Of a stretch of DNA of 64,000 nucleotides, positions 1 to 64,000 are shown in pieces. Under the pieces are notes generated by a model. That model was not told the DNA's origin. It made no database searches and worked only from the letters and a program-made list of their open reading frames with translations. Origin of the DNA: Chloroflexota bacterium. GTDB taxonomy: Bacteria > Chloroflexota > Anaerolineae > B4-G1 > SLSP01. Where the stretch lies: positions 62,001 through 126,000 of the forward strand of contig JAIOAX010000008.1 of assembly GCA_019873645.1 (NCBI GenBank). Direction: 5' to 3'. Numbering within the stretch: position 1 is the first letter of the stretch; each line of letters begins with the position of its first letter. A program made the translations under genes and the position numbers.

Positions 1-10
1 GAATATTAAA

Positions 11-1657
11 GTGAGGATTGATAACGTGCCGGAATCCGAAACTTTTATCCGCCCACCTGGATTGCGCTATAACCTCATATCGCCGCCGGTTGACTTTACC
101 GGACGGAAGGCCGAGCTTGCCACGCTGCTGGCAAATTTCGAGCGCGGCGTTTTGATTACCAGCCCTGCCGACGAGCTGGGCAACGGTATGACGGCGCTGG
201 CCCGGCGGCTGGCCGCCGAATTGCGCAACGACTTCCCCGATGGCTGTCTGGAAATTGATCTGCGCGGCGGCCTGGCAAACTTCATCGAGCCGCTCACGCC
301 AGTCGAAGCCCAGCGGCGTCTGTTGCTGCCTTTCTATCCCGACACGCCACTTCCCGATGATGAGAAGGCCCTGGACGAACTGTATCGGGAGACATTTGCC
401 ACGCGCAAGGTGTTGTTGTTGTTGGACAATGCCGCCGGCCCGGCCCAAGTGCGGCGTTTGGTGCCGCGGCAGCCTTCGGCGGTGATCGTCACTGCGCGGA
501 CGGAGTTTCCTACACTGGCAAAATTGTATCCCCTCAGCCTTGGCGGATTGCGTACCGAGGAGGCGCGAGCCTTGTTAATGCATATCGCTCCTGCCTGTGC
601 TTCCCTGCCGCAGCGTTTGACGAACAAAATCCTGGAATACTTCGGCAGCAGCCCGCTTGCGTTGCGCATTGTCGGAGCGCTGTTGCGGGATGGGTTTGTC
701 AAAAATCCCCGGATGCTGTTGAACCGTTATCACGCCATCCGCCGACGCCTTACGGCGCTGCGCCCTGTGGGCGTCAACCTGCCGGTGAGCATCGCTTTAG
801 AGCTGGCCTATGAGACCTTGCCTACCGAACAGCGCGCTTTCTTTGAGTCCCTGGCCGTCTTCCCGGCGCCGTTCAGTCAGGCAGCAGCGGCGATGGCCTG
901 GGGACTTGACGCCACAGCAGCTGAATCCTTGCTGGTGACTTTGGTGCGTCGCAACCTGGTCATGTATTATCCAGAAGTGAACTTATATGCGTTGCATGAT
1001 CTGGTCTCGGTCTACATCCAGGAGCTGTTGCTGGGACAACCGGAATGGACGCGCCTGGTTATGGAACGTTATGTACGTTATGCCCTGGCCGAAGCCGGGC
1101 GCGCCAATGCACTCTATGGTGCAGGGGGCGTTTACAAGGAAGAAGGATTGGCGCGTTTTCTTGCGGTCTGGCCGCATGTATGGGCGGCCTGGCTGCGGAT
1201 GAGCAGCGCCGATCCCGGCTGGCCCCGTCCCGAGAATGTGGAACGCTGGTTGTGTGACTTTCCCAGCCGCGTTTTGCCGATTTTGCAAACCCTGGTGCCG
1301 CTGGCGGAACGCACGGTCATGCTGGAACGTATGTTGCAGGCAGCGCGCGCGTTGGATCGCGCCGCCGAGGCATTGGTCCTGAACTACCTGGGACAAGCCT
1401 ACATGGCGCAAGGCGATGCACAGCGAGCTTTGGAAGTTTACGAAGCCTACCTGCAGATTGCCTATGATCTTCACGACCGTATGGGTGAAGCTACGGCGCT
1501 GATGCACATCGGCACGGCCTGTGGGTTCCTGGGCAACGTCAAGCGCGCGCGGGAGAGTTGGCGTCATGCCCTGGCGCTCTTCAGGATGATCGGCGATCCG
1601 CGCGCCGCGCAACTGCGTACCTGGCTGGAGAAGTTGGAAAGCAAGCTCACAGCGTAG
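11..1657 (+). CDS. STAND (NB-ARC-like) ATPase-fold protein with C-terminal TPRs, possibly 5'-partial
   Basis: The protein (548 aa from GTG 11; another in-frame GTG lies at 26) has the layout of an AfsR/NB-ARC regulator without a DNA-binding domain. Seen: a Walker B-like strand VLLLLDNA near residues 134-141, the sensor-like IVTART near 159-164, and the SSPLALRIVG motif near 213-222 (the GLPLAL motif of NB-ARC). A winged-helix-like segment follows at about 255-335, and TPR-like helices at about 440-545 (LNYLGQAYMAQGDAQRALEVY). The expected P-loop is degenerate: LGNGMTA near 56-62 has no Gly-Lys-Thr/Ser. Such proteins act as signal-triggered switches that oligomerise; the missing Lys suggests weak or absent ATP hydrolysis. 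No in-frame stop lies between base 1 and the GTG, so the true start could be outside the window. The partner and signal are unknown. Confidence 0.7.
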   Translation: MRIDNVPESETFIRPPGLRYNLISPPVDFTGRKAELATLLANFERGVLITSPADELGNGMTALARRLAAELRNDFPDGCLEIDLRGGLANFIEPLTPVEAQRRLLLPFYPDTPLPDDEKALDELYRETFATRKVLLLLDNAAGPAQVRRLVPRQPSAVIVTARTEFPTLAKLYPLSLGGLRTEEARALLMHIAPACASLPQRLTNKILEYFGSSPLALRIVGALLRDGFVKNPRMLLNRYHAIRRRLTALRPVGVNLPVSIALELAYETLPTEQRAFFESLAVFPAPFSQAAAAMAWGLDATAAESLLVTLVRRNLVMYYPEVNLYALHDLVSVYIQELLLGQPEWTRLVMERYVRYALAEAGRANALYGAGGVYKEEGLARFLAVWPHVWAAWLRMSSADPGWPRPENVERWLCDFPSRVLPILQTLVPLAERTVMLERMLQAARALDRAAEALVLNYLGQAYMAQGDAQRALEVYEAYLQIAYDLHDRMGEATALMHIGTACGFLGNVKRARESWRHALALFRMIGDPRAAQLRTWLEKLESKLTA

Positions 1658-1703
1658 AAAGTGTGTTACAATGAAGATATAGTCTTACAGCAGGTGAAAA
1701 GAG

Positions 1704-1988
1704 ATGAGTACATATACGCCAGAAAGGGTGTTAGCATTGCTAGGATACGCAGATCCACTGGATGCTGCGCGGCAACACGCACGCATGATTCTGCTGGGGC
1801 GCAGAGCGCGGTATGAAGCCCAAGCTCAGGCATTGGCAGCCAAATGGGGATGTTCGGTTGCTGAAATGCAGGCGCGTTACATGTTGCAGGGACAGGAAGA
1901 TTTTGAAGCTGATGACGATTACGTGGAATGGCAATGGTATTTGGACGCCTTATCGGTGCTTGATGCCCAAATAGCGGCCCTCTCTTAA
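1704..1988 (+). CDS. Putative antitoxin-like small protein upstream of a TumE-like toxin
   Basis: This acidic 94-aa protein starts at ATG 1704 behind AGGTG at 1692-1696. It is predicted to be helical, with the pattern RYEAQAQALAAKWGCSVAEM followed by an acidic EADDDYVEWQWY stretch near residues 69-80. From memory, small proteins with a 'YE...KYG...EDDYMEWE' pattern often stand upstream of DUF6516/TumE toxins. Here the next gene is such a toxin about 90 bases downstream, so an antitoxin role fits. There is no HTH or AbrB-type DNA-binding motif that I can recognise, so autoregulation cannot be read from the sequence. Confidence 0.5.
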   Translation: MSTYTPERVLALLGYADPLDAARQHARMILLGRRARYEAQAQALAAKWGCSVAEMQARYMLQGQEDFEADDDYVEWQWYLDALSVLDAQIAALS

Positions 1989-1998
1989 CTTTTGGGTC

Positions 1999-2067
1999 AT
2001 GTTACGACTTCTTGAGCAGCGTCCCGATCTTTTTGTATCTTGGCGTCTCTTGCGTTATGAACAATGA
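1999..2067 (+). pseudogene. Possible remnant of a UPF0175 antitoxin (22 codons)
   Basis: Between the antitoxin-like gene and the toxin there is a short frame, ATG 1999 to TGA 2065-2067, reading MLRLLEQRPDLFVSWRLLRY and two more residues. It resembles residues about 24-45 of the intact UPF0175 protein of this window at 6571-6873 (RILLRERPDLRIGLAIYRYE), with the shared core RPDL and RYE at the same spacing. I read it as a decayed piece of an antitoxin gene that sits inside another toxin-antitoxin locus. The match is short, so chance is possible; it could also be an accidental upstream ORF of the toxin. Confidence 0.25.
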
Positions 2068-2080
2068 GGGAGACGCCTAT

Positions 2081-2353
2081 ATGCTACACATTGTCATATA
2101 TCTACGTGATTCAAACCGGTTGGATGTACGGGATTATGTATTTGTGAACGGACAACGCAAGTATGCCTATCATTGGATGAATAGTGATGGCACACTGCGT
2201 TGTCGGTGGGATAATGCACCACATTGGCCGAATGTCAGCACTGCGCCGCATCATCAACATCTACCCGGGCAAACTGTTCCGGAGCCATCACTGATCACGA
2301 ATCTGGAAGATTTGTTTGCTTTTATCGCCAATAAATTTCCTACGGAGTTGTAA
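2081..2353 (+). CDS. TumE/DUF6516-like toxin of a toxin-antitoxin pair
   Basis: The 90-aa product from ATG 2081 carries features I associate with DUF6516 (TumE) toxins: an N-terminal strand MLHIVIYLRD, then YAYHW, RCRWDNAPHWPNV and TAPHHQHLPG, rich in His and Trp, and a C-terminal amphipathic helix LEDLFAFIANKF. The start is set by GAGGGA at 2066-2071 ahead of ATG 2081; longer in-frame starts at TTG 2012 and ATG 2057 lack a good ribosome site and would overlap the possible UPF0175 remnant. The putative antitoxin lies just upstream. The mechanism of this family is not visible from sequence; an RNase-like activity would be a guess. Transcription likely ends at the hairpin at 2428-2454. Confidence 0.6.
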   Translation: MLHIVIYLRDSNRLDVRDYVFVNGQRKYAYHWMNSDGTLRCRWDNAPHWPNVSTAPHHQHLPGQTVPEPSLITNLEDLFAFIANKFPTEL

Positions 2354-2427
2354 TCACCTGAATCAGGACGACCCGACGGCGGCTTTGACTGACCCCCAAG
2401 CCCTCAGGTGCATACTGTTCAATAATC

Positions 2428-2461
2428 TCAGGGGAGGGCTTGGCCCTCCCCTGATTCTTTT
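2428..2461. terminator. Strong bidirectional intrinsic terminator between convergent genes
   Basis: A perfect 12-bp stem, TCAGGGGAGGGC (2428-2439), loop TTG, and GCCCTCCCCTGA (2443-2454), is followed on the plus strand by TTCTTTT. It lies between the ends of the convergent toxin gene (ends 2353) and oxidoreductase gene (ends 2460). The U-run is better for rightward than for leftward transcription. Confidence 0.85.
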
Positions 2462-5400
2462 AACCTTTTAGATACGCAATCAGCGGCTCCGTCACCAGCG
2501 GTACCACATCCCCGATCATGTGTGGCATCAGGTTATCCATCACTTTTGGCATCAACTTGGGCATCTGCTCGGCCATGTAGTCGGGCATCGGGATTTGCGC
2601 GGCGACGCGGGCCAGCATGGTGTCCATCACCTTCGGCATCATCAGCGGCAGCAGTTTGGGGAAGAGCACCGGGAACAGCGGCTTCATCAGCCCCAACGCG
2701 CCGGGGATTTTGCCCATCGCGCGCATCATCTTGCCCATACCAAACGGCATGGCGTCCACCAGCTCCGGCCACATCGTCCCCATCAGGTTGGCGAAGCCCT
2801 GCGGCGTCATCAGCGCGATCATCGCCTCGAAAACCGCCCACTGCGCCTTGACCTCCGGGTGTGGATCGGGCAGGTCGGTGTAACCGAGCGCTTCGGCGCA
2901 GAAGCGCGCCAGGTCCACGATTTCAACGTTCAGGTTTTTCTTGTCGCGCGCCACGCGGAACTGGAACTCGCAACACGGACAGGCCGCCAGTACCTTCTGC
3001 GCGCCGGCCTCGATGGCTTCATCCAACCGGTGTTTGCCCACCTCGGCGGCGACCGGCGGCTCTTTGATGAGCGTGAGTACGCTGCCGCAGCAATGCGCCA
3101 TATCGCGGTTGTACTCCATTTCCACATAGTTCACGCCGGGGATAGCCTTGATCACGTCACGCGGCTCCTCATAGACGTGCGAGACGCGCCCCATGTGGCA
3201 GGAATCGTGCCAGGTCACGTTGACCGGTTGGGTGCCGCTCTCTGGGAAAGTGAACGAGCCATCGCGTACTTTCTCCGCTACCACTTCACTATAGTGTTTG
3301 GCGGTGATGCCGTACTCGATCCCCAGCTTCGCGCACCATTCCGGGTAGACGTGCCGCCACATCATATTGCACGCCGGACAGGAAGTAATGACGGTATCCG
3401 CGCCGGCAGCTTTGACGGCGGCAATATTCTTTTTCATTGTCTCCACGAAGACGTCCCATTTGCCCGCGACGAGCATCGGGGTACCGCAGCAGTTCTCCTT
3501 CTTGCCGACGTAGGTGAAATCCACGCCGGCAGCGTCCAGCAACTTCACCGAAGCCTGCCCAATGTCGTGCTCGACATAACTGGCCGTGCAGCCGGCAAAG
3601 TAGACCGCTTTAGCTTTTTTGTCGCTGTGTTTTGCGCGCAACTCTTCTGGGAACCACGCATCGCGGTCTTTGCGGTAGCCGGCCCAGATATTGCCCTGAT
3701 CGGTGAGCGCCGCCGCCATCATCTCGAAGGGCGGGAACGTCATCTTGCCATCCTCGTGGATCAGCTTGCCGCGCAGTTTCATCCACGATGGCTCAATGGG
3801 CAGCGAGGCCGAGCAGCGCAGGTTACACAGCTCGCAGGTGGTGCAAACCAGGAAAGTATCCACCATGAATTGATCCCACTTCTCGCGGCCCTCCATATAC
3901 TCGCGCAGCCAGTACCACTTGCCGCGCGGACTCTGACTTTCCCAGCCACGCCCGTAGTATTGATCACACTCCTGGACGCAGTAGCCGCACTGTGAGCAGG
4001 CGTAGGCGTACCACGCCACGTCTGCCGGGATGCCGCGGACGGGCTTGTCGGGGAATTTCTCGCCCACTTCGGTCGAGATGGCATTGCCGAAGGGGCGCAG
4101 CAGCGGCTCAAAGGCGTTGGCCGCAATCAGCGCGTTGCTGATGAGCGCGTTGCCGATGACTTTGCCCGGATTGAGGATGCCGGCGGGGTCGGCTTTGGTC
4201 TTGAATGCTTTCATCACCTGCGCGCGTTCCTGTCCCAGGATTTTGGGCGCCATCTTGGAGTAGTACAGGCCGGTGGCGTAGGGCCGTCCGCCGTACTTCT
4301 CCGCAATCCGGCTGATGGTCAACGAGAGTGGAAAGACGAAGTTGTAGCCTAGCTTGCGCTGGTCGGCGGGGATGAAACCGAGGATGACGACCTCCGGCTC
4401 GCCTTTGGGGTTGCGTCCCTGGCGGATGAGCATGCCTTCCTTCACCACGGGCTGCGCGATTTTGGTTTCGACTTCGGCCAGCATTTCGCCCAGGCCGGAG
4501 AGTGGCACGACGACTTCCGCCGGCACCAGGCTCGGGCCCAAACGCTTGACGGTCATAATGCGGAAGCGATTTTGCCACTCGTGTTGGGCAATTTCATCGC
4601 TGAGCAAAGTGGCCTGGCACTTGCCGGTGCTCATCCGTTCGGCCAGCGTGGCGCGCACGAATTCGGCGTCGCTCCGGCGGACGGCGATGGTAGTGATATA
4701 GGTTTCGGGCAGCTCAACGTGTTTTTCGACCGGCTGGCCGTGGTGCGTCATCGGCGGCGCCTGATTTTTCAACGCGGCCATGCGCGGGTTGATGAAATGC
4801 ATTGACCAGATCGGCAGATTGCACTCCATAAAGCCTTCCAGCAGGTGTTGCAATTCGCGCGCATCGGGACAGCCGATAGAGAGGATATCCAGCGGGACTT
4901 CGGGCATAACCTTAATGGTCAGCTCGGTGATGATGCCGGTGATGCCCTCGGCCTCGTAGATCATATCCAGCCCCTCGCCCTCGAAGAGTCCCACGGAGCC
5001 GTCGCCGTGGACCACGCGCGCGCTGACGACGTTATCGCGGAACCAGCCGGCCTCGAAGGAGCCGTAGCCCGCGCCGCCCTGCGCCAGCCAGCCGCCCGCC
5101 GTCGCCGAGGGATAGCTGCTCGGATAGGTGCGCAGCGTCATCCCGTGCTTTTTCAGGACGCGGTCGGCGTTCTCCCAGACGATGCCAGGTTGCAATGTAG
5201 CGGTCTGGGCTTCAACGTCAACGCGCAGCACCTTCGCCATGCGGAAAAAGTCAATCACCACACCGCCTTTCACCGGCAGCACGCCGCCGTAGCCGGAGGT
5301 TGCCTTGCCGCGTGGGACAAGCGGAATACGGTTTGCCGCCGCCCACTTCACCAGCGCGACGATCTCCGCTTCCGACGTTGGCTGCACGACGGCATCGGCC

Positions 5401-5546
5401 AGCGGCGTGCCGATGAGCGGTTTGATGAGCAACGGCATCTCACCGACATCGTGACTGTAGAGCTTGCGCTCCACGCGCCGGGTCGTCACCCGTTCGCCAA
5501 AAGTGTTTTCAAGCCAGTTGATTTGTTCTGCCGATAAATGTCCCAT
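2460..5546 (-). CDS. Fused FAD-binding oxidase / 4Fe-4S / CCG-domain oxidoreductase (GlcD-GlcF type)
   Basis: The protein (1028 aa) joins three parts. Residues about 30-460 are a PCMH-type FAD domain (PRGKATSGYGG near 78-88) and FAD-oxidase C-terminal part ending in GILNPGKV. Two ferredoxin-type sites follow, CSQCGYCVQEC near 517-527 and CTTCELCNLRC near 573-583. Residues about 650-870 hold two CCG repeats (CCGTP, CPACN, then DSCHMG, CCGS, CPCCE) as in GlcF and heterodisulfide reductase subunits. Such enzymes oxidise a 2-hydroxy acid such as D-lactate or glycolate and pass electrons to a quinone or thiol acceptor; the substrate is not readable. A Met/Pro-rich C-terminal extension of about 120 aa is unusual. 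Start: ATG 5546 has AGGAGG 5 nt upstream; an earlier in-frame Met would translate simple repeats. It probably shares a transcript with the upstream arsR-like gene. Confidence 0.85.
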   Translation of the reverse strand: MGHLSAEQINWLENTFGERVTTRRVERKLYSHDVGEMPLLIKPLIGTPLADAVVQPTSEAEIVALVKWAAANRIPLVPRGKATSGYGGVLPVKGGVVIDFFRMAKVLRVDVEAQTATLQPGIVWENADRVLKKHGMTLRTYPSSYPSATAGGWLAQGGAGYGSFEAGWFRDNVVSARVVHGDGSVGLFEGEGLDMIYEAEGITGIITELTIKVMPEVPLDILSIGCPDARELQHLLEGFMECNLPIWSMHFINPRMAALKNQAPPMTHHGQPVEKHVELPETYITTIAVRRSDAEFVRATLAERMSTGKCQATLLSDEIAQHEWQNRFRIMTVKRLGPSLVPAEVVVPLSGLGEMLAEVETKIAQPVVKEGMLIRQGRNPKGEPEVVILGFIPADQRKLGYNFVFPLSLTISRIAEKYGGRPYATGLYYSKMAPKILGQERAQVMKAFKTKADPAGILNPGKVIGNALISNALIAANAFEPLLRPFGNAISTEVGEKFPDKPVRGIPADVAWYAYACSQCGYCVQECDQYYGRGWESQSPRGKWYWLREYMEGREKWDQFMVDTFLVCTTCELCNLRCSASLPIEPSWMKLRGKLIHEDGKMTFPPFEMMAAALTDQGNIWAGYRKDRDAWFPEELRAKHSDKKAKAVYFAGCTASYVEHDIGQASVKLLDAAGVDFTYVGKKENCCGTPMLVAGKWDVFVETMKKNIAAVKAAGADTVITSCPACNMMWRHVYPEWCAKLGIEYGITAKHYSEVVAEKVRDGSFTFPESGTQPVNVTWHDSCHMGRVSHVYEEPRDVIKAIPGVNYVEMEYNRDMAHCCGSVLTLIKEPPVAAEVGKHRLDEAIEAGAQKVLAACPCCEFQFRVARDKKNLNVEIVDLARFCAEALGYTDLPDPHPEVKAQWAVFEAMIALMTPQGFANLMGTMWPELVDAMPFGMGKMMRAMGKIPGALGLMKPLFPVLFPKLLPLMMPKVMDTMLARVAAQIPMPDYMAEQMPKLMPKVMDNLMPHMIGDVVPLVTEPLIAYLKG

Positions 5547-5551
5547 AGGTG

Positions 5552-5557
5552 CCTCCT
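5552..5557 (-). promoter_or_regulatory. Ribosome binding site that sets the oxidoreductase start
   Basis: The minus strand reads AGGAGG five bases before ATG at 5546-5544. This consensus site excludes the 25-residue longer reading, whose codons are the ACGTGAAACGTAA-type simple repeat. Confidence 0.8.
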
Positions 5558-5558
5558 G

Positions 5559-5610
5559 TAAAACGTGAAACGTAAAACGTAAGACGTGAAACGCGAAACG
5601 TAATGCGTAA
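5559..5610. repeat. Short degenerate tandem repeat, unit about AACGTGA/AACGTAA
   Basis: Six to seven imperfect copies of a 7-8 nt unit (AAACGTGA, AACGTAAA, ACGTAAG, ACGTGAA, ACGCGAA, ACGTAAT) sit directly upstream of the oxidoreductase ribosome site. One of many such arrays at gene borders in this window. Confidence 0.8.
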
Positions 5611-5624
5611 ATTCCTGTCACGTA

Positions 5625-5690
5625 TCTTGCCCCTTGTTCCTTGCCCCTTGCCCCTTGCTCCTTGCTTCCTATGCCTTGCCTTGCATCTTG
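5625..5690. repeat. Short degenerate tandem repeat, unit GCAAGGG (minus strand)
   Basis: The minus strand reads GCAAGGG-type heptamers in tandem (plus strand CCTTGCCCCTTGCTCCTTGC). The array overlaps the 3' end of the ArsR gene, and its codons supply the last residues MQGKA and the stop. Confidence 0.75.
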
Positions 5691-5989
5691 TCGGCCACAA
5701 AGCTGCGTAAAATGTTCATCGCTTCGAGGATACGGGGATCGCCCAGGGAGTAGTAGATGGAGGTGCCGTCGCGTTCGGCGTTGACCAGGCCACGCTCACG
5801 CAGGATGCGCAGATGATGGGAGACGGTGGGTTGCGTCACGTCCAACAGCTCGGTCAATTCGGTGACGTTGCGCGGGCGCTCGGCCACGAGGTAGAGCAGC
5901 CGCAGGCGTTTGGTATCGCCAATGCCCTCGCAGATGTAGCGGTGCATCAGGGCGACTTCGTCTTCAGAAATGATTTGATTGATGGGCAT
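5669..5989 (-). CDS. ArsR/SmtB-family transcriptional repressor
   Basis: This 106-aa winged-helix protein has the ArsR pattern: a first helix with DTKRLRLLYLVAE, the recognition region NVTELTELLDVTQPTVSHHL, the next helix RILRERGLV, and the wing AERDGTSIYYSL. It should bind as a dimer to a palindromic operator; a perfect inverted repeat lies right upstream (5999-6034). I see no clear Cys/His metal site (only one Cys, in HRYICEG), so the signal may not be a metal and could be redox or another ligand. The start ATG 5989 is preferred over an earlier in-frame ATG at 6031, because the latter would translate the operator itself. The gene precedes the FAD/Fe-S oxidoreductase on the same strand by about 120 nt, so it probably controls that gene and itself. 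Confidence 0.85.
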   Translation of the reverse strand: MPINQIISEDEVALMHRYICEGIGDTKRLRLLYLVAERPRNVTELTELLDVTQPTVSHHLRILRERGLVNAERDGTSIYYSLGDPRILEAMNILRSFVADKMQGKA

Positions 5990-5996
5990 CTTGTTT

Positions 5997-6036
5997 ATAT
6001 ATTGATAAATGTCTATATAGAGCATTATCAATATAG
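5997..6036 (-). promoter_or_regulatory. Palindromic operator/promoter of the arsR-like gene
   Basis: ATATTGATAA (5999-6008) and TTATCAATAT (6025-6034) are perfect inverted arms, with the self-complementary CTATATAG (6013-6020) at the centre. The whole is 36 bp and symmetric, fitting a dimeric ArsR operator. A further half-like copy, GGATAAATGTC at 6045-6055, repeats TGATAAATGTC of the left arm. Confidence 0.75.
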
Positions 6037-6064
6037 CATTGTGTGGATAAATGTCAAGAAGAAC

Positions 6065-6574
6065 TCAAGTAATAATCAGGGGAGTGAGGTCGGTCAACGG
6101 GGAACGGTAGCCTCGTTGGATCATCATTAATAACAAGGCATTGGCCGTGTCCAAAGAACAAATTTGACGTTCAACGGCCAGTACCAGGCAACCCAATAAG
6201 CCAGAGAGCCTAATTTTCAGCCGTTCGGCTTCCTGGCGAGCCGCCAAATCATCGGTCAACAAAAGCCAGTTACGTACTTTGGCAATCGCTAAACACGACG
6301 CTTCACCTTTATGCAGACGCTTTGGAAACGTGCCTAAATAATGCAGTTCCATTTCAGAAGCGAATCCGGTGAGATGAATCCAACCGGAGGGTTGAAAAGG
6401 AGCAATGAACTGGTTCAGGTGAGTGTAGAAGCTGTATCCTTCGTCAAGCCCTTCCTGTATTTCGGCATAGACATCTGTAGAAATAAACAGGCGCTTATAC
6501 AATGCCTGGAGAATATCCAGACGATTTATCGCTGCAAAGTTTGAGATGACGGTAGTGTTACTGATGACACTCAT
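6065..6574 (-). CDS. DUF3368 PIN-like toxin of a type II toxin-antitoxin pair
   Basis: The 169-aa protein matches DUF3368, a PIN-fold family usually paired with UPF0175. Seen: the N-terminal VISNTTVISNFAAINRLDIL, the IS.DVYAEIQEG segment, HKGEASCLAIA near residues 88-97, and LLLTDDLAAR near 104-113. In PIN nucleases the first motif has a metal-binding Asp; here it is Asn6 (SNTT), while Glu91 and Asp108/109 are present. Activity as an RNase is therefore plausible but not certain. The gene overlaps the upstream antitoxin gene by 4 bases (ATGA), typical of translational coupling. Confidence 0.75.
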   Translation of the reverse strand: MSVISNTTVISNFAAINRLDILQALYKRLFISTDVYAEIQEGLDEGYSFYTHLNQFIAPFQPSGWIHLTGFASEMELHYLGTFPKRLHKGEASCLAIAKVRNWLLLTDDLAARQEAERLKIRLSGLLGCLVLAVERQICSLDTANALLLMMIQRGYRSPLTDLTPLIIT

Positions 6575-6873
6575 ACTTGTTCCTGGAAGTATTGGCGGAG
6601 TGCCTGGACTTCGGCCTGCGCCTCATCCATTGTTTCTGGGCCAAGCCGAGGTACAATACCGCGTTCCAGGAGGATCTGCTTCATTTGCGCCCAACTTACT
6701 CCGGCCAGTGCCGCCGCTCTGGCCAGTGATAAATTTTCATGTTCATAGCGATAGATTGCCAGCCCAATGCGCAAGTCCGGACGTTCACGTAATAGTATGC
6801 GCACTGCGTCTTGAATGGCAGCTTCTTCACTAGAATAGAGACGGGCAGCAACTAAATCCTGGATAGCTAACAT
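6571..6873 (-). CDS. UPF0175-family antitoxin
   Basis: This 100-aa protein has the UPF0175 pattern: an N-terminal part AARLYSSEEAAIQDAVRILL, then RERPDLRIGLAIYRYEHENLSLARAAALAGVS with an HTH-like helix pair, and MKQILLERGI at its end, followed by an acidic C-terminal tail (ETMDEAQAEVQALRQYF) that could cover the toxin. The partner is the overlapping DUF3368 gene. UPF0175 proteins bind DNA and neutralise the PIN-type toxin in the pairs studied; that role here is inferred from family and order. Confidence 0.78.
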   Translation of the reverse strand: MLAIQDLVAARLYSSEEAAIQDAVRILLRERPDLRIGLAIYRYEHENLSLARAAALAGVSWAQMKQILLERGIVPRLGPETMDEAQAEVQALRQYFQEQV

Positions 6874-7012
6874 CGCCTTTCCTTAATCCGTATACCCAAT
6901 GGTTAGAAAAACCGTCCCATAGTGGTTATTTTAGCGACGATAAATCACCTGCTATGAACCGCCATTTTCATCATACTAACACCCCTATCATACTCCAAAC
7001 ACTGCCAAATGT

Positions 7013-9967
7013 CTACCGGTTTTCGAGCTTCTCTACACACTCCCGCAGTACTTCTTCCAACCCTGCATGCCGTCCCCAGGCCAATGCGTCCTCGAGGTCG
7101 GCGGCGGGGAGATGGGGCCGGACTTCAGTCAGCATTTGGGAAATGGCGCCAGTAGATTCGGATTGATCGGAAGGCAGGGTTTGCACGCAACCGAGCACCT
7201 TCACCGCCAGCGCATAGCGGGCTGTGGCAACCAGGTAACGCGCCCAGCCATGGAGCGACATCGAGACCATACGCATATTCTGGATGGCGAGGGCGGCTTG
7301 TAAGGCGCTGCGGAAATGCTGCTGTGCCTTTTCCCATGCGCAGGTATGAAGAGCCGTATCGCCCAGGTTGACATGCGCCAATGCCACACCAAATTGTTCT
7401 CCCAGGGCCGTGAAGATCGCCAGACTTTCCTCGAACATCGGGCGGGCGCGGGCGACCTCGCCGGCTTGCAGGAGCAATATTCCCCAGTCGTTTTGGGTAT
7501 AGGCCACAATGCGTTGATCGCCACATTCTTTGCCGATGGCAATACATTGCTCGAAGTAGGGTTCGGCTTCGGCCAGATTGCCGAGCGCACCGGCCAGATG
7601 GTTGGCCGTAAAGGCCAGGTTCATCCTGGCATTGAGGGCCTCAAAGTATTCGTAGCTTTGCCGGAAATACACTTGCGCAGTCTTGCCATCGCCGGTATCC
7701 CGCGCCACAACGCCAAGATGGTCAAGCACCTGGGCGATGCTGTGCAGGTTACCGGTTTGCCGGAACAGGGCCAGGCTGCGCTCAAAATAGTCCTGCGCTT
7801 CAGCGTAATTTCCAAGCGCCCAGGCAACCGTCCCCAAATGGTCAAGCGCCCGCGCCTGGCCGTTGAGATTGCCTGTCGCCATGTGGAATTCGAGGGAGCG
7901 GCGATAATGTTCTACCGCCAGGGTGTACTCGCCGCGCGTCCAGGCTACACGGCCCAGTTGCGTATGGGCCGCAGCGACCGCCGCCGCGATCCCCAATTTC
8001 TGGTTGAGCGCCAGGGCCGCCTGAGCCAGGGTCTGCGCATGGTCTAACAGATTGGTGCTGGTTGCGAGGCTCGCAGTGCGCACCAGCAACCAGCCGCGTG
8101 TGGATTCGGCTTCGGGGGTAGCCAATGGTTCCAAAGCCGCGATGGCATTTTCGAGGAGCGGCAACCCTTCCAGAGAACGTCCGCGCAGGATAAAGAAGCC
8201 TGTCAAACCATGCAGCGCCTGTTCCAGAAGCGTCACCTGTTTCTGTTGCACGGCCCACTGCCAGGCGGCGCGGACATCTTCAAGCTCCGCAGCGATCGCA
8301 TCCAGAGCCGCAGACTGTTGCGCACTTTCCAAATCCAGATGCCGGCGTTGCAAAAAATCGGCATAATAGGCGCAATGATTGAAACGGGCCTGCTGCTCCA
8401 GGGCCGGCGCGCTATGCAATTTTTCGAGTGCGTATTGCCGCAGGAGCATGTGCATGGCATACATGCCGTTGGAGCGGCGTTGCAGCAAGGACTTATCCAC
8501 CAGTGCCGCCAGCAGGGTCAGGAGTGTGACGGGACGCGCTGTCATGTCGGCGGCGCGCAGCACGGCCAGCGCCGCCTCGCGGGAGAAGTCCCCCTGAAAC
8601 ACGGATAACGTCTGCAATGCAGCTCTCTCTGTGTCGTTGAGCAACTGCCAGGAATACTCAAAGACGGCCCGCAGGCTGCGGTGGCGTTCGGGCATATCGC
8701 GCGCTGTGCTGGTGAGGAAATCCAGGCCATGTTCCAGTTCAGTCACAATCTCCTGACATGGGAGCAGTCGCAACCAGGAAGCCGCCAGCTCAATGGCCAG
8801 CGGCATGCCGAACACCTGCGCACAGATACGCGCTGCACACCCGTACAGGTCTGTTCCAGAGGTGGCCGTGTCTCCTATCCGCCGGGCATGTTGAAGGAAC
8901 AATTGTACGGCGGCGTATTGCTCGGCGTCAGGGGCGGTGGGATCGGTGGGATAGGGCAGGCCTTCGACCGGGAAAACCCATTCGTTCTGCAGGTTCAAGC
9001 GTTCCCGTGATGTGACCAGCACTTGGACGTTTGGCGCGCCGCTCAAGATGTCGGCCACCAGCAGCGCGCCATCCAGAACATGCTCAAAGTTGTCCAGGAT
9101 AAGCAAGAGGTGTTTCTCGCGCAGGTAGGCAAGCAATTGCCGCTGTGATGATTCATGCTGGTAGAAAGTAAAGTGTAGCGCATCGGCGATGGCTGAGGCA
9201 AGCAATTCACCGGATGTCAACGGCGCAAGGGGTACGAAATACACACCGTTGGCAAAGGCTTCGATCTGTTCGGCGGCAGCCTGCAAGGCCAGGCGGGTCT
9301 TGCCGATGCCCCCCGGTCCGAGGAGGGTCAGCAGGCGGCAGGTGGGGTCCTGCAACCGGGCTGCAATCTGCTTCAGTTCTGCCTCGCGTCCCACAAACGG
9401 TGTGGGTTGCGGTGGTAGATTGTGGGGGTGGGCCGAGAGGGTGCGCAGCGCCGGAAAATGGCGCTGCAAGGCAGGATGCAGCAGTTGATAAATGTGCTGT
9501 GGCTCGCTCAGGTCTTTGAGCAGATGGTTGCCCAGGTCATACAACGCCGCATCGGCCGGGAGTTTCGCGGCGCGTGCCAGCTCGCATGTCAACAGAATCT
9601 GACCTCCCCACCCGGCCGCCAGCAGCCGCGCCGTGCGGCTCACCTCCAGGCCGAAATAGTCACCCTCACGCTGCCGGGCCTCGCCGGTATGCAGGGCCAT
9701 CCGCACCCGCAGCTCCCCGATTTCGGGCCACGCTTCTTCCGCCAGAGCGCGTTGAATGGCGATAACACACGCGAGTGGCTCCCCACCCTCAAAGACGGCG
9801 AAGTAACCGTCGCCGGTGTGCTTGACCACTTTACCGCCATGCCGCACGATGGCCGCTTCGACGATGGCATCGTGGCGGGTCAGGGCGGCCTCCATCGCCT
9901 GGGGAAACTTCGACCATTTTTCGGTTGAACCTTCGATATCGGTAAAGAGGAAAACGGGCAAAGTCAA
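7013..9967 (-). CDS. Class III adenylate/guanylate cyclase-like domain fused to STAND ATPase and TPRs
   Basis: The protein (984 aa) begins at TTG 9967, with AAGGAG at 9971-9976; the motif FTDIEGST starts at residue 8, so no later start works. Residues 1-165 are a class III cyclase domain with both metal Asp residues (D10, D53), Lys49 and Asp103 at the base-selecting positions and Arg114. The usual transition-state Asn is Ser110 (VSRTARL). Residues about 190-560 are an NB-ARC/STAND module with GPGGIGKT at 217-224, LLLILDNFEHV near 287-297, VTSRERL and GMPLAIELAASWL. From about 570 to 965 TPR repeats follow. Proteins of this layout are signal-activated regulators; whether it makes cAMP is doubtful given Ser110. 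It stands alone, divergent from the ABC genes. Confidence 0.85.
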   Translation of the reverse strand: MTLPVFLFTDIEGSTEKWSKFPQAMEAALTRHDAIVEAAIVRHGGKVVKHTGDGYFAVFEGGEPLACVIAIQRALAEEAWPEIGELRVRMALHTGEARQREGDYFGLEVSRTARLLAAGWGGQILLTCELARAAKLPADAALYDLGNHLLKDLSEPQHIYQLLHPALQRHFPALRTLSAHPHNLPPQPTPFVGREAELKQIAARLQDPTCRLLTLLGPGGIGKTRLALQAAAEQIEAFANGVYFVPLAPLTSGELLASAIADALHFTFYQHESSQRQLLAYLREKHLLLILDNFEHVLDGALLVADILSGAPNVQVLVTSRERLNLQNEWVFPVEGLPYPTDPTAPDAEQYAAVQLFLQHARRIGDTATSGTDLYGCAARICAQVFGMPLAIELAASWLRLLPCQEIVTELEHGLDFLTSTARDMPERHRSLRAVFEYSWQLLNDTERAALQTLSVFQGDFSREAALAVLRAADMTARPVTLLTLLAALVDKSLLQRRSNGMYAMHMLLRQYALEKLHSAPALEQQARFNHCAYYADFLQRRHLDLESAQQSAALDAIAAELEDVRAAWQWAVQQKQVTLLEQALHGLTGFFILRGRSLEGLPLLENAIAALEPLATPEAESTRGWLLVRTASLATSTNLLDHAQTLAQAALALNQKLGIAAAVAAAHTQLGRVAWTRGEYTLAVEHYRRSLEFHMATGNLNGQARALDHLGTVAWALGNYAEAQDYFERSLALFRQTGNLHSIAQVLDHLGVVARDTGDGKTAQVYFRQSYEYFEALNARMNLAFTANHLAGALGNLAEAEPYFEQCIAIGKECGDQRIVAYTQNDWGILLLQAGEVARARPMFEESLAIFTALGEQFGVALAHVNLGDTALHTCAWEKAQQHFRSALQAALAIQNMRMVSMSLHGWARYLVATARYALAVKVLGCVQTLPSDQSESTGAISQMLTEVRPHLPAADLEDALAWGRHAGLEEVLRECVEKLENR

Positions 9968-10095
9968 ACACTCCTTGAGCGTTTGTACGTTAATAAGTTG
10001 GAACGCTCTTTACAAAGCAGGTGTTCGGTCTAATTCAAATTATAAGGTGATTTGTGTTTTTGTCAGATAGCTCTATGTAAGCCTGGATTTTGAGT

Positions 10096-10101
10096 TATAA
10101 T
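10096..10101 (+). promoter_or_regulatory. Possible -10 element (TATAAT) ahead of the ABC transporter genes
   Basis: A consensus TATAAT lies in GAGTTATAATGC in the 210-277-bp space between the leftward cyclase gene and the rightward ABC gene. No good -35 is seen. A copy of the border repeat CAGCGGATTAAGCAGATT follows at 10144-10161. Nothing else is recognised in this space. Confidence 0.35.
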
Positions 10102-10244
10102 GCTTATACTAACCATACGCCGGAATTGCTGTTTTTGTTTTATCAGCGGATTAAGCAGATTTTTTATCGGTTTACACTATGTCCACGTTTTCTCGTTCAC
10201 TTAAATCTGTGCTTGCGTATCATCATGCACCACACCAGACCGGG

Positions 10245-11024
10245 ATGCCGATCCTGGCCGTCTCCGGGCTGACGGTACGCTATAACGGCCACGCGGCATT
10301 GGACAACGTGACCTTCGACCTGCAGGTGGGCGAGCAAGTTGCCGTCGTTGGACCAAACGGCGCGGGCAAGAGCACGTTGCTTAAGGCGATTGCCGGCGTG
10401 CTTAAACCGGTAGCCGGCGCAGTGACCGTCTATGGGCATAGCCCCGGCGGGCATATCTGCATCGCTTATGTGCCGCAGCGTACCGCCGTGGATTGGCGAT
10501 TCCCGGTGACAGTGCATGACGTGGTGTTAATGGGGCGGATTGGAAAGCTAGGGTTGTTTCGCCATCCCGGCAAACGCGATCTCGCCTATGTACGCGAATG
10601 TCTGGACGTGGTGGGGCTGGCAGACCTGGCAAATCGGCAAATCGGTGAGCTTTCCGGTGGACAGCAACAGCGGATGTTCATCGCTCGCGCGCTGGCACAG
10701 GAGGCCGAGTTGATGCTGATGGACGAGCCGCTCACCGGTCTGGATGTGCCGTCACAGGAGGGCCTCTTTCAGTTGCTCCACGACCTCCGTGCGCGCCATG
10801 TGACGATTATGCTTTCCACCCACGACCTGGATCAGGCGGTGCAATACTTCGACCGCGTGATGCTCTTAAATCGGCGCTTGTTGGGATTCGGGAAAGCGAC
10901 AGAGGTATTTACGCCAGAGCAGTTAATGGCAGCTTACGGCGGGCATCTGCATCTGGTGCCGCTGAACGGCGGCCTGGTGGCGGTGGGAGATACATGTTGC
11001 GAGGGGGAACATCGCCATGATTAA
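10245..11024 (+). CDS. ABC transporter ATP-binding protein, Zn/Mn (MntB/ZnuC) type
   Basis: A 259-aa ATPase with GPNGAGKST (Walker A, about residue 36), YVPQRTAVDWRFPVTVHDVVLMGR (the Q-loop region is typical of the Mn/Zn/Fe chelate subfamily), LSGGQQQR signature near 135, LMLMDEPLTGLD Walker B near 156, and STHD. It powers import of a divalent metal together with the permease encoded next, which overlaps it by 8 bases. Homologues begin near MPILAVSGLTV; a longer reading from ATG 10179 adds 22 residues without family counterpart, and neither start has a strong ribosome site. No substrate-binding protein gene is found in the window. Confidence 0.88.
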   Translation: MPILAVSGLTVRYNGHAALDNVTFDLQVGEQVAVVGPNGAGKSTLLKAIAGVLKPVAGAVTVYGHSPGGHICIAYVPQRTAVDWRFPVTVHDVVLMGRIGKLGLFRHPGKRDLAYVRECLDVVGLADLANRQIGELSGGQQQRMFIARALAQEAELMLMDEPLTGLDVPSQEGLFQLLHDLRARHVTIMLSTHDLDQAVQYFDRVMLLNRRLLGFGKATEVFTPEQLMAAYGGHLHLVPLNGGLVAVGDTCCEGEHRHD

Positions 11025-11859
11025 GCTGGTGGATGGGCTGATTGCGCCGTTGCAATATCCCTTTATGGTACGCGGATTGCTGGCGGCAGTGATGGTAGGG
11101 ATTGTCTGTGCCGTGGTGGGGACCTACGTGGTGCTGCGGGGAATGGCATTCTTCGGCGACGCGCTGGCGCACTCGATTTTACCGGGTGTGGCGGTGGGCT
11201 ATCTTCTGGGCGGAGGCGCGCGCGGGCCGCTGTTCTGGTGGGCGTTGGGGACGGCGGTGCTGGCCTCATTGGGCATCGGCGCGATTAGCAAAAAGACCAA
11301 AATCCGCGAAGACACCGCCACCGGGGTGATTTTCGCCGGCGCGTTCGCTCTGGGTATCGCGTTGATTTCAACGACGCGCAGCTACACCGTGGACTTAACA
11401 CATTTTCTATTCGGCGATGTGCTCGGCGTCGCGTCGGCCGACCTGACGCGCATTGTCGTTTTCGGTGGGATTGCCCTGCTGGCGGTAGCCGTGTTCTACA
11501 AAGAGTTTCTGGTGCTGGCGTTCGACCCTGTGTTTGCGACGACGTTGCGTTTACCGGCGCGCTTCTTCGAGTCGCTGCTGTTGGTATTAATTGCCGTGAC
11601 GATTGTGGTGGCGCTGCAAACGGTGGGTGTGGCGTTGATGGTGGCTATGCTGGTCACCCCGGCGGCGACGGCGTATCTGCTGACCAGGCGCATGCTGCCG
11701 ATGATGATGTTGGCAGCGGTTATCGCGGCGGCGTCGGGCGTGGTGGGACTGTATCTATCGTATTATACCGGCGTTGCATCCGGCGCGGCGATTGTGTTGA
11801 CGTGTACCGCCGGCTTTGGCGTGGTGTGGGGCATACAAACAGTGCGACGGCGTACCTGA
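11017..11859 (+). CDS. ABC transporter permease, Zn/Mn (ABC-3) family
   Basis: This 280-aa membrane protein has about eight hydrophobic segments and the ABC-3 family signature region (FFGDALAHSILPGVAVGYLLGG near residues 48-69; EDTATGVIFAGAFALGIAL; VDLTHFLFGDVLGV). It forms the channel for the adjacent ATPase. The gene starts inside the end of the ATPase gene (8-base overlap), so they are translationally coupled. Metal choice between Zn and Mn cannot be made from these sequences, and the missing binding protein would be the usual guide. Confidence 0.88.
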   Translation: MIKLVDGLIAPLQYPFMVRGLLAAVMVGIVCAVVGTYVVLRGMAFFGDALAHSILPGVAVGYLLGGGARGPLFWWALGTAVLASLGIGAISKKTKIREDTATGVIFAGAFALGIALISTTRSYTVDLTHFLFGDVLGVASADLTRIVVFGGIALLAVAVFYKEFLVLAFDPVFATTLRLPARFFESLLLVLIAVTIVVALQTVGVALMVAMLVTPAATAYLLTRRMLPMMMLAAVIAAASGVVGLYLSYYTGVASGAAIVLTCTAGFGVVWGIQTVRRRT

Positions 11860-11862
11860 ACT

Positions 11863-11900
11863 TCATTCGCCGATTCGCCGATTCTTTCATTCGCTGATTC
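11863..11900. repeat. Short degenerate tandem repeat, unit ATTCGCCG/ATTCTTTC
   Basis: CATTCGCCGATTCGCCGATTC and a following degenerate CATTCGCTGATTC fill the 43-bp gap between permease and epimerase genes. Confidence 0.7.
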
Positions 11901-11902
11901 TT

Positions 11903-12892
11903 ATGACAACACGTGCACTTGTCACCGGAGCCACAGGTTGTGTTGGTGCAAACATCGTGGAGGCGCTGTCTGCACGCGGATATGCGGTGCGGGCACTGCG
12001 GCGCGCCACGTCGAAGCTGGATGCGTTGGCGGGACTGGACCCCGAATATGCCGTCGGCGATGTGCTGGACGAGGCGTCGCTGCGCGCGGCGATGGCCGGC
12101 TGCGAGCTGGTCTTTCACGCAGCAGCAGTCTCGCAATACTGGCGCAATGGGCCGGAGGCAATCTATACGGCGAATGTCCAGGGGACGCGCAATGTGTTGC
12201 GCGCGGCGTTGGCACAGGGCGCGCGGCGCGTCGTCTTCACCAGTTCGGTCGCCGTGTTAGGCGTGCCCACGCAGCGCGGGCAAGTGTTGGATGAATCGGC
12301 GACATTCAACCTGCGGCCGGAACAGTTTCATTACGGACATAGCAAAGTGCTCGCTGAGGCGGAAGTGCAGCGCGCCGTGGCCGAGGGGCTGGATGTAGTC
12401 ATCGTCAACCCTGTGTCGGTCATCGGGCAGCGCGACGTATACTTCGTGGGCGGCGAAATCCTGCGCACGGCGAAGCGCGGCTGGCTCATCGCCGCACCGC
12501 CAGGGGGGATGGGCATTGTTTCAGCCAGGGCCGTCGGTGTGGGACACGTGCTGGCGGCGGAGCGCGGGCGTACCGGCGAGCGGTACATCCTCAACGGCGA
12601 AAACGTCTCACACCGCGCGCTGATGACGCTGGCGGCGGAGGCCGTGGGCGTGCATGCGCCGTGGTTCACCATCCCGCGCCCCCTGGTGAAGGTGCTCGCC
12701 ACGCCACTGGATTGGCTGAACCGCATCCGCCGCGCACAGCCGTTGATAGACGGCAGCCAACTGCGGCTCAGCGCCCGCGATATGTATTTTGATGGCCGCA
12801 AGGCTGAACGGGAGCTGGGCTTTATCGGCGGCTCCGCGCGCGCAGCCATCGCCGAAGCCTGGGCCTGGTATCGTGAGCATGGCCTGTTGTAA
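11903..12892 (+). CDS. NAD(P)-dependent epimerase/reductase of the extended SDR family
   Basis: The 329-aa protein from ATG 11903 has the Rossmann motif TGATGCVG (Gly9, Gly12, Gly15), the acidic/basic cofactor segment RALRRATSKLDAL, VFHAAA, TSS near 113-115 and the catalytic pair Tyr144/Lys148 in YGHSKVLAE. It resembles dihydroflavonol-4-reductase-like and hopanoid-associated sugar epimerase proteins (HpnA-like), so it likely reduces or epimerises a sugar or keto group. The substrate is not known. An earlier in-frame start at 11816 lies inside the permease gene and would add residues before the nucleotide-binding strand. No lipid or sugar pathway genes adjoin it. Confidence 0.82.
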   Translation: MTTRALVTGATGCVGANIVEALSARGYAVRALRRATSKLDALAGLDPEYAVGDVLDEASLRAAMAGCELVFHAAAVSQYWRNGPEAIYTANVQGTRNVLRAALAQGARRVVFTSSVAVLGVPTQRGQVLDESATFNLRPEQFHYGHSKVLAEAEVQRAVAEGLDVVIVNPVSVIGQRDVYFVGGEILRTAKRGWLIAAPPGGMGIVSARAVGVGHVLAAERGRTGERYILNGENVSHRALMTLAAEAVGVHAPWFTIPRPLVKVLATPLDWLNRIRRAQPLIDGSQLRLSARDMYFDGRKAERELGFIGGSARAAIAEAWAWYREHGLL

Positions 12893-12954
12893 ATTACGGA
12901 ACATCTTTATGGTGCTGTTCTCCTGTCTACCGTCTCCTATCTGCTGTCTACAGC

Positions 12955-14469
12955 ATGTATCTGAAATCTGACCGCGACCTTTATCGCCGCCGCCGACGGA
13001 TTCCCTGGATGCGCCTGGTGAGCCTGCTGGCGCTGATCGGCGCGGGGGCGTATGTCGCCAACACCATCCTCGGCGACATGCAGAATAACCCCGTGCGCGC
13101 GCCAAACACCCCTACGCCGGCACCGACGGCCACGCCATCCCCCGCGGTCTATGTCGCTCAGGCCGAGGATGCGTACTGGGCCGGCGACATGGAAGCGGCG
13201 ATTGCGGCTTATCAACGCGCCTTAGACCTTGAGCCAAATCAGTTCGATGTATACCTGGAACTCTCGCGGCTGCTGACCTTCCAGACGCAGCCGGAGCGCG
13301 GCCTGGAAATGGCCCGTGAGGCGCTGCGACGCCAGCCGGAGAACGCACGCGCCTGGGCGTTGCTTGGCATGGCCTACGACTGGCTGGGATTGCCGCTGGA
13401 TGCCATCGCAGCATGCGAGAAGGCCGTAGCCCTTGATCCGACGTTGCCAGAGGCGTATGCTTACCTGGCCGAGGCTTATGTAGATGCCGGCAACTGGTAT
13501 GCGGCAAATGCAGCCATTGCCACGGCGATGGAACTGGATCCACATAACGTGGATGTGCTGCGCAATCGCGGCTACGTTCTGGAGAGCCAGGGCAACTACT
13601 ACGGCGCCATCGAAGCATATCGTGAGGCGTTGAAAATCCACAATCTGGTGTATTTACACATGGCGATTGGACGCAACGCCAACGCGCTGGGTAACTGGAC
13701 GCTGGCCGTGCAGGCGTACACCGACGCCGTAGAAGCCGATTCCCATCACGTCCCGGCGCTGTCGCGCTTGGGGCTGCTCTTGCTCCTGACCGGCGATTAC
13801 GACAAGGCGAAAATTAACTTGAATAAAGCCCTGCAACTTGACCCCACGTTTGCCGAAGCTTACGCCGCTATGGGGACGCTCTATTTCCAGCAACGCAACT
13901 ATGAAGACGCTATCGAGATGCTCAAGCCGGCGATCCGCTACGGCGAAGCGCGCGCGCGCCGGCGGACGGTCTTTTTGACCATGACCCTGGAGGACACCAA
14001 TGCCATTGGTGCCGAACCGGCAGGTGCAGAGGTGGCGCGCGCCGTGTTTGTGCACCCGGCGGCGCTTGAAACGCCGCTGCGCGGGACACTGGAAGGAGAA
14101 TTCGGCGGCTCGCAGGTGCGGGGGATGGTGCGTTTTGATGTCTTGAGCGGACGGTACACCCTGGAGATGCAAGGGCTGCCGCCGGCGCCGCCGGGGAAAG
14201 TTTACATCGGCTGGTTCAAGCCGCTGCAATGGCCGGAACGCCGTCCGGTGCGCACCGAGGCGATTTTCCCGGCGCCGGACGGGCGGGTACAATTCTCAGG
14301 TGAGGTAGGGCGCGTCAAAGGCCCGGCAATTGAGACCTACTACACGCTGGCGCTGTCGTACTATCTGCTCGATCAGTGTAACGAAGCCATGCCCTATATC
14401 GAAGCCGCGCTGCGCCTCGATCCCGAAGATGCGAACGCGCTGCAAACGTTGCGGTTGTGTAAACAGTGA
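12955..14469 (+). CDS. Membrane-anchored TPR protein with an RskA-like insert
   Basis: This 504-aa protein has a basic N-terminus (RDLYRRRRRIPW), one membrane helix at about 19-40, a Pro/Thr linker (NTPTPAPTATPSP) and TPR repeats from about 65 to 330 (AEDAYWAGDMEAAIAAYQRA, AWALLGMAYDWLGLPLDAI and others), so it faces outward. At about 345-450 the TPR series is broken by a beta-rich stretch with LEMQGLPPAPPGKVYIGWF, which recalls the C-terminal domain of anti-sigma-K factors; the last TPR (YYLLDQCNEAMPYIEAALRL) resumes after it. The role is likely scaffolding of envelope proteins. It is followed without a gap by the YfhO-like gene (next ATG immediately after the stop). Confidence 0.75.
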   Translation: MYLKSDRDLYRRRRRIPWMRLVSLLALIGAGAYVANTILGDMQNNPVRAPNTPTPAPTATPSPAVYVAQAEDAYWAGDMEAAIAAYQRALDLEPNQFDVYLELSRLLTFQTQPERGLEMAREALRRQPENARAWALLGMAYDWLGLPLDAIAACEKAVALDPTLPEAYAYLAEAYVDAGNWYAANAAIATAMELDPHNVDVLRNRGYVLESQGNYYGAIEAYREALKIHNLVYLHMAIGRNANALGNWTLAVQAYTDAVEADSHHVPALSRLGLLLLLTGDYDKAKINLNKALQLDPTFAEAYAAMGTLYFQQRNYEDAIEMLKPAIRYGEARARRRTVFLTMTLEDTNAIGAEPAGAEVARAVFVHPAALETPLRGTLEGEFGGSQVRGMVRFDVLSGRYTLEMQGLPPAPPGKVYIGWFKPLQWPERRPVRTEAIFPAPDGRVQFSGEVGRVKGPAIETYYTLALSYYLLDQCNEAMPYIEAALRLDPEDANALQTLRLCKQ

Positions 14470-14605
14470 ATGGCGAGTTACGAATTGCGAATTACGAATT
14501 ACGAATGGCAAATGGCAAATAGCGAACAACCCTTAACCCACAACCCTTATCCCCCACCCCACAACCCGCAACCCGTATCCCCCAACCCCTTAACTTATCT
14601 CCCGT
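14466..14605. repeat. Two adjoining short tandem repeats (GAATTACG type, then AACCCTTATC type)
   Basis: About seven copies of a 7-9 nt unit (GAGTTAC, GAATTGC, GAATTAC, GAATTAC, GAATGGC, AAATGGC, AAATAGC) are followed by CAACCCTTAACCCACAACCC-type units. Both lie inside the predicted 5' end of the YfhO-like gene. Confidence 0.8.
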
Positions 14606-17496
14606 ATCTCTTGATGGTATTGGGGGTGTTGTTCCTCTACCGCCGCCTGGTTGCCGGATGGGGGTTAGCCGGCGGCGATTTACAGACGTATTTCTTCCCC
14701 TACTGGACTGCTGCCGCGCGCGCATTGCAGGCCGGGCAATTGCCGCTGTGGAATCCTTACCTTTTCGTCGGCGCGCCGTTACTGGCGAATTCCCAGGCCG
14801 GCGTATTTTATCCGCTCAACTGGCCGCTGTGGTTACTTGCCGGGCCCTCATTGGAAGGGATGGCGCGCACCCTGCATTGGAGCGTCCTGTTGCACCTGGG
14901 TTTGGCAGCGGTGAACGTCGCCATCCTGGCACGGCGTCTGGGCTTGTCCCCGTGGAGCGCCGCGCTCGGCGGTTTGCTCTACGCCGGGAGCGGCTACCTG
15001 GGCGTCCACGTGGAGCACCTCAATCAACTGCAAGGACTGGCGTGGTTGCCGCTGGTGTTTTTGCCGGGAAATCCAGAATCAAGAATCGCGAATCAAGAAT
15101 CCAAAATCCAAAATCAAAAATCAAAAATCGGCAATGGTCCCGCGCCGGTAAGCGTGGCAGCCCTGGCGTTGATTATCCTGGCAGGCCATACCCAAATGGC
15201 GTTCATTGCAGCGGTGGGACTGGGGGCGTGGATTGTGGGACGCGAATGGCGAGTTAGCCGTCAGCCGCCAGCGATCAGCCGTCAGCGATCAGCCGTCAGC
15301 GGTCAGCGATCAGCCGTCAGCCGTCAGCCGTCAGCCATCAGCGATCAGCGATCAGCCGTCAGCCGTCAGCCGTCAGCCATCAGCGATCAGCGATCAGCCG
15401 TCAGCGATCAGCCGTCAACCTTTTCCTCCTTCCCCCGTCTACTGTCTACCGTCTACCGTCTACTCTTTTCCCGTCTACTGTCTACCGTCTACCGTCTACT
15501 CTTTTCCCGTCTGCTGCCCTTTGCCCTGGCCGGGTTGATTGCTGCGGTGCAGCTCCTGCCGACCTTTGAACTGGCGCGTTTCTCCCCGCGCAGTGGCGGC
15601 TTGCCATGGCGCGAAGCAGTTTCTTTCTCTGTACGGCCCTGGGAACTGCCGCGTGCGCTCCTGCCGCCGTACCTGTGGCCGCCATTGCTTCCTGAAGCCG
15701 TCGCCTACATCGGCCTGACAGGGATGGCGCTGGCAACGTGGGGCGCCTGGCGTGCGTGGCGGCAGCGTCACCATGAGGGCCGGATTTGGTTCTTTATGGG
15801 TGCACTGGGGGTGTTCCTGGCGTTAGGAGGCTACAATCCGCTGTACCTGGCTGCCGCGCGCCTGGGCGTCCCCGGTATCGCGCACTTCCGTGCGCCGGCG
15901 CGCTTTCTGGCACTGTATATACTGGCCACGGCACTGCTCGCGGGGATGGGTTTCGAGTCGCTGCTGATCACCGCAGAAGCGTACAGAAAGTCTGAAGGAA
16001 AATTCCGTGCCCTCCGTGCCTTGGCGATGCAGCTCATACCGCCGGCGTTGACCGTCCTGGTCTACGCGGAACTGCTGTGGGCCGCCGAACAGATGCCGCA
16101 TGCCGATGCCACGGCGCTGCGGGCTTACACCGACTTGCGACCGGCGACGGCGCACCTCATCGCGGCTGCGCGTGCGGATGCGGCTACAGGGCAACCGCCG
16201 GGACGCTTCCTCAGCCTTTCACCCACCCTGTTTGAGATCGGCGACAAAGCAGAGATCGAAGCCGTTTATGGTGCGCGGCTTTCCCCGGATGCCCTGTGGA
16301 GCTACGAAGTCGCCGTGAAGCAGCGCGAAGTTGTGGCGCCCAATCTCCCCTTGGCGTTCGCAGTTCCCGCCGTAGATGGCTATGACGGCGGCCTGCTCCC
16401 GCTCCGCCATTACGTTGCCTTCTCGCGCCTGTTCCTGCCCGCAGGCACATTGGACGGCCGCCTGCGCGAGAACCTGGCGACCATTCCCGAAGGCCGCTGG
16501 CTCTCGTTGCTTGGCGTGCGCTTCCTGATGACCGACAAGACGGGTGACGCCTGGGTGGCTGATGTCTTCTACGACCGGCAATTTCGGCCACACCTGGAAA
16601 CCGGTGAGTCGCTGATGCTGGCCTGGTTGCCGCCAGACTTCGCGGCCGACACGCTGGGTTGGCTGTATACCGGCGCCGGGGAAGTGGAGGTCACCACCAC
16701 CTCCGGCGCGACATTGACCCTGACCTTGCCCGCCCATACGACCGACGCAGAAGCCTATCGCCTGCCCCTGGGGATGGCGACTGCGTTGAGCAGACTCAGT
16801 GTGCGCGCGGCAGAAGGCGGATTGACATTGACCGGCGCGAGTCTCATTGATGCACGTAGCGGCGCTTTCTACCCCCTGGTGCTTTCTGAAGACTTTCGGT
16901 TAGTCCATTCCGGCGATGTGAAGATTTACGAAAACCTGCACGTGTTGCCGCGCGCGTTCCTGGTACATCAAGTGCACTGTGTCGCTACCGATGATGACGC
17001 TTTGACGCTGATGCGCGCCCCAACATTCGACCCACGCATGCAGGCTGTAGTTATCGGTTGCGATGACCTGACACCGGAAAGACCTGAGACGCCTTCAAAA
17101 ACTGCTCCAGATTCGGCAACCGTCGTGCGTTATACCGCTAACGAAATCGTGATTGACGTCACCGCGACAATGCCGGGGCTGCTGCTCCTTACCGACGCCT
17201 GGTATCCCGGCTGGCAAGTCAAAGTCCGGCCCCGCGACGCCGGCAAGGCTGCTTCATCTGTGGGGCAAGAGAGCCTGCGAACCGACGTCCTCTTTCGCGG
17301 CGTGCCGGTTGAGCCGGGCATGTGGCGCCTCACTTTCACCTACCGCGCGCCGTGGGTATATGTCGGCACTCTTTTGAGCCTTTGGGGAAGTATAGCGTTA
17401 GTAAGGTACACAAGTTACAGATTGCCATTGCGCGATTGTTCGAAAAAGGATATAATCAAGGCATCATCATTCACCATTAAACCCAGAATAAGCTGA
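14470..17496 (+). CDS. YfhO-like polytopic membrane protein with in-frame simple-repeat insertions
   Basis: The 1008-aa protein has the YfhO layout: a membrane N-terminal half with GGDLQTYFFPYW, QLPLWNPYLFVGAPLLANSQ (residues about 67-100) and about ten to twelve membrane helices, then a large outer C-terminal part (GYDGGLLPLRHY, VVRYTANEIVIDVTATMPG, LLLTDAWYPGWQVKV). Family members are linked to glycosylation of envelope polymers. The first 40 residues are encoded by simple repeats, and the true start may be nearer Met49. Two further in-frame repeat stretches, at residues about 200-220 and 262-348, interrupt the membrane part: an Arg/Gln/Ser-rich heptapeptide repeat encoded by 23 heptanucleotides and a twice-repeated RLLSTVYRLLFS. 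All are open and keep frame, so the product may be intact but elongated. Confidence 0.75.
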   Translation: MASYELRITNYEWQMANSEQPLTHNPYPPPHNPQPVSPNPLTYLPYLLMVLGVLFLYRRLVAGWGLAGGDLQTYFFPYWTAAARALQAGQLPLWNPYLFVGAPLLANSQAGVFYPLNWPLWLLAGPSLEGMARTLHWSVLLHLGLAAVNVAILARRLGLSPWSAALGGLLYAGSGYLGVHVEHLNQLQGLAWLPLVFLPGNPESRIANQESKIQNQKSKIGNGPAPVSVAALALIILAGHTQMAFIAAVGLGAWIVGREWRVSRQPPAISRQRSAVSGQRSAVSRQPSAISDQRSAVSRQPSAISDQRSAVSDQPSTFSSFPRLLSTVYRLLFSRLLSTVYRLLFSRLLPFALAGLIAAVQLLPTFELARFSPRSGGLPWREAVSFSVRPWELPRALLPPYLWPPLLPEAVAYIGLTGMALATWGAWRAWRQRHHEGRIWFFMGALGVFLALGGYNPLYLAAARLGVPGIAHFRAPARFLALYILATALLAGMGFESLLITAEAYRKSEGKFRALRALAMQLIPPALTVLVYAELLWAAEQMPHADATALRAYTDLRPATAHLIAAARADAATGQPPGRFLSLSPTLFEIGDKAEIEAVYGARLSPDALWSYEVAVKQREVVAPNLPLAFAVPAVDGYDGGLLPLRHYVAFSRLFLPAGTLDGRLRENLATIPEGRWLSLLGVRFLMTDKTGDAWVADVFYDRQFRPHLETGESLMLAWLPPDFAADTLGWLYTGAGEVEVTTTSGATLTLTLPAHTTDAEAYRLPLGMATALSRLSVRAAEGGLTLTGASLIDARSGAFYPLVLSEDFRLVHSGDVKIYENLHVLPRAFLVHQVHCVATDDDALTLMRAPTFDPRMQAVVIGCDDLTPERPETPSKTAPDSATVVRYTANEIVIDVTATMPGLLLLTDAWYPGWQVKVRPRDAGKAASSVGQESLRTDVLFRGVPVEPGMWRLTFTYRAPWVYVGTLLSLWGSIALVRYTSYRLPLRDCSKKDIIKASSFTIKPRIS
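15069..15130. repeat. In-frame tandem repeat, unit AATCAAGA/AATCCAAA
   Basis: About eight degenerate copies of AATCNAA(G/A)-type units inside the YfhO-like gene, translated as Asn/Gln/Ser/Lys-rich sequence (SRIANQESKIQNQKSKIGN). Confidence 0.8.
15255..15415. repeat. In-frame array of 23 heptanucleotides, unit CAGCCGT/CAGCGAT
   Basis: Exactly 23 seven-base units (TAGCCGT, CAGCCGC, CAGCGAT, CAGCCGT and so on) run without interruption inside the YfhO-like gene. Three units make 21 nt, so they encode a seven-residue peptide repeat (RQPSAVS / DQRSAVS). Several higher-order blocks (CCGT, CCGT, CCGT, CCAT, CGAT, CGAT endings) are repeated. Confidence 0.9.
15435..15516. repeat. In-frame 36-nt tandem repeat built of GTCTACC heptamers
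   Basis: Two perfect 36-nt units (15435-15470, 15471-15506) and the start of a third, each made of GTCTACT/GTCTACC heptamers plus CTTTTC. Translated, they give RLLSTVYRLLFS twice, just before a membrane helix. A related GTCTACCGTCT lies upstream of the TPR gene at 12925-12935. Confidence 0.9.
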
Positions 17497-17584
17497 GCCG
17501 AAAGGGAGATCATCAAGCACGCTATACGTTTTTCAAACATTAACCAAACGTTTATCATATAGCTGTGTTCCCCACCCCCTTTCG

Positions 17585-17593
17585 TGCTATAAT
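17585..17593 (+). promoter_or_regulatory. Extended -10 promoter (TGCTATAAT) of the signalling gene run
   Basis: TGC followed by TATAAT (17588-17593) forms a consensus extended -10, 21 bases before the ATG of the first receiver gene at 17615. A convincing -35 is not seen, as expected for an extended -10 promoter. It is the best promoter candidate for the overlapping receiver-receiver-kinase genes. Confidence 0.55.
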
Positions 17594-17614
17594 GACAACA
17601 AACTAGAGGTGGAT

Positions 17615-18001
17615 ATGGGTGCAAAAATTTTATATATTGAAGACAATCCCGGAAACCGTATGTTGGTGCGGCGGATTCTCCTGGTTGAAGACTACGAAGT
17701 GCTCGAGGCAGAAGATGGCCCTACCGGCATCGAGATGGCGCTGCGAGAAAAACCCGATCTGATTTTGATGGATATGAATCTTCCCGACCTGGATGGATAC
17801 GAGCTGACCCGACGTATGCGTGCCATTCCCGAGTTGAGCGGTATCCCGATTATCGCCATGACAGCAAATGTCATGCAGGGAGACCGTGAAAAGACGCTGG
17901 CTGCCGGATGTAACGGCTACATTCCCAAACCGATTGATGTAGATGAGTTGCCACATCAAATCGCACGGTTTCTCAAGGCCAGTGGCTACAAAGGTGATTG
18001 A
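17615..18001 (+). CDS. Stand-alone response regulator receiver (REC) protein
   Basis: The 128-aa protein is a single REC domain with all key residues: acidic pair Glu9/Asp10 (YIEDN), phospho-acceptor Asp53 (LMDMNLP), Thr83 (AMTAN) and Lys105 (PKPI). It has no output domain and so acts like DivK, Spo0F or CheY, by binding a partner when phosphorylated. The start ATG 17615 has AGAGGT at 17605-17610; a GTG at 17609 is less likely. The stop overlaps the start of the second receiver gene (TTGA), and the histidine kinase follows, so all three are likely one operon and one phosphorelay. Confidence 0.88.
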   Translation: MGAKILYIEDNPGNRMLVRRILLVEDYEVLEAEDGPTGIEMALREKPDLILMDMNLPDLDGYELTRRMRAIPELSGIPIIAMTANVMQGDREKTLAAGCNGYIPKPIDVDELPHQIARFLKASGYKGD

Positions 18002-18447
18002 GCGTTTCAGATTCCGAGAAGTCAACGATGAAATGGAAACCGATCGTTCCATCCGAGGCCGTCATTTTAATTGTTGAGGACAACCTCAACAATTTTATCC
18101 TGATGACCCGCCTGTTAGCCTTTTTGGGGATCAAAAAATGTGAGTGGAAGGCTTCGGGTTGGAAGGTACTTGAGTTTGCGGAGACGCTGGGGAGCGTTGA
18201 TGTGATCTTGATGGACATCGCGCTGCCGGATGCCGATGGCTATCAATCCCTGGCCTCTTTGCGCTCCCATCCGCGTTTCCAAGACGTGCCGATCATTGCC
18301 GTGACGGCCGACATATCTGCAGAAAACATGGCCCGTGCGCGCGAGGCGGGCTTTAACGGTTTTATCGGCAAACCGCTGGACCCGGATCGTTTTCCAGAAC
18401 AGGTGCGGCGCATTTTAGCCGGTGAGGAGGTATGGGAACGGGAGTAG
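17998..18447 (+). CDS. Second stand-alone REC protein
   Basis: This 149-aa receiver starts at TTG 17998, overlapping the previous stop by four bases; an ATG at 18028 is a less coupled alternative and would still keep the domain. Key residues are present: Glu27/Asp28 (IVEDN), Asp73 (LMDIALP), Thr103 (AVTAD), Lys125 (IGKPL). The segment between the first helix and the second strand (LLAFLGIKKCEWKASGWKVL) differs from ordinary receivers in having two Trp residues where a short strand is expected, so its binding surface may be special. The kinase gene begins inside its 3' end (16-base overlap). Confidence 0.85.
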   Translation: MSVSDSEKSTMKWKPIVPSEAVILIVEDNLNNFILMTRLLAFLGIKKCEWKASGWKVLEFAETLGSVDVILMDIALPDADGYQSLASLRSHPRFQDVPIIAVTADISAENMARAREAGFNGFIGKPLDPDRFPEQVRRILAGEEVWERE

Positions 18448-20846
18448 TCGCAAGTCGTGAGACTCCCCGCAGGCTGCGCTCAATTCCGACGACTGGGATG
18501 CGTGGCGGACTGGGACGAACCCTGTTGACTGCCTTTTTGATTTTGACGATTCTCCCGCTCGCTCTGATCGGAGGATACGCCGCACAAAACAACCGTCGTA
18601 ATCTTCAACAAGAAGTCAAAAGCAAATTACAGGCAGTTGCCACCTTAAAAGGCGAAGAACTCCAACAGTGGTTTGAGCATAGCCGTCAGGTGCTGTTGAC
18701 GCCGATTTCCTGGACGCCTGACGCTCCGGCCGGTCAGCGCGAGGTCTGGTGGGAAAGCATCCGTAAGCAGGAACCCGATTTGATGGGGGCAACGCGCTTT
18801 GACCAGAACGGGCAGACCCTTTGGACGCTGGGCGCATGTCACAGCGTCGCCCAGGTTGCCGACTCACCTGATTCGGTGACAGAGCAGAGCTTATCGGCTG
18901 CCATCTCTGAGCGCAAGGCCTCTCTCCCCCCCGGCCAGTTTGTCCTGTTAGGTGATGCCGATGCCTGGTTGCTGGTCTACGCTGCTCAGGAGCATACCAC
19001 GGTTTTCTGCCTGCGTGAGTCGGCTTTGAGCCGCATCATTCAATATGACGCCCTGCTGGATAAAGCGCTGATCGGTGAGACGGGGAAAGTCTACCTGGTG
19101 TCTCAAGGACGCATCTGGCCGGGCGGCGTGGAGGCCACCAGCATCAAAGCCACAGGCACGCTGCCGCGCCTTGTCGGGAATGGTGTGTACGTGAACCATC
19201 TGAACGTTCCCGTCATCGGCGCGTACTACCACCTGAACGAGTTTGACGTCGGCGTGCTGGTGGAACAGGCGCAATCCGAGACGTTGGAATCCACCGAGCG
19301 CATTGCCGCCACCTTAATCGCGTTAGTGCTGGCGGTGGCGCTGGCGACGACCGCTATCGCGGCCATTGTGATCCGTCAGATCACCCGTCCCGTCATCCGG
19401 CTCACCGAATCCGCTGTGGCGATGGCCGAAGGCGACCTGGCCCAACACCTTGAAGTCACCTCGCGTGATGAAATCGGCATCCTGACGTTCGTTTTCAACG
19501 AGATGGCCGCCGACCTCAAATCGCTGTACGAGGACCTGGAGGCCAAAGTGGCCGAACGCACACAGCGTTTACAACAGGCCAACTACCTGATTCAGCGCCG
19601 CGCCCTGCATCTCCAGGCCAGTCAGGAGGTGGCGCAGGCCATCACCTCGGTGCGCGACCCGGCCCTGTTGCTCAACCAGGTTGCGGATCTGATTCGTGAG
19701 TGTTTTGTGTATGCTTCGGTGGCAATCTATATTGTGGAACCCGGTGGAGGAGAAATACGTTTGCGCGCCCATAGTCCCGCTACCCGCCCGGATACTGTTG
19801 TAGATATTATTGACCAGGGGGCGTGGCCCGGTTATGTGTACGCCGGCGACGGCTCGATCATCGAACGCGCCGCCCGCAAGCGCGCGGCCCTTGTTGAGCA
19901 TCAACAAACGGATGAAACGGTGGAGTGGTACCGGCGCACCCTGAGTCGAGCGGCGATTCCTCTACGGATGGAAGAGCGCGTGCTGGGGGTGTTGGGCGTG
20001 TTGAGCACCGAACATGAAGGCATTCAGGAGGACGAACTCGAAGTTCTGGAACTGCTGGCCGGGCAGGTGACGGTGGCGCTGGAAAATGCCAGAGCCTACG
20101 AGCGGGAGCGTCTGGCGGCCCAACGTCTGGAAGAAGCCGAGGCTTTCAAAGGACGCTTCCTGGCGAACATGTCCCACGAATTGCGCGAACCTCTGAATAC
20201 AATCATCGGTTTCTCCCGTCTGATGATCAAGGGCATTGACGGCCCGCTGACGCCTCAACAAGCCCAAGACATGCAACGCATCTACGACGATGCCCAACGA
20301 CTCTTGTTTTTGATCAACGACATCCTGGCAATTTCGCAAATTCAGGCCGGTATGATGGAGCTGCGATTGCAACCGGTGCATCTACAAGACCTGGTAGATG
20401 CCGTAATGCCTACGGTCAGTGCTCTGGTGCGCGGCAAAGACATCGAACTGCTCCAGGAAATCCCGGCAGATCTGCCGGCGCTGAACGCCGATCCGATACG
20501 CTTACGGCAGGTGCTCTTGCACCTCTTCAACAATGCGGCGAAATTTACCGAGCGCGGGCAGATCACCCTGCGCGCCTGGCATAACGAAAATCAAGTCTAT
20601 GTGAGTGTAAGTGATACCGGGGTGGGCATCCCCCCCGAAGATTTCGAGCGGCTTTTTATGCGCTTCGAGAAAGGCGCAGATAAAGAAGGCCGTTGGCAGA
20701 GCGGCATTGGGTTAGGTCTAGCGTTGAGCAAGGAGTTTGTGGAGATGCACGGAGGACAGATTTGGGCCACCAGTGAGGTCAACAAAGGCAGCACCTTCAC
20801 ATTCTCTTTGCCGTGCTATGCTGCTGACGGCGAGGGGAGGAAATGA
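18432..20846 (+). CDS. Membrane sensor histidine kinase (CACHE-like, HAMP, GAF, HisKA, HATPase)
   Basis: The 804-aa protein has an N-terminal membrane helix (about 30-47), an outer CACHE-like domain (about 55-285), a second helix (about 292-314), HAMP (about 315-370), coiled coil, GAF (about 395-555), HisKA with His582 in MSHELREPLN, and HATPase with N-box LFNNAAKFT near 698-706, DTGVGI near 728 and GIGLGLALS near 758. It is the only complete enzyme in the whole sensor run. The kinase is hybrid-free, so it would pass phosphate to the two receivers encoded upstream. GAGGAGG lies immediately before ATG 18432, unusually close; the next Met is 18498. The Arg in HELREPLN replaces the more usual Lys/Arg-Thr/Asn context but the His is intact. 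Confidence 0.9.
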   Translation: MGTGVVASRETPRRLRSIPTTGMRGGLGRTLLTAFLILTILPLALIGGYAAQNNRRNLQQEVKSKLQAVATLKGEELQQWFEHSRQVLLTPISWTPDAPAGQREVWWESIRKQEPDLMGATRFDQNGQTLWTLGACHSVAQVADSPDSVTEQSLSAAISERKASLPPGQFVLLGDADAWLLVYAAQEHTTVFCLRESALSRIIQYDALLDKALIGETGKVYLVSQGRIWPGGVEATSIKATGTLPRLVGNGVYVNHLNVPVIGAYYHLNEFDVGVLVEQAQSETLESTERIAATLIALVLAVALATTAIAAIVIRQITRPVIRLTESAVAMAEGDLAQHLEVTSRDEIGILTFVFNEMAADLKSLYEDLEAKVAERTQRLQQANYLIQRRALHLQASQEVAQAITSVRDPALLLNQVADLIRECFVYASVAIYIVEPGGGEIRLRAHSPATRPDTVVDIIDQGAWPGYVYAGDGSIIERAARKRAALVEHQQTDETVEWYRRTLSRAAIPLRMEERVLGVLGVLSTEHEGIQEDELEVLELLAGQVTVALENARAYERERLAAQRLEEAEAFKGRFLANMSHELREPLNTIIGFSRLMIKGIDGPLTPQQAQDMQRIYDDAQRLLFLINDILAISQIQAGMMELRLQPVHLQDLVDAVMPTVSALVRGKDIELLQEIPADLPALNADPIRLRQVLLHLFNNAAKFTERGQITLRAWHNENQVYVSVSDTGVGIPPEDFERLFMRFEKGADKEGRWQSGIGLGLALSKEFVEMHGGQIWATSEVNKGSTFTFSLPCYAADGEGRK

Positions 20847-22747
20847 TGAATCGGGAGGACATCGCCATCCAGGAAGCTCCTGAAATGTTGGAAAAGTTGT
20901 TGCCGTGGCGACAACAACTCTTTGAGCGTATTTTGCGCGTCATTGTGTTGGTTGCACTGCCAATGCTGGTGGCCGGTGTATATTATGTCTACCTCACCCG
21001 TGAATTCGTGTTGATGGCGGTGGCGATTGTCGGTTATCTGACTGTGGTGCTGGCTGCCTTTGCGCCGCGTATCCCTTACACATTGCGGGTCTGGGTGTTG
21101 CTCATCGCTTTGCTGGTGCTGGGCACAGGAGACCTGCTGACTTACGGTTGGGGCGAAGACGGGCGGATTTATCTGTTGACGGCTACCCTTTTGGCGACGA
21201 TCTTTCTGGGAGGCCGGCAAAGCCTCGCCGTCTTCATGGCTTCCACCCTCATTTTGATTACTTTCGTTGTACTGGTCAGTTTCCGCCTGATTGAGATTGC
21301 CCAGCATCCCGGTGCCATCTACACTCCTAGCTTATTGATTAGCGGGCTGGTCGTCTACCTCGTCTGTGCCACGGCACTCTACCTGGCCTTTGCCACCTTG
21401 TTCCCACGTATTTTTGCCAGCCTGCAACGTAGTGCGCAAATCTCGCAAGACCTGGAGGCACGTCAAGCGGCCCTCGCCGAGCGGATGCGCGCGTTACAGG
21501 AGTCTAACCTGAGCATCCAGCACCGCGCCATGTACCTGGAGGCAACCGCGCGGGTGATGCAGGCGTTGCTCTCGGTCTTCGATGTTGAAGCCTTGCTGGA
21601 TCAAGCCGTGCAGTTGATCAGCCGCCATTTTGAAGCCGCCTACGTCGCGATTTATACGCCGGACGAAACCGGCGCCTGGCTGGTCTTACGGGCAGCCTCC
21701 TCGAGCGCCGGGCGTCGCCTGGTGCCGCAGGGGTATCGTCTCAAACGCGACGCTCAGAGTGTACTTGCCCGGGTGGCAGAGGCACGCCGTCCACATATTG
21801 CCAGGCCGACCAGTGACCTGCCGATAGACAGAGAACACTTTACCACCAACCCCGATGCAACGCCAGCGCGCGCGGCAGCCATTTTGCCCTTGCAGCTCTC
21901 TGGTGAACTGTTGGGGGTGCTGGATATTCACACGGCCGAGATCGAGTTCGATCAGGACGACCTGCACATCTTCGAGGGCCTGGCCTGGCAACTGGCCGTC
22001 GCCCTGGACAACGCCCGGCGTCTGAGCGCCGCGGGTTCGATTCTGGAGACGGCTAACCCCTTCTATCGCCTGGCGGGACAACTGGGCGTCGCGCACACCG
22101 CAACGGATGTTTACGCCGCCTTATTAGATATTGTGCAGGGCTTCAATCCCACGCAGACTTACGTGGTGCAGGCCGCCCAGGAAACCGATGCCCGGCATCT
22201 GATCGCCGACCGGCGCGGCAACCAGCTCAATATCCAATATGTTGACCGTGAAACGGAGGACTTCGGAATTGTTTTGGAAGTCGGCGCAGCGCTACAATCC
22301 CCACTGCTGATAGCTGATGTGACAACGGCCGCGGCGTTGCCGCTCCCCCGCTTCCGTGATTTTGTCGTCTACCTTGTGGAGCGCGCCGCTCAGCGTAGCG
22401 TCGCACTGGTCCCCTTCCGTATGCAAGGCCGGTTCTTGGGCTTGTTGATGGTCACCTATAGCACCGCGCATCAGTTCACCCCTCTAGAAACGCAACTTTA
22501 TCGCATCATCGGCGACCTGGTGAGCGTGACCCTGGAGCGCATCGCGGTGGTTCAAGAAGCGCAACGCCAATTGGAACACGAACGCTGGCTGCGGGAGTTC
22601 GGTGAGCGCGTCACCCGTACCCCTGACCTGGAGACCATGTTGGCGCAGGCCGCACAGGCTCTGCAAGATATTGCCCGGGCGGATGGCGTGCGCGCTATGC
22701 TGACAATGCCGGCGCCTGCTGATGAACAATCAACCCTAAAGGTCTGA
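20843..22747 (+). CDS. Six-helix membrane sensor with two GAF domains and truncated GAF tail, no output domain
   Basis: This 634-aa protein has six hydrophobic helices (about 30-190) of a MASE-like membrane domain that I cannot name, a coiled coil (about 190-235), GAF1 (about 235-395, ending LEGLAWQLAVALDNARRL-like), a full second GAF (about 405-580) and a tail (about 585-625: HERWLREFGERVTRTPDLET and onward) that is only the first helices and strand of a GAF. No kinase or other enzyme domain follows. ATG 20843/20846 overlaps the kinase stop, with GGGGAGG just upstream, so it is coupled to the histidine kinase and is the first of sixteen such sensors. Unlike most later members it lacks the Trp module. 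Confidence 0.82.
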   Translation: MMNREDIAIQEAPEMLEKLLPWRQQLFERILRVIVLVALPMLVAGVYYVYLTREFVLMAVAIVGYLTVVLAAFAPRIPYTLRVWVLLIALLVLGTGDLLTYGWGEDGRIYLLTATLLATIFLGGRQSLAVFMASTLILITFVVLVSFRLIEIAQHPGAIYTPSLLISGLVVYLVCATALYLAFATLFPRIFASLQRSAQISQDLEARQAALAERMRALQESNLSIQHRAMYLEATARVMQALLSVFDVEALLDQAVQLISRHFEAAYVAIYTPDETGAWLVLRAASSSAGRRLVPQGYRLKRDAQSVLARVAEARRPHIARPTSDLPIDREHFTTNPDATPARAAAILPLQLSGELLGVLDIHTAEIEFDQDDLHIFEGLAWQLAVALDNARRLSAAGSILETANPFYRLAGQLGVAHTATDVYAALLDIVQGFNPTQTYVVQAAQETDARHLIADRRGNQLNIQYVDRETEDFGIVLEVGAALQSPLLIADVTTAAALPLPRFRDFVVYLVERAAQRSVALVPFRMQGRFLGLLMVTYSTAHQFTPLETQLYRIIGDLVSVTLERIAVVQEAQRQLEHERWLREFGERVTRTPDLETMLAQAAQALQDIARADGVRAMLTMPAPADEQSTLKV

Positions 22748-22751
22748 CACC

Positions 22752-24479
22752 ATGAGTGAACAACGGGGCGTTTTGCAAACCGAGGATACCCTCATCAAAG
22801 TGCACGACTGGCAGCAGATGTTGATTCGTCAAGTGTTGCGGGTCGTATTTCTGGCAGCCATTCCGGCGCTGTTGTCCTCGTCATACTTTGTGTGGCGCGA
22901 CGGCAGAGGCGGGTTAATTCCCTTCTACGTGCTGGGCTTCGCGGCGGTAGGCATCATGCGGTTTTGGAAAAAAGCCCCCTACGTGCTGCAGGTCGCCTCT
23001 CTGTTACTGGTGCTGTATATGTTCGCCGTGCTATCGTTGATGCGAGGGGGCTTGAGCAGCAATGCGCCACTCTTCTTGCTGGGCCTGGTTTTTGTCGCGG
23101 CGATTTTTCTGGGAAGGCAAGCCGCAATCAGCAGTGTCCTCGTCACCGGCGTCACCATGGCAATTGCCGGCTGGTTGTATTCGACCGGACAGGCATTGGT
23201 GCCTTATGAGATGCAATTGATTACCGCCAAGCCGGTCGCGTGGGCCACATACACGTTTATCCTGCTGATGCTCAGCGTGTTTTTCGTGGCCGCCCAAACC
23301 TATATGCAACAATATTTGACGGAAGCGCTGACCGAAAGTCTGGTGCTGAGCCGCAAACTTACGCAAGACCGTGAGGAAGCACAACGTGAGGCGCAGCTCC
23401 GGCGTGAACATGCCGAGCAGTTGCGCTGGGTGGTCTCTCTCAGTCATACGCTTACCCTGATCCGGCAGCGCGAAGACCTGGCCCGCCGGGTAGTCCAGGA
23501 ACTCGCGCGCACTTTCGACATTTACCAGGCGAACCTGTACCTGCTCGAACGTACCGGCGCCATTTTGAGCCTGACAGCTACAGCCGGCGCGCTTGGCGAA
23601 GCCTTGTCACAGGCTGGTGGGGACATTGCTTTCAGCGCGCGCGTGGCGCCGGCACGGGCGGCCCAAATCGGCCGGGAGCAGATGGCGCTGCTGCTCCCCG
23701 AAGAGCTGCCGCACTTCCCGGAGAGCCGCGTCGAAGTCAGCCTGCCGCTGAGTGTCCGCGGCGAGGTGATCGGGGTACTGGATATTCACAGCCGGCATCC
23801 CTCTTTTTCTGAAGAAGAACTACAGGTCTTCCGTATTGTGGCCGGGCAAGTGGCGGCCTCCCTGGATGTACTGCGGCTGATCGAAGAATCGCAGGCGCGG
23901 ACGCGGGAAATGCAAATGCTGTATGCCCAGTACGCCCTCACATCCTGGCGGACGCTGTTCGAATCGCAGCCGGCACCTTCTTTCGCCATCGGCAAGGTCC
24001 CAGAGGCACAGATAGCGGCGCTGGCACAAGAAGCCATGGCCGCGCTGCAATCGCGCTCAACCTGGTTGGATGAGATGGGGATGTACCTGTTGGTCGTCCC
24101 CTTGGTGGCGAACGGCGTGGCAGTGGGGTATCTGGCCTTCACCCGCACGGCCGAGAAAGGCGATTGGGATGCGGAAACCCGTGAGCTTATCCGCATCGCT
24201 GTCGAGCGTCTAGGCACGGCGCTTGACAATACTCGCATGCTCCTGGATGCACGCCGACAACTTTTCTACAATGAACGTCTGGGACGACTTGGCGATTTGA
24301 TCTGGCAGACGCCCGATCCCGAAGCCATTATGGAACAAAGCGCGCGGACCCTGGGCCGTTTCCTGGGAGCCAGCGAGGTGCAGTTATACATCACGACAAC
24401 GCCAGGCGGTGCGCGCCGGGGACGCGGGACGCAGCCCCTGAGGCCTCACACTGAGGAGGAAGCCGCAGAAAAGGGTTAA
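22752..24479 (+). CDS. Six-helix membrane GAF sensor with Trp module and truncated GAF tail
   Basis: The 575-aa protein starts 4 bases after the previous stop. Six membrane helices lie at about 27-47, 53-69, 77-97, 103-121, 124-142 and 164-183; a coiled coil rich in Glu/Arg follows to 225. The GAF is at about 230-375. A Trp module starts at YAQYALTSWRTLF (Trp399) and contains only the final GAF strands and helix (LVVPLVANGVAVGYLAF; about 435-495). The tail at about 505-555 (ERLGRLGDLIWQTPDPEAIM) starts a new GAF and stops. The N-terminal 45 residues resemble those of the preceding protein (WQQMLIRQVLRVVFLAAIP against WRQQLFERILRVIVLVALP), so the two arose by duplication. Confidence 0.82.
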   Translation: MSEQRGVLQTEDTLIKVHDWQQMLIRQVLRVVFLAAIPALLSSSYFVWRDGRGGLIPFYVLGFAAVGIMRFWKKAPYVLQVASLLLVLYMFAVLSLMRGGLSSNAPLFLLGLVFVAAIFLGRQAAISSVLVTGVTMAIAGWLYSTGQALVPYEMQLITAKPVAWATYTFILLMLSVFFVAAQTYMQQYLTEALTESLVLSRKLTQDREEAQREAQLRREHAEQLRWVVSLSHTLTLIRQREDLARRVVQELARTFDIYQANLYLLERTGAILSLTATAGALGEALSQAGGDIAFSARVAPARAAQIGREQMALLLPEELPHFPESRVEVSLPLSVRGEVIGVLDIHSRHPSFSEEELQVFRIVAGQVAASLDVLRLIEESQARTREMQMLYAQYALTSWRTLFESQPAPSFAIGKVPEAQIAALAQEAMAALQSRSTWLDEMGMYLLVVPLVANGVAVGYLAFTRTAEKGDWDAETRELIRIAVERLGTALDNTRMLLDARRQLFYNERLGRLGDLIWQTPDPEAIMEQSARTLGRFLGASEVQLYITTTPGGARRGRGTQPLRPHTEEEAAEKG

Positions 24480-24516
24480 GCGGCGCAGCGCCGTGAGCTA
24501 TGGAGAGACGTCGGCA

Positions 24517-27081
24517 ATGAACCTGTCTTTAGGAAGTCAAACATTACAACTGATCACCTGGATGTTGGCGCTGATCGCGATGATTATGGCGCTGTACATC
24601 CTCATTCTCAACGCGCGTCACCCGGTCAACCGCCACGTGAGCCTGTTATCCGCTTTGCTGGCCGTGAACGGTCTCGCTCTGGGCGCGCTCAGCAGTGCGG
24701 ATAGCTTTGAACAGGCTCGCTTCCCGACACAACTGCTGGCAGCTACGGTGTACACGGCGATTCCTGCAGCGTGGCTCGCGGCTATGGCGCTCTTGCGGCC
24801 GACCTGGGCCCAAAAACGCTGGCTCTGGTGGTTGGGGTATATCGCCATAGCCTTGCCGATAGCAGCGACCGTGATGGATGTGCTGTTGGGGACGCATTTA
24901 TGGTACGTCGGCCTGGACGCAAATACCTATGAGGGTGGTTACATTTCCCTTGGGAAATACGTATCCCCGACGTTGTATATGCCGTTCATCCTTATCCATG
25001 GCTTTATCCTGGGCCTGCTCCCGTTGATCCCGGCCCTCGGCGTGCTGCGTAATCAAACTTCCCCTGCACCCATGCGTGAGATCGCACGCTGGATTGTATG
25101 GGGGACATTGGCGACGGCGGTGCTGCAAATCGGCTTCCGCAGGTGGATCCCGGCCGAATTGATGCTCGTTGTTGTCACGGCGGTCTATCTCGTCGTTTAC
25201 GTCTATGCCTTTTTCCGCCACATGGCCATTGAGCCGCAAGTACATCGTGGCAGCCTGCGTGGCCGCCTGACCGCGCTCTTTTTGTCCATCACCCTGCCGA
25301 TTTTGCTGATTAGCGTCCTGTTGGTGAACGCTCAGGCGCGCGCGTTGCTCAGACGCAGCGAGACTAATCGTCTCGGCGCCATTGCGCATTTGATGCTCAG
25401 TACCGCAGACCTGGAGAAAAGTCCCTCGATTCAGGACCTCCAGCGTCGCTTGCGCCTGGCCGTGGTGGAAGTTGGCCGTACCGGCGTGGTTTACCTGGTA
25501 GACGGCAAAGATCGTTATATCCTCCATTCGGGAATGGATTTCACGCTGGTCGGTGAGGATGAAGCCACGCGCGACGCCAGCCGCCAGCCGCCGGTCGTGG
25601 CACTGCGTCAGGGGCGCGCCGACCGGCTCATCATCTTCACCGACGCCGAAGGCGTGCGCTGGTGGGCTTACGCCACCGAATTGGGCGTTCTCCGGCAAGG
25701 TGTGGTGGTGCAGCAACAGGAAGTTGTCATCACCCAGCAAATGCAACGTTTCCTGCAGTTTTCCTGGCTGGTTGTCGGGCTTGGCGGCGCGATACTGTTC
25801 GTTTTGGGGGCGCTGACGATCTACCGCGTCTTCCTTCCGATTGTCTCGCTCACTCAAACGGCGCAGGCAATAGCCGCCGGCGACTTGACCCGCGTGGCGG
25901 CCGTCGAAGGCGAAGATGAGATCGGCGCACTGGCGCGCGCTTTCAATGCGGTGACAGCGCGCTTGAACGAGTTGATCGGCACCCTTGAAGCCCGGGTGGC
26001 CGAGCGCACCCAAGAAGTCGAGCGCCGCGCCGAATACCTGGCCATTACCGGAGGGGTAAGTCAGGCTGCGGCTTCCATCCTGGATGTGGACACCTTGCTG
26101 GATCGCGTGGCGCACTTGATTGCAGAGCGTTTCGGCTTCTACCATACCGGCATCTTTTTGCTGGACGAGGCGCGGGAATGGGCAGTTTTGCGCGCCGTCT
26201 CCTCGGAAGGCGGCCAACGCATGCTGGCACGAGGACACCGTTTGCGTGTCGGCGAGCAAGGTATCGTCGGTTACGTCTCCGGTTCGGGCCGCGCACGTGT
26301 GGCCCTCGATGTGGATGAGGACATGGTGTGGGTGAAGAACCCCGACCTGCCCGAGACGCGCTCCGAGATGGCTTTGCCCCTGATCGTGGGCCAGGAAGTG
26401 ATCGGCGTCCTCGATGTCCAAAGCCAGGCTGCGGAGGCTTTCGGCCCTGAAGACGTTGCCACTTTGCACATTTTGGCTGACCAGATCGCGGTGGCGATCC
26501 GCAATGCGCAATTGTTTGAAGAGAGCCGCCGCGCCTTGCAGGAATTGCGGAAGTCCTATGGCGAAGAGGTGCGCGTCGGATGGGCGTGGCGCCCATCGCC
26601 GGTGGTGGGCTATCGCTACACCCCCTTGGAACTCACGCCGATTACTTCGGGGGCGACGCTGCCGTTGCTGGAGACACAGACGCCCTACGTGGCGGCCGAC
26701 AACACCTTGATTGTGCCTTTGCAAGTGGGCGGCGGAGAAACCTTTGGGGCGCTGCGGATACGCCGTGACGTAGCCCAGCCCTGGGGAACTCAGGATATTG
26801 CCTTTGTAGAACGGGCTGCGCAAGATGTCGCACAAGCCCTGGAAGTGGCGCGCCTGCTCGAAGAGAGCCGCCGCCGCGCGGCCCGCGAAATGCAGGTGAA
26901 CGAGATTGCCAGCCTCTTCGCACGCGCGCTGGATGTAGATGTGGTATTGCAGACCGCGGCGCGCGAGCTGGGACGGCTTTCCGGCGTTGCCGAAGTTGCC
27001 GTACACCTCAACCTGCCGGAATCCCTTGTCGAATTGGAGGCCGGGGGCGGCTTATCAACAGAGGGCTTGTCCACGGATTGA
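24517..27081 (+). CDS. Seven-helix plus CACHE-like sensor with HAMP, GAF, Trp module and tail
   Basis: This protein of about 854 aa begins with seven hydrophobic helices (about 10-235; the layout recalls the 7TM N-terminal regions of some histidine kinases). It has a further helix, an outer CACHE-like domain (about 280-400), another helix (about 414-438), HAMP (about 440-492), coiled coil, GAF (about 505-662), Trp module (VGWAW near 687-691, GYRY near 699) and tail (about 795-835). The first start, GTG 24493, has no ribosome site; ATG 24517 has GGAGAGA at 24500-24506. Its last residues, LSTD and stop, come from the border repeat CGGATTGAG. It lacks an output domain. It differs from its neighbours in carrying two stacked membrane-sensor units. 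Confidence 0.82.
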   Translation: MNLSLGSQTLQLITWMLALIAMIMALYILILNARHPVNRHVSLLSALLAVNGLALGALSSADSFEQARFPTQLLAATVYTAIPAAWLAAMALLRPTWAQKRWLWWLGYIAIALPIAATVMDVLLGTHLWYVGLDANTYEGGYISLGKYVSPTLYMPFILIHGFILGLLPLIPALGVLRNQTSPAPMREIARWIVWGTLATAVLQIGFRRWIPAELMLVVVTAVYLVVYVYAFFRHMAIEPQVHRGSLRGRLTALFLSITLPILLISVLLVNAQARALLRRSETNRLGAIAHLMLSTADLEKSPSIQDLQRRLRLAVVEVGRTGVVYLVDGKDRYILHSGMDFTLVGEDEATRDASRQPPVVALRQGRADRLIIFTDAEGVRWWAYATELGVLRQGVVVQQQEVVITQQMQRFLQFSWLVVGLGGAILFVLGALTIYRVFLPIVSLTQTAQAIAAGDLTRVAAVEGEDEIGALARAFNAVTARLNELIGTLEARVAERTQEVERRAEYLAITGGVSQAAASILDVDTLLDRVAHLIAERFGFYHTGIFLLDEAREWAVLRAVSSEGGQRMLARGHRLRVGEQGIVGYVSGSGRARVALDVDEDMVWVKNPDLPETRSEMALPLIVGQEVIGVLDVQSQAAEAFGPEDVATLHILADQIAVAIRNAQLFEESRRALQELRKSYGEEVRVGWAWRPSPVVGYRYTPLELTPITSGATLPLLETQTPYVAADNTLIVPLQVGGGETFGALRIRRDVAQPWGTQDIAFVERAAQDVAQALEVARLLEESRRRAAREMQVNEIASLFARALDVDVVLQTAARELGRLSGVAEVAVHLNLPESLVELEAGGGLSTEGLSTD

Positions 27082-27094
27082 GCGAATTTTAGCG

Positions 27095-27140
27095 GACGAC
27101 TAACGTTCTAACCTGCTAACGTTCAAACGTTTCAACCTGA
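27095..27140. repeat. Short degenerate tandem repeat, unit CTAACGTT/TTCAACCT
   Basis: CTAACGTTCTAACCTGCTAAC and GTTCAAACGTTTCAACCTG fill the 71-bp gap before the next sensor gene. Confidence 0.7.
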
Positions 27141-27152
27141 AGGATAATAACT

Positions 27153-29123
27153 ATGGATGCTGATGAACACGCGATGGGTTCCCGACGCACACCGCGGCCG
27201 GCGTTGGGCCTTGTGACGCATCAAGTCGGCGGCGCCAGCGCGTGGTGGCTGGGCGCGGCAGAAGTGGCGCAGCATGCCGGGGTGGACCTGTTTATCTTCA
27301 ATGCCGGCAACATCAACGTCGAAGGCATGTTCGCCGATGAATTACCCTCTTCGATCCATCATTTGATCGGCCCCAGCCGGCTTGATAGTCTGATCCTGGT
27401 GCAATGGTGGCCCACGCGCCAGGTTTTTGAGCGTTTTTACCGGCGTTTCTACAGTCCCCTGCCGGTCGTCAATTTGCATCGGCATTATGAGGGCTTCCCC
27501 GGCATCTCCGTGGATAACGGCGGCGGTACGACGGCTGCTCTGCGCCACCTGATCGAGGAACACGGTTGGCGTCGTCTGGTCTTCATCCGCGGCTTGCCGG
27601 ACAATCCTTCTGCCCAAGCACGCTATCAGGCCTACATCGAGACGCTCAATGTTTACGGCATCCCCTTTGACGAAGCCCTGGTGGTGCCGGGGGACTTTTC
27701 ATCCCCGGCCGGCGTCCAGGCCATCCACATCCTGCTGGATGAGCGTGGCCTGCGTCCCGGCCGCGATTTTGAGGCCATCGTGGCCTCCAATGACTATATG
27801 GCGCTGGCGGCGATGGAAGAACTGCAACGGCGAGGATTCGATATTCCTCTCGATGTCGCCGTGGTGGGCTTTGACGATGTTGCCGCAAGTGCTATGGTCA
27901 CGCCGCCGCTGACCACAGTGCGCATGCCCAACTATGAGATGGGCCGTCTGGCGGCCGAGAAGGCCCTGGCGTTGATGCGGGGTGAAGCGGTTGCCGACGC
28001 CACAATTCCCGGCGCACTGGTGGTGCGTCAATCCTGTGGCTGCTTTGTCTCCCCGCTGGCGGAGATAGGAGAACTCGCCGCTCCGTCGGCCGCGGTGCCC
28101 GCAGGCCCGCCTGAAAACCAGCGTGCGTCGGCTCTGGCCGCCTTACAGGGTGCTGTGGGGCTTGCCGGGCAATGCCTGCGCCCGGGCTGGGCCGAAGCCT
28201 TGCTGGATGCCTTCGCAGCGGACATCGCCGGCCCACCTGCCGCATCGCGTTTTCTGCAAGTGCTCTATGCCATATTGCAGCGGTGGCACCAGAACGGCTA
28301 TGATGCGGTAAACCTGGGGCGGGTGCTGCTATTTATCATTCGTCATTTTATGAATCCCACCGTATCCGGGGACCTGCCGCGCCGGCGTGCTGAAGAAGTT
28401 TGGCAACAGGCAATGGCCTTCGTGGCCGAAGTCGGCCATCAAATGCAAACCGCGCAACAAAGGAGAAGCGCCTACAGCGATCAATTGCGCACGATCGGTG
28501 AGCAATTGACCAGCACTTTTGATATAGAACAGTTGTTGGACCGGATCGCGCAAGAGTTGCCACATTTACACATTCCGGCCTGCTATATCGCCCTCTACGA
28601 AGAAGGGACGTCGGTGCGCGAACAGGTGCGCCTGGTATTTGCCTGTAATGCCCAGGGGCGCAATCCACTGGGGGTTGAAGGGCGGCGTTTTGAAGCGCGT
28701 CGCCTGCTGCCGGATGAATTGCTGGCGACGGAACAGCCGGCGACCAGGGTGGTCGTACCGCTGTATTTTCAGAAAACGGCCCTGGGTTTCGCACTCTTTG
28801 AAGTCGGCCCTGAACAAGGCGAAGTGTACGAGATTCTGGGCCGCCAGCTCAGCAGTGCGCTGATGGGGGTATTGCTGGTGCAGCGGCAGGAACAGGCGCA
28901 GCGGGATGCCGAGACCGAGCGGCAACGTGCCCAAGCCGCATTGCGCGACTTGCTGACCACACGCTCTATCACCGACCGCGTGCGCCAGGCGCCGGACACT
29001 GAAGCGATCTTGCGGGTGACATTGGAGTTATTAGGCCAGGCATTAGGCGCGACAACGGCCGTGGCGCGTCTGGGGACGCGCGAGCAACTGTTGGAGGCCG
29101 GAGCCGGCGCCGAGTCAAACTAG
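27153..29123 (+). CDS. Cytoplasmic LacI-type ligand-binding domain fused to GAF, truncated tail
   Basis: The 656-aa protein begins with a LacI/PurR-type periplasmic-binding-protein fold (about 15-295: LGLVTHQVGGASAWWLGAAE, GISVDNGGGTTAALRHLIEEHGW, VASNDYMALAAMEEL, VAVVGFDD) but has no HTH and no signal peptide, so it should sense a sugar-like ligand in the cytoplasm. The fold ends with SCGC (294-297), the same motif that marks LacI-like domains fused to signalling proteins. A helical segment (about 310-440) is followed by a diverged GAF (about 445-590) and the truncated GAF tail (TTRSITDRVRQAPDTEAIL, about 605-645). It lacks the Trp module. AAGGA at about 27141-27145 precedes ATG 27153. Confidence 0.85.
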   Translation: MDADEHAMGSRRTPRPALGLVTHQVGGASAWWLGAAEVAQHAGVDLFIFNAGNINVEGMFADELPSSIHHLIGPSRLDSLILVQWWPTRQVFERFYRRFYSPLPVVNLHRHYEGFPGISVDNGGGTTAALRHLIEEHGWRRLVFIRGLPDNPSAQARYQAYIETLNVYGIPFDEALVVPGDFSSPAGVQAIHILLDERGLRPGRDFEAIVASNDYMALAAMEELQRRGFDIPLDVAVVGFDDVAASAMVTPPLTTVRMPNYEMGRLAAEKALALMRGEAVADATIPGALVVRQSCGCFVSPLAEIGELAAPSAAVPAGPPENQRASALAALQGAVGLAGQCLRPGWAEALLDAFAADIAGPPAASRFLQVLYAILQRWHQNGYDAVNLGRVLLFIIRHFMNPTVSGDLPRRRAEEVWQQAMAFVAEVGHQMQTAQQRRSAYSDQLRTIGEQLTSTFDIEQLLDRIAQELPHLHIPACYIALYEEGTSVREQVRLVFACNAQGRNPLGVEGRRFEARRLLPDELLATEQPATRVVVPLYFQKTALGFALFEVGPEQGEVYEILGRQLSSALMGVLLVQRQEQAQRDAETERQRAQAALRDLLTTRSITDRVRQAPDTEAILRVTLELLGQALGATTAVARLGTREQLLEAGAGAESN

Positions 29124-29131
29124 GAGCAATT

Positions 29132-32100
29132 ATGGTTCTCGAGATACAGACACCAGACACACGCAACGTAGCTGCCCGTCCCAAAATCGGCTTATTGGTG
29201 GCGGAAACCCTCTCGTGGTGGTCGCAGTATTTGCTGGCCGGCTTGACGGAAGCTGCCGAAGCGTTTGATGTGGATTTATTCTGTTACACCGGCGGGGGAT
29301 TACCACAGCCGGATCAAGCCACCGATAATGGTCTCTACGAGCTGGTCAGTGCCGACCTGTTGGACGGCCTCATCGTCTCCGGCAATATCGCTCATGGCGT
29401 AACGTCGGCAACGTTTGAGGCTTTTCTGCGCCGTTTTGCGGATTCCGTTCCGGTGGTAACCGTAGTGGCGGTGTGTGAAGGCATGTCGGCAGTGCTGGTG
29501 GACGGCTTTCACGGGATGTACCAGGCGGTTTCCCACCTCATCGAAGCGCACGGCTATCGCCAGATCGCCTTCATCCGCGGCCCCGTTGGACAAATTGATG
29601 CTGATGAGCGCTATCGCGCTTACGTGACGGCTTTGGAGGAACACGGTATCCCCCTGAATCCCGAGTGGGTCGTGGCAGGGAATTTCAACCTGTCGAGCGC
29701 TGTGAACGCCATGCAGGAATTGTGGCCGCGGATCGCCGCCGTGCGCGCCGCACAGACGCCGCCGCTTCCCTGGGCCATTGTCGCCGCCAACGATGATATG
29801 GCGCGCGGCGTTTTGAACGTGCTGCGTGCTCAGGGCATCAACGTCCCAGAAGAGGTCGCCATCGTGGGCTTCGACGATTCCGACATTGGGCGAAACCTGG
29901 ATGTACCGCTGACCTCGGTGCGCCAGCCGATTTATGCTATGGGCCGGCGGGCTTTAGAACTGGTGTTGCAACAGCTCCGGGGCGATAGGACAGTAGTCCA
30001 GGAAGCCGCGCCCGCGGAATTGGTGATACGCCGTTCATGTGGCTGTCTTCCCCCATCCGTGCGTGAGGAGAGCGCGATAATGCCTGTGGAAAGGCCGGCC
30101 GCTGTCTCCTTTGAGGCTATGCCACCCTGTCCATGGGTGCCGCTCGAAGTATGGGGGGCTTTCCACACAGCTTTGTCGTTGGCGACGCCGGAAAGCGAGG
30201 CCAGCTTTTTGCACGTCCTGGATCACGCTTTACGCCGGACGCAGATTGAAGGAGAGGATCTTGACACATGGCAACGGTCCATTTCGGAATTACGCCGCCA
30301 CAGTCTGCCGTACCTTGCTGATCCGGTCATACGGCAGAGAGCCGAGGACCTGCTCCAGCAAGCGCGCGTCCTGGTCAGTGATGCCATTCGGCGGGCAGAG
30401 GCGTATGGCCGTCAGCTATTCCAGCAACGTCAGGCGCTGCTGACCCAAATTGATGACACCCTGAGCACAACCCTGCATTTGCAAGAACTGCCGCCGGTGT
30501 TGGAACGTTTGTTCCCTAACATCGGCGTCCAAGTCTGTCTGACGGCGCTGTATGAGGGAGAAAATCCCAAGGCTGAACTTTCGCGCCTGCTGCTCGCCTA
30601 TGACATTTCACGCGCCCCGCAGGTGGATTTTTATGCGGATGGGCTACCCTTTGCATCGCGGCTATTGGCGCCTCAGGAATGGCTCAATGCCGGGGGGCGC
30701 AAAACGTACATTGTGGCCCCACTTATCTTGCAGGAGCACCGACTGGGGTTCGTGTTGTTGTGGGCCGGGCAGGATTGGCAATTGTATGCCCGGATGGCGC
30801 AACGTCTGAGCGATGTCATCTTCAGAAGCCTGTTGCTGCAAGAGCAAGAACGCGCCCGCCGTGAAGCCTTAGATGCCGAACAACGCGCCGAAGTGGCTTT
30901 GCGCGATGCCCTGGTGGCGCAGCGTCGTTATGTCCGTGGCGCATGGCAGGAGCGGGCGGAGCCGGTCGTGGGCTATTTCTATTCACCTGAAGCGCGCGGC
31001 GTGACCGACAGCGTCTGGCTGCCGGAAATGACAGAAGCTGTTCGGCAAGGCAACGTCGTGGTGACGCGCGATCTCGACGGGGGACAAACTCTGGCCGTGC
31101 CGGTAGTGCTGTACGGGGAAGAGGTCATCGGCGTCCTGGGATTCCGGGCAACGGATGCCGTCCCCTGGACCGAGGAACATATCACCTTGGCCCGTACCAT
31201 TGCTACAGAAATGGCCCTGGCCCTGGAAACCCAGCGTCTGCTGTCGGACGTGCAACGGCGCGCTTCACGCCTCCTGGCAGCGGCGGAAATCTCGCGGGTG
31301 ACAACTTCAATCCTCACGCTGGACGAACTGCTGCCGCAGGCCGTGAACCTGATCCGTGAGCGGTTTGATTTGTATTATGCCGGCATCTTTTTGGTGGATG
31401 AAGGCCGCCGCTGGGCCATCCTGCGCGCCGGCACGGGTGAAGCCGGGCGTATCATGCTCGAACGGGGACACCGCCTGGAAGTCGGCGGCAATTCGATGAT
31501 CGGCATGTGCGTGGCGCAAGGCGAGGCGCGCATCACGTTTGATACCCATCGGGAAACCGTCCGTCGTCCCAATCCACTGTTGCCCGATACCCGCTCGGAA
31601 CTGGCATTGCCGTTGTTCAGTCGCGGGCGTGTGATCGGTGCAATGACCATTCAGGACACTCGTCCCGGTGCTTTTACCCAGGAAGACATCACCATCTTGC
31701 AAACGATGGCCGATCAGCTCGGCAACGCCATTGAGAATGCCCGACTCCTGCAACAGATGGAACAGAGCATGCACGAATTGGAAATGGCCTCGGGACGCCT
31801 GACACGCGAATCGTGGCGCAACTTCCTGGTGAACTATCGTCGCGCCTTCGGTTATCGCTACCGCCTGATTGATGTAGAACCGACCGGTGACCTCGCGCCC
31901 GAAGCCCAGGCCGCGCTTCAGCAACAGGCGCCGGTGGTGACGGTTGTGGCCTCCGAAGCCGGAGAAGAGCGTCTGCAAGGTGCCTTGAGTGTGCCGATCC
32001 GGGTGCGCAACGAAGTCTTGGGCGTGCTTGACCTGCGTTTTGAAGACCCCCAGGTGTCCCCGGAGACCGTCAGCCTGGTGGAGCAAATCGCAGCGCGGTT

Positions 32101-32362
32101 GGGAGCCGCTTTGGAAAGCGCTCGTCTGCTTGAAGAATCACGCCGCGCTGCCGCGCGTGAACAGATGCTGGCGCAAGTCGCGGCGCGTTTGCGGGAGCGG
32201 TTGGAGATAGATGCCGTGCTGAAAAATGCAGCGCGCGAGCTGCGGACGGCTTTGGACCTGTCGCGTGTCGCGGTGCGCCTGGCGCCCCGCGTCGTCGTCG
32301 AAACAGCGCCACAGCCAGATACTGCGCCGCTCCCTAACCCGTCCCTAATCCCTAATTCCTAG
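29132..32362 (+). CDS. LacI-type binding domain with two GAFs and two Trp modules, truncated tail
   Basis: This 1076-aa member starts 8 bases after the previous stop (AGGAG before ATG 29132). Domains in order: LacI-type binding fold (about 17-300) ending RRSCGC (SCGC 302-305), helical segment (about 335-430), diverged GAF (about 435-570), a first Trp module (Trp605, GYFY near 615, final GAF strands 650-700), a full GAF (about 710-870), a second Trp module (RESW, Trp896, GYRY near 907) and the tail (about 1010-1052). After its first Trp module the sequence runs straight on into a complete GAF, which shows that the C-terminal tail of the family is the start of a GAF cut short. Its last residues (PLPNPSLIPNS) and stop are encoded by a CCCTAAT-type border repeat. 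Confidence 0.86.
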   Translation: MVLEIQTPDTRNVAARPKIGLLVAETLSWWSQYLLAGLTEAAEAFDVDLFCYTGGGLPQPDQATDNGLYELVSADLLDGLIVSGNIAHGVTSATFEAFLRRFADSVPVVTVVAVCEGMSAVLVDGFHGMYQAVSHLIEAHGYRQIAFIRGPVGQIDADERYRAYVTALEEHGIPLNPEWVVAGNFNLSSAVNAMQELWPRIAAVRAAQTPPLPWAIVAANDDMARGVLNVLRAQGINVPEEVAIVGFDDSDIGRNLDVPLTSVRQPIYAMGRRALELVLQQLRGDRTVVQEAAPAELVIRRSCGCLPPSVREESAIMPVERPAAVSFEAMPPCPWVPLEVWGAFHTALSLATPESEASFLHVLDHALRRTQIEGEDLDTWQRSISELRRHSLPYLADPVIRQRAEDLLQQARVLVSDAIRRAEAYGRQLFQQRQALLTQIDDTLSTTLHLQELPPVLERLFPNIGVQVCLTALYEGENPKAELSRLLLAYDISRAPQVDFYADGLPFASRLLAPQEWLNAGGRKTYIVAPLILQEHRLGFVLLWAGQDWQLYARMAQRLSDVIFRSLLLQEQERARREALDAEQRAEVALRDALVAQRRYVRGAWQERAEPVVGYFYSPEARGVTDSVWLPEMTEAVRQGNVVVTRDLDGGQTLAVPVVLYGEEVIGVLGFRATDAVPWTEEHITLARTIATEMALALETQRLLSDVQRRASRLLAAAEISRVTTSILTLDELLPQAVNLIRERFDLYYAGIFLVDEGRRWAILRAGTGEAGRIMLERGHRLEVGGNSMIGMCVAQGEARITFDTHRETVRRPNPLLPDTRSELALPLFSRGRVIGAMTIQDTRPGAFTQEDITILQTMADQLGNAIENARLLQQMEQSMHELEMASGRLTRESWRNFLVNYRRAFGYRYRLIDVEPTGDLAPEAQAALQQQAPVVTVVASEAGEERLQGALSVPIRVRNEVLGVLDLRFEDPQVSPETVSLVEQIAARLGAALESARLLEESRRAAAREQMLAQVAARLRERLEIDAVLKNAARELRTALDLSRVAVRLAPRVVVETAPQPDTAPLPNPSLIPNS

Positions 32363-32398
32363 TCCCTAATCACCAGTTACCAATCGCTGATTACTTTT
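32333..32398. repeat. Short degenerate tandem repeat, unit TCCCTAA
   Basis: CTCCCTAACCCGTCCCTAAT, CCCTAATTCCTAGTCCCTAAT and CAGTTACCAATCGCTGATTAC. The array crosses the stop codon of the preceding sensor gene (32360-32362) and reaches the next ribosome site. Confidence 0.8.
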
Positions 32399-32412
32399 AA
32401 GGAAACAAAGCG

Positions 32413-34755
32413 ATGACATTTAAGTTCGGAAAGTGGCCTTTTGCTTACAAAATCGCGGCAGCCGTGACGAGCTTCGTGCTGTTGGCGCTCCTGCTGATGC
32501 AGGGCTTCCACATCAGTGTGGTGCGTGCGCGCATGCGCGAACAAATCGGGGTGCAATTCGCCGGCCTGGCCGAAGCCCGTATGGGCTATGTAGCGGAAAC
32601 CTTCATCCGGCAATTCTCGTTGCTGCGTAGTTTTGCCCTTGAGCGCGCCGTGATCGAAGCCGTGGAAACGGCGAATGCCCGCTATAGCGACGACGCCGTG
32701 GCCATTCAAAACGCGCTGCTTGACATAGATCGTCGGTGGGCCGATGCGGCCGATGACAGCGCTCTGGTGCAAGCCATCGTAGCTCCTGACCAGAACCCCC
32801 TGGCAGCCCAATTGCTTACCTATGCGCAGACCTTTCCGGCGCACGCCGAGATCTTCATCACCGACCGTTACGGCGGCTTGCTGGCGGCAAGCCGGCGGAC
32901 TTCTGACTATTATCAAGCAGATGAAGTATGGTGGCAGGCGGCGTTCGCTGGCGGTAAAGGCGCCCTGTACGTCAGTCAGCCAGCTTATGATGAAAGCCTT
33001 AAACGCGTTGCCATACAACTGGCCGTCCCCATCTATGCGGCAACGGATCGGGCAGTGATCGGCGTCTTGCGTTCTACCCTGGATATGACGACCATCGAGC
33101 AGGCCATTAAACAACTGGAATGGGGAGCGCCTTTTGTGACCCTCGCCAATGAGCAGCGTGTCATCCTCGCCGATATAGACCCGGCACGCATCGGTCAGAA
33201 CGTCCCCTCCTCTTGGGAAATGTACCAACCCGGCCAGGGTGGGACCTGGTTTGAAGCCCCCGGCAGCGCCGGCCAGCGCTTGTTGATCGGGCGCGCGACA
33301 ACGGCAGACGTGTTCATAGAGGATAGGGACATCGCTACGGTCATACAGGGGTTGGGCTGGCGGCTATTTGTTTACCGCCCCCGGGCCGAAGCTTACGCCC
33401 CCTTAATCCGTGCAGTCTGGACCAGTGTGGGCGTGTCCGTTGCAGTTCTCCTGCTCATGGCATCTGGAGCGTTTTTTGTCGCCCGCTCACTGTCCAGGCC
33501 GCTTGTCTATACGCTTGCGGCGATGCGCAAGTGGCTAGGTGGTGATTTTACGCCGCGCGCCTGGGTCTACTGGCCCGATGAAACCGGCGCCCTGGCCGAA
33601 TCAAGTAACACACTGGCCGATAAGATGCAGGGATTGGAACGCACCATCGCCCAACGCGCTGCCGAGCGCGAGCACGAACAACGCCGGCGCGCCCGCGACT
33701 TGAATGTGGCTACGGCGGTCGGGGATCTCATTGCGGCGACGGCAGACCTGCAGGAGCTGAATCGTAAGGTTGTCGAGCTACTTCGGGAGCGCTTCGGATT
33801 GTATTATGTCGGGCTGTTCTTGCTCGACGAGACCGGCAAGTGGGCCGTTTTGCATGCCGGCACCGGCAATCCGGGCCAATTGCGACTGGCACGTGAATAC
33901 CGCGTGCCGGTCGGCGAGGGTCTGGTGGGACGGTGTGTCGTGGAGCGCACCTACCGCATCGTGCGTGAGGATGGCCCCGATAGCCAACTGCTGGACAAGC
34001 TGGATTTGCTCTATACCCGTTCGGCGATTGGGTTACCTTTGCGTTCGCGCGGGCAGATCCTGGGTGTCATCGAGGCACACAGCTCACAGCTTGAAACCTT
34101 TGACGCCGAAGGCGCTCTCGTCTTGCAGACAATCGCCGATCAGATTGCCGTAGCCATTGATGGGCTGCGCCTGTTTGCCGAACGTCAAGAAGCGATGGAA
34201 AGCCTGCAACGTACTTACGGTGAAGCCAGCCGTGAGGCCTGGATGGCCCTGTTGAACGAACGCACTGCGGCGCCGGAAGGTTATCAGGCGGAAACGCGCG
34301 GTCTCCGCGCCTTGCCGGCCACACCCCCAGAAGCGTGGCGTGAAGAGGCTCGGAAAGCCTGGCTAGAGGGGCGCGCGGTTGTCAATGCAGGCGCGAGTGG
34401 CGAGGCCGTCCTGGCATTGCCCATTCGGTTGCGCGACGAAATCATCGGCGTTGTGGACGTGAGCAAACGTAAAGAGGCCGGTGAGTGGACTCGCGACGAG
34501 ATCACGCAACTGGAAGAGCTGGTGCAACAACTGGGGTTGACCCTTGAAAGCTCGCGCTTCTACGAAGAATCTCAGCGCGCCGCAGTGCGCGAGCAACTGC
34601 TGCGGGAGGTCTCGGAGCGCGTGCGTGTGGCCGTGGATGTGGATTCGGTGATGCGCATTGCGGCCAGGGAAATCGGCGAGGTGTTACAGCGTCCCGTATT
34701 CGTCTACCTGGCCGACGATACCCCATCCGGCAACGGTCACTTGTCAACGGATTGA
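32413..34755 (+). CDS. Double-CACHE membrane sensor with HAMP-like region, GAF, Trp module and tail
   Basis: The 780-aa protein has two membrane helices (about 12-33 and 334-357) around an outer double-CACHE domain (AEIFITDRYGGLLAASRR near 144-161 and DEVWWQAAFAGGKGALYVS near 170-188 are the usual landmarks). Then follow a HAMP-like linker (about 358-412), coiled coil, GAF (about 430-590), Trp module (GEASREAW, Trp610; ALPIRLRDEIIGVVDVS near 668-684) and tail (REQLLREVSERVRVAVDVDS, about 726-766). No output domain. AAGGAAA precedes ATG 32413 by 8 nt. The stop is part of the border repeat ACGGATTGAGCGG, as in the sensor ending at 27081. Confidence 0.86.
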   Translation: MTFKFGKWPFAYKIAAAVTSFVLLALLLMQGFHISVVRARMREQIGVQFAGLAEARMGYVAETFIRQFSLLRSFALERAVIEAVETANARYSDDAVAIQNALLDIDRRWADAADDSALVQAIVAPDQNPLAAQLLTYAQTFPAHAEIFITDRYGGLLAASRRTSDYYQADEVWWQAAFAGGKGALYVSQPAYDESLKRVAIQLAVPIYAATDRAVIGVLRSTLDMTTIEQAIKQLEWGAPFVTLANEQRVILADIDPARIGQNVPSSWEMYQPGQGGTWFEAPGSAGQRLLIGRATTADVFIEDRDIATVIQGLGWRLFVYRPRAEAYAPLIRAVWTSVGVSVAVLLLMASGAFFVARSLSRPLVYTLAAMRKWLGGDFTPRAWVYWPDETGALAESSNTLADKMQGLERTIAQRAAEREHEQRRRARDLNVATAVGDLIAATADLQELNRKVVELLRERFGLYYVGLFLLDETGKWAVLHAGTGNPGQLRLAREYRVPVGEGLVGRCVVERTYRIVREDGPDSQLLDKLDLLYTRSAIGLPLRSRGQILGVIEAHSSQLETFDAEGALVLQTIADQIAVAIDGLRLFAERQEAMESLQRTYGEASREAWMALLNERTAAPEGYQAETRGLRALPATPPEAWREEARKAWLEGRAVVNAGASGEAVLALPIRLRDEIIGVVDVSKRKEAGEWTRDEITQLEELVQQLGLTLESSRFYEESQRAAVREQLLREVSERVRVAVDVDSVMRIAAREIGEVLQRPVFVYLADDTPSGNGHLSTD

Positions 34756-34880
34756 GCGGATTAGACGGATTGAATGGATTGAACGGATTGGACGGATTGC
34801 CCAGATTCTCACAGCATTTCCCAGTCCCCAATCCCTAATCCCCAATCCCTGATTACTAATTACCGATTACCAATCTCTAA
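34749..34880. repeat. Two short tandem repeats: GGATTGANC 9-mers, then CCCTAATC/CCCAATC type
   Basis: Seven nine-base units (GGATTGAGC, GGATTAGAC, GGATTGAAT, GGATTGAAC, GGATTGGAC, GGATTGCCC, AGATTCTCA; 34749-34811) are followed by CCCCAATCCCTAATCCCCAA and GATTACTAATTACCGATTAC. The array begins within the last codons of the preceding gene and ends at the ribosome site of the next. Confidence 0.85.
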
Positions 34881-34886
34881 AAGGGT

Positions 34887-37763
34887 ATGGCGATGCGTGA
34901 AAGTGAAAAAATGGCCCATTTGTCCCGGCCCGGTCGGTCAAACCGCCCCACGCTTGGACTGTTCACCTACGGCCTGATAGATACGGTCAGTGAAACGGTG
35001 TGGCAGGGGATCGAGGATGCCGCGCGTGAACATGATGTCAACCTGGTCTGTTACTGCGGCGGTAGCGTGGACGATGCAACCGGCGTGAGCCTGCCTGCCA
35101 ATATCCTCTACGATTTCGTCAGCACGGAGCGGATTGATGGGCTGATTATTTGGGCGGCGGTGGTGCACTTCCTGGACCTTGAAGCCGCGCAAGCCTTCTA
35201 TCGCCGCTATGCTGATTATCCGGTGGTCAGTATTGGCTTTCAGGTTGAAGGCATCCCCACCATTATGGTAGACAATTATGCCGGGATGTACAACGCAGTG
35301 AACCATCTATTGGAGGTTCATGGCTACTCCCGTATCGCCTTTATTCGCGGGCCGGCAGGCCATGACGAGGCCGAAGAGCGTTATCGCGCTTATCAAGAGG
35401 CTTTAGCCGCGCACGGCCTGGCTTTCGATCCCGAGTTGGTCACTCCTGGTGACAACCAGCGTGTGGACGGCGTGAACGCCGTCAAGACGCTATTTGACGA
35501 ACGCCGTTTGCGGCCCGGCGTGGATGTCGAAGCCCTGGTAGCGGCCAACGATAATATGGCCCTGGGCGCCTTAGAGGCGTTGCAAGCGCGCGGCATCCGC
35601 GTCCCGGAAGACGTAGCACTGGTCGGCTTCGACGATGCCGAAGAGGGACGCTTCACCTTCCCGCCCCTGACTTCGGTACCCTGGGGAGGCTACGCGCAGG
35701 GGCGGCAAGCCGTCGAAACCCTGCTGGCCTTGATGGCCCATGAAGAAGTCCCGCCTTTAACGCGCGTGCCGACGGAGTTGATTGTGCGGGAATCGTGCGG
35801 CTGTGTGATCCCCGACATCGTTCAGGCGGCGGAGTCACCCGACGTGCGGCTTCCGCGCTCCCGCACCAATACTGATATGGCTGAAGTGCGGCGGGAGATC
35901 CTCACTGAACTGGTACGCCTTGTGCCATCACTGCGGGTGACTGAAACACAACTGGGCGAGTGGGTGGACGCCTTTATGGCCGAGCTGGCCGTCCCACCGA
36001 CGCCGGGCTTCTTGTCGGTCATGCAAGCGCTGCTGCGCCAAACGATTAACGCCGGCGGGGATGTCAACGCCTGGCATAACGCCGTATCCATCCTGCGCCG
36101 CCGCTTCCTCCCTTACTTACGTGAGGCGGCCCCGCGTTCGCACGCCGAAAATCTCTGGCAGCAGGCCCGCGCGCTGCTCGGCCATGCGACCTACCAGGCG
36201 CAAGCGCGGCAGACCTGGATGGCGACGAACCAGGTCACACTGATGCGTACTGTCACCCAAACGCTGATGGCCGTTTCGGAATTGAACGAATTCGCTGCTG
36301 TTCTGCCACAACAAGTGGCGTCTTTGGGCCTGCCGGGATGTTCCCTGGCGCTGTTCGAGGCGCCCGAAAAACCCGTCAATGCACGGTTGTTAATGACCTG
36401 GGACGGCGCACCTGTCCGGGAAACCACCGTCTTCCCGGCGCGTTGGCTGTTGCCGGACGCGGCGTGGCATCCTGCAGGCCGTTTCAGTCGCATCCTGGAA
36501 GTGCTCCATGCGCGCGGGACGTGGCTGGGATACGTGCTCTTTGAGGTCGGGCCACGGCGGGGCAGCATTTACACGACATTGCGCGATCAAATCAGCAACG
36601 TTTTGCGGGGGTTGCTCCTGGTCGAAGAGGCCCGTCGCGCACAGACGGCACTGCAGAAGGCTTACGCCGAAGTGGAACAACAAGTCGCCATCCGCACGGC
36701 GGAACTCCAGCACGAGATTGCGGCGCGCGAGAGCCTGTACGAGCGCCGTGCGCACCAGGTACTCACCAGCACGCTGATCTCCCAGGAAATCGCGGCGGCG
36801 CCGACGCTGGATGAGCTGTATCGCCGGGTGGTGACGTTGATCAAAGAACGCTTCGGCTACGATCACGCCCAAATCTTCCGCTACGACCCGCAAGTCTATG
36901 CCTTGCGTCTGGTCGTCGGCTATGGTGAGGTGGGCCAAAAGATGCTGGCAGAGGGACACCAGCTTGAACTCGGTGTGGGGGTGGTGGGAACGGCCGCGGA
37001 GACCGGCGTCCCCATCCTGGCGACCGATGTGACCCAGGATCGGGACTGGCGTCCCACCCCCCACTTGCCCGAGACCCGCGGCGAGCTGGCGGTGCCCATC
37101 AAATGGCGTGACCAGGTGCTCGGCATCCTGGATGTACAGAGCAACCGCGCCGGCGCATTGACCCTGGATGATCAGCTGGTGCTGGAGCAATTGTGCGGGC
37201 AGATTGCCATCGCTATCGAAAATACCCGCCTGCGCGAGGAGATGGAAGCACGTCTGCAAACCTTGAATATGGTCCAGGAATCCCTGTCCCGTGAAGGATG
37301 GGAGGTCTTGCGCGCGCAGCATCGCGGTCTCAAGGGCTACGCTTATGATCGCGGCGTGGTGTATCCCTTGACTCAAACCCCCGCGCCGAATTATACCGTT
37401 CCGGTCGCCGTGGCGGGCGGCCAGGTTGTCGGACGTTTGGGCGTCCAAGAGGACCCGACGCGGCCGCTTACGCCGGAAGAACGCGCGCTCCTGGCGGCCA
37501 TCTCCGAGCAAGTTGCGGAGGCCCTTGATAGAGCACGCCTGTTTGAAGATACCCGTCGCAGCGCCGCACGCGATCAGATCATCAGCGAGCTAAGCGCGCA
37601 AATGCGGGCTTCGCTGGACATTGATCAGGTCCTGCAAACTGCCGTGCGCGAGCTGGTCGGCGCGCTGAATTTTGCCAGAGTGGAGGTGCGCCTGGGTGTC
37701 GGTAGCGCGGAGGCTCCGCCCGCCGACGAGACGCAAATCCCTGGGAAGGAGGGCGGTGCATGA
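34887..37763 (+). CDS. LacI-type binding domain fused to two GAFs, Trp module and tail
   Basis: A 958-aa member (ATG 34887; ATG 34893 is better spaced from AAAAGGG). The LacI-type fold spans about 22-300 (TLGLFTYGL, VAANDNMALGALEAL, VALVGFDDAEEG) and ends RESCGC (SCGC 303-306); there is no HTH. A helical segment (about 330-440), a diverged GAF (about 450-580), a long coiled coil (about 580-625), a full GAF (about 630-785) of the subtype YxxAQIFRYD/GEVGQKMLAEGH, the Trp module (SREGW, Trp805, GYAY near 817) and the tail (about 893-937) follow. The GAF subtype is shared with the sensors at 45900 and 58424. The next gene overlaps its stop by 4 bases. Confidence 0.86.
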   Translation: MAMRESEKMAHLSRPGRSNRPTLGLFTYGLIDTVSETVWQGIEDAAREHDVNLVCYCGGSVDDATGVSLPANILYDFVSTERIDGLIIWAAVVHFLDLEAAQAFYRRYADYPVVSIGFQVEGIPTIMVDNYAGMYNAVNHLLEVHGYSRIAFIRGPAGHDEAEERYRAYQEALAAHGLAFDPELVTPGDNQRVDGVNAVKTLFDERRLRPGVDVEALVAANDNMALGALEALQARGIRVPEDVALVGFDDAEEGRFTFPPLTSVPWGGYAQGRQAVETLLALMAHEEVPPLTRVPTELIVRESCGCVIPDIVQAAESPDVRLPRSRTNTDMAEVRREILTELVRLVPSLRVTETQLGEWVDAFMAELAVPPTPGFLSVMQALLRQTINAGGDVNAWHNAVSILRRRFLPYLREAAPRSHAENLWQQARALLGHATYQAQARQTWMATNQVTLMRTVTQTLMAVSELNEFAAVLPQQVASLGLPGCSLALFEAPEKPVNARLLMTWDGAPVRETTVFPARWLLPDAAWHPAGRFSRILEVLHARGTWLGYVLFEVGPRRGSIYTTLRDQISNVLRGLLLVEEARRAQTALQKAYAEVEQQVAIRTAELQHEIAARESLYERRAHQVLTSTLISQEIAAAPTLDELYRRVVTLIKERFGYDHAQIFRYDPQVYALRLVVGYGEVGQKMLAEGHQLELGVGVVGTAAETGVPILATDVTQDRDWRPTPHLPETRGELAVPIKWRDQVLGILDVQSNRAGALTLDDQLVLEQLCGQIAIAIENTRLREEMEARLQTLNMVQESLSREGWEVLRAQHRGLKGYAYDRGVVYPLTQTPAPNYTVPVAVAGGQVVGRLGVQEDPTRPLTPEERALLAAISEQVAEALDRARLFEDTRRSAARDQIISELSAQMRASLDIDQVLQTAVRELVGALNFARVEVRLGVGSAEAPPADETQIPGKEGGA

Positions 37764-39973
37764 GCGATCAAACCCTTTCCGAGCGTTACGTACAGCGCGG
37801 GCATTTGCGTTCACGCTTGACGTTTCTGACGTCGGTTGTTGCCCTGATCGTTCTCCTCGCGCTGGTTGTCCTGGTCATCTTACATTTTTACAGGCTTACG
37901 GAATCGCAGGCGTCGGAGATGCTCGGGGCGCACAGCCATCAACTGGCTAACAGCGTCCAACTATGGCTTGATTATAATGTCAAAGCCTTGCAGCAGTTGG
38001 TGACCCAGCCGCAAATCCAAAGCATGGATCCCGCCGTACAACAGCCGATTCTGGCGGCTATGGATGCGGTTTACGAACACATCTACCTGGTCAGCACTAC
38101 CGACCTGAACGGCCTCAATGTGGCGCGTAGCGACAGCGCAACACCGATAGATTACCATGACCGTGTGTGGTTCCAGGAAATCCGGGATGGCGCGCCGCTG
38201 GCTTATCAGGTGCTGGTCAGCCGCACGACCGGAAGAGCCGCATTGGTCATTTCAATGCCGATCCGCAATCTGACAGGAGAGCTTATTGGTGTGGGCATGC
38301 TGGGCGCCAACCTGGAACAACTTTCTGAAGCGGTGGCCGTGACGCGCTTTGGAGAGACCGGCGTGACGTATGTCGTGGATGCAGAAGGGCGTATCATCGC
38401 CCATCCCGATCCGGCGTTCGCGGTGGAAATCGTCAATATTCAGGATTCACCCGTGGGGCAGAAATTGCGCGAGGGACGGGAGCAGCAATTCAGCTTCGTA
38501 GATGCCGAAAAACGGAAGTGGCAGGCCCACATAGACGTATTGGATAACGGCTGGGGCGTTGTAGCGCAACAGGAAGCTGCAGAGTGGCGTCGTCCACTGG
38601 TGGAGTTTGCCCGCTATGGCCTGTTGCTGTTGCTCTTGGGCAGCTTGTTGCTCGGTGGCTTGACCTACGGGATCATCCGCCGTGCGCTGGCGCCGATTGA
38701 AACGTTGACGGCTACGGCAACTGCCATCGCCCAGGGCGATCTGACCCGCACTGCACCCCTGAAAAGCGCGGATGAGATAGGGACACTGGCGCACGCCTTC
38801 AACAGGATGACCGCGCAATTGCGGGAGGCGATTGACACACTGGAACAGCGGGTGGCTGCCCGTACTTTCGACCTGGAACGTCACGCAGCGTACCTGGCGG
38901 CTTCGGCAGAAGTGAGCCGGGCAGCCGTCTCCATCCTGGACGCCGACGAATTGATTCGCCAGGTTGTGGATTTGATCCGCGAGCGTTTTGATCTCTACTA
39001 TGTCGGCCTGTTCCTCGTGGATGAGACGAAAACCTGGGCGGTGCTGCGTTCCGGTACCGGCGCGGCCGGCCAGGCGATGCTGGCGCGACAACACCGCATC
39101 CGCATCGGCGAAGGCATGGTAGGCTGGAGCATCGCCAACGCCGAAGTGCGCGTCGCTTCGCACGCCGAGATGGACGCCGTGCGCCTGACCAACCCGGAAC
39201 TGCCCGACACCCGCTCCGAAGCTGCGTTGCCGCTGCGCTCGCGTGGGCAGGTTCTAGGCGCCTTGACAGTGCAGAGTACCCTCCCGGATGCTTTTGACCC
39301 TGACAGCATGGCAGTCCTGCAAATCATGGCCGACCAGGTAGCCGTGGCGCTCGATAACGCGCGCCTCCTGGCGCAGGCGCAGGCAGCGCTTGAAGCAGAG
39401 CGGCTTGCTTATGGTCGCGCCTCGCGCCAGGAGTGGGAGCGTCTGGCCCGCGCGCGCGCCGAATCGGGCTATGTTGGCATGCGTCAGGCAGAGGAGATAG
39501 CTTTGCTCACCGCGCAAGGTGAATGGACTCCCGAAATGCGTGCTGCGCTGCGGACCCGCCAAAGCGTCGTCGGCCAGCAGAACGGCATGCCGACGCTGGC
39601 CGTGCCGATCTTCGTGCGCGATGAAGTCGTGGGGGTGTTGCATTTCAGCAAGAGCGAAGCAGCCGCCGGCCTGGTGCCCGGGGAATGGACCCGCGAAGAA
39701 ATCACCCTGCTCGAAGCGCTCGCCGGACAGTTGGGACAGGCACTGGACGGCGCCCGGCTGTACCGCCAGATGCTGCTGCGCGCCGCCAGAGAAGGGGCGA
39801 TCCGTGAGATCTCGGACCGCATGCAGCGCGCCACGGATATGCGCGCGCTGCTGCACATCACGGCCGAAGCCCTGAATCAAGTGCTCGGTGGCTCTCGCGT
39901 CTACGTGCGTATGGGGGCCGATATAACCGCCGCTGAACAAGCAGACGGAGGCGATCATGACGACGCGAAGTGA
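37760..39973 (+). CDS. Double-CACHE membrane sensor with HAMP, GAF, Trp module and tail
   Basis: The 737-aa protein has membrane helices at about 18-43 and 283-305 with an outer dCACHE_1 domain between them (IYLVSTTDLNGLNVARSD near 108-125, DYHDRVWFQEI near 131-141, then VVDAEGRIIAHPDP near 205-218). The DRVWF segment sits where many dCACHE domains hold the amino-acid or amine ligand. HAMP (about 305-360), GAF (about 375-535), Trp module (ASRQEW, Trp559) and tail (REGAIREISDRMQRATDMRA, about 678-725) follow. It starts at ATG 37760 in an ATGA overlap with the previous stop and has GGAGGG upstream, so it is coupled to the preceding LacI-type sensor. Confidence 0.87.
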   Translation: MSDQTLSERYVQRGHLRSRLTFLTSVVALIVLLALVVLVILHFYRLTESQASEMLGAHSHQLANSVQLWLDYNVKALQQLVTQPQIQSMDPAVQQPILAAMDAVYEHIYLVSTTDLNGLNVARSDSATPIDYHDRVWFQEIRDGAPLAYQVLVSRTTGRAALVISMPIRNLTGELIGVGMLGANLEQLSEAVAVTRFGETGVTYVVDAEGRIIAHPDPAFAVEIVNIQDSPVGQKLREGREQQFSFVDAEKRKWQAHIDVLDNGWGVVAQQEAAEWRRPLVEFARYGLLLLLLGSLLLGGLTYGIIRRALAPIETLTATATAIAQGDLTRTAPLKSADEIGTLAHAFNRMTAQLREAIDTLEQRVAARTFDLERHAAYLAASAEVSRAAVSILDADELIRQVVDLIRERFDLYYVGLFLVDETKTWAVLRSGTGAAGQAMLARQHRIRIGEGMVGWSIANAEVRVASHAEMDAVRLTNPELPDTRSEAALPLRSRGQVLGALTVQSTLPDAFDPDSMAVLQIMADQVAVALDNARLLAQAQAALEAERLAYGRASRQEWERLARARAESGYVGMRQAEEIALLTAQGEWTPEMRAALRTRQSVVGQQNGMPTLAVPIFVRDEVVGVLHFSKSEAAAGLVPGEWTREEITLLEALAGQLGQALDGARLYRQMLLRAAREGAIREISDRMQRATDMRALLHITAEALNQVLGGSRVYVRMGADITAAEQADGGDHDDAK

Positions 39974-42900
39974 GCGTACACAAAAGACAGCCGCAAGTGT
40001 GGAGACCCCGCAGAGACGTTTGACCCTGGGGTTATTCCTCGATAACTTGACGGGGAAATATCAGAACACGCTGCTCCAGGGTCTGGACGACCTGGCCCGT
40101 GAGTGCGATTTCAACCTGCTGTGTTTTGTCGGGGGCGGGGTATGGCCGTCCGGACAACCCGCCAACCCGAACAATGTGTTGTATGAACTGTTGGATAAGG
40201 AGAGCCTGGACGGTCTGGTGATCCCGGCCGGCTCCGTCGGCACAGCGGTAGACCCCCATGACATGCAGATATTCTGTGAACGCTTCCGGCCTCTGCCGCA
40301 GGCCAGCATTGCCATGGCCCTTGAGGGTATCCCCAGTGTGTTGCTGGATAATTACTCGGCCATGCGTGCTTCCGTACAACATCTCGTTGCGGGGCATGGC
40401 TATCGGCGGCTCGCCTTCTTCCACAAACAGGAAGGCCACCCGGAAAACGATGCCCGTTACCAGGCTTATGTGGATGTTTTGACCGAACATGGGATCCCTG
40501 TAGACCCCCAACTTATCGTCCCCGGCGCCTATTACAACACGCCCGAAGCCGGCGTGCGCCTGTTGTTTGACGAGCGGCAACTGCGCCCCCGCCTGGATGT
40601 CGAAGCGCTGGTGGTCATTGATGACGGCACGGCTCTGATGGTTTTGAACGCCCTGCAAGCGCGGGGCATCCGCGTACCCGACGATGTGGCGCTGGTCGGC
40701 TTCGACGACATCGAGGATAGCCGCTATGTGACCCCGCCCCTGACTACGGTGCGGCAGCCTTTGCAGATGCAGGCGCGCCGTGCGGCCGAACTGGTGCTGG
40801 CCCAACTCCGGGGTGAAGCGGTTGACCCTCAAGTGTTGTTGCCGGCCGAACTGGTGGTCCGGCGCTCCTGCGGATGTTTGGAGGCCACCATCCTGCAAGC
40901 ACGGGTGGAGGCGTCCGGGTACACACCTGCGGATGCGGTGCTGCCTTTCGAGGCGGCGCTGCTGACGCGCCGGGAAGCCATACTCACCGACATCGCGCGG
41001 GACGTCTCCGGGCGTGGGGATGGCGACCCGATATATCAGCAAATTGTCCGGCAGGCCGGCTGGCTGATAGATGCTTTTGTCACGGCGCTCAAGGCCGGTG
41101 AAGCCGGTTCTCCATCGGAAATTTTCCTGTGGGTCCTGGACGAGATTTTGCGGCAGGCGATGCAAGAACAGCGCGACGTGATGGCATGGCAGGACGGCAT
41201 CTCCACGCTGCGTCGCTATGCCCTCTCCTGCGCCGGCGTCGGGACGCTCTGCCTGCAAATTGAGAACCTGCTGCAACAGGCGCGGGTGATGGTCGGTGCC
41301 GCGGCACAGCAAGCCCAGGCTTTTCAACGGCTACAGGCAGGCCGACGTGACCAGACCCTCCGCGAAATCGGCCAAAATTTGATCACCGCAACCCATATCG
41401 AAGCCTTGCTGGATGTGCTGAGCTATGAATTGCCGCGTTTGGAGATCCCCGCCGCTTACATCTCCCTGTACGTCAATCGTCAAGCACCCGAAGCCGGCTC
41501 ACGTCTGCTGTTTGCCTATGATCGCCTCCGCGAATTTGAGGATCGTTCCGGGCAACGTTTCTCCTCGTACCGACTCGCACCGGAGAGCCTGTTCCCCCCC
41601 GACCGCCGTTACAGTATGATCGTCTTTCCCCTCAATGTTCCGGGGATGCAGTTGGGGCGTGTGGTTTTCGAGCTTGGGCCGCTGGATGGGACGATCTACA
41701 CGTCACTGGTCGGGCAAATCAGCAACGCCCTGCAAGGGGTGTTTCTAACCCAACAGATCGCCAACCGCGCCGTGCAGTTGCAGACGGCCGCCGAGGTTGC
41801 GCGCGTTGCCAGCGGTGTGCTGGACCCGGACGCGCTGATTCAACAAGTCGTGACGCTGGTGCGCGAACGCTTCAATCTCTACTACGTCGGTCTGTTCCTT
41901 GTGGAACCCGACCCTGAGAACCCCGAGGTAAAATGGGCGGTGCTGCGCGCCGGTACCGGTGAAGCCGGCGCGCAGATGGTGGCGCAGGGGCATCGCTTGC
42001 TCGTCGGCGGGACCTCAATGATCGGCTGGTGCATTGCCAACCGCCAGGCGCGCATCGCCCTGGACGTGGACCGTGAGGTTGTGCGGCAACCTCATCCCTT
42101 GTTGCCCGATACCCGTTCGGAACTGGCGTTGCCTTTGATCAGCCGCGGCGAGATCATCGGTGCGTTGACCATTCAAAGCGCCGAAGAAGCCGCCTTCAGC
42201 CAGGAAGACATCACCGTGTTGCAGGCGATGGCGGATCAGCTTGCCAACGCCATCCAGAACGCCCGCCTGTACGAGGCCCTGGAATTAGAGCAATACCTGA
42301 TGCGCACGATGATGGACAACATCCCCGACCACATTTACTTCAAAGACCGCGACAGCCGTTTCATCCGTGTGAGCCGTTCACAGTCCAATCGCTTTGGCCT
42401 GCGCGACCCGGCCGAGGCTATCGGCAAAACGGACTTCGACTTCTTCACAGAAGACCACGCGCGTCCGGCTTTCGAGGATGAACAACGCATTATCCGCACC
42501 GGCGAGCCGATTATCGAACTTGAGGAGCGTGAGACGTGGGCCGACCGCCCCGATACCTGGGTTTCGACGACCAAAATGCCCATGCGCGACCGCGACGGCA
42601 ACATTATCGGCACCTTCGGCATCTCGCGCGACATCACCGCGCGCAAGATGGTGGAACTCCAGTTGGCCGCAGAACGCAACCTGTTGCGCACCCTCATTGA
42701 CAGCCTGCCGGACTTCGTCTATATCAAGGATCGTCAGAGCCGCTTCCTCATCAACAACATCGCCCATCTGCGGGTCATGGGGGCGCAGACGCAGGAAGAA
42801 GTGGTGGGCAAGACCGATTTTGACGTGTTCCCCTACGAGATGGCGATCCTCTATTACACCGATGAGCAACGTTTGATGGAGACCGGTGAACCCCTTATCG

Positions 42901-44138
42901 AGCACGAGGAGCCCTCGGTAAATCAGTCTACGGGCAAAGAAATATGGGTCTCCACCACCAAAATTCCCTTGCGCGATGCCGAAGGCCAGGTGATCGGCCT
43001 CGTGGGCATAACGCGCGACATTACCGAACGCCGCCGTACCGAGAACTTGCTGCGCCGGCGCAATTTGCAATTGCAGACCGTGGCCGAAGTCGCTCGAACG
43101 GCCGGTGGTGTGTTGGACCTCGAGACATTGATGCAACAGACTGTGGAATTGCTGCGTGCACAACTCGATCTCTATTACGTAGGCCTGTTCCTTGTGGATG
43201 TAGCGACTCCGCCGGCCGAATTTGCCGGCGGCGGACGGCGGCGTTGGGCCGTGTTGCGCGCCGGCACCGGCGAGGCCGGCGCACAAATGCTGGCGCGCGG
43301 CCATCGCCTTGAGGTCGGTGGGACCTCGATGATCGGGCAATGTGTGGCGACGGGGAAAGCGCGCATTGCCCTGGATGTAGGCACCGAGGCCGTGCGTTTC
43401 GACAATCCCTTGCTGCCCAATACCCGCTCCGAGCTGGCCTTGCCGTTGATCAGCCGTGGCGAGATCATCGGGGCGCTGACCATCCAGAGCACCGAACCGG
43501 CGGCGTTCAGCGAGGAAGATATTGCCGTGTTGCAGGCGTTGGCCGATCAGTTAGCCAACGCGATTGCCAACATCCGCCTGTTTGAGCAAAGCCAGCGCGC
43601 CTTACACGACCTGGAAATGATCCAGCGGCGCTATCTACATGAGGCCTGGAGCGCCTACCGCGAAGTGGCGCCTGTCGCCGATTACGAGGTCGCCCGTCCC
43701 GGTGTGCCATCGTTGCCATCGGACGCCATCTTACCTGAGGTCCGGGCCGTCGCTGCTGAGCAACGCCCTGTGGCCCTCACGCGCGCCGATATGCAGGGCA
43801 AAGCCTACGCTGCCCTGGTCGCACCGATCACGCAGCGCAACGAGATCATCGGCGCCCTGGGCATTCACGACGAAGACGGCGGGCGCGAATGGACCGAGGA
43901 CGAAATCGCGCTGGTGGAGACGATTGCCGAACGTATGGGCATTGTCGCCGAAACGCTGCGCCTGCTGGAAGAGACGCAGCGCACGGCCGGCCGCGAGCGG
44001 CTCACCCGGCAGATCACCGATCAGATTCGCAGCGCGCTCAGCGTGGACGAAGCGATTCAACGCGCGCTCAAACAACTGGGCGACGCTTTGAACGCCGAAA
44101 TGCTGGCGCGCTTGAAGACGGATGAATTCTCCGTTTAG
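39957..44138 (+). CDS. LacI-type binding domain with three GAFs, two PAS, Trp module and tail
   Basis: The largest member, 1393 aa, overlaps the preceding gene by 17 bases (GGAGG before ATG 39957). Order: LacI-type fold (about 22-300, SCGC 304-307), helical segment (330-455), diverged GAF (460-600), GAF (605-770), PAS (780-898), PAS (905-1025), GAF (1040-1205), Trp module (RRYLHEAW, Trp1231) and tail (about 1346-1386). The two full GAFs are nearly the same in long stretches (AVLRAGTGEAGAQM, GHRLxVGGTSMIGxC, SELALPLISRGEIIGALTIQ), which points to recent internal duplication. The PAS domains both carry GKTDFD. The ligand-binding loop of the LacI fold has IDDGTAL where sisters have ANDNMAL. Confidence 0.87.
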   Translation: MTTRSERTQKTAASVETPQRRLTLGLFLDNLTGKYQNTLLQGLDDLARECDFNLLCFVGGGVWPSGQPANPNNVLYELLDKESLDGLVIPAGSVGTAVDPHDMQIFCERFRPLPQASIAMALEGIPSVLLDNYSAMRASVQHLVAGHGYRRLAFFHKQEGHPENDARYQAYVDVLTEHGIPVDPQLIVPGAYYNTPEAGVRLLFDERQLRPRLDVEALVVIDDGTALMVLNALQARGIRVPDDVALVGFDDIEDSRYVTPPLTTVRQPLQMQARRAAELVLAQLRGEAVDPQVLLPAELVVRRSCGCLEATILQARVEASGYTPADAVLPFEAALLTRREAILTDIARDVSGRGDGDPIYQQIVRQAGWLIDAFVTALKAGEAGSPSEIFLWVLDEILRQAMQEQRDVMAWQDGISTLRRYALSCAGVGTLCLQIENLLQQARVMVGAAAQQAQAFQRLQAGRRDQTLREIGQNLITATHIEALLDVLSYELPRLEIPAAYISLYVNRQAPEAGSRLLFAYDRLREFEDRSGQRFSSYRLAPESLFPPDRRYSMIVFPLNVPGMQLGRVVFELGPLDGTIYTSLVGQISNALQGVFLTQQIANRAVQLQTAAEVARVASGVLDPDALIQQVVTLVRERFNLYYVGLFLVEPDPENPEVKWAVLRAGTGEAGAQMVAQGHRLLVGGTSMIGWCIANRQARIALDVDREVVRQPHPLLPDTRSELALPLISRGEIIGALTIQSAEEAAFSQEDITVLQAMADQLANAIQNARLYEALELEQYLMRTMMDNIPDHIYFKDRDSRFIRVSRSQSNRFGLRDPAEAIGKTDFDFFTEDHARPAFEDEQRIIRTGEPIIELEERETWADRPDTWVSTTKMPMRDRDGNIIGTFGISRDITARKMVELQLAAERNLLRTLIDSLPDFVYIKDRQSRFLINNIAHLRVMGAQTQEEVVGKTDFDVFPYEMAILYYTDEQRLMETGEPLIEHEEPSVNQSTGKEIWVSTTKIPLRDAEGQVIGLVGITRDITERRRTENLLRRRNLQLQTVAEVARTAGGVLDLETLMQQTVELLRAQLDLYYVGLFLVDVATPPAEFAGGGRRRWAVLRAGTGEAGAQMLARGHRLEVGGTSMIGQCVATGKARIALDVGTEAVRFDNPLLPNTRSELALPLISRGEIIGALTIQSTEPAAFSEEDIAVLQALADQLANAIANIRLFEQSQRALHDLEMIQRRYLHEAWSAYREVAPVADYEVARPGVPSLPSDAILPEVRAVAAEQRPVALTRADMQGKAYAALVAPITQRNEIIGALGIHDEDGGREWTEDEIALVETIAERMGIVAETLRLLEETQRTAGRERLTRQITDQIRSALSVDEAIQRALKQLGDALNAEMLARLKTDEFSV

Positions 44139-44465
44139 CCTGTTCCGAAAATGGTCAGTGGATTAAGCAGATTGAGCAGATTTGTGCAACACTTGAAAAC
44201 TAATCTGTTGAGTCTACTGAAAAAACTAAAAATCTCACCGCAGAGTCACAGAGAGCGCAAAGATTTTTATGTCGGATTCAATAAGATTAAGTCTTTCGCA
44301 TTTCAGTATTAATTTTATTGATTTAAGCCTTAATCTTCTCTCTGCGTTCTTTGCGTCTCTGCGGTGAATTGAACTTTTTTCAGGAGAGTCATCCGTTCAA
44401 ATCCGTTTAATCCGTTGACATGCATTTTTTATGCTTCGTCGAGCGCGTACTTATGATATGTTGAG
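44139..44465. other. 327-bp intergenic space: border repeats around a MITE-like inverted repeat
   Basis: No gene is seen here. It holds GGATTAAGCAGATTGAGCAG (44160-44179) with a degenerate AATCTGTTGAG further on, then the 131-bp inverted repeat at 44236-44366, then the same border repeat in the opposite sense (TCCGTTCAAATCCGTTTAAT, then CCGTTGAC). A promoter for the next sensor may lie in its right part, but I cannot point to one with confidence. Confidence 0.7.
44236..44366. mobile_element. MITE-like element with CACCGCAGAG...CTCTGCGGTG inverted ends
   Basis: Left arm 44236-44262 and right arm 44338-44366 match as inverted repeats at about 22 of 27 positions, the outer ten (CACCGCAGAG) perfectly. 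The 75-bp interior is AT-rich and non-coding. Purine-rich 'CACCGCAGAGACGCAGAG' repeats of this type are, from memory, scattered in many environmental genomes. No clear target duplication is visible. Confidence 0.65.
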
Positions 44466-44483
44466 ATGAATGAAGGGGGCGGC

Positions 44484-45896
44484 ATGAAAGGCCGAGTTAC
44501 AGTGGATCAATCGCAACCTGAAGAAACTTTGTGGCGGCAGCGCATCTTTGAAAATGTCGCGCGTTTTTCGATCATCGGTGCCGTCGGCGTAGTAGTGGTA
44601 TTTGTCGTCTTGTGGCTATTCAGACCCAAGACACCGCTGTTGCCCCTGCTCATCACGACCACGTTGTCCCTGCTGTTTAGTGTGCTGGCCTTTTTCCTCA
44701 GTCGGCGCGGCAAACTCCAGACGGCGGTGTTCCTTTATATCATTGGATTAACCCTGACCACATTCGCCAGTTTTGATTTTGCCGGCGGCGTCACCGGCCC
44801 GTTACTGATTTTCCTGCTGCTCTTGCCGATCCTGGCCGGACAATTCGGCGGCCTCACGGCGATGCGTTGGAATGTTCTGATCATCATCCTCTTCTGGATG
44901 GCGATGGTCATCCTGGAAAGTTTCGGCGTGCTTACCCCGGTCGCTTTGCCGGCCGACATTGCCCGTTATTTGTCTTACGCCACCTTTTTGACGACTTTGC
45001 TGTTAATTGCTGCGGTTGTCAATCTCTTCGTCAAACGAGGACAGCAAAGCCTGGCTATCGTCCAGGAACGCGAGCGTGCCCTGGCCGAATCCACCCGGCT
45101 GGCGGAAGCGGCTGTGGAAGCCGAGCGTGCGGCGCGTGAGCACGAAAGGCACGCGGCAGCGCACCTCCGCGAAACGGTGGCCGGTTACGCCGATTACCTC
45201 GCACGGGTAGCCGCCGGTGATTACACGGCGCGGGTGGATGTCGGGGTGCTGGACGAAAACGTTGAAGGCGACGCCGAACTGCATGCTCTGGGAGAGTACC
45301 TCAACACCACGGTGGATGCCCTGGTGCAGGCGCTTCAGCAGGCCCAGGAAGTGCAGCGCCGTTACACAGAGCAAGCCTGGCAGGCTGTCATCGCGGCGGG
45401 AAGAGTGCAGCCCGGTTTTGCGTACCGGCAAAATCAGCTTGTCTCGGAGGCGGAATGGCTGCCACAGATGGTGCGCGCCGTAGACAGCGGCGCGCCGGTG
45501 GCGCAGGATGAGGGCGCCGCCGTACCGCTGGTCATCAACCGCCAGGTGGTGGGCGCCATCGGCGGTCGGCATCCCGATGGTCGCCCGTGGACCAGCGAAG
45601 AACTGTCCCTGATCGAAGATGTGACCGGGCAACTGGCCCAAACGATTGAAGGCTTGCGCCTGTTTGACGACGTGCAACGCCGTGCGGCCCGTGAGCGGGT
45701 GCTGCGCGAAGTCACCGCGCGCCTCCGTAGTTCGACCGATCCGGAGCTGGTGCTCAAGACGCTGTTGCGTGAGGTGGGGAGCGTGTTGAACCGCCCCGCT
45801 TTTGTGCGCCTGGTTACGTCTACGGAAGAGAAGGCCGCGTCGACAACGCCGCCGGTTAACGCCGCCGAGCGTCAACCGACAGATGTGGGAGGCTAA
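44484..45896 (+). CDS. Minimal membrane sensor: six helices, HAMP-like linker, Trp module and tail
   Basis: This 470-aa protein has about six membrane helices (about 28-185), a long Glu/Ala/Arg coiled coil (190-230), a HAMP-like segment (about 228-285, VAAGDYTARVDV), a Trp module (RRYTEQAW, Trp299; GFAY near 312; VPLVINRQVVGAIGGRHPDG near 348-367) and the tail (about 406-447, RERVLREVTARLRSSTDPEL). It has no complete GAF, and so is the simplest version of the shared C-terminal part. An upstream in-frame ATG 44466 lacks a ribosome site, whereas AAGGGGG lies 5 nt before ATG 44484. The next gene starts 3 bases after its stop. Confidence 0.83.
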   Translation: MKGRVTVDQSQPEETLWRQRIFENVARFSIIGAVGVVVVFVVLWLFRPKTPLLPLLITTTLSLLFSVLAFFLSRRGKLQTAVFLYIIGLTLTTFASFDFAGGVTGPLLIFLLLLPILAGQFGGLTAMRWNVLIIILFWMAMVILESFGVLTPVALPADIARYLSYATFLTTLLLIAAVVNLFVKRGQQSLAIVQERERALAESTRLAEAAVEAERAAREHERHAAAHLRETVAGYADYLARVAAGDYTARVDVGVLDENVEGDAELHALGEYLNTTVDALVQALQQAQEVQRRYTEQAWQAVIAAGRVQPGFAYRQNQLVSEAEWLPQMVRAVDSGAPVAQDEGAAVPLVINRQVVGAIGGRHPDGRPWTSEELSLIEDVTGQLAQTIEGLRLFDDVQRRAARERVLREVTARLRSSTDPELVLKTLLREVGSVLNRPAFVRLVTSTEEKAASTTPPVNAAERQPTDVGG

Positions 45897-45899
45897 ACC

Positions 45900-48800
45900 A
45901 TGAACCCTTTGGCAGCGCGGATTCGAGAATCTTTTGAACAACTGGTAGACCAGTACGCGGAACGGCTGCTGGCGTATCCCGATTATGCTGCCTTACCCCT
46001 GCAAGCGCGTCGTGAGGCCGCGCAGCGTCCCTTGCTGTTTATGGTGGATTGGCTGGACAGCGGCGACGACGCACAATTGCGCCAATTCATCCACACCGTT
46101 GCCGCTACGCGGCTGGCGCAGGGTTTTGACATCAGCGTCATGCTGAATGCCATCCAAGCGTTGGGCGAACTGCTTGAGCCACTGGCGACCGAAATCGAGT
46201 CGGCGAAAAGATTATGGGCCATGCTTTTGAAAGCTCAGGAGGCGGTCACTGAATTTGTCACCGACTTGTTACGTCAAGATATCGCCAAACGCGAGCAGGC
46301 CGAAAAATCGCTGACGGAGTGGCAGCGACGTTATGAACTGGTCACCTCTGTCACCCGCCAGGTGGTCTACGACTACGATGTTGCCAGCGGCGCCATTGTA
46401 TGGAGCGGCAACATTGAACAGGTGCTGGGGTTCCAATTGTCCGAGATGGACGGCGGCGTGGAACAATGGGGCAGTCTGATCCATCCAGATGACCGGGAGC
46501 AGGCTTTCGCGCTCCTGGATGCGGCGCAGGCTGCCTGTGGGCCCTATCACGTTGAATATCGTTTCCGATGTCGGGACGGCAGTTATCTGTGGATGGAAGA
46601 TAGCGGTTTGTTTATTCCCGACGCAAGCGGCCAGGCCGTGCGCATGATCGGAATGATGACCGACATCAGTGCGCGTAAACAAGCGGAAGCGGCGTTGCAG
46701 GCAAATGAGGAACGACTCTCATTGGCTTTGGAAGCCGGGCATGTAGGTATTTGGGAATTTTGGCCGCAGAAGAACGGGGTGTATTTCAACCCGACGTGGT
46801 ACACGATGCTCGGCTATGCGCCTTATGAAATGCCGCAGGCACTGGAGACGTGGGCGCAGTTACTGCACCCCGAAGATGCGCCGCGCGCCAATGAAATTGT
46901 CACGGCGAGCATTCAGGCCGGCACAGATTTTGTTGTGCAGTTCCGTTTGAAGACTAAATCCGGCGAGTGGCGCTGGATGCAGGCGCGCGGTTACGTCACA
47001 ATGCGCACGGCAGAGGGCAGCGCCGAACGTATTATCGGCACGCACACCGACATCCATGAGCAGAAGAGCACGGAAGAGGCTTTGAAGGCTGCGGTAGCGC
47101 GGTTGCGTAATATCATTGACGCCCTCCCGTTAGGAATGCATTTCTATCGTTTGGAGCCAGATGGCCGACTGGTGTTCACCGGCGCGAATCCCACCGCCAA
47201 CAAACTGTTGGGGGTGGATAACCGCATCTTTATCGGCAAAACAATAGAAGAAACCTTCCCCGCATTGATTGAGACCGAGGTGCCGGCGCGTTACCGTGCT
47301 GCGGCCGCTGAAGGCATCTCATGGCAGACCCAACAAATTAGCTACGCTGAGGGCGAGATTCAAGGGGCATTTGAGGTCTATGCTTTCCAGATTTCGCCGG
47401 GTGAAATGGCGGCGGTTTTCATGGATGTGACCGAACGACTGCGTGCTGAAGTCGCAATTCGCACTCAACAAGAGCGTTTGCAGAGTATCACGGCTAACAT
47501 ACCGGGAGTAGTGTATCAGTTCTATGTTCTCCCCACCGGCGAAATGGGTGTGGATTACGTGAGCGAGCGCATAACGCAGATCTTTGGCCTGGATGTAAGT
47601 CTGACAGAATTTTTCCCGGCGTTTGTAGCGCATGTGCACCCCGAGGATGTGGAGAGCTTTATGGCTTCGATCCAGAGGGCTGTGGCTACAGCAACGTCGT
47701 GGAGCTACGAGGGGCGTTTTATCAAGCCCTCGGGGGAAATTGTCTGGTTCAGAGGGGTATCTACACCTACCGCGTTGGCCGACCGTTTGGTTTTTAGAGG
47801 CCTGTTGTTGGATGTCACCGACCGCAAGCAACTGGAACTACAGATACAAGAGTCCTTGCTGCGGCGTGAACAACAGGTGCAGACCAGTACCGAAATCGCG
47901 CAGGAGATCGCGGCCGCGCCGGCCCTGGACGAGCTGTTCCGCCGCGTGGTGACGCTCATCAAAGAGCGTTTTGGTTACTACCATGCCCAGATTTTCCGCT
48001 ACGACCCGGCGCAAGACGCCGTTGTGTTGGTCAACGGCTATGGTGAGATCGGTCAGCAAATGCTGGCGGCCGGTCACAAATTGCCCCTCGGGCGAGGTGT
48101 TGTGGGTACAGCGGCAGCGACGGGACGCTCAATGCTGGTCACGGATTTCACGCGCGATCCCGACTGGCGTCCCAATCCCTATCTTCCCGCTACGCAGGGG
48201 GAACTGGCAGTGCCCATCAAGCTGCGCGATGAAGTCTTAGGCATCCTGGATATCCAGAGCGACCGCGCCGGCGTCCTGACCCAGGAAGATCAATTGTTGC
48301 TTGAGGGCCTGTGTGGACAGATTGCCGTCGCCATAGAACAAAAACGCACTCAAGAAGCGTTGGCCTACGAACGCTACTTGCTGCAAACACTGATGGATAA
48401 CGTTCCGGCCGCCATCTACTTCAAAGACCTGCAAAGCCGTTTCATCCGTGTTTCTAAGGCAAGCGCCCGGGGCTTTGGTGTCGAAGATCCCGCCGAAGTA
48501 ATCGGTAAGACCGATTTCGACTTCTTCACCGAAGAACATGCGCGTCCGGCTTATGAAGACGAACAAGAGATTATCCGTACCGGCCAAATCATCCACAAAG
48601 AGGAGTATGAGACCCGCATCGGTCGTCCGAACACCTGGACGCTGACCACGAAGATGCCCTTGCGTGACCCGCAGGGTACCATTATCGGCACCTTTGGCAT
48701 TTCCGTTGACACCACCGAAGTTAAACTGGCCCAACTGCGTTTGCAGGAAGAACGCAACCTGATGCGCTCTATTATTGACGCCACCCCGGACTGGATTTTC

Positions 48801-49676
48801 GTCAAGGATCAGGAACACCGCTATCAACTGGTCAACGCCAGCTATGCTCGGGCGCTGCACCTGCAACCGGAGGATTTCATCGGCAAGAACGATCTCGAAG
48901 TAGGGTTCCCGGAAGATCTGGTCAAAGGCAACCCGGACAGGGGCCAGCCCGGTTTCTGGCCCGCAGAACAACAGGCGATGGATGAGGATCGCGTGGTGAC
49001 GAATTCGCGCATTCCTATCCCCCTGGACGGCGTTACGCGCATCTTTGACGATTTACGGGTGCCATTGCACGATGCCGAGGGCCGCATCTGGGGCGTGCTG
49101 GGGGTCAGCCGCGACGTGACCGAGCAGGAACAAGCCAACATCAGGATGCAGGAGACGATGCAAGAACTGGAACGTCTGTATCGCGCTGCGACGCGCGAGG
49201 GTTGGCAGACGTTGCGGGAAATGAGGCGTCTGGCGCCGGGTTATCGTTTTGACCGCATCAATGTCACGCCGGCCGACGACCTGTGGATTCCACCCCTGCA
49301 GCGGGCGCTGGAAGAAAACGCTCCCGTTACCGAAGTCACCCAAGGGATTACGGTGGCGCCGGTGACGCTGCGCGGCGAACCTATCGGCGTGCTGGGCGTA
49401 CAGACCGATCCGCAAAATCCATTATCGCCGGACGAGTTAACCCTGTTGCAGGAGATCATCGAGCAGGGCGCGCTGGCGTTGGAAAATGCACGCCTGTTCG
49501 AGGAAAGCCAGCGCCGCGCCCTCCAGGAGCGTCTGGTTGCTGAAGTGTCCGGACGCATCCGTGAAACACTGGACCTTGAAGCGGTATTGCGCACGGCAGC
49601 CGAGCAAATACGCGGGGCGCTGGATCTGGAAGACTTTGTTGTGCGTCTGACCATGCCTGAGACGGCGCAACAGTAA
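45900..49676 (+). CDS. RsbRD-like N-terminus, six PAS, one GAF, Trp module and tail
   Basis: The 1258-aa protein has no membrane helix. Residues 1-130 are helical and resemble the N-terminal domain of RsbRD-type stressosome proteins (IRESFEQLVDQYAERLLAYP, GFDISVMLNAIQALGELLEP). PAS domains lie at about 145-260, 270-388, 405-512, 525-645, 825-940 and 948-1078, and a GAF at about 660-815. The Trp module starts at TREGW (Trp1102) with GYRF near 1114, and the tail is at about 1208-1250 (LVAEVSGRIRETLDLEAVL). GGGAGG precedes ATG 45900. Its GAF-PAS core is closely related to that of the sensor at 58424. An RsbRD-like N-terminus would suit assembly into a larger complex. Confidence 0.84.
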   Translation: MNPLAARIRESFEQLVDQYAERLLAYPDYAALPLQARREAAQRPLLFMVDWLDSGDDAQLRQFIHTVAATRLAQGFDISVMLNAIQALGELLEPLATEIESAKRLWAMLLKAQEAVTEFVTDLLRQDIAKREQAEKSLTEWQRRYELVTSVTRQVVYDYDVASGAIVWSGNIEQVLGFQLSEMDGGVEQWGSLIHPDDREQAFALLDAAQAACGPYHVEYRFRCRDGSYLWMEDSGLFIPDASGQAVRMIGMMTDISARKQAEAALQANEERLSLALEAGHVGIWEFWPQKNGVYFNPTWYTMLGYAPYEMPQALETWAQLLHPEDAPRANEIVTASIQAGTDFVVQFRLKTKSGEWRWMQARGYVTMRTAEGSAERIIGTHTDIHEQKSTEEALKAAVARLRNIIDALPLGMHFYRLEPDGRLVFTGANPTANKLLGVDNRIFIGKTIEETFPALIETEVPARYRAAAAEGISWQTQQISYAEGEIQGAFEVYAFQISPGEMAAVFMDVTERLRAEVAIRTQQERLQSITANIPGVVYQFYVLPTGEMGVDYVSERITQIFGLDVSLTEFFPAFVAHVHPEDVESFMASIQRAVATATSWSYEGRFIKPSGEIVWFRGVSTPTALADRLVFRGLLLDVTDRKQLELQIQESLLRREQQVQTSTEIAQEIAAAPALDELFRRVVTLIKERFGYYHAQIFRYDPAQDAVVLVNGYGEIGQQMLAAGHKLPLGRGVVGTAAATGRSMLVTDFTRDPDWRPNPYLPATQGELAVPIKLRDEVLGILDIQSDRAGVLTQEDQLLLEGLCGQIAVAIEQKRTQEALAYERYLLQTLMDNVPAAIYFKDLQSRFIRVSKASARGFGVEDPAEVIGKTDFDFFTEEHARPAYEDEQEIIRTGQIIHKEEYETRIGRPNTWTLTTKMPLRDPQGTIIGTFGISVDTTEVKLAQLRLQEERNLMRSIIDATPDWIFVKDQEHRYQLVNASYARALHLQPEDFIGKNDLEVGFPEDLVKGNPDRGQPGFWPAEQQAMDEDRVVTNSRIPIPLDGVTRIFDDLRVPLHDAEGRIWGVLGVSRDVTEQEQANIRMQETMQELERLYRAATREGWQTLREMRRLAPGYRFDRINVTPADDLWIPPLQRALEENAPVTEVTQGITVAPVTLRGEPIGVLGVQTDPQNPLSPDELTLLQEIIEQGALALENARLFEESQRRALQERLVAEVSGRIRETLDLEAVLRTAAEQIRGALDLEDFVVRLTMPETAQQ

Positions 49677-49684
49677 AAATTCTC

Positions 49685-49780
49685 TGTTCCTGTCAGCAAA
49701 TCAAGCAAAGTGAGCAGCTTTGTACCCTGTAAAACCGGTCAAACATCTGCTTAATCTGCTAAATCCGCTGATATAAAGGC
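49685..49780. repeat. Border repeat in both orientations (CAGATTAAGCAG family)
   Basis: Degenerate AATCAAGCAAAGTGAGCAGC units on the left and CTGCTTAATCTGCTAAATCC (inverted sense) on the right fill the 113-bp gap before the next sensor. Confidence 0.65.
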
Positions 49781-49795
49781 TGGAGGAATGTGATA

Positions 49796-52054
49796 ATGAG
49801 GGTGTTATACAAACTGGCAGGGATTGCCCTACTCTTATGCCTGATCGGCGTGTCGTTTGTTGGAGCGGTGCACGCGCAGACGACTCAGCATCGCTATGTG
49901 CTTTACATCAACTCCTACCATCGCGGCTATAAATTCTCGGACGACATTACTGCAGGCATTGAGAAGTCGCTGCACACTTACAGCAGCGACATTGAACTGC
50001 TAGTTGAGTATCTGGACGCCAAACGCCTTGAGAGCGATGCCTATTTCGATGAACTGGCGCGCCTGTATCGCATCAAATACGCACATCGCAAACTGGACTT
50101 GATCATCTCTTCGGACGATGCAGCCTTGAATTTCCTGTTCAAATATGCCGATGAACTCTTCCCCGGCGTGCCGGTGGTTTTCTGCGGCGCCAACTATTTT
50201 GACGTGAACCGTCTGGCCGGCCATGAGCGTTTTACCGGCGTCAGCGAACTCGCCGACGTGCAAGGGACGCTCGATCTGGCGCTCACCCTGCATCCGCAGA
50301 CCCGTCAAATTGTGGTCGTCAACGATACCACGGTCACTGGCAAACGGGTCCACGAGCGGCTGGTGACGTTGGAAGGCCGCTACCCTAATGTCACCTTTGT
50401 CTACCTGGAAGACCTGCCCATGGCCGAAATCCGGCAGCGTTTGAGCGCCCTGCCTGCCGATAGCCTGGTACTGCTGACCATCTTTTCACGCGACGGCGCC
50501 GGCGAATTCTTTGAGTACAATATCTTCACGACGCTCATTGCCGAGAGCAGCGCCGTGCCGGTTTACGGTACCTGGGATTTCAGTCTGGGATTCGGCATTG
50601 TCGGTGGCAAATTGACCAGTGGGGCGACAGAAGGTGAGCGTGCGGCGCGCCTGGCCGTGCGCATTTTGAATGGCGAGCGTCCCCAGGATATTCCGGTGGT
50701 GCAGGAACCGGGAGCGCGCTACATGTTCGACTACGTACAATTGCGGCGTTGGAACATCCCCGAATCACGCTTGCCCGAAGACAGCGTCATCATCAACAAA
50801 CCTTATTCGTTTGTGCAGCAATACGCACAATACATCGGGATTGCCGGCGTTAGCTTTGCCATCCTGACCGTGGCAGTGATCATGCTGGCGCTCAACGTGC
50901 GCCGGCGTCGGCGTGTGGAACTCCGGCTGACCCACAGCCTGGACGAGTTGCAGGCGATTCGGGCCTCGCTGGAAGAACGCATTCAGGAACGCACCGCGGC
51001 GTTTCAGAAACGCGCGAACCTCCTCGAAGCTGCCGCCGAAATCTCGCGGGCGACGACCGAAATCATTGACCTGGATCGCTTGTTACCCTTCATTGTTGAC
51101 CTGGTGCAACAACATTTCAATCTGTACTATGTAGGCCTGTTCCTGGTGGACGAATCCGGGCAATGGGCGGTGTTGCGCGCCGGTACGGGGGCGGCGGGAC
51201 AGGCGATGATGGCGCAAGGGTGGCGGCTGGAAGTCGGCGGTAAGTCCATGATCGGGCGCTGTGTGGCGACCGGCCAGGCCGATATTCAGCTAGATGTAGG
51301 CGAGGCCGCCGTGCACTTTGACAACCCCTATCTGCCCGCGACCCGTTCCGAGATGGCCTTGCCGTTGCGCGCGCGCGGTGAGATCCTTGGCGCCATGACC
51401 ATCCAGAGCCAACAGGTGGCAGCCTTTGAGCCGGATGACATTCGCACGCTACAAACGATGGCCGATCAGGTGGCCGTGGCAATCAGCAACGCGCGGTTAT
51501 TTGAACAAGCGCAGGCCAGCCTCGAAGCCGAGCGGCGCGCCTACGGGGAGATAAGCCGCGAAGCCTGGCGGCAAGTGTTGATGACGGCAGCCGGCCTGGA
51601 TGTCTTGAGTGACCGTGCCGCTACCCGCCCGGCCGGCGATGTGTGGCGCCCGGAGATGGAAGCCGCCTGGCGCGCCGCCGCACCGGTGCCCGGCAATGGC
51701 GGCACCACGCTGGCGGTCCCTATTCGTGTGCGCGATCAAGTGATCGGCGTGGTGGATGGACGCAAACCCGACGGGAGCGTCTGGACGGCGGAAGAGCAGC
51801 AGTTATTGACCACGCTGGTTGAGCAGTTGGGTGTGGCTTTGGAAAGCGCGCGCCTGTACCGCGACACCCAGCGTCGCGCAGCCCAGGAGCGTCTGGTCAG
51901 CGAAGTGACAGCGCGTATCCGTGAAACGTTGAATATAGAAACCGTACTCAAGACCGCCGTGGAAGAGATCCGCGAGGCCTTGCAACTCGAACGGCTGGTC
52001 GTGCGTCTGGGCACGCCGGAGGATGACACCGCGCCAGAGAACGAGAAAGGATAA
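49796..52054 (+). CDS. Exported ABC-type binding domain sensor with GAF, Trp module and tail
   Basis: This protein of about 752 aa has a signal peptide (MRVLYKLAGIALLLCLIGVS, probable cut after VHA near residue 27), an extracytoplasmic domain of the ABC_sub_bind (TrpX/YtfQ-like class) type (about 30-330: VLYINSYHRGYKFSDDITAG, LIISSDDAALNFLFKYADEL, VPVVFCGANYF) and one membrane helix (about 340-365). A coiled coil, GAF (about 410-570), Trp module (SREAW, Trp591) and tail (about 695-740) follow. In kinases and cyclases, this N-terminal type senses small molecules outside the membrane. Start ATG 49796 has GGAGG at proper distance; GTG 49790 is too close. The next gene begins directly after the stop. 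Confidence 0.86.
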   Translation: MRVLYKLAGIALLLCLIGVSFVGAVHAQTTQHRYVLYINSYHRGYKFSDDITAGIEKSLHTYSSDIELLVEYLDAKRLESDAYFDELARLYRIKYAHRKLDLIISSDDAALNFLFKYADELFPGVPVVFCGANYFDVNRLAGHERFTGVSELADVQGTLDLALTLHPQTRQIVVVNDTTVTGKRVHERLVTLEGRYPNVTFVYLEDLPMAEIRQRLSALPADSLVLLTIFSRDGAGEFFEYNIFTTLIAESSAVPVYGTWDFSLGFGIVGGKLTSGATEGERAARLAVRILNGERPQDIPVVQEPGARYMFDYVQLRRWNIPESRLPEDSVIINKPYSFVQQYAQYIGIAGVSFAILTVAVIMLALNVRRRRRVELRLTHSLDELQAIRASLEERIQERTAAFQKRANLLEAAAEISRATTEIIDLDRLLPFIVDLVQQHFNLYYVGLFLVDESGQWAVLRAGTGAAGQAMMAQGWRLEVGGKSMIGRCVATGQADIQLDVGEAAVHFDNPYLPATRSEMALPLRARGEILGAMTIQSQQVAAFEPDDIRTLQTMADQVAVAISNARLFEQAQASLEAERRAYGEISREAWRQVLMTAAGLDVLSDRAATRPAGDVWRPEMEAAWRAAAPVPGNGGTTLAVPIRVRDQVIGVVDGRKPDGSVWTAEEQQLLTTLVEQLGVALESARLYRDTQRRAAQERLVSEVTARIRETLNIETVLKTAVEEIREALQLERLVVRLGTPEDDTAPENEKG

Positions 52055-52060
52055 ATGCAG

Positions 52061-53749
52061 ATGTGGAACAAGGTGAAGCAGTTTCTGGCAGCCCCTGTTT
52101 TTGCCGATAATGAGGAGAAGACGCGCGTTGCCGCTTTGCTCAACCCCCTGCTGTTGAGCCTGTTTGTAGCGGATATTTGCGGCGCCCTGGCAACGCTGTT
52201 TGTCTTTGCCAACAAAGTGGGCAGCGGTCTCGGGGTTGTGGCCATCTTTTTTGCTACGGTCATATCCAAACTGTGGCTGCAACGTGGGCGCGTGCAGGCA
52301 GCCGGCATTCTATTTATCGCCGGGGTAGGAGCTCCTCTCCTGACGATCTTTTTGCTTTCCGAGCAGCGCAGCTTTTCCGGCATGACGTTGCTGAGCCTGA
52401 CCGTGGTGGCCGGTTTAATCCTGGGGCCGCGGGCGGCCTTGAACGTAGCTGCCCTGAGTAGCTTGTTCTCATTGGCCGCGCTGCTGGCTGCCCGGCTTGG
52501 TCATCCCCTGCCGGCTGTTTTCCCCGCGCCCCAGGCGTCCAACTGGGTGATGTTAACACTCGCCCTGGCGCTGGCTTGGGCCCCCTTGAACCTGGCATTG
52601 CGTAGTCTGAACCAGGCATTGGCGCAGGCCCGTGCCTATGCCGTCGAATCGGATGAACGCGGCCGGCGGCTGGAGTCGCTGCTGCGCGAGCGCGACGCCG
52701 AGTTGTACCGTCGCGCTGCCTATCTGGGGGCGACGACCGCCATTGCCGCCGAGCTATCTTTCATCGAATACGAAGCGCCTCAACTGCTCTCGCGGGTAGT
52801 GCAGATCATTGCCGAGCAGTTTGGTTTCTATCATGCGGGCCTCTTTCTTCTGGATGAGGAACGTGAATGGGCCGAACTGCGCGCCGCTTCCAGTCCCGGC
52901 GGTCAGCGCATGTTGGAACGCGGCCATCGCCTGCGGGTAGGCGCCGAGGGGATCGTCGGCGCCGTCGCCGAACGAGGGGAAGCGCGCGTGGCACAGGATG
53001 TGGGTAGGGATGCATTCTTCTTTAACAATCCCGACCTGCCCGAAACACGCGCCGAGGCCGCCTTGCCTTTGCGCGTGCGCGGTGTGACCATTGGCGTGCT
53101 GGATGTGCAAAGCACCGACCCCTATGCTTTTAGCACCGAAGACGTCAGCGTGCTCCAGGCCCTGGCCGATCAGGTGGCCGTGGCGATTGACAGTGCACGG
53201 CTCTTCCAAAAAACACAGGAGATATTGACCGCCGAACGGCGCACCTACGGCGAACGGACGCGCCAGACGTGGCAAGAACTGCTGCGCGCCCGTCCTCATC
53301 TGTCCTTTGTCGGCGATGCGAGCGGCATTGCACCGTTCACCACCTGGGAGCCGCAAATGAAGGCCGCCGCGCAAACCGGTAAGATCGTTATTGACAGCGA
53401 TACGCCGAATGTGCTAGCGATCCCGCTGCGTGTGCGCGAGCAAGTCATCGGCGTGATTGACGGCCGCAAACCCGATGGCGCGGCGTGGACCAATGAAGAA
53501 ATCAACCTGTTGCAAACGCTGACCGAGCAATTGAGCGCGGCGCTTGAAGGCGCGCAACTGTATGAGGACACTCAGCGCCGTGCGGCCCGTGAACAGTTAG
53601 CGCGTGAGATCACCGACAAGATGCGCAGTGCCGTCAGTTGGGATGAGCTGATGCAGACGGCGATCCAGGAAATGGCGGAGGCCGTGGGCGTCTCGCGCTC
53701 CTTCGTCCACTGGATTCCACCACAGGTCACACTCTCAGAAGGGAGCTAG
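52061..53749 (+). CDS. Six-helix membrane GAF sensor with Trp module and tail
   Basis: This protein of about 562 aa has an N-terminus MWNKVKQFLAAPVFADNEEK that matches the sensor at 56638 (MWTRIKRYFTLPVFADEEQT), which argues for ATG 52061 rather than ATG 52055. Six membrane helices span about 26-180, a coiled coil follows, then the GAF (about 225-385), Trp module (RTRQTW, Trp404; AIPLRVREQVIGVIDGRKPD) and tail (about 505-548, REQLAREITDKMRSAVSWDE). The shared PVFAD..EKTR segment before the first helix defines a sub-family of two. AAAGGA lies at 52046-52051 within the end of the preceding gene. Confidence 0.84.
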   Translation: MWNKVKQFLAAPVFADNEEKTRVAALLNPLLLSLFVADICGALATLFVFANKVGSGLGVVAIFFATVISKLWLQRGRVQAAGILFIAGVGAPLLTIFLLSEQRSFSGMTLLSLTVVAGLILGPRAALNVAALSSLFSLAALLAARLGHPLPAVFPAPQASNWVMLTLALALAWAPLNLALRSLNQALAQARAYAVESDERGRRLESLLRERDAELYRRAAYLGATTAIAAELSFIEYEAPQLLSRVVQIIAEQFGFYHAGLFLLDEEREWAELRAASSPGGQRMLERGHRLRVGAEGIVGAVAERGEARVAQDVGRDAFFFNNPDLPETRAEAALPLRVRGVTIGVLDVQSTDPYAFSTEDVSVLQALADQVAVAIDSARLFQKTQEILTAERRTYGERTRQTWQELLRARPHLSFVGDASGIAPFTTWEPQMKAAAQTGKIVIDSDTPNVLAIPLRVREQVIGVIDGRKPDGAAWTNEEINLLQTLTEQLSAALEGAQLYEDTQRRAAREQLAREITDKMRSAVSWDELMQTAIQEMAEAVGVSRSFVHWIPPQVTLSEGS

Positions 53750-53764
53750 AACATACGGCATGTT

Positions 53765-53893
53765 ACGTACACGCCGACGTACACACCGACGTACACACCG
53801 CCTTCAGGCGGCCACCTGTACACACCGCCTTCAGGCGGCCACCTGTACACGCCGCCTTCAGGCGGCCACCTGTACACGCCGCCTTCAGGCGGC
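53765..53893. repeat. Tandem hairpin repeat: 27-bp unit x3.5, preceded by 12-bp units
   Basis: Three 12-base units ACGTACACNCCG (53765-53800) lead into 27-base units CCGCCTTCAGGCGGCCACCT + GTACACR at 53798, 53825 and 53852, and a partial unit at 53879-53893. Each unit holds a perfect hairpin CCGCC-TTCA-GGCGG. It fills the 166-bp gap before the gene at 53916. Confidence 0.9.
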
Positions 53894-53915
53894 ATAACCA
53901 GAAGGAAGAACTAGC

Positions 53916-56621
53916 ATGACAGAAAGCAAACCAGTGAACCGCATAGAGCGCGAATCTGAGGGCCGTGAAGGCAAAATACTCACTTCCCTGGAAAAACGCA
54001 TGCTATTGGCCGCCGGCGCCTCCCTTGTCGCCGGGGGCCCCTATCTGGTGATGGCCTGGTTCGAGCGCGCCTGGCAATTGTGGGCCGTGGCCCTGCTGAC
54101 CTGGGTCATCGCCGGCGTGAGCTTCGCTGTCTACCGTATTGCCAGGCGTGGCAAGAGCACGTCGGCGGCCACCGTCTGGATCATCGCGCTCACCGTGCTC
54201 CTGCCGGCCTATGCCCTGTTTCTTAAAGACGCTTTCTGGGCGCTCATCCCGGCAGTGATTGCCTTCCCCATCTACATTGCGGCTCTGGCGTGGCCGGAAG
54301 CATTGCGACGCCGGCTGTGGATATGGAGCGCGCTGGGTGTTGGACTCGTTGTGGGTGTCGAACTGCTGCATCCCCTGCCGCGCTACACCCAGACCCAGAT
54401 GTGGACCTTACGGCTGCTGTTGTTCGGGATGTTGGCGTTCGGCCTGTACATCGCTGCCCTTGCCTTCGTGAACACCTATCGCCGTATTACCACGATTCGC
54501 ACACGCCTGATTATTACCTCGGTGCTGGTAGTCTTGCTGGTTGCGGGGATGCTGAGCACTGGCGCCATACTGGTCAACATCAACAACACCCAACGCCAGG
54601 CGTTTGACCAATTGCGCGCGCTTGTGGCCTTGAAGAAAACGACGCTGACAATATGGTTTGAAGGTTTACAATCCACGCTCAACACGGTCGTATCCGGCGA
54701 TTATGAAACGGATTATGTGCGCACGCTGACGATCCCCTGGGCCGGCGGAGCACAACTTTCCAGCGCCAAAAACGCGCTGCGCGTGCGTTTCATCACCTTT
54801 ATCAGGGATAACCCGCAGTTCGATGAGCTATTCCTGGCGGGGCTGGATGGACAGGTGTTGATGTCATCCGATGGGGACCAGATCGGCAAGCTATATACCG
54901 ACGCTGAGTTCCTTGAATGTGGCATGTGGAAGCCTTGTATCAGCGTATTACGCTCTGTGTCCGGGCTTGAGCAGATGGTCATTGTCATCGCCCGCCCGGT
55001 GCTGGATCGCTCCGGTCAAATTATCGCGGTCCTGGCCGCACGTGTCAATATGGAGCACCTGAGCCGGATTGTCGCCGAACCGCATGTGGGAGAAACCGGC
55101 GAAACCTACCTGGTGGCTGCCGATCATCAGGTCATCACCCAACGCCGCTTTGGCGGTGAAGATTATGCCTATAGCGAAGGTATTGATCTGGCGCTGTACC
55201 TGCAACAACCAGACCTGCGCACCGCGACCTACGCTGATTATCGCGGCGTTCCCGTGCTGGGGGTGTTCACCTGGGTACCGGAACTCCAGGCCGTCTTGCT
55301 TTCGGAAATCAACCGCTCGGAGATTCTCCGGGGGGCGTGGCTGACCGCGCTTATCAATGCCGGCCTGGCGCTCGCGGCCCTGGTGTTGGCCGGGACCGTT
55401 TCGTACTTCTTTGCCAATAATGTCTCTGCGCCGATCGCCGACCTGGCACAGACGGCGACACGCATTGCCGCCGGCGAGCATGACCTGGTAGTGCGGGTGC
55501 AGCGCCACGACGAAATCGGTGTACTGGCACAGGCGTTCAACAGTATGACCAGGCAATTGCGCGAGCTGATTGCCAGTCTGGAACAACGTGTGGCAGCGCG
55601 CACCCAGGGACTGGAAGCCGTCGCCGAGGTAGCACGGGCAACAACCTCGGTGCTCGATCCCAATCGGCTGTTGCCTGAAATGGTGAACCTGGTCAAAGAG
55701 CGTTTCGGATTCTACTATGTCGGTTTGTTCCTGGTGGACGAGGCACGGCGCTACGCCGTGTTGCGCGCCGGCACCGGAGAAGCCGGACGGCACATGCTGG
55801 CCCAGGGCTGGCAACTGGCCGTCGGGATGGGATCCATGATCGGGCAGTGTGTGGCGACCGGCAAACCCTTGATCCGCCAGAAAGCCGGCGACGCCGTTGT
55901 GCGCTTCGAGAACCCCTTCCTGCCCGATACCCGTTCCGAGCTGGCCCTGCCCTTGCGTTACGGCGGGCGCGTCATCGGCGCCATGACCGTGCAAAGCGTT
56001 GCAGAATCTGCCTTTGACGAGGCGGCCATTGTTACCCTGCAAAACATGGCCGATCAGGTGGCTGTAGCAGTGGAAAATGCCCGCCTTTTCGCCGAAACAC
56101 AGGCGGCGTTGCAGCGCGCTCAGGAAGTGCAGCGCCGTTATCAAGGACAGGCATGGCGCGATTACCTCAAGTATCGCCCCGCGCGTGGTTACGAGTGGCG
56201 CAGCGGCGCGCTCTTGACGCGGGGCGATGAACTCCCGCCCGATGTACAACCGGTGCTTCAGAAACGCGCTGCCGCGGTGGACGAAAAGACGCTGCTGCTC
56301 CCTCTCGTACAGGGCGATCAGGTGATCGGTGTTCTGGGGTTTGAAAACGAAGCGGGGCGCAAAACCTGGAGCGCCGATGAGGTGGCGCTGATCGAAGCTC
56401 TCTCCGAACAACTGCTGTTGGCGGCAGAAAACCAGCGCCTCCTCGACGAGACCCAACGCCGCGCCGCCCGCGAGCGCCTGAGCCGCGAGGTCACGGCGGA
56501 AATGCGCCGTTCTCTGGACGTGACCACCGTACTGCGGACGGCGATCCGTGAACTTCAGGAATCGTTGGGGCTCACCGAGGCTGAGGTGTGGATTGAAACT
56601 GAGGCAGGCGCCGAAGAATAG
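53916..56621 (+). CDS. Membrane sensor with helix bundle, CACHE-like domain, HAMP, GAF, Trp module and tail
   Basis: The 901-aa protein has about six hydrophobic helices (about 28-188), a further helix (198-222), an outer CACHE-like domain (about 230-470: DELFLAGLDGQVLMSSDGDQ, VGETGETYLVAADHQVITQR), another helix (about 475-497), HAMP (about 498-552), GAF (about 565-725), Trp module (RRYQGQAW, Trp747; GYEW near 759) and tail (about 850-893, RERLSREVTAEMRRSLDVTT). The start is ATG 53916 with AAGGAAGAA upstream. Like the sensor at 24517, it stacks two membrane-sensor units. The CACHE part resembles that of osmosensory or small-molecule kinases, but no ligand motif is recognised. Confidence 0.86.
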   Translation: MTESKPVNRIERESEGREGKILTSLEKRMLLAAGASLVAGGPYLVMAWFERAWQLWAVALLTWVIAGVSFAVYRIARRGKSTSAATVWIIALTVLLPAYALFLKDAFWALIPAVIAFPIYIAALAWPEALRRRLWIWSALGVGLVVGVELLHPLPRYTQTQMWTLRLLLFGMLAFGLYIAALAFVNTYRRITTIRTRLIITSVLVVLLVAGMLSTGAILVNINNTQRQAFDQLRALVALKKTTLTIWFEGLQSTLNTVVSGDYETDYVRTLTIPWAGGAQLSSAKNALRVRFITFIRDNPQFDELFLAGLDGQVLMSSDGDQIGKLYTDAEFLECGMWKPCISVLRSVSGLEQMVIVIARPVLDRSGQIIAVLAARVNMEHLSRIVAEPHVGETGETYLVAADHQVITQRRFGGEDYAYSEGIDLALYLQQPDLRTATYADYRGVPVLGVFTWVPELQAVLLSEINRSEILRGAWLTALINAGLALAALVLAGTVSYFFANNVSAPIADLAQTATRIAAGEHDLVVRVQRHDEIGVLAQAFNSMTRQLRELIASLEQRVAARTQGLEAVAEVARATTSVLDPNRLLPEMVNLVKERFGFYYVGLFLVDEARRYAVLRAGTGEAGRHMLAQGWQLAVGMGSMIGQCVATGKPLIRQKAGDAVVRFENPFLPDTRSELALPLRYGGRVIGAMTVQSVAESAFDEAAIVTLQNMADQVAVAVENARLFAETQAALQRAQEVQRRYQGQAWRDYLKYRPARGYEWRSGALLTRGDELPPDVQPVLQKRAAAVDEKTLLLPLVQGDQVIGVLGFENEAGRKTWSADEVALIEALSEQLLLAAENQRLLDETQRRAARERLSREVTAEMRRSLDVTTVLRTAIRELQESLGLTEAEVWIETEAGAEE

Positions 56622-56637
56622 AGAATAGAGGATAGAG

Positions 56638-58434
56638 ATGTGGACGCGAATTAAACGCTACTTTACGCTGCCGGTGTTCGCCGACGAAGAACAAACGCGG
56701 GCTGCACGGTTGCTCATCACCATTCTCCTGGTCCTGGCGGGAATGGGTCTGGTGACAGATGTGGTATTACTCTTGATTTATGGCTGGCCGACAACCTGGC
56801 AAGATGTCATCCCGCATATAACCTTTGTAATCATCCTGGCTATGGTACTCGCTGCTTTTGCGTTTGTGCGCCGTGGCTATATGAAGGCAGTCTCCACTGT
56901 AGTGCTGACTTTTATATGGATCGCCATTACACAATGGGTCTGGACTGTCGAGGGCCTGAGCCTGGGTCATAGTATCTACGTCTATACCCTCATTATTGTT
57001 ATGGCCAGCCTGCTGTTGGGTAGAGGGGGTATCTTTGCCTATACACTCCTGGGACTTGTGGGTGTTTTAGTGGCCTATTACCTGGATTATACCGGAAGGA
57101 TTCCCAACGGTAAACCTATCTCTTTATTCAGTCTGGTTATCGTTATCACTATTTTGATCCTGTTGGGCGTTTTCTTAAATTATGCCCTCCGGAGTCTGCA
57201 ACGCGCCCTCAGGCAAGCACGCCAGGCGGCTGCGGCGCAAGCTGCGGCCAACCGGGAACTGGAAGCGATCCGCGCTTCCCTGGAACAACGAGTGGCGGAG
57301 CGCACCGAAGATCTGGAACGCCGCTCGATCCAGTTGCAGGCGGTGGCAGAAATCGGGCGTACCGCTGCGGCGATCCACGACCTGAATAAACTCCTGGCCG
57401 AAATCCCCACAATGATCGCCGAGAGGCTGGACCTTTACCACGTGGGCGTTTTCTTACTCGACGAAGATGGGCTGGATGCCGTGCTGCGCGGCGCAAGCAG
57501 CCCGGAGGGACAGCAGATGCTCTCCCAGGGTTACTCACTGCCGGTCGGTTCACCGGACATCATCGGTATGGCAACGGCCCAGCGAGAACCCCGCACCCTG
57601 GCAGCAACCAATACCGATGAGGTGAGCTTTGCCGGCGCGCTGCTCCCACGCACACGCGCGGAACTGGCGCTGCCGCTGGCAGCCGGAAACCAGCTGCTGG
57701 GTGCCCTGGACTTACATAGCGTGGATAGCGCGGCTTTCCCACCACAGACGGTCTCGGTTATGCAGTTGTTGGCGGATCAGGTGGCGATCGCCATTGAAAA
57801 CGCTCAATTGTTCGCCCAGCGTGAAGCCTCGCTGGAGGCCGAACGTCGAGCCTACGGGCAGTTCAGCCGCGAAGCCTGGCAACAGTTGTCGCGCGCTACC
57901 GGCGCCCTGCGTTTTATTGCAGATAGGCCCGGCGTGGTGCGCCCGGCCGAGGGCGACGCCCCGCCGTTGATGCACCAGGCGCGTGAGACCGGCCGGCTGT
58001 TGACTACCCCGGATTCCACCCTGGTCGCGCCAATCCAGGTGCGCGAAGGCGTATCCATTGGCGCGTTGCGTCTGCACAAACCCGACTGGAGTGAGGAGGA
58101 GATCACCCTGGTCGAGACGCTGACCGAACAGCTCGGCGCGGCGCTCGAAAGCGCGCGCTTGTACCAGGAGACCCAACGCCGCGAAGCGCGCGAGCGCGTC
58201 ACCCGTGAGATCACCGAAGACTTGCGCCGCTCGGTAGATATTGAAGTGATCCTGCGTTCTGCCGTGACCAGTCTGGGCGAGGCGCTGGGCGTTCCGCGTG
58301 CCTATGTACGCCTGATGTTGGAGGATACCGCCGTCCCCGCTGCCGCAACGGGCGCCGCGGAAAAACAGGTATCGGATATGACTGCCGCCGTTGAATCCGC
58401 TGCGAAGCAAGGAGCAGAAGACCATGAGTCATAA
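56638..58434 (+). CDS. Six-helix membrane GAF sensor with Trp module and tail
   Basis: The 598-aa protein begins MWTRIKRYFTLPVFADEEQT, paired with the sensor at 52061, and starts 16 bases after the previous stop (AGAGGATAGAG before the ATG). Six membrane helices lie at about 27-47, 58-77, 84-105, 113-133, 135-150 and 162-181; a coiled coil follows. The GAF is at about 230-390, the Trp module starts at SREAW (Trp414) with APIQVREGVSIGALRLHKPD, and the tail is at about 518-560 (RERVTREITEDLRRSVDIEV). A low-complexity Ala/Glu C-terminus follows the tail. No output domain. The next gene overlaps its 3' end by 11 bases. Confidence 0.85.
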   Translation: MWTRIKRYFTLPVFADEEQTRAARLLITILLVLAGMGLVTDVVLLLIYGWPTTWQDVIPHITFVIILAMVLAAFAFVRRGYMKAVSTVVLTFIWIAITQWVWTVEGLSLGHSIYVYTLIIVMASLLLGRGGIFAYTLLGLVGVLVAYYLDYTGRIPNGKPISLFSLVIVITILILLGVFLNYALRSLQRALRQARQAAAAQAAANRELEAIRASLEQRVAERTEDLERRSIQLQAVAEIGRTAAAIHDLNKLLAEIPTMIAERLDLYHVGVFLLDEDGLDAVLRGASSPEGQQMLSQGYSLPVGSPDIIGMATAQREPRTLAATNTDEVSFAGALLPRTRAELALPLAAGNQLLGALDLHSVDSAAFPPQTVSVMQLLADQVAIAIENAQLFAQREASLEAERRAYGQFSREAWQQLSRATGALRFIADRPGVVRPAEGDAPPLMHQARETGRLLTTPDSTLVAPIQVREGVSIGALRLHKPDWSEEEITLVETLTEQLGAALESARLYQETQRREARERVTREITEDLRRSVDIEVILRSAVTSLGEALGVPRAYVRLMLEDTAVPAAATGAAEKQVSDMTAAVESAAKQGAEDHES

Positions 58435-60925
58435 AGAACCAACCCGGGTTGACAACGCGCCTGAAGAAATCCGCGCGTCGCGCCCGTTCACCAATTCCCA
58501 GTCCCCAATCCCTAATCCTCAATCCCCGGTCCCCGATCCCCAGTCCTTGCTCACCGAACTGGAAGAACTGCGCGCGCGCTACGCTTTCCTGCAACGCTTG
58601 CTGGACCTCAACCCCAACTTCGTCTTCGTGCGCGACCGCGAAGGCCGCTTCGTCTTTGCCAACAAGGCGCTGGCCGAGGCCTACGGGACCACCGTGGCAG
58701 AACTGCTCGGTAAGACAGATGCCGATTTCAACCCCAACCTGAAAGAAGTAGAATCCATTCACCGCAGCGACCTGGAAGTGATGGAATCCCTGCGGGACCA
58801 GTTTATCCCCGACCGCGCCATCCTGCGCAATGGACGTTGGGTGCAGACGACCAAATTGCCGATCGTAGATGCCGACGGCGTAGCGCGGCATGTGCTCGGC
58901 ATCTCCAGCGACATCACCGAGCGCATCCAGATGGAAGAAGCCATCCAGGCCTCGCTGGAACGGCGGGGACGCCAGGTGCAGACCTCCACCGAAGTTGCCC
59001 AGGAGATCGCGGCGGCGACGGCATTGGATGAACTGTTCCGCCGCGTCGTCACCCTCGTCAAAGAACGCTTTGGCTATTATCACGTCCAAATCTTCCGCTA
59101 CGACGCCGCCGCGCGGGTGATGCGTCTGGTGATCGGCTATGGCGCCGTGGGGCAGCGCATGCTTGAAGCCGGCCATTACGTGGCAATTGGACGTGGCGTG
59201 GTCGGCGCTGCGGCTGCGACCGGACGGCCGGTGCTGGCGCCCGATGTCACCCGCGACCCCGACTGGGTGCCCAACACCTTCCTACCGGGGACGCGCGGCG
59301 AGTTGGCCGTCCCCATCAAACTGCGCGACCAAATCCTGGGCATCCTCGACGTGCAGAGCAATATCACCGGGGCCTTGACGACCGAGGACCAACTTTTGCT
59401 GGAGGGTCTGTGCGGGCAGATCGCCATTGCCATACAAAGCACCCAACTGCTCGAAGAGGCCAACACCTTCCGGCAAGTCATCGAATCCTCCGGGCAAGGC
59501 ATCTGTATGGCGACCCTGGATGGCATGTTGACCTACACCAATGCGGCCTATCGCACCCTTGTCGGTACGGAAACGGACGCTGCGGCACTGTTGGGACGCT
59601 CGTTCTTCGATCACTATCCTGAGCCATTGCGGGCGCGTGTGCGGGAGGAGATCATCCCTACATTGTTGACGCAAGGACAATGGCAGGGAGAACTGGAAGT
59701 GCTCGCGGCCGATGGCAATACCATTCCCACGCTGGAAATCCTGACCCTGGTGCGCGACGAACGGGGCAACCCGCGCTACCTGGCGCGTCAAATTACCGAC
59801 ATCAGCGCGCGCAAGGCGATGGAGGAAGCCCTGGCGATGGAGCGCCATCTGCTGCAAACCATGATGGATAGCGTACCGGATCACATCTATTTCAAAGACC
59901 TGCAGAGCCGCTTCCTGCGTATCAGTACCGCTGACGCGCGCTGGCATAACCTTGACGACCCCGCCCAGGCCATTGGGAAGACGGACTTCGATTTCTTCAG
60001 TGCCGAACACGCAGAGCAGGCTTTTGCCGACGAGCAGCGGATCATCGCTACCGGTGAACCGATGCTCAATGTGGAAGAGAAAGAGACGTGGCCGGATGGC
60101 CACGTCACCTGGGTTTCGACCAGCAAGATGCCCCTGCGTGACCAAAAGGGGAACATTATCGGCACCTTTGGCATCTCGACCGACATCACGGCGCGCAAGC
60201 TGGCCGAAATGGAGCGCGAGCAAATGCTGCGGGATATGGAGCGGCAAGCCGAACAATTGCGCAGCGCCGTGGCCGATATGACGCTGGTTCAGGAAACAAT
60301 GACAGCCTTGACGGCGGCCACCACCTTTGAGGAAGCCGTCAACATCCTGCTCCCCGCCGTCGTCGCAGCGGTCAAGGCCGACCGGGTCAGCATGTTCAGG
60401 ATCGAAGGCGAGCAGATGATCCGTGTCAGTGTGTATCCCCCTGATGAACAACAACGCGCACGCCTCGGTGAAGTGCTGTCCCTGGCAGACTATCCCTTGA
60501 CCCGGCAAGCGGTTGAGTCACGTCACCCACTGGTGGTCACCGGTGATGATCCGCGACTTCAAGAGCATGCGCGGCGCGCGTTTGCCGAGGCCGGCATTGT
60601 TGCCCATGCTACGATTCCTATGATTGGGCGTGAAGGGGTCCTGGGTACCCTCTCGGTCAATTTGATCTCTAAAGAGACCTTCTCGGATCACGACATCCGC
60701 ATGATGCAGACGTTGGTCAACCAAACCACGCTGGCTATCGAGAACATCCGTTTGTTAGAGCAGGCCCGCATGCGCGCCGAACGAGAACGGCTGGTGCGCA
60801 CTATTTCTGACCGGATTCGGCGCGGCACCAACCGCGAAGTGATTTTGCGCGCGACGCTGCATGAACTATCGCAGATGCTCGGCGCCTCCAAGAGCGTGCT
60901 CTGGCTAGGTGAACAGGAGCGTTAA
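58424..60925 (+). CDS. Soluble PAS-GAF-PAS-PAS-GAF sensor with truncated tail
   Basis: The 833-aa protein starts at ATG 58424 with AAGGAG at 58409-58413; an earlier TTG at 58391 is less likely. Residues about 20-45 (PFTNSQSPIPNPQSPVPDPQ) are encoded by a CCCCAATC-type border repeat running in frame. Domains: PAS (about 52-167), GAF (about 185-340), PAS (about 348-460), PAS (about 470-595), GAF (about 615-780) and tail (RERLVRTISDRIRRGTNREV, about 785-828). No Trp module and no membrane helix. Its PAS with GKTDFDFFS and its first GAF (YYHVQIFRYD) are close relatives of those in the sensors at 45900 and 39957. Confidence 0.84.
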   Translation: MSHKEPTRVDNAPEEIRASRPFTNSQSPIPNPQSPVPDPQSLLTELEELRARYAFLQRLLDLNPNFVFVRDREGRFVFANKALAEAYGTTVAELLGKTDADFNPNLKEVESIHRSDLEVMESLRDQFIPDRAILRNGRWVQTTKLPIVDADGVARHVLGISSDITERIQMEEAIQASLERRGRQVQTSTEVAQEIAAATALDELFRRVVTLVKERFGYYHVQIFRYDAAARVMRLVIGYGAVGQRMLEAGHYVAIGRGVVGAAAATGRPVLAPDVTRDPDWVPNTFLPGTRGELAVPIKLRDQILGILDVQSNITGALTTEDQLLLEGLCGQIAIAIQSTQLLEEANTFRQVIESSGQGICMATLDGMLTYTNAAYRTLVGTETDAAALLGRSFFDHYPEPLRARVREEIIPTLLTQGQWQGELEVLAADGNTIPTLEILTLVRDERGNPRYLARQITDISARKAMEEALAMERHLLQTMMDSVPDHIYFKDLQSRFLRISTADARWHNLDDPAQAIGKTDFDFFSAEHAEQAFADEQRIIATGEPMLNVEEKETWPDGHVTWVSTSKMPLRDQKGNIIGTFGISTDITARKLAEMEREQMLRDMERQAEQLRSAVADMTLVQETMTALTAATTFEEAVNILLPAVVAAVKADRVSMFRIEGEQMIRVSVYPPDEQQRARLGEVLSLADYPLTRQAVESRHPLVVTGDDPRLQEHARRAFAEAGIVAHATIPMIGREGVLGTLSVNLISKETFSDHDIRMMQTLVNQTTLAIENIRLLEQARMRAERERLVRTISDRIRRGTNREVILRATLHELSQMLGASKSVLWLGEQER
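58496..58548. repeat. In-frame short tandem repeat, unit CCCCAATC/CCCTAATC
   Basis: TCCCAGTCCCCAATCCCTAA, CCTCAATCCCCGGTCCCCG and ATCCCCAGTCC inside the 5' part of the PAS-GAF sensor gene; translated as Ser/Pro/Asn/Gln-rich linker. Confidence 0.8.
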
Positions 60926-60986
60926 AGCGGTTTAATCTGTGCAGTTTATTGACAAACCGAGGTATTATGATGATAGGAGGTGTACG

Positions 60987-61346
60987 ATGCCCTATAGACT
61001 GACCATGCCTGACGACGGTATTTTACGCATCTTCTTTGACGGTGCATTGGAAGACGACGAAGTAGACCCGTTTATCAACGACTTCATGCGTTATCTGGAA
61101 GCGGCTACTCCCGCGGCGCCATTGCGTACATTGACCATATCTAACCATGTCGGGGCAAAACTCGCGCCGCGAGTGCGTAAAATGTTCGCTTCCCTCAATA
61201 GCGATCCACGTCTGGGCAAGTCGGCGACCATCGGTGTTGACCGTTATACGCGCGTGCTGGTCGGCTTTGTGCTCAAAGCGACCGGCCGTGACAACATCCG
61301 CTTCTTTGAGTCTGAAGAAGAAGCTTTGGCCTGGTTAAAAACGTAA
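60987..61346 (+). CDS. Small SpoIIAA/STAS-like protein
   Basis: This 119-aa protein starts at ATG 60987 behind AGGAGG (60975-60980). The pattern of alternating strands and helices and the C-terminal DNIRFFESEEEALAWL match the SpoIIAA-like (PF11964-type) group, which has a STAS-like fold. It lacks any enzyme motif. A second copy lies 557 bp downstream, and both end with GRDNIRFF and EEALxWL. STAS proteins commonly bind partner regulators or sit in stressosome-like assemblies; with an RsbRD-like sensor nearby, a role in the same signalling assembly is a fair but unproven idea. Confidence 0.7.
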   Translation: MPYRLTMPDDGILRIFFDGALEDDEVDPFINDFMRYLEAATPAAPLRTLTISNHVGAKLAPRVRKMFASLNSDPRLGKSATIGVDRYTRVLVGFVLKATGRDNIRFFESEEEALAWLKT

Positions 61347-61903
61347 CGCAAACTGTAGCGCAAGCTGTTAGCTTGCCAACGTACCGCACTTTAGCTTGCC
61401 AACATAACGCACGCTTTAGCTTGCGCCAATGTAACACAAGCTGTTAGCTTGCCAACGTAACGCACGCTTTAGCTTGCGCCAATGTAACACAAGCTGTTAG
61501 CTTGCCAACGTAACGCACGCTTTAGCTTGCAAATGTAGCGCAAGCTAAAGCTTGCGCCAATGTAACACAAGCTGTTAGCTTGCCAACGTAACGCACGCTT
61601 TAGCTTGCAAACGTAACGCACGCTTTAGCTTGCGCCAATGTAACACAAGCTGTTAGCTTGCCAACGTAACGCACGCTTTAGCTTGCCAACGTAACGCACG
61701 CTTTAGCTTGTGCCAATGTAACACAAGCTGTTAGCTTGCAAACGTAACGCACGCTTTAGCTTGCAAATGTAGCGCAAGCTTTAGCTTGCGCCAATGTAAC
61801 ACAAGCTGTTAGCTTGCCAACGTAACGCACGCTTTAGCTTGCCAACGTAACGCACGCTCTAGCTTGCGCCAATAACGTAGCTTACGCTACGAAGGAGGGT
61901 ACC
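61347..61903. repeat. 557-bp gene-free space filled with a tandem AGCTTG hairpin repeat
   Basis: About twenty AGCTTG cores recur between units such as AACGTAACGCACGCTTTAGC, GCCAATGTAACACAAGCTG and CAAATGTAGCGCAAGC. Many units are self-complementary (CAAGCT-GTT-AGCTTG; GCAAGCTAAAGCTTGC). A last hairpin GTAGC-TTAC-GCTAC (61877-61890) precedes the ribosome site GGAGGG of the next gene. Two main unit types alternate irregularly. No gene is seen within. Confidence 0.9.
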
Positions 61904-62260
61904 ATGGCACATCAGTTCCGCATGAGAGGTGACGGCGTTTTACAGTTGACCTTCATCGGCGATACTGATAGTCGCGACGTACAGGCGTTGCGGGAGGACT
62001 TTACCTTCTACCTGGAGCAGGCTACAGTAGAAAATCCGCTGTTGATCCTGTGGGACGATAGCCGCGGTGGCAAAACGACCGCAGAAGTGCGCAAACTCTA
62101 CGCCGACCTCAACCGTGACCGGCGGATCGGGAAAGTCGCCATTTGGGGCGCACGCTCCTATGGCCGCATCCTGGGCGAGTTTGTCCTTAAAATCAGCGGA
62201 CGGGATAACATTCGCTTCTTTGACACGCAGGAAGAAGCCCTTGTCTGGCTGCAAGCGTGA
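61904..62260 (+). CDS. Second small SpoIIAA/STAS-like protein
   Basis: The 118-aa paralogue of the protein at 60987 starts at ATG 61904 with GGAGGG 7 nt upstream. Shared features are the N-terminal strand pair after MAHQFRMRGDGVL, the helix VRKLYADLNRDRRIGKVAI (the first copy has VRKMFASLNSDPRLGKSATI) and the end GRDNIRFFDTQEEALVWL. The middle differs (LLILWDDSRGGKTTAE against LRTLTISNHVGAKLAP), so the two probably bind different partners. The tandem hairpin array separates them. No function is assigned with certainty. Confidence 0.7.
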   Translation: MAHQFRMRGDGVLQLTFIGDTDSRDVQALREDFTFYLEQATVENPLLILWDDSRGGKTTAEVRKLYADLNRDRRIGKVAIWGARSYGRILGEFVLKISGRDNIRFFDTQEEALVWLQA

Positions 62261-62310
62261 AACGGTGCAGCCCATTCTATAATCGGTCGTGATCGTAAAA
62301 AGGATTGCGG

Positions 62311-64000
62311 ATGACAGAGATCACACTGGAAGACTATAAACAACTGGTGGAAACACAGGGGCGTCGGCTGCTCGACGTGATTCAGGCCGCGGCATCGGGA
62401 GACCTGGATGTACCGCTTGAAGTCCCTGAAGGCATACCCGTACTGACTGACCTGGCTGCCGCCATCGAGCAGTTGCGCGGTGATTTGCGGGAGATGCAGG
62501 CGCTGCGCGAACGGGTCGGACTGATCGAGACACAAAGCCGCGCCCTGCTGGATGTTGTGCAATCGGTAGCGTTGGGCAATCTCGATGTGACGGTCGAAGT
62601 CCCGGAAGGCATCGAGGAACTGGCGGAACTGGCAGTCGGCGTCGAGATGATGGTTGACGATATTCGCGCGATGCTGGACGAACAGGTGCGTGCGCGCGCC
62701 GAATTGGAATCCACCCAGAAACAACTAACCGCAGCATTGGAAGAGATGCGCGCCATTCAGCGTCGCTATATCCAGCGTGAGTGGGTCGAGTCTGCCGTCG
62801 CCGAAGCCGGTTATTACTATGCCGAGGGTCTGGAAAACCCTCAGCCCCTGACGGAAATCCCGCCCGAATGGCTGTCCGTGCTTAACGACGCGGCGGCGCG
62901 CGGCAGCGCAGTTGCCGTCCAGGACACAACCGCAGGGCAGATCCTGGCCTTGCCTCTCTCCTGGCTTGGCGAGACCCTCGCCGTGCTCGGTTTTGCCCGG
63001 CCGGAGGGCCGTACCTGGGATGCCGATGAGATCGCGGCCGTCGAAGAGATCATCGAGCAGGCCGGCTGGGCTTTGGAGAACCAGCGGCTCTTCGACGAAA
63101 CGCAACACGCCCGCGCCCTCCTTAGCAAGCAAATCCGTGAGTTGGACTGCCTGAACGACATCGGCCGGAAGATCGCCGAGTCGCCAGAAGTGCCGGAGTT
63201 GTTGGAATGGACGGCTGAGCGGCTACCCCAGGCCATGCAATACCCGGAGGTCTGCATTGCTGCCATTGAATACGGGGGAAAGTTCTACGGCCGCATCGAG
63301 GCCATTGATATGACACGCCAGATGGTCAGCGGGTTGCGCATCGGCGACACACAGGTAGGGCGCGTGGTGGTGGCGTACACTGAGGATCGCGCCTTCCTGG
63401 ACGGCGAAAGCGCCTTGCTGGGCGATGTGACCCGTCGGCTCACCGGCTATATCGAGACCCGGCAGTTGTTCGAGCAGACCGAAGCGCGCGCTGCGCATGA
63501 GCAGGCGTTGTTTGAAATTGCCGGTGCTATCGGCGCGACCGAGGACATTGAGGGCCTGCTGGCGGCGCTTGCGCGGGTCGGTGCGCCCCTGCGCCGCCTG
63601 GCTCCGGTAGATGGACTGGCGCTCATAACCTACACTCCCGGCGAAGCGACAGCGACGTTCTTCCCGGTGGCGTTGGAGGCCGACAGCGTCCCTTCCACTC
63701 CAACAGGGACGAAACTGACGCTTGAAGGCTCGGCCGCCGGTTGGGTCATCACCCACAATCAAGCGTGGATAGACGCCAATCTGCGGCGCAGGACGACCTT
63801 CCCGGAAGACGCAGATCTGGCGGCGCAGGGAATGGTCTCGCGGATCATTTTGCCCTTGCGCTTCGGCGAACAATTGGAAGGCGCGCTGCACCTGACCAGT
63901 CGCCAGCGCAACGCCTTCACCCAGGAACGCATCACCCTTTTGGAACAGGTTGCCAACCAGTTGGCGCAGACCATCGAGCGTATCCGCTTGTTGCAGAGCA
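62311..64000 (+). CDS. Soluble tandem-HAMP GAF sensor, cut by the window end
   Basis: An open frame from ATG 62311 (AAGGAT upstream) runs without stop to the end of the window, giving at least 563 aa. Two HAMP-like repeats come first: LLDVIQAAASGDLDVPLEVP (about 20-39) and LLDVVQSVALGNLDVTVEVP (about 77-96), without a membrane helix. A Trp module (RRYIQREW, Trp158; GYYY near 167; LALPLSWLGETLAVLGFARP) leads into a complete diverged GAF (about 270-390) and another GAF (about 395-560). It is the seventeenth sensor of the run; its C-terminus, and whether an enzyme domain follows, lie outside the window. Confidence 0.85.
   Translation, partial: MTEITLEDYKQLVETQGRRLLDVIQAAASGDLDVPLEVPEGIPVLTDLAAAIEQLRGDLREMQALRERVGLIETQSRALLDVVQSVALGNLDVTVEVPEGIEELAELAVGVEMMVDDIRAMLDEQVRARAELESTQKQLTAALEEMRAIQRRYIQREWVESAVAEAGYYYAEGLENPQPLTEIPPEWLSVLNDAAARGSAVAVQDTTAGQILALPLSWLGETLAVLGFARPEGRTWDADEIAAVEEIIEQAGWALENQRLFDETQHARALLSKQIRELDCLNDIGRKIAESPEVPELLEWTAERLPQAMQYPEVCIAAIEYGGKFYGRIEAIDMTRQMVSGLRIGDTQVGRVVVAYTEDRAFLDGESALLGDVTRRLTGYIETRQLFEQTEARAAHEQALFEIAGAIGATEDIEGLLAALARVGAPLRRLAPVDGLALITYTPGEATATFFPVALEADSVPSTPTGTKLTLEGSAAGWVITHNQAWIDANLRRRTTFPEDADLAAQGMVSRIILPLRFGEQLEGALHLTSRQRNAFTQERITLLEQVANQLAQTIERIRLLQS

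What the first reader, a model, noticed from the sequence alone, without database searches (positions are those of the whole stretch)
20843..60925. Sixteen consecutive sensor genes with no output domain behind one histidine kinase and two receivers
Seen: sixteen complete same-strand genes with GAF/PAS modules and very different input domains, none with HisKA, HATPase, GGDEF, EAL, PP2C, HTH or cyclase motifs. They follow an overlapping REC-REC-kinase trio and are followed by two STAS-like proteins and another sensor. Known: GAF and PAS sensors normally feed an enzyme in the same chain. Inference: the sensors work in trans as one multi-input assembly, comparable in idea to chemoreceptor arrays or stressosomes, with the kinase at 18432 or a partner outside the window as the output.
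Basis: partly seen in the sequence, partly recalled or inferred. Interest (0 to 1): 0.93.

Follow-up and report, generated by a model that had tools for sequence, protein, structure and literature searches.

The report
Output-less sensor array sharing one kinase
This bacterial gene cluster encodes twenty sensor proteins that carry no output domain but all end in the same short tail, and they likely pass their signals to a shared histidine kinase, because in related bacteria a sensor at the same place is found either as a separate protein or fused directly to the kinase.

Summary
The sixteen sensors (20843-60925) have no Pfam output domain, and the array runs past the window: more sensors (20 in all), a solute-binding protein and a 2360-aa hybrid kinase, HK2 (GAFs-HisKA-HATPase-REC-REC). 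All 20 sensors end in the same ~55-60-aa tail ("stub"): the start of a GAF domain, then a stop.

The layout REC1-REC2-(sensors)-HK2 recurs in relatives: 23 of 301 sampled genomes of the phylum, 22 of them in the window's class, with 4 to at least 34 sensors. Both ends are seen on 25 of 31 mapped array contigs; the other six run into a contig end.

The best evidence that sensors serve the kinase is a fusion. In one genus a sensor is output-less, with a separate kinase downstream, in four species, and fused to that kinase in five.

Many clusters also carry a ParA-like ATPase gene beside the sensors, as some chemoreceptor operons do. Chemoreceptor and stressosome hallmarks are absent from the window's sensors.

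Best reading: a split, multi-input histidine kinase whose output-less sensors likely act in trans through the stub. Physical assembly, docking site and cellular response are untested.

The parts
17609..18001 (+). REC1, stand-alone receiver
   Evidence: PF00072 1.3e-27; same subfamily at the head of relatives' clusters, phosphorylation signature residues present in 25 of 25 REC1-type proteins
17998..18447 (+). REC2, stand-alone receiver
   Evidence: PF00072 2.5e-20; one match in each of the 23 sensor genomes of the phylum sample
18432..20846 (+). HK1: membrane kinase, HAMP-GAF-HisKA-HATPase
   Evidence: N-terminal GGLGR motif shared by HK1 of 8 mapped clusters, own included
20843..22747 (+). 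sensor S01: MASE11-GAF-GAF-stub (last 64 aa)
22752..24479 (+). sensor S02: MASE11-GAF-GAF-stub (last 78 aa)
24493..27081 (+). sensor S03: membrane region-HAMP-GAF-GAF-stub (last 73 aa)
27153..29123 (+). sensor S04: LacI-type ligand-binding domain without HTH, then stub (last 80 aa, weakest of the 20)
   Evidence: Peripla_BP_3 6.4e-30; stub 32 bits
29132..32362 (+). sensor S05: LacI-type domain-GAFs-stub (last 76 aa)
32413..34755 (+). sensor S06: dCache-like (below cut-off)-GAF-GAF-stub (last 63 aa)
34887..37763 (+). sensor S07: LacI-type domain-GAF-GAF-stub (last 72 aa)
37760..39973 (+). sensor S08: dCache-HAMP-GAF-GAF-stub (last 69 aa)
39957..44138 (+). sensor S09: LacI-type domain-GAF-PAS-PAS-GAF-GAF-stub (last 56 aa)
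44466..45896 (+). sensor S10: membrane region-compact GAF-stub (last 76 aa)
45900..49676 (+). sensor S11: multi-PAS-GAF-stub (last 58 aa)
49790..52054 (+). sensor S12: ABC_sub_bind-GAF-GAF-stub (last 64 aa)
52055..53749 (+). sensor S13: membrane helices-GAF-GAF-stub (last 61 aa); modelled
53564..53746 (+). stub of S13, example of the shared C-terminal module: helix continuous with the GAF2 helix, second short helix, would-be strand without partner in the model
   Evidence: conserved up to the strand, variable after it
53916..56621 (+). sensor S14: dCache-HAMP-GAF-GAF-stub (last 58 aa)
56638..58434 (+). sensor S15: membrane helices-GAF-GAF-stub (last 89 aa)
58391..60925 (+). sensor S16: PAS-GAF-PAS-PAS-GAF-stub (last 55 aa)
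60939..61346 (+). SpoIIAA-like (STAS-type) single-domain protein
   Evidence: PF11964 23.3 bits, cut-off 25
61904..62260 (+). second SpoIIAA-like protein
   Evidence: PF11964 29.7 bits
62305..64000 (+). sensor S17 (runs to position 64590 beyond the window); then S18, S19, ABC_sub_bind protein, S20 and hybrid kinase HK2 outside the window (to position 80444, contig C8:142444)

Best explanation
The cluster encodes a histidine-kinase signalling pathway whose input side is split off into twenty output-less sensor proteins that likely act in trans on the shared hybrid kinase HK2 (and probably on HK1 here). SHOWN: each sensor pairs its own input region with a common C-terminal end, GAF-type sequence followed by a helix-helix-strand stub, and lacks a kinase core. 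SHOWN: in relatives, sensors sit between the receiver pair REC1-REC2 and a hybrid kinase HisKA-HATPase-REC-REC. SHOWN: in one genus the same locus holds either an output-less sensor with a stub-like end plus a separate kinase, or one protein in which the kinase core replaces that end. INFERRED: the stub therefore stands where the kinase helices would stand and couples the sensor's signalling helix to the kinase. INFERRED: the kinase then phosphorylates its own receivers, REC1, REC2 and, in many relatives, a threonine-synthase-receiver fusion encoded next to it. INFERRED: where a ParA-like ATPase is present it positions the assembled sensors and kinase in the cell. In family f4 the kinase starts with what looks like the missing half of a GAF, so stub and kinase may complete one domain between them (hypothesis only).
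For: No output domain in 20 of 20 own sensors. Stub in 20 of 20. On 30 contigs, 272 of 282 proteins sorted as sensor-like carry the stub; of the other 10, two are cut by a contig end, four are kinases or proteins outside the array, one carries a stub just outside my distance limit, one has a SpoIIE output, one a broken stub and one an end that does not score. A stub profile built only from own sensors (S04 left out) scores >=25 bits at 250 of 256 terminal matches on other contigs but at 1 of 264 internal ones, and that one is itself a near-terminal stub. Stub sensors lie on one strand on 30 of 30 contigs; 176 of 242 neighbouring pairs are at most 30 bp apart, median 5.5 bp, 36 more than 500 bp. 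REC pair and HK2 are both seen on 25 of 31 array contigs. REC2 at >=165 bits occurs in 26 of 301 genomes including all 23 with sensors; the other three are the fused form (G226), a one-sensor form (G294) and a two-sensor form (G250). Fusion: G226's 1937-aa kinase matches G294's output-less sensor (91.65% over an alignment of 1485; 160 of 160 identical at 1241-1400) joined to G294's separate kinase (9 of 12 full 20-residue windows from 1441 to 1680 identical, the others 18-19 of 20), switching at about 1405-1440. In the family, 4 of 9 genomes are split and 5 of 9 fused.
Against: No physical interaction, phosphotransfer or complex model was obtained. The split species of the fusion genus end in a segment with the stub's layout that, in G294 where it was tested, does not score with the stub profile, so their equivalence rests on position and layout. 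The stub's end is modelled with low confidence (pLDDT 57, 46 and 39 in the last blocks). The half-GAF start of HK2 was found in 15 of 16 f4 kinases by two patterns but in none of the 9 other HK2s, the window's own among them, so a split-GAF dock cannot be general. No ParA on 9 of 30 contigs, the own one among them, nor in G250. Two kinases in the own cluster leave the true partner open. The head sensor of f4 is not clearly a kinase-less HK1 (mixed best matches).
Confidence: 0.68

Rival explanations
1. Sensors and kinase form mixed dimers through the shared coiled-coil helix between GAF domains, so that output-less sensors mainly inhibit or titrate the kinase (RetS/GacS-like), with the stub only a helix cap.
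For: The model shows one continuous helix from GAF2 into the stub (residues 480-525), and the f4 HK2 model starts with a similar helix after a GAF half (109-144, low confidence). Helix pairing between kinases is a known mode (recalled, no call).
Against: In S13 relatives the stub is conserved beyond the helix into a second helix and strand (0.69, 0.57, 0.45, then 0.24 after it). Up to 34 different sensors would compete for one kinase.
Confidence: 0.25
2. The stub is a relic of one ancient gene break inside a GAF domain, copied with every duplication, and the sensors signal by something other than the stub or not at all.
For: The stub looks like the start of a GAF domain. The sensors look like one expanded paralogous family with shared C-terminal GAFs.
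Against: The stub helix is as conserved as the folded GAFs in S13 relatives (0.69 against GAF2 0.65, GAF1 0.75 and N-terminus 0.51), and conservation drops right after the strand. The four split species of another family carry a conserved stub-like end of different sequence.
Confidence: 0.12
3. The array feeds a partner-switching (STAS/PP2C) pathway, with the two SpoIIAA-like proteins as its output and the kinases serving other inputs.
For: Two SpoIIAA-like genes lie inside the own array and two in G003. G011 has a GAF-SpoIIE phosphatase, a DUF6272 protein and a weak STAS match inside its array.
Against: My maps show STAS-type genes only in own and G003, while the REC pair and HK2 are constant. 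The search was weak, though: its profile came from the two own proteins and missed the G011 one that Pfam found.
Confidence: 0.1

Closest known systems
Chemosensory arrays (MCP-CheW-CheA), including ParA-positioned ones (Vibrio ParC/ParP; Rhodobacter PpfA/TlpT; passages of PMC5706961 read)
   Same: Many receptors with varied inputs and one constant signalling end, without own enzyme, and a shared kinase; stand-alone receivers; on 21 of 30 contigs a ParA-like ATPase gene beside the sensors, and in 18 of 18 HK2s with a basic N-terminal motif (all of families f4 and f7) the ParA gene lies just upstream.
   Different: No MCP signalling domain in the own sensors, no CheA/CheW; the constant end is GAF plus stub; the kinase is HisKA-type with two receivers. 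5 of 6 searched genomes have no MCP domain match at all.
Stressosome (RsbR/RsbS/RsbT; abstracts seen in search listing)
   Same: Sensors with a constant C-terminal domain converge on one kinase-driven output.
   Different: Own sensors have no STAS domain; no RsbT-type kinase in the Pfam-scanned own cluster genes; STAS-type genes seen in only three of the mapped genomes, by a weak search.
Hybrid histidine kinase phosphorelay with stand-alone receivers
   Same: HK1, HK2, REC1 and REC2 are ordinary parts by Pfam.
   Different: The input side is split off into 4 to at least 34 separate proteins.
Kinases with accessory sensors in trans (TorS-TorT, LuxQ-LuxP, GacS-RetS; recalled, no call)
   Same: A protein without output of its own adjusts a kinase from outside.
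   Different: Usually one or few accessory proteins, periplasmic or kinase-like; here a large gene cluster of GAF sensors with a common tail.

Membership tests
Chemosensory array | receptors carry the MCP signalling domain (PF00015) | tested here: not met
   no PF00015 in 20 of 20 own sensors at E<=0.01; genome search finds one MCP in the own genome, elsewhere on contig C40, and none in 5 others
Chemosensory array | CheA-type kinase with CheW coupling | tested here: not met
   HK1 and HK2 are HisKA+HATPase_c; no CheW match among the Pfam-scanned own cluster genes
Chemosensory array | ordered receptor lattice in the cell | not testable with these tools
   needs imaging
Stressosome | sensor domain fused to a C-terminal STAS domain | tested here: not met
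   own sensors have none; the two SpoIIAA-like proteins are single-domain
Stressosome | RsbT-type kinase and RsbS in the operon | tested here: not met
   not among Pfam hits of the own cluster genes; the single-domain SpoIIAA-like proteins were not tested further as RsbS
Two-component hybrid kinase system | HisKA, HATPase_c and receiver domains | tested here: met
   HK1 and RECs, HK2
Two-component hybrid kinase system | input domain in the same chain as the kinase core | tested here: not met
   20 of 20 own sensors lack a kinase core, although HK1 and HK2 keep inputs of their own
ParA-positioned protein cluster | dedicated ParA-like ATPase in the locus | tested here: inconclusive
   21 of 30 contigs, best PDB matches are ParA/Soj proteins; other ParA relatives in six genomes are 30-47% identical to the G024 one, but in G014 and G016 a copy elsewhere (47%) is nearly as close as the cluster copy (49%); absent from the own cluster

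The most novel reading that the evidence does not exclude
A third kind of bacterial multi-receptor array, next to chemoreceptor arrays and stressosomes: dozens of GAF sensors without output plug into one hybrid kinase by GAF complementation, each sensor's C-terminal stub (helix plus first strand) pairing with the GAF half that opens the kinase, and a ParA ATPase that binds the kinase's basic N-terminal peptide spaces the arrays over the nucleoid; signals leave through two free receivers and a receiver-controlled threonine synthase.
Probability: 0.22. Interest if true: 0.95.

Novelty: categorically new. Interest (0 to 1): 0.86.

Why it matters
Sensor proteins without an enzyme are often left in annotation as 'GAF domain-containing protein', as relatives of S13 are. 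Here a whole class of them gets a testable partner: a conserved locus, a shared C-terminal tag, and a natural fusion that names the kinase. If right, these bacteria integrate up to at least 34 inputs through one kinase by a route unlike chemoreceptors. That would allow new modular sensors to be built by attaching the stub to other input domains.

Tried and rejected
Split-GAF docking as a general rule: attractive because the modelled S13 stub ends in a strand without partner and the f4 HK2 model opens with a strand pair and a helix (82-144, low confidence). Kept only as a hypothesis: the half-GAF start was found in 15 of 16 f4 kinases (union of two patterns written after seeing the sequences; G287 missed by both) and in none of the 9 others of the 25 (own, G234 and G123 of f7, G007, G011, G014, G016, G030 and G258); and no complex could be modelled.

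ParA and the basic HK2 start: 18 of 18 HK2s that fit the motif have ParA just upstream, 7 of 25 do not fit it (5 without ParA, 2 with ParA near HK1). The motif was also written after seeing the sequences, and all 18 are of families f4 and f7, so they are not independent. Against it: G250's HK2 has a similar start (read by eye) but no ParA was found on its contig.

The f4 head sensor as an HK1 that lost its kinase: blastp gave HK1 as best match for the N-terminal 380 residues in only some cases and weakly; not used.

Stressosome and chemoreceptor membership: rejected on defining features.

Threonine-synthase-receiver fusion as the general output: it follows HK2 in 20 of 25 HK2 contigs and in G047 and G250, but in the own genome its two relatives lie on other contigs, so it is offered as a likely target in relatives only.

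Literature: four searches for such a system listed nothing that describes it; only listings and abstract openings were seen there. One search (threonine synthase with receiver) listed six papers, none of which shows such a fusion in title or abstract opening. The library holds open-licence papers only.

Limits: my domain maps of relatives use home-made profiles for kinase core, receiver, GAF, stub, STAS and LacI-type domains and a simple ORF caller; other output domains were looked for by Pfam only in the 20 own sensors and in six relatives' sensor-like proteins, one of which, in G011, does have a SpoIIE output. S18 has two weak matches below cut-off, S_4TM and Peptidase_M13_N, taken as chance. 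The phylum searches scored at most 10 or 13 candidates per genome. Of G003's contig only 20,000 of 24,940 bases were fetched.
Full report
What was checked. The window is part of contig C8 of a 4.90-Mb genome.

The window cuts the system. DNA beyond it carries the rest of sensor S17, two more sensors (S18, S19), a solute-binding protein (ABC_sub_bind), a further sensor (S20, 1512 aa, six GAF stretches), and a 2360-aa hybrid kinase, HK2, with GAFs, HisKA, HATPase_c and two receivers. HK1 and HK2 are 46% identical over about 290 residues of the kinase region. The array is thus 20 output-less sensors bracketed by two kinases, with two stand-alone receivers in front.

The shared tail. All 20 sensors end with the same stretch, about 55-60 residues long plus a variable end. 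It corresponds to the first helices and first strand of a GAF domain; then the protein stops, and usually the next gene follows closely (176 of 242 neighbouring stub-sensor pairs on 30 contigs are at most 30 bp apart or overlap, median 5.5 bp; 36 are more than 500 bp apart). I call it the stub. A profile built from 19 own stubs (S04 was left out for an insert) was run on array proteins and kinases: outside the own cluster it reaches 25 bits at 250 of 256 terminal matches, but at only 1 of 264 internal ones, and that one is a stub followed by a longer end. In relatives of S13 (69 sequences) mean conservation is 0.69 in the first stub helix, 0.57 in the second, 0.45 in the strand and 0.24 after it, against 0.75 in GAF1, 0.65 in GAF2 and 0.51 in the N-terminal membrane part. 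A predicted model of S13 (mean pLDDT 83.2, pTM 0.45) shows two GAFs on long helices, the last of which runs on into the stub; the would-be strand has no partner and low confidence. Foldseek's best PDB matches are GAF domains, with tandem-GAF and phytochrome chains further down the list.

Conservation. In a sample of 301 genomes of the phylum, 23 have strong matches to the GAF2-stub alignment; by the kinship column, as far as the listing shows, 22 of 38 in the window's class and 1 of 263 outside it (at most 10 candidates per genome were scored). A deeper search of four genomes put matches of 76 bits or more in one cluster, except two sensors in a second small array of G315. I fetched and mapped 31 array contigs (maps), not counting G250 and the second G315 array. 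Stub sensors are on one strand on 30 of 30 contigs counted. REC pair and HK2 are both present on 25 of 31; on the other six the array runs into a contig end, though of G003's contig the last 4.9 kb was not fetched. Sensor number runs from 4 (G123, G234) through 20 (own) to at least 34 on two contigs of G011 (that count lists 19 for the own cluster because S10 had no match to my GAF profile). REC2 was searched in the same 301 genomes: 26 reach 165 bits, among them all 23 sensor genomes, each with one match (at most 13 candidates scored).

The fusion. The three remaining REC2 genomes tell how the pieces belong together. G250 has two stub sensors. G294 has one output-less 1514-aa sensor (dCache-HAMP-GAFs), a methyltransferase gene (PF04672) and a separate 1069-aa hybrid kinase. 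G226, of the same genus and on one contig of 3.3 Mb, has a single 1937-aa kinase behind the receiver pair. Up to about residue 1400 it matches G294's sensor (91.65% over the whole alignment of 1485, 160 of 160 identical at 1241-1400) and from 1441 on G294's kinase (18-20 identical in each full window of 20 up to 1680; the BLAST match runs to the end); the switch lies at about 1405-1440, at the end of the last GAF. All nine genomes of that family were examined: split in G294, G321, G322 and G323 (in G322 across two contigs), fused in G226, G319, G320, G325 and G324 (G324's 5' end is cut). The split sensors end in a conserved segment with the stub's layout; in G294, where I ran it, the stub profile does not score it. 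So the same sensor occurs either with the kinase core in the same chain or, without it, ending in a stub-like piece while the kinase is a separate gene. This is the strongest evidence that output-less sensors of this locus serve this kinase.

More distant receivers. Weaker REC2 relatives in other classes lie beside or near hybrid kinases without such sensors (G185, G129, G232, G264, G080), which suggests that receiver plus hybrid kinase came first and the sensor array was added. In G089 no kinase lies beside the one REC2 relative that was mapped.

Positioning and output. A ParA-like ATPase gene lies beside the sensors on 21 of 30 contigs: just before HK2 on 18, directly after HK1 in G012 and G016 and near HK1 in G014; it is also before HK2 in G047. 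Its best PDB matches are ParA/Soj proteins. Other ParA relatives in six searched genomes are 30-47% identical to the G024 protein; in G014 and G016 a copy elsewhere (47%) is nearly as close as the cluster copy (49%). All 18 HK2 proteins whose start fits a short basic motif have the ParA gene directly upstream; 7 of 25 do not fit it, of which 5 have no ParA and 2 have it near HK1; G250 has a similar start and no ParA. In Rhodobacter, TlpT interacts through its N-terminus with the ParA-like PpfA, and Vibrio arrays use ParC/ParP (passages of PMC5706961); the likeness is suggestive, not a test. A threonine-synthase-like enzyme fused to a receiver (PF00291 + PF00072 in the G024 protein) follows HK2 in 20 of 25 HK2 contigs. 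In the own genome its relatives are elsewhere.

How it likely works. Input binding changes the helical spine of a sensor; the stub, standing where a kinase helix would follow, likely passes the change to the shared kinase; receivers carry the phosphate on. Shown: parts, order, conservation, stub, fusion. Inferred: contact, sign of the effect, phosphate flow, positioning. Against a single docking mode: the half-GAF start of HK2 was found only in f4 (15 of 16 there, 0 of 9 elsewhere; model). Against simple membership in known arrays: no MCP or STAS domain in the own sensors, and 5 of 6 searched genomes have no MCP domain match, the own genome one.

Verdict. Four literature searches listed no description of such a system.

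Noticed in passing
L070:6998-8650 (-) and 20 of 25 HK2 contigs: Threonine-synthase-like PLP enzyme with a C-terminal receiver domain, encoded right after HK2: a metabolic enzyme that looks phosphorylation-controlled.
   Followed up: partly
G000 contig C46:24454-36663 and C7:83555-86550 (L113-L115): The own genome has two other loci where a threonine-synthase-receiver relative sits beside kinases, one near a 2129-aa multi-GAF kinase.
   Followed up: partly
L050:15329-18135 (-), genome G011: A GAF-SpoIIE phosphatase, a DUF6272 protein and a weak STAS match sit inside the sensor array of G011, reminiscent of the SpoIIAA-like pair in the window.
   Followed up: partly
G315 contig C7:617098-632237 (L116, L117): A second, small array: two stub sensors, a Peripla_BP_6 protein, a 1525-aa kinase and a receiver-bearing 547-aa protein in the position of the threonine-synthase fusion.
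   Followed up: partly
L142:13116-13913 (-), genome G294; also G321, G322, G323: A gene lies between the split sensor and its kinase; in G294 it is an S-adenosyl methyltransferase (PF04672), in the other three a 265-303-aa ORF not scanned. In the fused species there is no such gene between the two parts.
   Followed up: no
window 14470-17496 (+): A 1008-aa protein with a weak YfhO match below cut-off just upstream of the receivers; it contains an internal stretch of short repeats (such as RSAVS, QPSAIS). ORFs of similar size lie upstream in G011, G014 and G016, not compared.
   Followed up: no
window 7013-9967 (-): Guanylate-cyclase-like, NB-ARC and TPR protein of 984 aa.
   Followed up: no
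ends of S03, S05, S06 and start of S16 in the window: Repeat-like peptide segments (such as LSTEGLSTD, NPQSPVPDPQS) in the variable ends after the stub or before the first domain, as if short DNA repeats had run into the coding ends.
   Followed up: no
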